This document shows, one piece after another, positions 1 through 33,728 of a stretch of 33,728 bases of DNA; position 1 is the first letter of the stretch, and every line of letters begins with the position of its first letter. Source of the stretch: Gracilaria domingensis (taxonomy: Eukaryota > Rhodophyta > Florideophyceae > Gracilariales > Gracilariaceae); NCBI GenBank assembly GCA_022539475.1, contig VCMS01000427.1, positions 1 to 33,728 on the forward strand, read 5' to 3'. The notes under the pieces are model-generated. The model searched no databases and had not been told where the DNA came from. It was given only the letters and a program-made list of their open reading frames with translations. The translations under genes were made by a program, and so were the position numbers.

Positions 1-758
1 TAGGTTTCGAAAGCTCTTGGAAGCTAAACCAGTCGACAGAGAGGTCGGGCTGAGCGCTCGCGCGTATCGTCTGGCGGAGGTTCGGAACCGAATGGTTTTC
101 CCGGTGTGGACCTCAGTTCCATCCTTATTGAGTGTTGAGCAGACTAGCTAATGCGGGACAGTCGAGACAGGAAGCGTCGAGATGCACTAACGTGGAAACT
201 ACGGAACAATCTTCGTACGCTCGACCTACGAGTTCCCCTTGGGGGTGAGTCCAACTTGGAAGAACTCAGATACCTGGTCGATGTCATTGACAGCGTGAAT
301 TGGGACACCATGCCTTTTAACCAGCGTGGCCGTGGCGAGCCTAGGGTCTTCGACCGTTCTCCAGGACGTAGAGTTACCGAGCAGGTGATTTCGTCTATTA
401 AGATCCCTACGAGGGCGTGTTATGTTCGCCTGCTCACGCTGCGGCCATTCGAGACGCACCGCGTATCATCCTTCATGGACACCCGAGAGGGTATGTCGAT
501 GCTGACGAGTTCGCACCGCCGGCCGACCTCGACGATCCAATGATGGACCACGACGCAGTGGGCGTTGACCAAGAGGGTGGAATGGGCCTTCCGGGTGCGG
601 ACTTTGGTGACAACCCAGCTATGGGCAATCCCGTGGTGGCTGACCCAGAAGCGGTTACCATCCGCCAGTTCCTGACCTCAATGGGTGTGAACATTCCCGG
701 GAACGTTTCAACGACGGAAGAGTTGCGCGCATTCGCGGCGCAGTACTTCCAATCATGA
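1..758 (+). pseudogene. aORF, element 1 copy (opposite-strand retrotransposon gene, 5' end outside window)
   Basis: This is the C-terminal half of the large gene that these elements carry on the strand opposite pol. It has no family I recognise. The region from about 150 to 370 reads LRTLDL, VDVIDSVNWD and RSPGRR, matching SLDLYTAL, IDSIDWS and RSPGRR in the element 3 copy. After about 375 the frame shifts. The matching block GDFVY-stop-DPYEG follows, with TAA where the other copies have a tyrosine or phenylalanine codon. The C-terminal motif, DP then RxxLxxMGVxIP, ends at the TGA at 756-758. The protein is shorter at the C-terminus than the other two copies. It runs toward the pol gene of the same element, with about 360 bases between it and the chromodomain stop. 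The copy is clearly non-functional. Confidence 0.7.
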
Positions 759-1116
759 GGAACTTCCTTTGTGGGATGCTCGGGAACGCTTGGCGTTGAC
801 AAACTACATGACCTGAATGATAGGTAAACGAAATAAACAAACCAACAACTAGTGGTAAACTTCTGGTAAGTCTTCTTTGCTTCCTTTCGTAGATCTTCTT
901 CTTCTTCTTCTTTCTTGAATCTTCATAATGACCATTATAGGTAAATCTTCATGACCATAATTGATAGACCATTCCATGGTAACTATCCTTCAACTTCATT
1001 GGCAAGTTCATCTTCTTCTTCTCTTCATAGAGCAACTACTTCATGTTCTTCTTCTTCTCATTCTCGAGCAACGAGAGTTCCCTTCGCGTGCTACGCGCGT
1101 CATCGCTACAGTAGCG
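759..1116. other. Convergent spacer of element 1, CTT-rich
   Basis: This spacer lies between the stop of aORF (plus) and the stop of the chromodomain frame (minus). It contains CTT/TCTTC tracts at about 896-915 and 1010-1065, which are GAA-rich in the pol sense. Element 2 has a spacer of nearly the same length and composition at the same place (12613-12978). No gene is seen in it. It could hold the polyadenylation signals of both converging transcripts. Confidence 0.55.
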
Positions 1117-1356
1117 TCACCCAGTTTGGGCTTCGCCGATGTTGGGCGGTAGTGGTGTACCGGTGCGTCGGTGATAGCGAACGAGGAAAGACCTAGGCAG
1201 GTTTCTCACAGGCTCATGGGTGTCTTTCGATGCCGGAAATCCATACCATCCCACGCGATAAAGCCACTCTCCATTTGGAGCTTGTTTATGATTCACAAGT
1301 TTCTCCACAATGTACTCACGTGGATACACCGCTTGGTCGGTCGATGAATTCACCAT
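1117..1356 (-). CDS. Small stand-alone chromodomain protein of element 1
   Basis: This short frame encodes about 79 residues from an ATG (MVN) at 1356. The frame is also open upstream to 1449, but the MVN start is shared with element 2, so I chose it. The chromodomain runs from YIVEKL to NLPRS: it contains YRVGWYGFP, the usual Y-x-V-x-W-x-G-Y/F-P signature, and the HEPVRNL segment that matches the WEPxxNL end of the fold, with histidine in place of tryptophan. Chromodomains of Ty3/gypsy chromoviruses bind modified histones and direct integration to heterochromatin. Normally the domain is fused to the integrase C-terminus. Here it is separated from the integrase tail by about 600 bases and a 22-bp repeat array, so it may be a separate protein or a spliced exon. 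This frame is intact. Confidence 0.75.
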   Translation of the reverse strand: MVNSSTDQAVYPREYIVEKLVNHKQAPNGEWLYRVGWYGFPASKDTHEPVRNLPRSFLVRYHRRTGTPLPPNIGEAQTG

Positions 1357-1449
1357 ACTGTCTCTTAACGGAGTTCCCAAGATGATGCGGGTATAAGAGT
1401 CCAGCCCTGACGGCGTATTGACTCCTTCAACAACCAGTAGTGGTTCCAC

Positions 1450-2066
1450 AATTAAGAATCGATGTATCGATTCAACTGTAGTGTTGTTCGGTAGTCACAA
1501 GCGCAGATTAACCAAACAAGGTATTTACTGAAAGAAGGAGACGAGCTGATCGTCACAAGCTAAATTCCATACGAATTGGACAGCGTAGTGCGAAGCTATC
1601 GCATCTAGAATACGAGTATTCCTGTCGATATCACGGGAGTTGACCGTTCTGACTGTGGAGCTCGGCGGCTACGCGCCGTTTTGCCTGCAAGTTCAAAGCA
1701 ATTCCATTGGTTGGAACACCACACACGTGGCGCTGTGAAACTGATTCCTATTGGTGTAACAACTGCCAAGTGGCCATGTGCACTTCCAAACATTCGTGTT
1801 GTACAATACCATCCAATTGGTCCGTCCATCTGCAACGTGGAAGTGTGCAAACCATTTTCATTTGTAGTGCACTCAATCTACATTGGACATGAATTCTGAC
1901 ACGTGGGTGTGTGCAAACAAATCCCATTGCTTGGGCAACACACCAAGTGTTTTTGTGCCACGCCGCTCATTGCGGTGGGCGACGGCGGCACCGTAATGCA
2001 TCAAAACATGCCAAAATTGGCAGATTTTCATTGCACAATGCGCCTCTTTCAAACGGACAAAACCGT
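1450..2066 (-). repeat. Degenerate 22-bp tandem array of element 1 (about 1690-2050) between integrase tail and chromodomain
   Basis: On the plus strand the DNA from about 1690 to 2050 divides into consecutive units of 21 to 23 bases. The clearest starts are near 1778, 1801, 1845, 1867 and 1911. Units begin GTGCAAAC or close to it, and carry near their end either an ATTGG core (CCATTGG, CTATTGG, CCAATTGG, ACATTGG) or an ACGTGG core (ACACGTGGCG, CAACGTGGAAG, ACACGTGGGTG). Because 22 is not a multiple of three, the repeat cannot be a protein repeat. Element 2 has a similar array at the same place. I saw no gene in 1450-1690 either. ATTGG is the complement of a CCAAT box and CACGTG is an E-box, so a regulatory role is possible but unproven. 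Confidence 0.6.
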
Positions 2067-5000
2067 TCAGTAAGGATCGGTTGAAAAACTTTTGTTAGGT
2101 ACTGTGATCTTCGCCCAAGCGGGAGAACAGGCCGTGAGCAATTCCTGACGCTGGAGCGTAGTAAGCGAGTGGGCACGTGCTCTGCGTCTGTGCTGAGTCT
2201 CCCATGAGGGTGTGATCCGTAGCATTATGCATGACCTGAACAAGGTAGACTTCGGTGAAGTCATCGAGGCAAGCGACAAGCCAGGGTCTGCGGAGATAGT
2301 CTTCGTAGTCCGCGAACGATTCCTAACGGAAGTAACCAATTGGTTCTGAGGATTTCCACGCTGTGGCAACTCATCGCCGCGAGGTGCGAAGCTCCGTATC
2401 GAGGACGAAACAACGTCATGCGTCTCTTCCCCCTTCTCAGTCTGAGATATCGATGCGGTAACAATCTCAGGTGGTGGGGTTACACGGGCGTGTGGGTATA
2501 CTGGATTCTCTATTAGAGTAGATGAAGAATTAGCCGACTCCCGCGGCAAATCAGTCAAGCTGCGATCCGGATGCGGAACTGTAGCGGGCCGTGACGGAGG
2601 AGTAGCTTCAGTCTCACTTGAACTACCCTGTGGAGGTACAGCGATAGCTTCCACAGTAGGATTGGGAGCAACAGTGACGCGATCGCGTGAGAGCCGTTCA
2701 TGAAGGCCATTGATATCCAGTACGACAGTGTCCGTTCCGGCGGAAACTACCTTATAAGGTCCCTCAGCAATAGGAGAGAGTTTCTGCTTTGGTTCCGTTT
2801 CAGGATTGTAATATTCCTAACGGACAAAAACAAGGTCGCCAGGATTAAGAACTGAGAGTAACGGCGTACGAATTCGCTTGTCGAAGTTAGCCTTGTTGGC
2901 AGCTTGTGCTTTAGACATAGCTTTCCGAGCGAACGGAACCATCTTTCCTAACCAATCTTTCCAGGTATCCCGATATAACCGGTGTGAAGGGAAGGTTCCC
3001 AACTTGGGTTGAGACTCGATAGCGACCGGAGGCGGTATCCTCGATAGTACGAGCTAAAATGGGGATAAATCGGTAACTCGATGGACCTGTGTGTTGTAAA
3101 CATACGTAATAGCGTCTGTGAATAAGTCCCAATTCTTAGGGTGATCTGATACATAGGACCTTAATGCGTTAAGCATCGTACGGTTGAACCGTTCAACTTG
3201 ACCGTTCCCTTGGGGATGATAAGTAGTGGTAAACAGATTGCTGACATCAAGAATACGACAGACGTCTCGGAAGAATTTCGAAGCGAATTGTCCCCCATTG
3301 TCGGATAGAACCTGAACAGGTGGGCCGTAAGCAAAAACCCAATGCTGGACGAACGCTTGCGCTATCTTCGTTGCAGTGATTGTCCTTAAAAGAACTGTAC
3401 GAATCAATTTGGGAAACCTGTCGGTAATAACCAAAAGAAAACGATGACCACGAGCGGTACGGAGTAGCGGTCCAAGAATATCAATCGCCACGAACTCTAG
3501 TGGAGCCCTTGCGGGAAAAAGCGTGAGATTCTTCGAGTATTTCCGGAGACGGACATTGTTCTTTGAGAATTCCGTGCAACCACGGCGAACTGCGTAGCAG
3601 TCTACCGCCATTGCGGGCTAATGGAAATCTCTGCGTAGAGTCAAATACAACTTCCTTCCACCAGGATGAGCACCCAGTTTCACATAATGTGACAGATGTA
3701 AAACGCTCTGCTGTAGAGTATGAGGTACCACAATCTGTGAATGTTCCTTATTAATGAAACGAACCAAATAAACTTGGTCATTCATAGCGAACGGGATCTG
3801 AAAACCTCCATTGAGGCGAGAGCGCATCTGCGTACAGAATGGATCGGACGACTGCTCTCTTATCATCTCCTCAGGAGAAATAGGCACACAGGAACACGAC
3901 GGGGGTTCCGTGGATTCGGTAACGAATAAATTGTCACACATGTCATCATCTATCGTCTTGATCAAACCATACTTGGTCATAACTATAAAACACGGTATCT
4001 CCAAGTCTTCCGTGGCGGATGTATAAGCGTTAGTCCCTAGACGAGAAAAGGCATCTGCTTGGCAGTTCAGAGAACCTTTCTTATAATGAACTTCGAAATC
4101 GAATTCCGCTAAACGGAGACGCCAGCGCATTAACCTGCCAGAGGGTTCCGATATTCTGAAGAGCCAACGGAGGGCCGAATGGTCGGTATGCACCACGAAG
4201 TGAGTACCCATTAAGTAGAATCGCAGTATGTTCAATGCCCAGATGACGGCTAAACATTCTTTCTCAGATACTGAGCAGTTCTTCTCATGAACATTCAGTG
4301 TCCTTGACGAGTAGCCATTCGGTCTACGGGTTCCGTCTTCCAAGGTTTGGAACAAAGCGCAAACAAATTGGTAGGCAATAGCGTCTGTGTCAACCGAATA
4401 TTGTAAACCAGGAGTTGGTAAAGCCAAAACTGGTGGTGACGTTACAGCGTCCACAAGGGACTGAAATGCGGAAGCTTCCGCTTCCCTGAAGGGTTCCAGC
4501 TCAACTGGCCTGCCCTTCTTCAAAAGCTCGTTAAGGGGAGCCGAGATTTCGGCAAAATTCGGAACGAATCTACGATACACGTTACAAAGTTCAAGAAAAG
4601 AACGGAGTTCCGTTTGGTTCGTCGGGTGCTTTGCTTCCTTCAAGGATTTCACACGAATTTCGTCAATCGAAAGCTTTCCGGGACGGATCGTATGTCCAAA
4701 ATACTGAACCGAATCGGTGAAAAACTCGCACTTCTTTAACTTCAGAGTTATTCCGGCATCGCGGAGAACACGCATGATTTCTCGCACATGAGACAAATGA
4801 TCGTCTATGTTGTTGGAAAAGATGATGATGTCATCAAGGTATACCAAAACAGGTCTTCCCCTTGTATGGAGCCAGTAGAATATCTAATGCTCTTTGGAAC
4901 GTAGCGGGCGCATTTGTGAGCCCAAAGGGCATTCGTTTGAAACGATACAAGCCTTGATGGCACTCGAAACCGGTTTTGTCACGGTCTTCCTTGCGGATAG

Positions 5001-6546
5001 GAACTTGCCAATATCCCCAATTCGCGTCGAGCGCCGTGAAAATCTGAGCACTCCCGAGTGAGTCAATGCATTCGTCCATTCGTGGAATCGGGTAGACGTC
5101 CTTAACTGTATCCGAATTGAGGCGACGGTAATCAATACAGAATCGCCACGATCCTTCCTTCTTAGGAGCTAGTACTACTGGTGATGCCCACGGGGATTGG
5201 GCCAGTATGATGTCTCCAGCCTTAAGCATCTTCTCAACTTGAGCTTCTTCTTCTTCCCTAGCCTTAGGGCCAGCCCTATAAGGGTGTTGCGCTTTCGGCC
5301 GAGTGTTCGGAAGGAGATCAATTCTGTGCTCGGTAATCGAGATCTTTCCTAGGGAACCATCCAACATCGGGGTAAACTCCCTCAACTTATCACGTAGTTT
5401 CTCACGGTGAGTGTCTGGTACATGTTCCAGATTCACTTCTTCCAATTCCTTAACAGGATCCTTCTGTTCTTGTCCCAGGGGACTAGCCTTTTCCTCAGAC
5501 TCTTATGGTTGGTTCGGCGTACCGACATCCGAAACGGTTGCAATTATCTCCTCTTCCCCCTTCTCAGGGTGTTGTACGCCGAGTACGTCCGCGAGGGTAA
5601 CCTTTGTAGGTATTACAGCGGCCGGATGCGGCATTACTGAACCAATAACCTGCTGTTTAGTTAACCATTGAGGTTGAGGCCCCAAATTGGCTATGAAAAG
5701 CTTAAAAGGCTTCTGAGGTTCAATATGAACAACTCCATTAGCGAGAGCAAGAAGACAAGAATCATATAATGATTGTATCGGTTGCACGACACGTAAACCA
5801 GGTTGGTCCGAGCTCACAGTGACCCAGGTTTGGGATTCGGCCGGAATCAAAATTGAACGGGCGCACCGTAAACGAGTAGAACTTCTATCCATGTTCGGAT
5901 TATCCTGTGCGGCAGGGAGAGGAACTTGACGCTTGAAAGCTTGCCGGAGCGGCTTCCGAACAATCGGTATGGTTGAACCATCTTTCATTTCCACACATTT
6001 GAAACGCGGGTGAATCGCTTCGACGAACCTGTCGTAAAAGTCGCAGCCCAGAATAACGGGAGCAGCTAGTGATTCGCATACGAGAAATTCTAATTGGACT
6101 GTACATTGGCCGAGCCGAACCATCAGGTCAATGAAGCCTTCCGTCCGTAACGGATTGTTGTTTGCATCGGCAATATGCAGCGATGGACCTTTACGAATCA
6201 ACGGCCGTAACGAGGCAGGCAACAACGATTTAACCAAAAGTTTAGGACCACCTCCAGTATCTAGAACAGATAACTGTCGAACCATAAACTGTTTAGACAA
6301 GCCAAGGTCAGCGTAAACCTTGTAGTTACGCTTGGCCTTGACCATAACCTGATCCGGGATACGGCGATTTCTATACCGCACCCACGGTCGACGCAGAACA
6401 CCAAAGTGTCTCGAGTTCACGTCGGATTCAGCCGATTTCCTAGTAAGGATCTTGACTGGGAAGCGAGGCGATGACGCCTCGGGCGCCACACTCCTCGACT
6501 CTGTGGGCGTCCCTCCGTTCGGGGAGACTCCCAAAATTAGTTTTTC
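2067..6546 (-). pseudogene. pol: pol of element 1: protease, reverse transcriptase, RNase H and integrase (Ty3/gypsy type)
   Basis: Domains come in the gypsy order. The protease has the catalytic LDTGG at about 6264-6250 and an ILGCDF block. The reverse transcriptase has LDANWGYWQ and VYLDD (about 4845). RNase H keeps its acidic residues in SVDTDA, SEKECLAV and HTDHSALRW. The integrase has the HHCC region, a D-59-D-35-E core at about 3482, 3302 and 3194, and a GPY module (EGPYKVV). The order RT-RNase H-integrase and the GPY module place it with Ty3/gypsy chromoviruses. The copy is dead. A TAA interrupts the frame at 5505-5503. An extra T at about 4845, just before VYLDD, shifts it. TAG codons lie at 3620-3618 (Trp in element 2), 3056-3054 (Glu) and 2819-2817 (Arg). 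The second zinc-binding cysteine reads CTEF instead of CTEC. A Ser/Pro/Thr-rich tail follows the GPY module to about 2067. Confidence 0.93.
6537..6546 (-). promoter_or_regulatory. Candidate -1 frameshift site at the gag-pol junction
   Basis: The last codons of gag are TCG AAA AAC TAA, and pol is open in the -1 frame through this point. The heptamer G-AAA-AAC directly before the stop resembles the A-AAA-AAC slippery site used by retroviral gag-pro junctions, but its first base is G. A gag stop beside an overlapping pol frame is normal for this class. No second gag-pol junction of the family is in the window, so the site cannot be confirmed by comparison. Confidence 0.35.
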
Positions 6547-8560
6547 GAAGGCGAATCCACCGAAGCGGTTTTGCCTCCGTCTGAGGACTGAACGACCTCA
6601 GAGGTTTGAGCTCTTAAAGATACCGGCACCGGGTTGGAGACCGATGCAACGATGTTTGGCAAGAACAGCGAACGGAACTGTTGGTAGGACAAATTCGGAA
6701 CGCGCGCACGTTCTTCTTCCCTAAGGGACTCATAAGCTTCTATAATCTTCGACATATCTTTCAGATTGAACTGACAGTGAGTCGAAACATGACCACGATG
6801 GTAGCAAACATGGCAGATAAGCGTTGACCTATAGAAGCATGGACGGGTATCCGTACGGTTTTCTATCCGATGTTGCGGAGTAGTGTTATCCCGCCAACCG
6901 GGTCTACTGAAACGTGTGCTGTTGTTGGCATATGGGACCTTCGGTGGTACAACCTGTGTTCCCACGTACAGAGCCGGGTCTTCCTCAGAGGAAATTGAGG
7001 TTGGCGGAAACTCCGTACTAAGCAAGGACTGTCTGCTCTGGCTTTGAGCCAAATGAACATTTTCCACACCTGGATTTTCCTTAGAACGGTAGACTAACGA
7101 CAGTGATGGTGAGTTCTCCGCATGGAATATCGTAGAAGACCGATGTTTCGAGTGTTGGCGAGAATGCAAAGCATCTCTCTCTGCCTGGGAGAACTGAACC
7201 AGTTCCAGGTAGGTTGCCTTCCTGTCGGATTCCCGATACTCGGACACAAGTGTCCTGATGGCAGGATCTAAACCATCGCAAAACAAAGCGCATCGCTCAT
7301 GGTGAGAATACACATTTCCACAACGATGAAAAGCCTTATTGAGGCGAGTCGAATAAAGCGTTTCCGTTTATGCGGATTTCTGTTTTGTATCGCGTAAAGC
7401 CAAGATGGCAGACTGAATCGCAGTACCAGTGGCATATGAACTCAGAAGATATTGAACAGCTTCCGGCCAATAAGTTACACCTTCCTCCGAGGCACGGAAA
7501 ACTCCCATGACGGAGCGAAACTGATCTTCGGCCATTCCTTTAACGAAATACGGTAGTGGCACGAAAGCCTGGGCTTCACTCATCATGAGTATGTCGGCTT
7601 CCGATACGAAACGGGCGATGAAGTCCAGTACAAAAATTGGGTCTTCACAACTGAAAGCGTGATCCTTCATCGTGAGGTCCATCCTCTTGATATAGTCCTT
7701 CACACGACCTGTCCCACGGGGAGTACGATCAAGTGATGAATCGTCTAAGAGATAATGTCGATACGATAACAGTTTCCGAAACAGGATGTTAGAGGGCTTC
7801 AACTCTTTGAGTCCAATGTGCTTCCTACCCTTCTCGTGGGTCATGATGGTGCCGTGCGCAGCATAGGTAACCTTGAACCGTGTCGGTCGCTCGCGGTGGT
7901 CACGATATCCATCATTGGACGAGTCAGACGACGAAGTAGTAGAACTGTCCGAGTCGGAGTCAGGACGAACCAAACGGTCTTCATACGTAGTCGGTCGGTC
8001 CTTTCCGAACTTCTTTGAAGAATGACGGATTGAAACCCGAGGGCGGGCATCTTCCCTTGCTTGGGCAGCAATGAACTCTTCATCTGCCCGGAAAGTAGCC
8101 TCGAGCGTATCGATGCGACTGTGAGCTCGCTCCATCATACTCTGGAGAGTCTCGAAACGAGTTTCGATGTTCGATACGAATATGTTCGGGGCACCGAAAC
8201 CTTCCAATATGGAATTAATATCCTTACGCATGGTGCGTAGTTCTGCACTAACATCCCTAACTTGGGCTTCCTCGACACGAGCCCGGAGATCTTGAATATC
8301 CTGCAGATGATCGGTATTCGATATACGGAGAACCTGCAGGTGGGTCTTCAACTCTTCAACCTCGTGTACGAGAGAACCCAATTGGGTAGATATCACATCC
8401 AACCCACCAGCCTGGGTAGCCGGGACATCCGGGGTGTGTTTCACTGTTTCACTTGGGCCGATGTAGGCTTTTCCTGCGTAGGATTCCGCGACACCTGCTT
8501 CGACGCGCGGGCGGCGGAACGGTTCGAACCTTCACGAGATCCCTCTGAAGGGCGAGCCAT
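6537..8560 (-). pseudogene. gag: gag of element 1
   Basis: This is the nucleocapsid-type structural gene in front of pol. The probable start is the ATG at 8560-8558 (MARPSEG), about 180 bases after the 5' LTR. An exact 8-bp tandem duplication at 8437-8452 shifts the frame, and without it the N-terminal part joins the rest. Next comes a heptad-rich, probably coiled-coil region (about 8400-8080) and an acidic/serine tract (DSDSDSSTTSSSDSS). A central Gag-like helical region includes YFVKGMAED and GVTYWPEAVQ. A TAA at 7370-7368 interrupts it. The second half carries a CCHC zinc knuckle, C-x2-C-x4-H-x4-C, at about 6815-6774, the usual RNA-binding motif of Gag. The gene ends with TAA at 6539-6537, where pol is open in the -1 frame. 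Confidence 0.85.
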
Positions 8561-8742
8561 ATCAACCAGACGTGGTCAGACTGATTAATTCAGTACAAGC
8601 AACAAACCAAGGCCAAACAATGGCAACAAAAGCAACAAAGATATCCAAACTGGACAACAAGAAACCAATCGAAAACTATCAACAACAATTAACACCAATT
8701 GAGGTTAACCCGTTCTTAAGCTTCTAGGTCGGGAGACTAATT
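8561..8742 (-). other. Leader between 5' LTR and gag of element 1 (primer-binding region)
   Basis: Reading in the sense direction, the LTR ends in CCACA and is followed by AATTAGTCTCCCGACCTAG and about 160 bases of T-rich leader before the gag ATG. A usual primer-binding site would begin with TGG at or within a few bases of the LTR. None is seen, so the primer may be an internal tRNA segment or the site has decayed. No gene is seen here. Confidence 0.45.
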
Positions 8743-9636
8743 TGTGGAGCAATCCCAGAAAGGGAAAAGCCACCGAGGCAGTTCGAATCCCCGCTCTCAA
8801 GAGAGGTTCGCACAGCGACAGCGCACCCCGTTTCCTCCGGTGTGGGTGTAAATCCACGAGGACTTCAGGCTATACCACAGCGTTGAGAAAGAACGCCCGA
8901 ACGGGAAAAAGGCCAGGAAAGGCGGATACAGTAGTGTAGATCGTAGCTGACCAATGACGGTATCTGTAGCCAAATGTAGACATCCAAAGGTGGAACAACG
9001 ATATAGAAATAGGCGGTAATGAACCAAACCAATGATAAAAACGAAAGAAAGAACAGAAACAAACCCAAGCACTGGGGCGGAGAGAAAGTACCGGTCGGTA
9101 AACAGATATGTGTGCACTCCACGAGTCACAAGAAAAACAAAAGAAAAACAAGACCAATGATGGTATGCCCTGCGTGCACTCTCCTGGTTGGAGCCGGGGG
9201 ATAACTAGACCGTGCTGCGGTAACTCGCTCCGCGAGGAGTTGGAGTTCTCGCGCAGGCGAAATAGTTAGAGCCGCACACCGGGTTACATTTACTAGGTTG
9301 GTGATGGCGGTGAGCCACCACCTAAGTAGTAGAATTAGCGGCCCTGTAGAGGGTTATCAAAAATATCTAAATAATAGATTAATCTAAGCACCTCATGTGC
9401 ACCTCCTGTCCCGCGCAGTCCTGACAGTTGCGGACCAAAACCCACCGGGTATTTCTAAAAATTATGAAAAGATTCACTCCTTCCAAACAACCAAATAGTG
9501 GTACACATGTACACATTCCGGGTCCGGATCCACGTAATCGTGCCACTCATAACCTCGAGTTCCCCATCGATGGGCGTCTCCATAAGTTATGATGGCCACT
9601 ACCGAAACGGCATCCCTGAGGAGGGTTTGCTCTACA
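8743..9636 (-). repeat. 5' LTR of element 1 (894 bp)
   Basis: On the plus strand it begins TGTGGAGCAATCCC and ends GTTTGCTCTACA, so it has TG...CA ends with inverted tips (TGTAGAGCAAA against TTGCTCCACA in the sense orientation). It is homologous to the LTRs of elements 2 and 3, most clearly at 9205-9325, where constant loops GCAG and AGAGCCG occur between variable stems. The gag leader abuts it on the left. On the right the sequence changes at once to the integrase frame of element 2, so this edge is an insertion boundary. The other LTR of element 1 lies beyond the left end, so the target-site duplication cannot be checked. Confidence 0.8.
9205..9325 (+). repeat. Structured LTR block, element 1
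   Basis: Within the LTR, short stems follow one another: ACCG/CGGT (9209-9221), a long-range GGTAAC/GTTAC pairing (9219-9287), TCGC-GCAG-GCGA (9249-9260) and a large hairpin GGTGATGGC/GCCACCACC (9300-9322, one mismatch). The same set is found at 18991-19103 and, on the minus strand, at 15439-15327, with different stem bases but the same loops. Confidence 0.5.
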
Positions 9637-10837
9637 CATTACTTCAGAAGAGTTAGTCCGTGAACAACAAGTGGATGCCTTCTGTACGCAGATTCGTGGT
9701 CGACTCAACGCAGGATTTAAGATACCCTTTTCGATTAACGGCAGGGGAGTTTTTGTCAGGATGGTTGAATCTAACCAACAAATTGTGGTTCTCGACTCTT
9801 TACAACAACGGGTGCTGCATCTCTCACACTATGTCAAAGTAGGCGCACAACCTGGGAGCAGGAAAGTCTATTTGATTCTCCGAAGATATTTCTATTGGCC
9901 AGCGATGGCTTTCGACTGCTACGCAGTTCGCTGTTCGTGTACGGAATGCGCGCAAAACAACTTCAGACTCCGACGGTATTCTAAGAAGTTGTCGCTGTTT
10001 CCAGCTCGCGCTCCCTTGGAGTTCATGGCTATCGATATCCTTGGTGAATTGATCAAGACTGCTCGCGGTAACCGGTTTCTCCTGTTTATCACGGACAGGT
10101 TGTTTCAAAGCTGGTACGGATAGTTCCGTTAAAGCCTATCACCGCTCGCGTGGTCACGGAGGCGTTTGTCACGCATTGGGTCTTTTCATTCATCTGTTAT
10201 CAGATAATAGACCGCAATTCACGCAGTTCTTTCAGTACGTGTGGAGAATCTTGGATATAAAGAACTTGTTGACGTCAACTTATCATCCCCAGAGTAATTG
10301 GCAAGTTGAAATTTTTAATCAAACAGTGCTGAACGCATTACGATACTATGTTGCGGATCACCCCAAGAACTGGGACCTATACAGGGACTCGATTACTTAC
10401 GCGTACAACACCCAGGTTTATCGGGCTACCTCGATATCACCATTCGAGTTGGTTTTACCCAGAAGACTGCCGCCGGTTGCAATAGAAGCTGAACCGACAC
10501 TGTCAACGTACCCGTCGCCGGTAAGTACAAGGATGCCTGGAAATCTTGATTAACGAAGATGGTACCTGTTGCCGAGAGGGCCACGAATAAGGCGCAGCTT
10601 GCCTACAAGCGTAACGTCGATAAGCGAATTCGACGTCCCCTACCTATAATTCGTAAAGATGACTACGTGTTCTTACGCAGAGAACACTATAATCCTGAAA
10701 AAGAACGGCGTCATAGGCTGTCCCCGATTACGGACGGTCCTTATCGAGTTGTCGAAGTCGCTTCTGACACTGTCGTCCTCGAAATTGACAATCAACACGA
10801 ACGTATTTCTCGTGAAATGCGTTACGCTCGCGCCTAA
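9637..10837 (+). pseudogene. pol: pol of element 2: integrase part, truncated by insertion of element 1
   Basis: The frame starts abruptly at the LTR edge as ITSEELVREQ, matching ISPEEMIREQ of element 1, so the upstream pol was separated by the insertion of element 1. The HHCC zinc region is complete here (H in LHLSHY, H in AQPG replaced by Q, then CSCTEC). The integrase core keeps D in AIDILG, D in LLSDN and E in QVE. However, GG became RP after the second D, and one residue is missing (D-34-E). Frame shifts lie near 10110, 10185 and 10520. A TGA at 10547-10549 stands where element 1 has TGG. The GPY module (DGPYRVVEV) is intact, and the frame ends at 10837. The protein cannot be active. This copy is more decayed than element 1. 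Confidence 0.9.
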
Positions 10838-11446
10838 TCCAAATGTGCAGCTGTCTACTGGCCCCGCCGCTTCAGTTGATTTTACGCAGGAGGAATCCGC
10901 TTGCGTATCTACGCACCGCGCATCACAGCGCCCTGCTGTTCTTCCGCACCCGGGTCGAGGTTTAACTGATCTACCTTTGGAAGTTTATTCTCCATTACGA
11001 CATGATACCGCTGATACTCGAAATGTTCGAGGGACTCTACTCGAGTTACCCCGCCCATACATATCCTCGCGAAACCCGTGGCTCTGCCTAAGGAGGGGGA
11101 GGGTGATGCTGATTCGTTCGTAAACGATTTTCCGGCGTCCCACGGTTCTCCAGCAACTGGACCTGGTACTGCTGTTGCCGAAGATGGCACTGCTCTTACC
11201 CGACATACCATATCTAGTGACGCAATGGCCTCCCGGAGTGAGACACATTCGCAAGTTACGAAGTCTCCCCGCAGGGATGGTCCAAGCGCTCGGAGTATCA
11301 TTACCGCTGCGGCCTCGGTTCGTCGAGCTGAGAAGAAAGTTTCTGTTGATCCTGAGTCGCAACCGCACGAGGAGAATGATAAGGACTTCGATGATATAGA
11401 ATCGGATCCAGCATGGATGGCTGTGTGGATTCCAGAGCATTTCTGA
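10838..11446 (+). pseudogene. Pro/Ser/Thr-rich tail of element 2 integrase
   Basis: After the GPY module the pol tail continues in a shifted frame. It carries LPHPGRGLTDLP, which matches VPHPDRSLTDLP in the element 1 tail, then a polar, low-complexity stretch that ends WMAVWIPEHF and a stop at 11444-11446. Such tails normally lead to the chromodomain. Here the chromodomain lies about 930 bases further on in its own frame. The long minus-strand frames over this stretch are shadows and have no counterpart in element 1. Confidence 0.6.
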
Positions 11447-12378
11447 TAACATGGATACCATGGAAGGTGCATACCAGTTGGTCACTTGGTACTTCACCGT
11501 CACAAGGTGATCCACGACGTGGAGAGACCGTTTGCACGGTGCGCTCATCTGCCTGTCACTTCAGGTGCAGTGCCGCAATCTCGCGAAGGAGGGCAGTCGC
11601 ATGCGCTGCGCGCGAGCACTGCTATTCTGTGGAATCTCCTTATTGAGAATTGGATTACATATTTATCCGTGAAGGGCCGAATCCGGCGCTGTGGGCATTG
11701 CCGAATTTCGAAAAAACTCAAATTTTCGTGTTGCCAACCGCTCACGGTGTCCTCTCGTGGCACTCGTACCCCCTGCAACAGCGCGCGCAATTTAATTGCC
11801 TGATTTTTTGGCTTGCCACGGCGCGTGGACTCCGGTGCAAACAGATGGCATGGCGCATGGACACTTGGCACCTTTGCAGACCCAAGCAGGAACGCTTGCA
11901 CAAGAACACGTGGCAACATGCATGGCCAATGAGATCACGTTGCACTCCGTGCAACCGGTCAACCGGTGTGACAATGCAACTGCCCACGTGGCGACCGCCG
12001 CACCAATGGCGTTGAAGTTCACAATCTTCGTGGCCCGGTGAACCTCCGGCAAGGATAGAAAGAGCCTGAAGACGGTAATCACCGAGAACGGTCAGCCTCG
12101 TGAATACGAATATATCGTGTATCGTTGTTGACACCGTTTATCGGTTTGTTCGTTGATGTTCATGAACGGATACCCGTTGAACTCAGAAAGCTGAGGAGTA
12201 TTAATTGCACTTCGATATTCGAAAACTGGGTGTATCCAGGTGGGGCTCTAGTACTGCTGTCACATCGCGCGCTCGCGAAGCTCGCGCGAATGAAATTGGC
12301 AAAAGCCGTTGCCGTAGCCTCCACCAGAAGAGTCTTGTAGCAAACCTCGTAAGGTGTTCTCATCGTCTGAGTATCTCA
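11447..12378 (+). repeat. Pre-chromodomain region of element 2 with degenerate 22-bp array (about 11830-12010)
   Basis: The tetramer TGCA occurs at 11875, 11897, 11919 and 11941, exactly 22 bases apart. The surrounding units carry CACTTGG, CACGTGG (twice) and CCAATG cores. This is the counterpart of the array at 1690-2050 in element 1. The sequences have diverged, but the period, the cores and the position between integrase tail and chromodomain agree. No gene is seen in 11447-11830 or 12010-12378. Confidence 0.55.
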
Positions 12379-12612
12379 ATGGTTAATCCAGAAACGGATG
12401 TCTACCGGCAGAGGTATGTCGTCCACCAAATTATGCGGCATGTTGCAGGTCCCGATGGGAGGTTCCGTTATCAAATCCGTTGGTATGGATACCCTCGTGA
12501 AGAACATACGTACGAACATATTGGAAATTTACCTCGTTCAAAGGTAATAGCTTATCACTGGCGTTCGCGTACAGCTCTTCCTCCATATCTGGATTGCGCC
12601 CAGGTGGGATAA
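12379..12612 (+). CDS. Small stand-alone chromodomain protein of element 2
   Basis: The frame encodes about 77 residues from an ATG (MVNPETD) to the TGA at 12610-12612. It contains YVVHQIMRH, then FRYQIRWYGYP and YEHIGNLPRS, the chromodomain pattern, with tyrosine and histidine at the usual WEP position. It aligns over its whole length with the element 1 chromodomain, including the MVN start and the LPP near the C-terminus. The frame is open upstream to about 12205 without a better start. Like its counterpart it is intact, while the surrounding pol is broken. Its expected role is to guide integration to chromatin marks. Confidence 0.7.
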   Translation: MVNPETDVYRQRYVVHQIMRHVAGPDGRFRYQIRWYGYPREEHTYEHIGNLPRSKVIAYHWRSRTALPPYLDCAQVG

Positions 12613-12978
12613 CTCATGACCGAGCACGAGCGTTCTCATTGTTGTCCGCTCTGCAGAACGGTTTGGTTATCAAGGTATTACTCGTTGGTTCGAGAGAATC
12701 TCAGGGATGAAGAAGAAGCATAACTCCGAATTAACGGAGTCACCGAATTAACGGTTAAGAAGTAACAGAAGTTCATGAATCATGAAGTACACTGAATCGT
12801 GAAGTAAAAAGATGAAGATGAAGAATCGGAAACTATAAATTCAGAAGTTGAAGAAGAAGAAATGAAGAAGGAAGATCTATCACTGTAATTCAGTCTTACC
12901 AGAAGAGTGGTTCTAAGATGATTTATGCTACTTGCGTAGCAAGGGGTCACGAGAGGTTGTTGTCACGTCGTCGGGTTC
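12613..12978. other. Convergent spacer of element 2, GAA-rich
   Basis: This spacer lies between the chromodomain stop (plus) and the aORF stop (minus). It is rich in GAA/GAAGAAGAA on the plus strand (about 12705-12880). A short direct repeat, GAATTAACGG, occurs twice near 12728 and 12745. It mirrors the 759-1116 spacer of element 1 in length and strand composition. No gene is seen. Confidence 0.5.
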
Positions 12979-14962
12979 TTATATTCCCGCCGCTGGAGCA
13001 CCTCCCGGATTGGTGGGGCCACCCTGGTTCAGGGAAAGCGAAGGGTAGCTCTGCGCAGCTAACGCCAGCATCTGGCCGATATCCGTCATCACCGGTGGAA
13101 TCGGGACCCCCATCTGGGTGAGCTGGTTTCGCAACGCAGCAGCCTGCGGATCAACCGCCCCAGTCTGCGTGATGTTCCAACCAGGTGGAGCGCTACACCC
13201 GCTTGCTCCCGTCGTTGGGATAACCTGCATGCTACTCACCGGCGTCGGTTGCACCCCCTCTCCAGGGTTCACTGGTTCGATAACCGCCATCGGATCGTCC
13301 TCCCTGTCTCGGTCATAGTAACTGTCGGAAAACATGAACCTGATCCGGTGATCACTCGTCACGACACTAGGCACTTGCTTCAAGGCACGAGGTTCCGCGA
13401 AGTCGGTCACGGTCCTCTCCCAAGGGTTGAAGTATACGAAGTCTCCAGCCCCTGGATATCCTCTACCTGGCGACTTATCGAAGCGCGTACGCTGACCCGC
13501 TGAAACGTTCTCGGGCGTTACTCTGCTCCAATCGATATCATCGATGACGTCGAGAAGGTACAGAAATTCATCCACGTTGGTGGAGGAACAGAGAGCGGTG
13601 CGTAAATCCACTTGTCGAACGAGCTGCCTCAACTTCGGGGGAAGGTATCAAATACCGCACTGGTCGTAGACTTCCCAGAGGGTGAACGCGGCATCGCGGG
13701 CAGCTCATTCGCACATCATCAGAGCCCAGTACCCGGATTTCGGATTTGAAATCATTCGGAACCCAATGTAGGCAATGCAGGGAGGACACTCCGCGAAACA
13801 ACCGCGTGGAACCTCAAGGTTGCTCCACGACGGAGGAAATGGGACGTAGCGACCCGGTAGTGCGTCATGTCGCAGACGATCCACTTCGGAATTCGTGTAA
13901 GGTACGAAGAACCCGGACCGGGATCGCCACTTCCTTTCACTTCAGACAGGGTCGCTGAAGGTCCCCTCGCCAGAAGGGCGTCGCATAAAGCGAAACTCTG
14001 CTAGCAGAATGGATCGGTTGAAGAGCAACCTATCGGGATCCATCGGAGCATTCCGGATAATCTTCGTCGGATCGAACCCAGCGAGATTCGCTCCATAGGA
14101 GATTTCACGGTACGTTCGGTATCGGGAGAGATCGAACCCGTACTGGGGCGGTACCACTTCTGGTGGATTGTGAGCACGGTTCATTCGGAAGTACGAAAGA
14201 CGCGCCATACCTGCGCGAGCTTCGTCCAGCATCTCGTACTACCTGCCGGTTCTTTTCCTGTCAAGGAGGTGTGGTGTGCCCCCGCAATGCGGGTTCTCCA
14301 CTCCCCGGAGGTCACCATATCTCGTTAAAAACCGCCTGGAAATGTGCCGTCTTCCGTGAAGGAATCGATGGTGTCTTCATCCTTCACCGGTTGAGGGTGG
14401 AACCAGGGAGCTCTGGAAATGTGCCGTCTTCCGTGAAGGAATCGATGATTTCTTCATCCTTCACCAGTTGAGGGTGGAACCAGGGAGCTCTGGAATACGC
14501 CCAACCGCCGTCTAGTCGCGGATCTCGAACGAGAAGCGATTCGCGTGTGATCCATCCCGATGTGTGCGCCGTAACCGGCATAGCTCTAGAGAAGTTCGAA
14601 GCCGATACCGCGGCAACGTTCATAGCTGAAGCGACGGGCTGCTGACTCCCCTGTGGCGGCAGGGCTGTGGCGAAACCGCCGAAGTATCCTGCTCCTGTGG
14701 AAGACGTTCCGGCACCGGAGGGAGCACCAGACTGGCTGGGACCCCCTGAGGAAAGGAAAGCGCTGTCGTTAGAATTCGGATTCATCAAAAAAGCGACTTC
14801 TCGCGTGGCTTGGTGGTTCGGAATGTTGAACTTCGCTGCAGGCGTGTGTTCACTTGAGAGTGTATCGCTGTTGAGCTTTGGTTTTCTTGGTATCGGGATG
14901 TCGGAGTCACTAATGCTTGAGCTTATATGTTCTCGCAAACGAGGTGGTAATGTCGCCCACAC
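12979..14962 (-). pseudogene. aORF of element 2 (opposite-strand retrotransposon gene)
   Basis: This copy covers almost the whole gene. The N-terminus is Ser/Pro-rich and includes SDSDIPIP, matching MDISEIPVP in element 3. Then come GYFGGFA, GWITRESLLV, WAYSRAPWFHP, YGFDLSRYRTY, EVPRGCF, IDDIDWS, SPGRGYPGAGDFVYF, FMFSDSYY and a C-terminal MGVPIPP motif. A 77-bp tandem duplication (14337-14490) shifts the frame once. After it a single frame continues to the end with three TGA codons at 13944-13942, 13707-13705 and 13650-13648. The element 3 copy has CGA, TGG and TGG at those places. No clear ATG remains at the expected start near 14895. The protein matches no family I know. Low-complexity Ala/Pro/Gly tails and lack of catalytic motifs suggest a structural or nucleic-acid-binding role, which is only a guess. 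Confidence 0.75.
14337..14490. repeat. 77-bp tandem duplication inside element 2 aORF
   Basis: Two nearly identical 77-base copies, 14337-14413 and 14414-14490, differ at only a few positions. They cover the WAYSRAPWFHP coding segment. 77 is not a multiple of three, so the duplication breaks the reading frame. Confidence 0.9.
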
Positions 14963-14977
14963 GGTATTGCTCGATGT

Positions 14978-14989
14978 AAGGAGGGGGAT
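14978..14989 (+). promoter_or_regulatory. Polypurine tract of element 2
   Basis: AAGGAGGGGGAT stands directly before the LTR start TGTACAGCAA on the plus strand, the pol sense. The same tract lies beside the LTR of element 3 on the minus strand. In LTR retrotransposons this tract primes plus-strand DNA synthesis, so it fixes the sense direction of the element as that of pol and marks this LTR as the 3' one. Confidence 0.75.
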
Positions 14990-14990
14990 G

Positions 14991-15980
14991 TGTACAGCAA
15001 TCGCGATTTCGCGTTTGTGACGTATTCCGTTTCAGAACACCTCGGCTCTTCCAGGTGCCTCTACCGCAAGGTTATGAATTTGGGTGGCATTTTGACACCA
15101 TATTGCATGGTGGCACCCGATGGGTTTGATGGATTGGTAACTGGTTGTGGCAGTGGATCGCGTGTACGCGTGTATAGATTGGCTCTGTTACAGAGAAAAC
15201 TAGATTGGTTTTTAGAATTAGTGGCCGCCAAGGCGGGTCTACACAAGTGCAACAAGTGTGTGGCTCTGCCTTATTTGGCACTACGTATTTTAATTATTTA
15301 GTTTAATTTTGTGGAAACCTACTTAGGTGATGGCGACCTCGCCTTCACCATCACAAAGTAAATTCAAACTTGTCCGCGGCTCTGACCTGAACGCCTGCGC
15401 GTAGTGCACAACTTTGCGAAGAGGGTCACCGCGTACGGTTTTGCTTCTTTCATCCCCAGGGGATCACTCAGGTACCCTGATCTATCACTTCGTTTGTCTT
15501 CGGACTGTGTTCGCACGTTTACTTGCAGGTGTCCGCTACTCTGGTGTTCAGATATTGTATCGACTCCGTATAGAGGTCGGCCGCATGGGCTCAATACACA
15601 TCGTCACCCTCGGCCCGTGCCTGTTGCCGCTCGTCGCACGACCCCGCCCTCGGGTTTGTCCCTTTTCCTTTTCTCTCCTTTCCCCTTTTTCCCATCCTTT
15701 TTCCTATCTTTTTCCTATCTTTTTCTCCTTTTTCGAGGCACCCCGTCGACCTGAGTTTCTTCCCTTCCGCCTCCGATCAGAGATATACGACTCTCGAGCG
15801 CTTGCTTACAAATCCTTTCTTGTCGATTTCCGCCCTCACCTCCGTGGTATTTCCTAAGTACGGGCGGTTTTACTCCCACTTTGTCCATTACGGAGGCCTC
15901 TTCTGCTCAGTCTACCTCCCAAGGAAGCAAGGACTCGAGCAACTTGTGTGTCATTTCTCCCAAGCGGGATTTGCACTACA
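14991..15980 (+). repeat. 3' LTR of element 2 (990 bp)
   Basis: It begins TGTACAGCAATCGC after the polypurine tract and ends GATTTGCACTACA. It is homologous, reversed, to 18471-19450: the shared segment around GTGTATTGAGCCCATGCGG (minus strand) matches GTGTATTAAGCCCACGCGG in element 3. The structured block lies at 15327-15439. A pyrimidine-rich tract (TTTTCCTATC repeats) occupies about 15655-15735. The long frames on either strand here are low-complexity shadows. The element ends here. The flank starts CAACC, and the matching flank is not in the window. Confidence 0.8.
15327..15439 (-). repeat. Structured LTR block, element 2
   Basis: It has the same order of stems as in elements 1 and 3, read on the minus strand: ACCG-TACG-CGGT (15439-15428), ACGC-GCAG-GCGT (15402-15391), the constant AGAGCCG, and a terminal hairpin with GTGAT/ATCAC and GGCGA/TCGCC stems (15327-15354). 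The middle stem has different bases from the other copies but still pairs around the same GCAG loop. Confidence 0.5.
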
Positions 15981-16789
15981 CAACCCATGCCCGGTAGGTG
16001 TGAAATCATGACCTCCAACATTTTTAACATTCTATGTGCTTGCACTATTGCGGAAAGCCAGCTCAACTACGTATTCAAGGCTTCACAGTCTGGTTTCAAG
16101 TATTATGGATACGTCGAACTGAGCAAACCTTGAACAGAGGCTACTGACCGCGATTTCTGCACCACGCCAAATGAAGTGCCAGTGCGCTGCGTTCAAGCGT
16201 ATCCGTTGAAATAACACAAAAATTAAAAAAATCTGTTTCTTGGTTGCGTTCAAGCGTTAGAGCGCATGCGCTGACAACATGAGAACGCTTAAATCAGTTC
16301 CAAAACGCTCGATGCAATCCGAGCTATATATATATATGTGGAAATCAGTCAAAGGCGCAATTGTCAGCGCCTGCGAACACGATCTTCGCCTCTGCTCTCC
16401 ACCGTCAGGTCCGCTCACGCGCTGCCTGGAAGCCTTCTGCCTGCGCCTTTCTCCCTTATACATTTTTCTTTGCGTCGCAATAGAGATAATTGTAGTTACA
16501 AGCATCGAGGATATCGAGATCGCCTTCGTGCAAATGCGAAATAGAGAACGATTTGGCAACGGTGTTGCGAGGCGGCTGGCTCAATCTTCCCCGAAAAGGC
16601 CCGCTTTCTACCTGTTTACCTTCGAACTGGCTATGGTACTCGCGTTTCATGCATCCCGCTTCCTATCTTACAGATATTTTTTTAAGTGCTTTGGCTCATC
16701 TATTTCTCTTGCGAGTTGGGAAATCGCGGGAGATGATGGTATGACACTTTAACGTGTCCGCAGTAATATGATAATGGCATAATTAAGCG
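15981..16789. other. No gene recognised; AT microsatellite and short repeats
   Basis: The DNA after element 2 holds a TA repeat (about 16325-16337) and two copies of GCGTTCAAGCGT (near 16191 and 16246). Plus- and minus-strand frames of 100 to 157 codons at 16257-16752 have no protein-like composition or recognised motif. I consider them chance. Confidence 0.4.
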
Positions 16790-17183
16790 CGGAGGTCTAT
16801 ATTTGTCAGGATAACCTGCAGTTGCACGTGAACAGGGAATATGGACTATTTTTGACGCAGGGTTTACAACGCTGAACAGGGTTGGTACCAATCACTCCGG
16901 ACGTGGATGGAACCAGCTACTATTGCGATCGCTAGGACAAGTAGCGATGAGGAAGGCTAAGATGGTGCCGGGATTTTGTTCTTTCATCGTTCAAATGAAA
17001 TTCAAGAGAGCTAGAAAGGGTTTATATGTTCGGATTGGGCGTCGTGATTTTGTTGTAAGTGGCGATGAATCTGATGTCCAATTCTGTCTTGGTGGCGATG
17101 GAGTCACACCAATGGACGTGGTTGGGGAAGGGGATCCAATTGATGAGCTGTGTAACATGTTTCGCCCAATGCTACAAATTTAA
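16790..17183 (+). pseudogene. Unidentified protein fragment
   Basis: A frame with protein-like composition ends at the TAA at 17181-17183. Read back through one in-frame TAA at about 16813, it continues to about 16780 as KRGGLYLSG, stop, PAVAREQGIWTIFDAG, and on to GRGWNQLLLRSL, FVVSGDESDVQF and a Met-Asp-rich end. I do not recognise the family. The likely N-terminus is missing, and no start can be chosen. The frame beside it on the minus strand (17488-17180) overlaps its end and is probably chance. Confidence 0.3.
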
Positions 17184-17759
17184 CAAGGTGTTTTTTCGTT
17201 CTCGCTCTTTGGTCGAAAACGTTGGTCTTGCGTAGGTCGGGTATGCTCGAACGAGTTCACACGGGTCGAATAGCATAGATACGTCTTAAGATGAATCGCA
17301 CTGCTGAAGAACACTTGGGAGCCCTGAGTGAGTAAATAAGATATGGATGGCAGAGGAAGAGAGACACCGTAGCGATCTTCTGTGAATTTTTGAAGGCTTC
17401 TGATTGCGCGTACCACCATAGATTGATGGCTTAATATCTCTTCTGGAATGCCCTGTTCAGTTGTCAAGATTAATACGTCGCTTTTCATGGGCCGGAGGTA
17501 GACTTGGAGATTAAAAACTTCCGATACGAGCCCGTTCGTCCTTCCCCGAAGATTACCACAAAGGGGATTGCTTCGCCAGCATTAGAGATATCGTACGTAA
17601 TTGACCTCTCAGACCAGGTCAGCGCGCTCTATCGTACGCGAAATTTAGGATATTGTACGTATAAACATAAAGAGAGAGAGAGAGATGTCCGCAGTGAAGA
17701 ATTATAAATGAAGTTGTTGGAAGTTTCTGGTGAACATTTCATTTACTCAGACATGATGC
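17184..17759. other. No gene recognised; short AG repeat
   Basis: This stretch contains an AGAGAG microsatellite (about 17670-17684) and frames of at most about 100 codons without recognised motifs. Confidence 0.35.
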
Positions 17760-18424
17760 CTAGAAGTTTAGAAGAGCCGCCGTGTCAGTTCTGAAGTGTA
17801 GGGCTATCTCTCTCATGTACGTATGTTGCAATTGTTCCGGGGATGTGTTCATTTGGAACGCTATCTTCTTGAGCAAATCTGCTTCATTTACATTCTCGAA
17901 AATGTGGCTTCGATGATACTTTTCGTGTATCATGGAGACGTAACTTTGCCAAAAATCGATCTTCGTCACACAGCAAAGGTTTTCATTGTGCGAACTCATA
18001 AATTTCCGGAGTGCTGTTGTAATTTGTGGAGGTGTCAGCATTTTTGCGGTGCTTGTGTGAATCAAGAGTGGCTTCAATGGCCTACACTCAGCACTACCGA
18101 ACCTCTTCATTATCGCTGGACGAAAATTTTCGATGTGAAACCTCAACTATAGTATCACTGCTGTCGCAGGTAAAATCAGATTCGGCAGATCCAGATGTCG
18201 TGGAGCTTCTCATCTAACGTTCGCAGCTCGATGTTTGAGACTGAATTGCTGCAACAGAAGTACTGCTCGTACTCAAATTTGCTCGGTAGTTGAAGCTGAC
18301 TCAATACTTGGGGTCTTTGACCTCCAGAAGCGAGCCCAAGCAGAGCAATAATGTTCACAGACCAGTTCGCTTCATATGAGTATACTACCGACGCGGGATC
18401 GCTCATGGTTTCTCTTTTGGCCAA
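17760..18424 (-). pseudogene. Possible tyrosine-recombinase C-terminal domain relic
   Basis: Two adjacent minus-strand frames (18424-18176 and 18146-17760) together resemble the catalytic half of a eukaryotic tyrosine recombinase. SGGQRPQVL could be the box I arginine region. VTKIDFWQSYVSMIHEKY followed by EQLQHTYMRE could be the box II region and the tyrosine. At the position where the family has a catalytic arginine (DFR-x-SY) the sequence reads DFWQSY, a change possible by one C-to-T step from CGG to TGG. A frame break lies between the two parts. An in-frame TGA lies just upstream of 18424, and the LTR of element 3 starts 46 bases further on. Element 3 may therefore have inserted into this gene. 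The assignment rests on motif shape only. Confidence 0.35.
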
Positions 18425-18470
18425 TCGAAGTTGTCAGGCAGCCCGCATTTTCTTGATCTGTCTGAGAAGA

Positions 18471-19450
18471 TGTAGAGCAAAACCCCAGCGATGGGATCGT
18501 CTTTCAAGGCGTTCGAGTCTTTGCCCTCTAGACGAGGTGAACTCAGTGGTGAGCCCTCCGAACACGGATAGTGCGGGTGTAAGACCGCCCGTGGTACGGG
18601 ATATACCTACGGAGGTTGATGGGTGAACGGGCCTGATCCAGGAATCCGGCGAAAAGCGACGGAATGGTTCAGAAGGGAGGTACCGTAGAGCGATGTGAGC
18701 TCTAGGTAAAAGAGGGAAAAGGAAGGGAAACCACAGGAGGAAAAGAGAGGAATCCCGCGGCGGGACGTGTGGCAAGCGGCAACAGACCCGGCGCAGGGAG
18801 ACGACGATGTGTATTAAGCCCACGCGGCACAACTCTATACAGAGACGGAAACGCTACCAATTGTGGTGAAAGCAGTACAACTGCACAGTAAAAAAACAGA
18901 AAGTCCGAAGACACGGAATAAATAAGCCCGAAGGCAAAGCCAAAATGGTCAGTATTGCCTGAGTGATCCCGAGGGATGAATCCAATCCGTACCGTACGCG
19001 GTGACCCTCCTGAAGGAGTTGTACACTTCGCGCAGGCGAACTTGGTTCAGAGCCGAACTCGGTTACCCTTTACTGAAGGAGGAGGTGACCGGGAGGTCAC
19101 CTCTTATATCGTAACCGATAAATTAGTTAAACTAAATTCAATAATCTAGTGCACACCTATGCAGGTCCATACACGTGGTGCACGTGACAACCCGCGGCAG
19201 CGGCCAGTAAAATATCCGACAATCATAAGAAGACATGTGTGAACACACCCATTCCTACACACGCGTACACGCGACCAATACTCATCTGCGCCACGTCATG
19301 GCCGACCCCTCAGGGTGTCATACCTCAATACTGCCAAAAGGTATCCCATCCGTGGGCCAATACTCATACCTTCCTAGTACCCGGAATCATCCTTACCAGG
19401 AGTTTATGAAATCCTTCCCTGTGTACCGGGCGAGCACGTTTTGCTCTACA
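18471..19450 (-). repeat. 3' LTR of element 3 (980 bp)
   Basis: On the plus strand it runs from TGTAGAGCAAAACC to GGGCGAGCACGTTTTGCTCTACA-type ends, with perfect inverted tips TGTAGAGCAAAAC/GTTTTGCTCTACA. A polypurine tract abuts its right edge on the minus strand, so this is the 3' LTR of an element whose pol would run on the minus strand from the right. The structured block is at 18991-19103. The left flank reads GAGAAGA. The promoter for aORF probably lies in this LTR, because the aORF start is 80 bases inside it. Confidence 0.82.
18991..19103 (+). repeat. Structured LTR block, element 3
   Basis: Stems: ACCG-TACG-CGGT (18991-19002), GGTGACC with GGTTACC (19000-19006 and 19061-19067), CTCC-TGAA-GGAG (19007-19018), TTCGC-GCAG-GCGAA (19027-19040), GTTC-AGAGCC-GAAC (about 19044-19057) and a perfect terminal hairpin GAGGTGACC-GGGA-GGTCACCTC (19082-19103). 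This copy has the cleanest pairing of the three. Confidence 0.5.
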
Positions 19451-19452
19451 TA

Positions 19453-19463
19453 TCCCCCTCCTT
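19453..19463 (-). promoter_or_regulatory. Polypurine tract of element 3
   Basis: On the minus strand AAGGAGGGGGA lies two bases before the LTR edge, the same tract as at 14978-14989. It shows that the sense strand of this element is minus, opposite to aORF. Confidence 0.7.
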
Positions 19464-19530
19464 AGCGTAGGAAACATCCGGTTTGCAAGCAGAGACTCAT
19501 CAGCGAGCGAGTATGTAAGCGCGGTCTACC

Positions 19531-21336
19531 ATGGACATATCGGAGATTCCGGTTCCTCGTCACAACGAGACACACGCGCAAGCGCACTCAACTTCTCTGC
19601 ACTCAGACGATTCAGTACCTGAAGTTTCCTCCGCGATCGACGATTCGATGAACCCTCACCAGGGCGACGAGCAGCACTCTCAAGCCAGGGCTCCGAACGT
19701 TTCGGGTCCCGCAACTCCTGCGACAGGATATCTCGGCGGTTTCGCGTCCACTCCTCTGCCTCGGAGTCAACATCACATGACTACACCGAACCCGGTCGAC
19801 GTCGCGGCGTGGAATTCCGCTCAGGCGGTGCCCTTGCTGGCGACTCCGGCTGGCTGGATAGCGCGTGAATCGCTCCTTGTTCAAGATCCGACTACCGGAG
19901 GAAGCTGGGCCTATTCCAGAGCGCCCTGGTTTCACCCGACATCGGTTCGCAACAGTGCGTTGATGGATTCATACACCGAGAACGGTATGCTGCCTGGCGG
20001 CCTACACAGAGATATGGTGGAGTCCTGGGATTGGAGACACCGCGTGGCGGTCGCACCTCACGTGTTGTCACGGAAACGGCGCGGCCGTGGTTACGAAACG
20101 CTAGATGATGCGCGAGCGGCTATGGCGCGATAGGCATACTTTCGGAAGGACCGAGCCTCATTCCCCGAGAGGATTCCCGAGTCATACGGGTTCGACCTTT
20201 CCCGTTTCCGAACTTACGGAGAGATCAAGTATGGCGCGAACCTCGCGGACTTCCAAGCGGCGGAAAACTTTCCGGAAGCGATGCCGGTGGACATTCTCCT
20301 GTTCAACAGGCCTATCCTGCGAGCGGAGTTCCGATATGTACATCGCCCTTCGGGAGAGGGAAGCTTCTTCGACCGACTGCGAAACGAACGCAAATGGTGA
20401 TCCCGGCTCAGGTATCTGATTCCACACCAGAACATGGAGGTTGAACGTTTGCGTCCGGACGCACTAGCGGGTCGATTCGCTCCACTCCCATCGTGGTGGG
20501 CTCACTATGAGGTACCACGCGGGTGTTTCCCGGAATTGCCTCCGTGCATCTCCTATGTGGGGTCACGCATGATTGCGAATCCGTACTCGGAGTATTGGAT
20601 GCTCTTCATCGCCAAATGGGCCGCTCGTGTTGCCGCGTTTATGCTATGAGAAGCATACGACCAGAACTGTGTTTGGTATTTGCCTCCGCGGTTACGGAAT
20701 GTGATTAGATCACTGGACTTATACACCGCGCTCGGTTCGGACGACAACGTCAGCAAGGTCATCAGCCTTATCGATTCCATTGATTGGAGTACCGTTCCGG
20801 CGGAAAACGTCCCCAGGGGCACTCGTTCTCACTACAACCGTTCGCCAGGGCGAAGACATCCGGGTGCCGGTGACTTCGTGTATTACGATCCGTGGGAGGA
20901 AGTTACCGTCCCGAAGGACCGGGCTCTTGTCCTACGCGGACGTCCTCGAGTGGTTCCGAGCGATCACCCTATTGGGTTCATGTTTTCCGACAACTATTAC
21001 TCCGTAGCAGAGGAGGACGATCCAATGGTGGATGACACTGTGAAAGACCCGGCAACGGGAGGCCCGTCGGCGGCTTCCGCAGGAATTCCGGTTGTCGGAG
21101 GGGCGGCTGCCCCAGTTGCTCCTATCGGTTGGGATGTCGGCCCTTCGCAGGGGAATATTGACCCTCGCGTGATAGCGATGCGCAACCAACTCCTTGGACT
21201 TGGGGTGCCGGTTCCACCGGATATGTACGATCTCGGCCAGCTGTTGGCATTGGGCGCGCAGGCTTTCGCGACTCAGCCTCCCCAAGCAGGGCCGTCCAAT
21301 CATGGAGGTGCCGGTCCTTCGACAGGATGGCAGTGA
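19531..21336 (+). pseudogene. aORF of element 3 (best preserved copy, about 602 codons)
   Basis: From the ATG at 19531 (context ACCATGG) to the TGA at 21334-21336 the gene stays in one frame, with only three internal stops: TAG 20131-20133, TGA 20398-20400 and TGA 20647-20649. Element 2 has non-stop codons there (CTT, CGA, TGG). The order of features is: Ser/Pro/His-rich N-terminus (about 1-65), GYLGGFAS, GWIARESLLVQDP, WAYSRAPWFHP, YGFDLSRFRTYGEI, RPSGEGSFFD, EVPRGCFPELPPC, LRNVIRSLDLYTAL, IDSIDWSTV, SPGRRHPGAGDFVYYDPW, GFMFSDNYY and an Ala/Gly/Pro-rich C-terminus with RNQLLGLGVPVPP. No signal peptide, membrane segment or zinc motif is seen. I do not recognise the family. Loss of frame by substitutions only, without indels, suggests fairly recent death of this copy. 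Confidence 0.8.
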
Positions 21337-22124
21337 TCTCAACGGTGGGTTTCCTCCATGATGGGCTGTGGTACGCTCTGCGACCAACGCACTCCGCAAT
21401 AGCTAGCGGTACAACTTCTCCTTAGAATAAAATCGACTTCGATATCAGTTCCTTCATAACCGGATTACGGTTCAATGCCTTTGGCGCACCATCGTTCCAA
21501 TACGGTTCTCCCTTGCGCGTGTAGCTTCACGACATGTTCACATGGACCGTTAGACGGTAGTTCGCTTCTTTCCGATAAATCGGCGTCCGTTACACGGAAA
21601 TCATCTTTCTTCTTTCATCCCTTCGATACTTCCTTCCGTAGGAACAACCCAAACTCCTTGGTAATACCATCAATTATTCTCCCACAAGTGGGCCCGTCGG
21701 TTCACCTCGCGGCACAGTACTACTGTCTCTTGCAGATGCTAGTTTTTGGCGAGGGTCGTCCAGAAATTGGCAAGGGTCGTCCAGTAAATTTTTTGAAAAA
21801 ATATCGAGATCAATTATTTCAAAATTTGCAGATAATTGCTTGGGTCGTCCAGAATCGCTGTGCAGTAAATACTGGTGGGTTTTCCACTCGTGCTAGTTCT
21901 TTAGTCGAGGGCTACCTGAACTGTATTTCGCGAAGTCTAGGTTCAGTTTCCATTAAGGTGCACATTACACGATACCTTCTGCGGAATGATACCCTGCAAC
22001 GCATGGAATACTAGTGCTAGTACAGATGATGCCCATTATGAAATCATACCGTTTTATTCGTATCTATTCTTCTATCGACCGCTTTTGCTAACCACTACTT
22101 CGCTATATTACATGTACCATATCC
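21337..22124. other. Broken right end of element 3 and unassigned DNA
   Basis: A CTT-rich stretch (about 21600-21645) corresponds to the convergent spacer of elements 1 and 2, so element 3 reaches at least to about 21650. No chromodomain or pol follows. GGGTCGTCCAG occurs three times, at 21753, 21774 and 21842. The 179-codon frame at 21475-22014 has no protein-like pattern. Confidence 0.45.
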
Positions 22125-22302
22125 CCATGATGGAGCGGGTGTAGGCGCAATCTGCGGCAGATGCCGCAGACTGCACCTCCACCATCGGCTGTATCGGTAG
22201 AACAAATACGCACTCCGAGAGGATGAGGCGCGAAGCGCCTCATCCTCTCCGTTCCTCATGTAGGGAACCATGCCCAGATGCATGGTTCCCTACTTGAGGA
22301 AC
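22125..22302. repeat. Cluster of three foldback hairpins
   Basis: TCTGCGGCA-GA-TGCCGCAGA at 22151-22170 is perfect. GAGAGGATGAGGCGC with a GAA loop and its exact complement occupies 22217-22249. A 22-bp stem with one mismatch around an 8-base loop occupies 22251-22302, with arms starting GTTCCTC. An outer, weaker pairing (GATGGAG... with ...CCACCATC) surrounds the first. No coding frame accounts for them. Confidence 0.8.
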
Positions 22303-22343
22303 CTGCACCTGCAACTCGTGAGCTACGTCCGCATCAAAAGTCA

Positions 22344-22488
22344 TTTACCTGTATACGCAAGCAGAAAGTATCCATAAGTTAGTCAATTCTCCGTTGAATG
22401 CATTTGAAATGCGATGGAACGTACCATTGATAAGAACAAAACAGAAACGTTGCGCTAGAAAAGTCGAGGGACCTAGTAACTCGCAAAA
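22344..22488. repeat. 145-bp direct repeat, copy 1
   Basis: It starts TTTACCTGTATACGC and ends ACTCGCAAAA. Copy 2 at 22718-22862 has the same length with about eight differences. Inside, TGTATACG to CTCGCA would give TG...CA ends. The 229 bases between hold a 100-codon frame without recognised motifs. The arrangement could be a partial tandem duplication or a small terminal-repeat (TRIM-like) element. No target-site duplication supports the second view. Confidence 0.75.
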
Positions 22489-22717
22489 TGAAAAAGAAGA
22501 AGGAAAGGGATCGGTTAGATTACCAGCCCACCATCATCGTAAAGCGCGAAAGGTGTCGAAGCGAGAACTCACAACCAAGGACACCAAGAATGCCCATGCA
22601 GCAAACATACCTCAAGATGCGATAAACGAAAGAGCAGCCTATGTCCCAACCAAGTACCAGAATCGCCTATCCCGAACAGCCAGAGATCGATCTTGAGAGA
22701 CGAAATGAAATTGGTCG

Positions 22718-22862
22718 TTTACCTGTATACGCAAGCAGAAAGTATCCATAAGTTAGTCAATGCTCCGTTGGATACAGTTGAAATGCGATAGAACGTACCA
22801 TTGATAAGAGCAAAACAGAAACGTTGCGCTAGAAAAGTCGAGGGACCTAGTAACTCGCAAAA
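22718..22862. repeat. 145-bp direct repeat, copy 2
   Basis: This is the second copy of the repeat at 22344-22488, offset by 374 bases. Its right flank (GTAACCCAAAGCC) differs from that of copy 1. The following 22863-23111 contains two short related segments, TGTCCGCTTTATGGA (about 23010) and TGTCCGCTTAATGGA (about 23069), and no gene. Confidence 0.75.
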
Positions 22863-23111
22863 GTAACCCAAAGCCGTTTTCTTGCCGTGTACATGTCGCA
22901 GAGCGCGAAGAGACGTGGTGAGGATTGGTTAGTTTAGAACAAAGATACGTAGAAGGAAATGGAAGCACGTACGAAAAGACTGCACGGAATATATCCGTGA
23001 GATACGGATGCTGTCCGCTTTATGGAGGCATCCGACGAGGGCGGAGAAAGAGAATGAGGTACGCTTCATGTCCGCTTAATGGATTCCATTCTCAGCACGC
23101 TACTTCGTAAT

Positions 23112-23175
23112 CCGTCGTACTTTTTTCCGCCCTCGCACTTCGTAGCGAGTGCGAGGGCAGAAAAACGTACGACGG
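23112..23175. repeat. 64-bp foldback hairpin upstream of the transposase relic
   Basis: The arms begin CCGTCGTAC and end GTACGACGG. About 30 bases pair with only three or four mismatches around a small loop, including CCCTCGCACT/AGTGCGAGGG. After it comes a G-rich tract (GGGCGGGGGCGGCGGCGG, about 23237-23254). No gene is seen in 23176-23540. Confidence 0.75.
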
Positions 23176-23540
23176 AGCGGAGTAGAACGCGAGGATGGCA
23201 CGGATCACGACGGTAACAAAAGGTCGGACGTCGGACGGGCGGGGGCGGCGGCGGAGGGAAGAGATTTATTTTTCTGTGCGAGATTGGACAAGTGTACAGC
23301 GTACAACGTTGGGAAACCACAGGTTTATAACCAGTGGTAGATAATACGAGAAGTACACCCTTGTGTTGAGGTCGACGTGTACCTACGTTCCTTTTTGAAC
23401 GAAAGCACGTGATTAAAACTCAAAATATATCCTCCGTTCTGAGCAAGACGTCGATATTGACTGTCGCTCGACCTCCTTCTCCCTTCGGACGCCCTTCCCT
23501 TGCAGTCTTTGTCGTCGTTTCTCGTTCATTTCTTCTTCCC

Positions 23541-25179
23541 ATGGTCTACTACTGTACACATAAGAAGCATGGGTGCCCCTTCGTTACTCGCCGAGGAGTC
23601 TTATCTCTTCAACAGCATGTCAACCATTGCCCGTTTCGTCTGAAAGCAGCGCTGGAAGACGACAATAGCCGGCCCATTCGGAGAAGCAAGCGTCTCAAGC
23701 TTTCCGCGCCCGCGCCCGCATCTTCCGAAACGGTCACTGCTCCTTGTCGCCTTCTCGAGCCTCCAGTGTCCGAGGACATCTTCGACCCCACTCCGTGCGC
23801 GCCTCCTATTCCGGACACTTCGCATTGTGTTTCTCCTTCCCCGGGTCCCGCGTCATTAGAGCGAGAACACGGAAGCAGTTCCCGCCCAGTGCCTTCTGAG
23901 AAGGCCCTTGGTGATTTGCATATGGATTATCTCACGGTTTGTCTGGCTTCAGTAGCTTCCAACCTTGGTCATCGTGAGGCGGACGAGCTAATTGGGCTAC
24001 TTCGGGACCCGCGATTCTCGCAAAAGCGATTCAACGAGACCATAACAAGTTCCAAGCGCCGTACAGAACTGAAGAACGCCATTTTCGAACGATACGCCTC
24101 AAAGGACGGTTTCAATCGCAGAACTGTCTCGCCAGAAGGATGTAAGTTCAGCGCCACCCTCTACACGAGAGACCCCGTTCAGACACTTGTGAAACAGCTC
24201 CAGTTGGCTAACAACGAAAACACATTCTTCCACCCTATACCTCAGACCCACTCCACGAAAATATCTCACCCCATGTCCGGCTCTCTCGCAAGAAACGCCA
24301 CCTCAAAACTTAAGGAAATGGTCATGGGCTCTTTGGATAGTAGAATAGTGTGGTACTCCCAAGAAATAAGTTACAGTGAATCTTTCGTAGGTATTCTGCA
24401 TGTATACACCGATAAGTCTTCAACAACTCTAAAGCAAACATCGGTTACCGCCTGTACTCTTCACCTCATATTTCTCAACTTCTCCGACGAGCTACGCCGT
24501 AAGCGCATCCGTGATGACCTCACAGTAGTGGCATACTTTCTTACAACACTGGTACAGGTTTTCGCATCTGAAGCAGACGCAATGCCATTCGTTTCTAGCA
24601 AGTCTCTACGCGATTCCAGGATGGACATCCTTCAAGAATCTCTTCGTCAAGTCCTGTAGCAAATTATACATCTAATGCAGAAAGGTTTTCAGTTCATCGG
24701 CGAAGACGCAGTATATCGAGTGTGCTATCCTCTGCAAGTCTTTGTGCGGATATTATGACGCTAAGGACATTCTGTCTACTCTTCATAGGAGCCAAACGGA
24801 AAGCCCTTGTCATAGATGCAAACTCCCTTCCTCATCTTTAGGCGGTAATGTTCTTACGTCATTCACTGGACTCTCCCAAAACCACACTAAAAGCGTCAGA
24901 AAGACATACTCAGTTATTCTCGAATATGCAAAGAAAGGCGAAGGAGAAAGAAACTTACGTCGTACAAGGGAGACGAGATCCAAGTCGGATATTTTCATGC
25001 GTTCCAATTCCATATCTCTCATTCTCTCGTCCATCAAAACCGCCTTGACCGTAAGATTCATCCAGGGGTTATTTCTATGCAGTCTGTTCGAAACAAGGAG
25101 AGCTCGCTTCGAACAGTTACGCAACTTGCATCTCGGCATATTGAAACTGATTAATATTCCAGAAATCGAGAGACTGTAG
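23541..25179 (+). pseudogene. Plavaka/KDZ-like DNA transposase relic
   Basis: The likely start is the ATG at 23541 in CCCATGG. An upstream in-frame extension to 23409 has no motif. The N-terminus has a zinc-finger-like pattern, C-x6-C then H-x3-H/C (YYCTHKKHGC...QQHVNHC), followed by a Ser/Pro-rich linker. The central part has GILHVYTDKSSTTL and a following LHLIFLNFSDELRRKR, resembling the conserved block around the first catalytic aspartate of Plavaka-type transposases. A TAG at 24657-24659 interrupts it. The same frame continues as GFQFIGEDAVYRV, then shifts near 24735 into SPCHRCKLP, a Cys-rich motif typical of the family. LRNLHLGILKLI is near the end. Only about the first two thirds of a normal transposase is present, broken by at least one stop and one shift. 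The family call rests on motif resemblance. Confidence 0.5.
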
Positions 25180-25188
25180 TCAGAGACC

Positions 25189-25233
25189 CTAAGCACTGCA
25201 ATAGAATCATCATGTTTCTATTGCAGTGCTTAG
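25189..25233. repeat. Perfect 18-bp hairpin after the transposase relic
   Basis: CTAAGCACTGCAATAGAA (25189-25206) and its exact complement (25216-25233) enclose a loop of about 9 bases. No substitution breaks the pairing, although the neighbouring gene is decayed. It follows the last recognisable transposase codon by 10 bases. Confidence 0.85.
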
Positions 25234-26519
25234 AGCGGATGATCCGCGTCACGTTCATTTCGAACGATACGTACTCAAATCCAGAACTTTACAAACGCAA
25301 ATCTATCTTCCATGCAATGCAACTTTTCTGTCAGAAGTTTGCCTATAGATTTGTCCACGACGAAGAAAGGCAGGTTACTGAATGGAACCTTCACCAAGGC
25401 AGATCTCCTTTGAATGATGGAGGCCAAAGCATACAAAGACATTGACATATTTTTCCTTTCATGATGGAATTCTTTGAAATCTGATGGGGAGCGCAGGACA
25501 CGGCCCCAATCAGAAAAATTTTCTCTCAGTACTCGGACGTTGCTTGGAATAATTATAGGTGCATTAGTGGGCCATGATGTAATGAAAGCTCTATTTCGTC
25601 TCTTCGGTGGCAGATTGAAGCCTCCAAATGCTGCTCGACAACGTAGTCGGCAGCAATTCATAGCTCTGGAAGTGGAACTCTGAAGTTTTATAACGGCTCT
25701 TAACAGAAGAAGAACTAACACCTTTGGCAGCATTTTACGGTATCTCCACAACACGTCGATTTATATCTTCTCTTGTATTGTTGCTGACAGGCCTTGTTAC
25801 CGAGAGGCGAAGCGATAGGAGTTCAATATTGGAACTATTGTCATGTGCTACAAGCCCAAGCATGCCGGGCTGAAGGGTTTTCATAACTACCATATGTTTT
25901 GCTTTCAACTACCACTCTTGTTGCGTTTTTCTTCCATAGATTTTTATACTGAATGAATTTAGCATATAAGAGCTGCTACAGCCCCCGTTCTCTAAACCTG
26001 TGAGGATCATGTAGTAGTTAGCTGATCAAAACTCCATTTGGTTCTTTTTAGTGTTCCGCAGAGAAATCCACTACCACTATAATTCAGGGATTCTATGATC
26101 GTTGAAGGCCTTCTGTGCTGTTTACCAGCCCGTCAGAACGAACCAATTAAATTTCGATATTAGCGTAAAAAGCCAGAGCCGATGGGCTCATGCTAGACGA
26201 TATTACCTCATCTACATCATCGGTGAATTTGTATCTTCACCGAAAACAAGGGTGGCGAGTATTTTAAGTAGCTACCTACTGTCATCACTCTGTTTATCTG
26301 CAGCTCATCCCGGCGCATTACCACTTTTGTGCGTGAGAGTGTTGAGGCGCTTTCGTAGTTCGTCACCGTGCTGCTCTGAGCAGTGTAAATAGTGTAGTTT
26401 GTCAATAAGTACACAACTTGTAGCAAACACATGACCGTGAGGTTTTTTAACTAGATGAGCATCATTTGGATACGAAAACTAGTTGAGTCTTGTCCAATGA
26501 ATGTATATTGTGCTTGCAA
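25234..26519. other. No gene recognised
   Basis: Opposite frames of 69 to 159 codons at 25275-25754 overlap each other, and neither has known motifs. The minus-strand one (25754-25275) is the longer. It could be a relic, but nothing supports it. The rest is AT-rich and without features I can name. Confidence 0.4.
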
Positions 26520-26875
26520 CAAAAAAACTGTGAGTAATGCATCAAACTGTGTTTTGGGAGGTTTGGAAACGCTGCAAAACGGTTTAAAAATTTGTCTGTG
26601 AACAGGTGGTTGTAGTGGATTTAGACTTATGCGAGTAATCACTGCGCTCTCGAATTGTGCTTTTTAAGAGCTTATAATACTCGAGAAATACTCTTATTGA
26701 TGTACAGCCGGCGTTGTATATACAGCTCTTTTACCTCCTGCCAATCCACGTGGCCAGCAGCGTTCACGTGTTGGCGGGCAGGTGCACCGTAATGAGTGCG
26801 GGAAGTGTGGAGGAAGGTGTTTTGGGAGGTCTCTGCATGTTGCCAAAATGTGGCCAGAACGTGCGCGTGGGCGTG
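26520..26875. repeat. Degenerate short repeats resembling the 22-bp arrays
   Basis: GTGTTTTGGGAGGT occurs at about 26549 and 26817. GTAATGCATCAAA (about 26534) and GCACCGTAATG (about 26782) also occur in the element 1 array near 1990. CCAATCCACGTGG (about 26740) joins the two array cores. The region lies outside any recognised retrotransposon. The matches are short and may be fortuitous in part. Confidence 0.35.
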
Positions 26876-27155
26876 GGGGGGGGTCGGTTGTGTTAGGGTG
26901 GCTACCCTAACACAACCGGACCCCCCCGTCCGCGGGCACGTTTTGGCCGGTTTTCTAAAAAATGTGCTTTTTTATGCCTGCGGGCGGGGGGGGTCGGTCG
27001 TGTTAGGGTAGGTACCCTAACACGACCGGACCCCCCCGCCCGCGGGCACGTTTTGGCCGATTTTTTGAAAAATGTACGATTTTATGCCCGCGGGCGGGGG
27101 GGTCCGGTCGTGTTAGGGTACCTACCCTAACACGACCGACCCCCCCCACCCGCGG
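26870..27155. repeat. 110-bp tandem repeat, three units, each a large palindrome with TTAGGG core
   Basis: The core GTGTTAGGGT...ACCCTAACAC recurs with TTAGGG at 26893, 27003 and 27113, exactly 110 bases apart. Around each core the palindrome extends through TCGGTCG/CGACCGG and runs of 7 to 9 G or C to GCGGGC/GCCCGC, giving arms of about 30 bases. Spacers read GGGCACGTTTTGGCC, a T/A-rich middle and TTTTATGCCCGCGGGC. Differences within one arm (G-to-A in the first unit) are usually matched in the other. No coding frame fits. Confidence 0.9.
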
Positions 27156-28313
27156 GCACGTTTTCGCCTCATTCTGGTAGCGTCCACAGACTCATGCGGC
27201 AGTCTTCCTTCGAGACGACGCTGTCGCGCAGCGACTCATCAGCCCCATTCAGCCTGTGGCATCGCCGGCACTTGAGCTATAGTCGGCACCGTTGGTACCG
27301 TTGGTACCGTCGGTACCTTCCGCAAACCGAATCCACGCCCTACACCCGCGCACCGCTCCCGCTTCCCGCACTGCACGCGTCGCAGGCGCTCGCCACGAGA
27401 ACATGCACAAGATGGACGACAGTCGCCAGCGCGTGATGCTCAAGCCACGGCTTCGTGCCGCGTGCGAGGCCGACAAAAATGGCTTTCTCTTCGAGCAGCA
27501 GCTCCTCCAACTGTGAAGGCATTTGGCAGCGACGACTGCGTCTGGCAGGCCGAACGCAACCGTGTAGGATCTTCCTGCATGGCGGTCTCGTTTGTCACGA
27601 GACTTGCGGAGAGATTCAACCAACGGGAGGATGTCATGCCGCTGAAGTGGATTGGTTCCCTCGGGTGCCATTTACGCAGGTGAACGAACGAAGGAATTGA
27701 TTTACTCCCGTGTCTTTAGCGATCGGCTACGCATGCGAGCGCCGCGTTGGCCGCTGTGCTGCTCAAGACGGCGGCGATTTCAATCGCCAGCCACAGAGGT
27801 AAACGCTTGTGACAAGCGTTTTGGCCTCCGAAAATGCCATTATGTTCTTCCAAGCTTGTCCCTGCCATGCCGCTTGTTTGTGGTTTCCATCTTGCATGAA
27901 CCCCTTGGGTGAGGTAGGGTGCCATGGCGTTTGGTCGATTGCTTCGCTCCGATAGGGGTGAAGCAGCTCTGATATAACATATCAAGCCACCTTGTTCTGC
28001 TAGACCAATCTGTGTTCCATATTCCTTACGTGAGGCGGGATCGATGTGTCCTGTAGAGACCTCAAGCCGTCATAAACCCTGCAGATACTGAATCTGACAG
28101 GAAACCAACGCTTTTGATTCGCTCTCATGGATGTGTTCCCAGCTGATCCTCTTCAGTCAAACCTGCACAGGACTCAGTTGGTAAGCAATGATAATCTCAT
28201 CTACTCCGATGCGCTCCCGGAAATCACGACTCGTGCCTACTTAGATCTCGGCTGCACTGATTCGAATCCCTACCTCAAAGTCGACTCGTTCGCCACCGCC
28301 AAACTACGCAAAG
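27156..28313. other. No gene recognised; 9-bp minisatellite
   Basis: GGTACCGTT-type units repeat nearly four times at 27284-27317. A 140-codon minus-strand frame (27671-27249) reads the repeat as Gly-Thr-Asn and has no recognised domain. The plus-strand frames beneath it are no better. The AT-neutral DNA from 27700 to 28313 probably contains the promoter of the following gene, but no specific site is recognised. Confidence 0.4.
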
Positions 28314-29883
28314 ATGAAGCAACTTTTCATCTCATTCTTCGTATTCCTTGTACTTCTGTCCGCGGCCAGATCGCAGAGCAATCTACCACCCGAACAGATT
28401 GCTGAGGAGCTCACCATTCCCTTGACAATCTTCAATGAGCTTGTCACTGTCCTATTCCCGAATGAAATCTTGCGCATGGAAACACCGATCGCTGTTCGAT
28501 ACGCACTGTTATTCGTTGTCGCCATTCATGAATATACATCGGCTTTTCATCCCTTCGCGTTATCGTTCCTGGGTATTCGCCACTCCATACCTTCTCGCTT
28601 CTGCTCATCACCGCTTTCTCTGGCTATCATCGAACGTCAAATCTTTTTCCGTTTGATCGAGCCAGAGTTCTCTCAGGAGATTCCCCCATACGCCGCCTTT
28701 CTCCAGCGTTTTGACATTAACCCATTCGACAACTCGACCGACACTGATACTGAAGTGGGCTGGGCAAACGTCGTATCGAAGGACCTGGTAGAATACTTTA
28801 CCGAAGATGGTTGGAACTCTTTGGGAGATCTGTCAAGGAATGATTACCTCGCACCGTTCGAAGATGCCACTGGTTACGAGCCGCAAAATCCAGCAAACTT
28901 GTCTCCTAGTAAGCTATTCAAACCACTTCGATGGCAACCACTGACTCAGCAGTCTGACTTCCGTGGCAGGTTTGCCACACAGGTGCACGTTGCGCCTCAC
29001 CTCGGAGCACTCGGAAAACCGCTTGTGATTGGAGAACGGGAGTTCGAATCCCGCAGAGTTCCACCTGTTTACGACACCCCCAATCGGAAGAAGAAGATTG
29101 GCCAAAGGGATCTCCGAAAAGTGAACAAGTTCATCGCGGATCTGTTTCTTTGTCGAGATCCGTTACAGAGGAACAACTTGCACTGGCCTATTGGTGGGAG
29201 AATAAGTTCTTCTCCTTGGGTTCCTTCATTCCTTTCTATGGAAGGCAATTGAATTTGACGCCTGTAGCGCTTTCCAGGTTGTTCCTTGGAGAGATGATGG
29301 CTCAGCACGACGCAGTTCTCCTCGCTTGGAAAGAGAAAAGACGCCATGACTATGTTCGCCACAGACTTTGATTCGAAGACTTCTGAAGGGAAGGAAAGTG
29401 ACGGCTTTCAAAGGGGTCGGAAAAGGCGTTGGTGTTGTCTCAGCTGAGGAGTGGGAACCGGTTCTTAGAACGCAACCGCATTCGGAATATCCGTCTGGGT
29501 CAGCAGCAATTTGCACGGCTTCGCTGGAACACCTTCAGATGGCGTTGAGCTCTCCTGACATCAATGAGGGTGGATCTATTCCCAAGTTCGAGCTGAATCT
29601 ACCGCAAGGGGTGGCCTTGAGCCCGATCACGAGCAATATAACTCTATCGTTCGAGAGTCTCAAAGCTGCGAGCGATAGCTGCGGATTCTCAAGACTAACT
29701 TCGGGGGTGCACTTCGAGCCTTCCGTGCCAGCTGGAAGCCGGCTGACGACTGGAGTCGGCGCGGCGGCATTCAAACATGTGAGTGATCTATACGCAGGAA
29801 AGGTGCCAGAGTTTTGTAGAGGTGTCTGCGCCATTAGTTTTCATCCATGGTTCTCCGAGAGAGCTTCCCTCACGCAGCCTTGA
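28314..29883 (+). pseudogene. Vanadium-dependent haloperoxidase-like (PAP2 superfamily) secreted protein, frameshifted
   Basis: The ATG at 28314 opens a clear signal peptide (MKQLFISFFVFLVLLSAARS). Family-like blocks follow: HEYTSAFHPFALSFLGI, DGWNSLGDLS, EDATGYEPQNPANL, LRWQPLTQQ, then AYWWENKFF, MAQHDAVLLAWKEKRRHDYVR, EWEPVLRTQPHSEYPSGSA and SGVHFEPSV. These correspond to the lysine/arginine, P-S-G and G-x-H segments that hold vanadate in haloperoxidases. Such enzymes halogenate substrates with hydrogen peroxide outside the cell. The PSG motif reads PSGS, not the PSGH of known active enzymes. The reading frame changes near 29148 and again near 29355. The second change looks like a one-base loss in an R-P context. 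The total span of about 520 codons suits the family. Either this is a young pseudogene or the sequence has indel errors. Confidence 0.72.
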
Positions 29884-30239
29884 TCTTCAATGCAAACGGG
29901 ATCGCTTTCCTGGCACTCATGTTGATGAATAAAGAACGACGCTGCTCTCGCTATGATCAGAACGTGTTCGTCAATCTAGATTGGTAGGATGTGTTGGCAC
30001 GGGCGCCGGCGCAAATGATGATCTCTGAGAGGCATCGCCAGCACCCGTAATCATGTTGGGCACAGGGCTTCAATTTGTACAGCTGGAGCTCAATACTCTC
30101 GCCGTGCTCATCAACTCGGCGACAACTTGAGAAACCAGTTGTGATAAACTTTATCAGAAGACGGAGCGCGCTCTTCCCCAACGTTCGACTCTCGTTGTTC
30201 GCGAATATCTTAGTGGACGTCTCCTACCCTCGTAAACAC
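29884..30239. other. No gene recognised
   Basis: This is the DNA after the haloperoxidase-like gene. No frame above 75 codons and no motif stands out. Confidence 0.4.
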
Positions 30240-31274
30240 TCAAATGTTCTTTTCGCCGCATACAACTCTTCGCTCTCTTCTGCTCCAAACTTTTCGGGAT
30301 ACGCAAGTCGTACGTTGTCCGCAAGATTCGCAGCCTCGCCGCCGAAAAAGTTTATCTATCGTCAGCAGCTGTCTCCCATCGCCATCCCGGCAGCGGAGCC
30401 CAAAGCGCCGACCCCCCGTCTTACTAATCCCAGTGGTACTGGAAGAGCCCGCCGTAACAGCCGCAGCAAGGTCCAGCGTGACGGCGCTTGTGCCGGTAAC
30501 ATCGTACAAACGCCGATAGAATAGCATGCTCACCCGACCGACTCTATGCCGAACCCCTAGCCCAGACCGTGTGTCGCACACCACTCTTCTCAAATACAGC
30601 GCGATCAAGATGAAAAACGGTGCTGCCCATGCGATGGTGATGCCAATGACATTTCAGAGCATCTTCGAACCGAGCGGCAGTGCCACGCAGTGGAAATTTG
30701 TGAAGCATACCACCCAGATCAATGGCCCTGACGCGCATAGAACCAGTAGATGCTTCCGGCACCGACACAGTCGAACGCGTTGGTAACACAAAATAGATCG
30801 ATCCTCGTGCCTTGACGTGTATCGAGTGGAACCGCGGACGATCACGCAGAAGATTTGATCGACGTTGAACGTTCACAAAACCGGGTGAACTCCGAAAGCG
30901 CTGAACGGTCTTGCTGGGTAACAAAGTGCTGGCATGAGTGCGGAGATGCCAATCTCCTCGAGAAATGCGTTCAAGTGCCTCACGGTTCCATCCAATGCGG
31001 ACCAGTCTCGCATGCAAGTGATAACGATCGACGCGTAGAAGAAGACAACATTGGTCCGATAAGACTAGTCCAGCGCCACGAAAACTCTCTTCGCGACGTG
31101 AAAGAAACAGACATGAGAAAGGTTGAATCGAAGACGGCCAGCAACGACCACGCCTTGCTGCGCGTCCGTTGGCAAACGCTTCACATCAAGCCGCATCCAC
31201 ACATAACGCCCCAAACACATCGATCTGACCGAATCGAATGGCGCGGACGCAAGCCCAAAAGCTGCGCGAACCAC
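30240..31274 (-). other. Doubtful relic of a membrane protein
   Basis: One minus-strand frame is open from about 31274 to 30240 apart from three stops (at about 31065, 30885 and 30654). It contains several hydrophobic stretches: NVVFFYASIVITC, LLVLCASGPLIWVVCF and VIGITIAWAAPFFILIALYL, the last followed by a basic segment as in a cytoplasmic tail. I recognise no family. A competing minus-strand frame (31017-30544) lies in the same place. The spacing of hydrophobic segments is the only support. Confidence 0.2.
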
Positions 31275-32059
31275 ACATGTGCAGGACTCTCCGCCGTAGG
31301 CGCTGACGAAAACAGTACAGCGAAGCGCAACAGCACATCAATCAGGGCGACCTGACAAAGGCGTAGACGCAGATGGGCTGGGTGCGGGTGCGCCAGGGTC
31401 TTGGAAGGCGATTTCGGCGTATCGGCGGCGTGGCGGTGGCGTGTGAGGCGCAGAGAGATCGACGACGGGCGGATGCCCCCGCCGGAATACCTGGAAAGTT
31501 TAGCCGGTGGGGCGGCGGCTAGGCGCGGCGCGTGCCGGAGCGGTGGTCGGGATGGCGCCAGCGGGGCGTCGAAGACATGAGAGGAAGGTGCGCGCGAAGA
31601 CGGTCAGTGCCGTTTGCCTCCTAAAAAACACACTGCACGCAACGCCAGCCAAAATGTAGCGCATGCTGTTCGAGCTGAAGCGCCTCGCTGACGCGCGCGA
31701 GGGCGCGCATTCCCGTGCTCGGCGCACTCCGCGCGCGGCTGTCTCGCGCCGCAGAGCTGTGCGTCGTCGATGTGACGTGGCGCGCGACGCCTTCCAATGT
31801 GCGCATGTTGCGCGCTTCAGTCATTTTATACGCGCTGTACGTGCAGTACAATTGCGCTAGGCTCCTTCGCGCTCCACCCCCGCGTGCACTTACGCGTGGG
31901 GATCGCTGCCGTTGCCCGTCATCACTGGCACCCTGCCATACCGCCCGTAAACCACGCCCTCCGTTCGCTCACGGACCTCGCTTCCAGCCTCCCGAACTTT
32001 AGCGCGCGCCACTCGTTCACCGTCGCCGCCATCCCGCCGTGAGTCGTCGTCGACGCCGC
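31275..32059. other. GC-rich stretch, no gene recognised
   Basis: Composition rises to strongly GC-rich (about 31380-31560 and 31700-32050), unlike the AT-richer DNA before it. Overlapping arginine-rich frames on both strands are typical of chance frames in such DNA. It may contain the promoter of the lectin gene. Confidence 0.35.
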
Positions 32060-33621
32060 GTCTCGCGCCGATTTGCGTGCTGCTACTGCTGGCTACCAGA
32101 GCCCTCGCGTTGCCGTCGCTGCTGTAGTGACAGCAGCAAAACCCGCAGCTATTCTAGTTTCTCTACCTGGGCGCGGGAGGCCCGGACCTCTCCTTTCGGC
32201 ACCCGAACGAGGCCCATCGCCGCCGGTGACCCCGTCTCCGACGGGTTTCAGCTGGGCACGACCATGATCACGCGCAGCCGCACCGGCCGCGACGTGGTCC
32301 TCCTCATGTCGGCGAGCCAGTCAAATTAAGCGCTGTTCTACAACGACATTGCCACCGATACGCAAAACTTCAACGGCTACTTCGACGTGGAGTTGGATAC
32401 CGTGCGCGATTCGCATGACCCTGCCAATGGTATGGACTTCTTCTTTTTGTGGGACTGCCCGAGGTTAGGCTATGCCATGGGTATTGCGCATACATTTGTG
32501 GGGCTTGGCATCATTATCGACACCTTTTCCAACTCTCGAACGCGAAATGTACGTTTATGTGTCGGACGGAACAAAGCAATGGAAGCCTGACACCGATGGC
32601 GCGGATACCGAGCTTTTCGAGGGCTGCTCGCTTGAGATGAACCACCCGATTCGCCTGTACGTCCAGCTGCTCGGTGGCAATCTTCACGTGGGCGTCGCTT
32701 TGAACCCACGCGCCCCATAACGCTGGCATACGTGCTTCAAGGTTTGGGGTGTGCAGCTGCCATTCTCTGGTGGTGGCTACCTCGCACTCCCTGCTGAGAC
32801 CGGCCCTTTCTTTGCCAATCATGAGGTCCACGACGCCGTCTTCATTCATGAATCCGCTCAGGTTGCCCACACTTATCGATCCGACTACTATTCGCAGCAG
32901 TATGGCGCCGGTTCTGCTTCCGGAACTACGGACCGACCACCGTGGTCTGTGACAGCAACAGCAGCGGAAACAGCATCAACAACAGCAGCAGAGCGATAAT
33001 TCGCGCGGCTACGTGCCGCCGGCTTTCAATGGTAGCTCCAGTGGTGTAGCACTTACAGCACCGCCCCTGCTCCGCCTCCGCATCGCACCGATCTGAACCC
33101 TGCCGCGCGCATGCACCGCAGAGAGGACGCCACCTCGTCGATCTCAGGCTCTTCGGACCTGCAGGTGTACGAGGTGTACAACTCTATGACGTCCATTTTC
33201 AAGGGCCTCGGCGACGAGAATGCGCAAGAAAGAAAGCTTGGAGGGTGTGCGCCAAATCATTGCGCAACTCATTCGCGAGATGGAGAAACAAAAGGGCGAC
33301 ATGTGGCAGTTGGTGGCCGTTTTGAAACCTCTTAAGGCTACTGCAGGCGACTTGTCGTATGCTTCGGGCAGGTTTTCTAGCCAGTTGCAAGGCCTTCATA
33401 ACTCGCGGCGTGCGCTTAAGTAGAAGACGCATAACATTTCTGATTCGCATGATGATCTGAACGAGGAGTTGGTGGATCATCACGAGAGCATCACCGAGCA
33501 GTCTCCTGGCGGAAGTGGTACCCTTATCATGTTCGTACTCATTCAAGCGCTTTTGAGAGTTGGCGTATACCATGTCAATAAGATGTCGTTGGCCGTGCGG
33601 AAAGTGCATCGAATGGTCTAA
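32060..33621 (+). pseudogene. L-type (legume-like) lectin, ERGIC-53/VIP36-like cargo receptor, broken
   Basis: A Leu-rich signal-peptide-like run (CVLLLLLATRALA, about 32075-32113) is followed, in another frame, by the lectin domain: FQLGTTMIT, ALFYND, NFNGYFDVELD, FFFLWDCP, TFVGLGIIIDTFSN, VYVSDGTKQW, DTDGADTELFEGC, CFKVWGVQLP and FFANHEVHD. The GLGIIIDTFSN block corresponds to the calcium/mannose site of the family. A Gln-rich linker, a heptad-like segment (QIIAQLIREMEKQ) and a membrane segment (GTLIMFVLIQALLRVGVYHV) follow, as in type I cargo receptors cycling between ER and Golgi. Breaks: TAA at 32327-32329 (a Gln codon expected), a one-base gain near 32547, TAA at 32718-32720, and further shifts at about 32940-33060 and 33225. 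The stop chosen is at 33619-33621. Confidence 0.7.
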
Positions 33622-33728
33622 CACCACGAGAAAATCTTACTGCCAGCCTTTGGGCGACATCATTGGCACGTCGAGGGAAAGAAGATTATCCTGAAAAGCC
33701 GTCACTGATGCACCTCTATCGTCGTCAT
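33622..33728. other. Downstream of lectin relic
   Basis: The same frame stays open after the stop as HHEKILLPAFG and ends at about 33706. This may be 3' untranslated sequence or a readable tail. The window ends here. Confidence 0.3.

What the first reader, a model, noticed from the sequence alone, without database searches (positions are those of the whole stretch)
1..21336. A roughly 600-codon gene runs head-on against pol in a Ty3/gypsy chromodomain element family
In three independent copies (1-758, 14962-12979, 19531-21336) an unrecognised gene starts just inside the 3' LTR and runs toward pol on the opposite strand. Where both are present the two genes end about 360 bases apart. Polypurine tracts at 14978 and 19463 prove that pol is the sense strand. 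The copies differ strongly at DNA level yet share motifs in the same order (WAYSRAPWFHP, IDWS, SPGR-GAGDFVY, FMFSDxYY, MGVxIPP), which points to past selection on the protein. Antisense extra frames are known in some plant Tat-lineage elements such as Grande and RIRE2. I know of none of this size and sequence in a chromodomain element.
Basis: partly seen in the sequence, partly recalled or inferred. Interest (0 to 1): 0.88.

Follow-up and report, generated by a model that had tools for sequence, protein, structure and literature searches.

The report
Antisense accessory gene in seaweed retrotransposons
A large family of jumping genes in what is probably a red seaweed carries an extra protein gene of about 600 codons on the opposite strand, kept by selection and unlike any protein or fold we could find, so it is probably a new kind of helper gene whose job is not yet known.

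Summary
The three window copies are broken: a fragment, a frameshifted copy, and one with three in-frame stops. The host genome holds the gene in at least three abundant subfamilies, with stop-free frames of about 604 (A), 617 (B) and 599 (C) codons. In capped lists of near-full-length copies, 51 of 71 (B) and 52 of 73 (C) have no stop. Of the 71 B copies, 65 lie head-on to a B-type pol tail (gap 1,300-1,330 bp in 56 of 65); none lies on pol's strand. The start codon is about 80 bp inside the 3' LTR in the copy measured. Between subfamilies dN/dS is about 0.13-0.28 (synonymous sites largely saturated); in 12 pairs the other five frames carry 10-37 stops. Relatives occur in Gracilariopsis chorda and unnamed public records. 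No Pfam, PHROGs, NCBIfam or PDB sequence match; two AlphaFold models give a confident, mainly helical core with no Foldseek match. It works like the antisense 3' ORFs of plant Grande/RIRE2/Retand elements but lacks Retand's TRP28 domain and sits in a chromodomain element. Most likely it is a trans-acting accessory protein made from an antisense promoter near the 3' LTR; transcription and function could not be tested.

The parts
148..758 (+). aORF copy 1: C-terminal fragment, spread over two frames (148-543 and 402-758)
   Evidence: shares motifs SPGR and MGVNIPG with the family (read by eye)
1117..1494 (-). chromodomain frame of element 1, ends 358 bp from the end of aORF copy 1
   Evidence: Pfam PF00385 E 3.4e-5, 24.1 bits, just under the cut-off of 25.1
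3054..3617 (-). integrase part of pol, element 1
   Evidence: 80% identical over 187 codons to L048 pol
3618..4883 (-). RT end, RNase H and H2C2 zinc-binding part of pol, element 1
   Evidence: PF00078, PF17917, PF17919; PF17921 weak, below its cut-off
4834..5502 (-). first part of RT, element 1
   Evidence: read from the sequence: frame with WRFCIDYRRLN; not scanned against Pfam
6537..8531 (-). gag-like frames of element 1 with a CCHC-like knuckle (CHVCYHRGHVSTHC)
   Evidence: no confident Pfam match, label from sequence
9620..10553 (+). integrase remnants of pol, element 2
   Evidence: 66% DNA identity to element 1 over 985 columns
12205..12612 (+). chromodomain frame of element 2, ends 366 bp from the end of aORF copy 2
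   Evidence: PF00385 E 8.3e-6, 26.1 bits
12979..14962 (-). aORF copy 2, frameshifted, with a 77-bp tandem duplication at 14336-14495
14978..14988 (+). polypurine tract of element 2, followed by the 3' LTR start (TGTGTACAGC)
19453..19463 (-). polypurine tract of element 3 (sense strand is minus)
19531..21336 (+). aORF copy 3, 602 codons with 3 in-frame stops; subfamily A
   Evidence: closest relative in the genome G000:C173, 97-98% identical over the two pieces searched

Best explanation
A Ty3/gypsy-type LTR retrotransposon family with a chromodomain carries a conserved accessory gene of about 600 codons between the chromodomain frame and the 3' LTR, on the antisense strand. Shown: position, strand, stop-free copies, purifying selection between subfamilies, and a confidently predicted mostly helical core of about 380 residues between disordered tails. 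Inferred: it is transcribed by RNA polymerase II from an antisense promoter in or beside the 3' LTR (a TATA-like word lies just past the polypurine tract in several copies), ends shortly before the pol unit that converges on it, and makes a soluble protein that acts in trans on the element's own life cycle. The most likely role is regulation of its expression or escape from host silencing, as proposed for plant antisense ORFs. The specific biochemical role is a guess.
For: Stop-free near-full-length copies: 51 of 71 (B) and 52 of 73 (C) listed. Fixed head-on geometry: 65 of 71 B copies, gap 1,300-1,330 bp in 56 of the 65, none on the same strand. dN/dS between subfamilies 0.13-0.28. In 12 chosen pairs only the aORF frame is free of stops, and in the divergent pairs codon position 3 varies most. 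Kept in a recent insertion: C396 copy with 974-bp LTRs 100% identical and a stop-free aORF. Conserved in a family whose 15 aligned members are 28-45% identical to the first, with 16 invariant columns counting the initial Met. Core slower than the tails. Two models with confident cores.
Against: No transcript, protein or phenotype data exist here. The TATA-like word was found by pattern in 7 of 15 sequences looked at. It lies only 10-18 bp before the first ATG in A and B, closer than the usual spacing (recalled, about 30 bp), and in C it lies just after the first ATG of the frame. dN/dS within subfamilies is 0.44-0.59, so many single copies drift. 70 of 150 RT places had no aORF listed within 8 kb and 3 had one only on their 5' side; the lists are capped, so this is unresolved. 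pN/pS of the aORF core is 0.45-0.53 in the four divergent pairs measured and 0.23 in the closest, against 0.085-0.12 for RT, so constraint is clearly weaker than on RT. The conserved helix reaches a 19-residue hydropathy mean above 1.6 in 2 of 17 proteins (P0004 1.86, P0011 1.63), so 'soluble' is not certain. Regulation is inferred by analogy only.
Confidence: 0.72

Rival explanations
1. It is a structural or particle protein (second capsid-like or envelope-like protein) expressed from the antisense strand rather than a regulator.
For: About 600 aa, disordered ends around a helical core; evolves faster than RT, as surface proteins can. In 2 of 17 proteins the conserved helix exceeds a hydropathy mean of 1.6 (P0004, P0011), and P0015 has an N-terminal stretch of 2.15.
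Against: In the three closest proteins (P0001, P0013, P0014) the best 19-residue means are 1.33-1.54, on the conserved helix or in a low-complexity tail; no signal-peptide or membrane predictor was run.
Confidence: 0.12
2. The antisense RNA, not the protein, is what matters: it controls the sense RNA (double-stranded RNA or interference), and the open frame is incidental.
For: Convergent layout would give overlapping RNAs if termination is leaky; antisense RNA control of Ty1 is cited in a passage of PMC4007536.
Against: Selection is on amino acids: dN/dS 0.13-0.28 and stop-free only in this frame in the 12 pairs tested.
Confidence: 0.06
3. The gene is a separate nested mobile element or captured host gene that hitch-hikes in one lineage.
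For: No match to other retroelement proteins; two Gracilariopsis chorda proteins are annotated as ordinary hypothetical proteins, whose surroundings I could not see.
Against: Same head-on position in subfamilies whose aORF cores share about half their residues. No family recognised in curated libraries. A host-gene origin far in the past is not excluded.
Confidence: 0.07
4. Host-level selection keeps intact aORFs (domestication), since some subfamily A copies have broken pol but an open aORF.
For: L047: pol split by stops while the 608-codon frame is open.
Against: If A copies have drifted by 2.5-5%, 18% down to 3% would have no stop by chance (substitutions only, indels left out); within A dN/dS is 0.59. 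This looks like neutral decay.
Confidence: 0.03

Closest known systems
Antisense additional ORFs between pol and 3' LTR (aORF-3R) of plant elements: maize Grande (GENE23), rice RIRE2, Silene Retand (PMC7264820: passages and section 5; PMC11963269: passages)
   Same: Place, strand, presence in most copies, conservation, unknown function; an own promoter is reported for Grande.
   Different: 97% of recently active Retand clusters encode the TRP28 domain (PF04195) and Retand is a non-chromovirus lineage of flowering plants; here there is no TRP28, a chromodomain is present, and the host is probably a red alga. The Grande and RIRE2 proteins were not compared directly.
Boty of Botrytis cinerea (named in PMC7264820 section 5)
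   Same: Non-plant element with an antisense ORF before the 3' LTR.
   Different: Its protein could not be compared here; no sequence was on hand.
PvRetro13 of common bean (PMC7264820 passages)
   Same: Antisense ORF between pol and 3' LTR.
   Different: Reported to carry a conserved SMC domain; no SMC match among the Pfam hits of 14 family members.
Retroviral antisense genes such as HTLV-1 HBZ
   Same: Antisense strand, promoter in the 3' LTR (HTLV antisense promoter in passages of PMC7264820; the name HBZ and its bZIP domain are recalled).
   Different: No bZIP among the four weak, scattered Pfam hits of 14 members. The present gene does not overlap the sense frames seen.
Chromodomain Gypsy elements of Ectocarpus (PMC12477816 passages)
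   Same: Algal Gypsy elements with a chromodomain; there reported as not related to true chromoviruses.
   Different: In Ectocarpus the chromodomain is fused to integrase; no antisense gene is mentioned in the passages seen.

Membership tests
Ty3/gypsy LTR retrotransposon | pol order RT - RNase H - integrase | tested here: met
   L048 pol: RVT_1, RT_RNaseH, Integrase_H2C2, rve in order
Ty3/gypsy LTR retrotransposon | paired LTRs and polypurine tract before the 3' LTR | tested here: met
   C396 LTRs 974 bp, 100% identical; polypurine tracts
Ty3/gypsy LTR retrotransposon | primer binding site and target-site duplication | not tested
   not examined
Chromovirus clade | chromodomain at the integrase end | tested here: inconclusive
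   PF00385 found (E 6.9e-10 in L050), but in a short frame of its own after the pol stop
Chromovirus clade | RT phylogeny inside chromoviruses | not tested
   no reference RT set was gathered; PMC12477816 passages show algal chromodomain Gypsy elements can fall outside
[quoted passage not shown]
   65 of 71 listed B copies head-on to pol; 3' LTR position measured in one copy (C396) and by polypurine tract in others
Plant aORF-3R (Tat/Retand type) | TRP28 domain PF04195 | tested here: not met
   no PF04195 among hits of 14 family members at E <= 1; none in the whole genome at E <= 1
Plant aORF-3R (Tat/Retand type) | own antisense promoter and transcript | not testable with these tools
   no RNA data; TATA-like word only
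Envelope-like accessory ORF | sense orientation with gag-pol | tested here: not met
   antisense in 65 of 65 B copies with pol listed
Envelope-like accessory ORF | transmembrane segment | tested here: inconclusive
   hydropathy maxima 1.33-1.54 in P0001, P0013, P0014, but above 1.6 in P0004, P0011 and P0015 of 17 proteins; no dedicated predictor run
Retroviral antisense factor (HBZ type) | bZIP domain (recalled) | tested here: not met
   no bZIP among Pfam hits of 14 members at E <= 1

The most novel reading that the evidence does not exclude
The gene founds a new protein family with a previously unseen fold, restricted to red-algal (and related aquatic) Gypsy elements, that arose independently of the plant antisense ORFs. 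Convergent evolution would then have twice put a trans-acting factor head-on against pol beside the 3' LTR, pointing to a general advantage of running an accessory gene from the antisense side of the LTR, for instance to be made from silenced or newly integrated copies before sense expression.
Probability: 0.35. Interest if true: 0.8.

Novelty: new variant of a known kind. Interest (0 to 1): 0.62.

Why it matters
Antisense accessory ORFs of LTR elements have been described mainly in plants, with unknown function and, in Retand, one recurring domain. This is a different protein in the same place in a different lineage, with near-identical stop-free copies, at least one recent insertion, and a confident predicted core without structural match. 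It offers a comparison to ask why elements place a gene there, and a candidate new protein fold. It also cautions that such genes may be listed as host hypothetical proteins in algal annotations.

Tried and rejected
Pfam, PHROGs, NCBIfam and PDB sequence searches gave nothing usable. Foldseek on two models against PDB, and on the first also against viral predictions, and a second look by VIA-align gave no match. IMG/VR and prokaryote contigs gave no confirmed relative. An alignment query to the protein database lost most of its own members to the candidate cap and added only 3 proteins; a search with the divergent P0012 found only itself. So the absence of relatives in other groups is weak evidence. 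Domestication of subfamily A copies was considered and dropped. A random sample of 20 of the 88 RT places without an aORF in the lists of that time was drawn but could not be fetched; instead the aORF and pol lists were deepened, which brought the number without an aORF to 70 of 150. RT and aORF trees were not compared: RT protein identities between subfamilies (82-91%) differ too little.
Full report
What is in the window. Element 1 runs on the minus strand: gag-like frames (8531-6537), RT/RNase H/integrase (about 5500-3054) and a chromodomain frame (1494-1117), with the aORF fragment ending at 758 on the plus strand. Element 2 runs on the plus strand: integrase remnants, a chromodomain frame ending at 12612, the aORF on the minus strand (14962-12979), and the polypurine tract and LTR start at 14978-14989. 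Element 3 shows only the polypurine tract (19463-19453, minus) and the aORF (19531-21336, plus). All three aORFs are broken: copy 3 has three in-frame stops over 602 codons, copy 2 is frameshifted with a 77-bp duplication, copy 1 is a fragment.

How common and how intact it is. The window is contig C427 of a 77.9-Mb assembly in 680 contigs. Pieces of the aORF match at least 150 places each (lists capped). Three abundant subfamilies were sampled: A (the window's copy 3; 604 codons from the first ATG), B (617 codons) and C (599 codons); further divergent copies (L065, L066, L067) lie between or outside them. Of 71 listed near-full-length B places 51 have no stop, and of 73 listed C places 52 have none (tally; 71 of 1341 and 73 of 1351 first-look candidates were scored). 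At the local base compositions a random 610-codon frame would be open with probability 6.5e-9 to 8.0e-12.

Position. Of the 150 best RT places, 77 have a listed aORF on the opposite strand 4.4-5.9 kb 3' of RT, none has one 3' on the same strand, 3 have an aORF within 8 kb only on the 5' side, and 70 have none listed. For the 71 B copies a search with the tail of B-type pol (134 rows) finds 65 head-on and none on the same strand within 6 kb; the gap is 1,300-1,330 bp in 56 of the 65. One of the six misses (C542) ends at a contig end (contig length); the other five were not looked into. In the C396 copy the LTRs are 974 bp and 100% identical, the chromodomain frame ends 370 bp from the aORF end, and the aORF ATG lies 80 bp from the LTR. 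This copy is a recent insertion; its aORF is open, although its pol is split over several frames. L048 has an aORF of 617 codons and a pol frame of 1,043 codons covering RT to integrase; the contig ends shortly beyond, so the rest of that element cannot be judged.

Selection. Pairwise Nei-Gojobori estimates on 41 sequences (pairs under 300 shared codons dropped): within A 0.59, within B 0.44, within C 0.49. Between A and L066 dN is 0.20, dS 1.55, ratio 0.13; A-B 0.27, A-C 0.20, B-C 0.18. dS is near or at saturation in most of these, and pairs with unmeasurable dS (for example 51 of 96 A-C and 234 of 240 B-C) were left out of the ratios. For 12 chosen pairs the other five frames hold 10-37 stops. 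Their pN/pS lies near or above 1 in the divergent pairs, except the reverse frame that shares third positions (0.40-0.68); in very young pairs (for example L014-L033 and L048-L064) the frames do not separate clearly. As a yardstick, RT (161 codons) is 82-87% identical between A, B and C with pN/pS 0.085-0.12 (pS saturated). The aORF core is 47-55% identical with pN/pS 0.45-0.53 in four divergent pairs, and 76% and 0.23 in the closer pair A-L066. The gene is under purifying selection but evolves much faster than RT. Subfamily A copies are decaying: L047 has a broken pol and an open aORF, which chance allows.

Host. The nearest named relatives of the protein are in Gracilariopsis chorda, a vanadium haloperoxidase-like gene lies in the window (that such genes are common in red algae is recalled), and the assembly size is close to the 78 Mb given for Gracilaria domingensis in a passage of PMC10388701. 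A Gracilaria-type red alga is therefore an inference.

Promoter side. Just past the polypurine tract, in the antisense direction, a TATA-like word occurs by pattern in 7 of 15 sequences: two A, two B, two C and window copy 2. It was not found by the pattern in D (L095), window copy 3, L062, L065, L066, L067, L068 and L070, though L070 shows TATAAATA to the eye and the printed piece of L066 ends inside such a word. In A and B it lies 10-18 bp before the first ATG; in C it lies a few bases after the first ATG of the frame. In A, B and window copy 2 a conserved Met-Asn-Pro lies about 130-140 bp beyond the word. Which Met starts the protein, and whether the word is a promoter at all, is open.

Most likely working. 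The element makes its gag-pol RNA from the 5' LTR (textbook knowledge) and, I infer, a second RNA from an antisense promoter at the 3' LTR. The two genes converge with about 0.37 kb between the chromodomain frame and the aORF. The product is probably soluble, has a helical core rich in invariant charged residues, and probably acts in trans on the element's expression or on host silencing. The geometry is shown; transcription and role are inference.

Comparison with what is known. The nearest kind is the antisense ORF between pol and 3' LTR of plant Grande, RIRE2 and Retand elements (PMC7264820: passages and section 5; PMC11963269: passages). The layout is the same. Membership in the Retand type fails on TRP28 and on the chromodomain, since Retand is a non-chromovirus lineage. 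It works like them but is not shown to be one of them. My nine completed paper searches showed no report of it; the library holds open-licence papers only.

Noticed in passing
window 28245-29883 (+): Vanadium haloperoxidase-like host gene in two frames: DUF6851 (PF21167) and VCPO second helical-bundle domain (PF22778).
   Followed up: partly
window 26829-27205: Tandem array of about 110-bp units, each holding a palindrome around GTGTTAGGGTAGCTACCCTAACAC.
   Followed up: no
G000 contig C144, 60656-90076: Three RT matches 11,590 bp apart with aORF matches at about the same spacing: a head-to-tail array of the element. The aORF of the one unit read (L095) is broken into several frames.
   Followed up: partly
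window 1117-1494, 12205-12612; L050 3168-3521: The chromodomain is in a short frame of its own after the pol stop, not fused in one open frame; a splice, a frameshift or a second ORF would be needed.
   Followed up: no
L015, L048, L072, window 14880-15000: TATA-like word close to the polypurine tract and the start of the aORF in 7 of 15 sequences, and a conserved later Met-Asn-Pro that could be the real start.
   Followed up: partly
window 15377-15706 and 18703-19055: The 3' LTR regions of elements 2 and 3 face each other and are about 73-76% alike over two short stretches.
   Followed up: no
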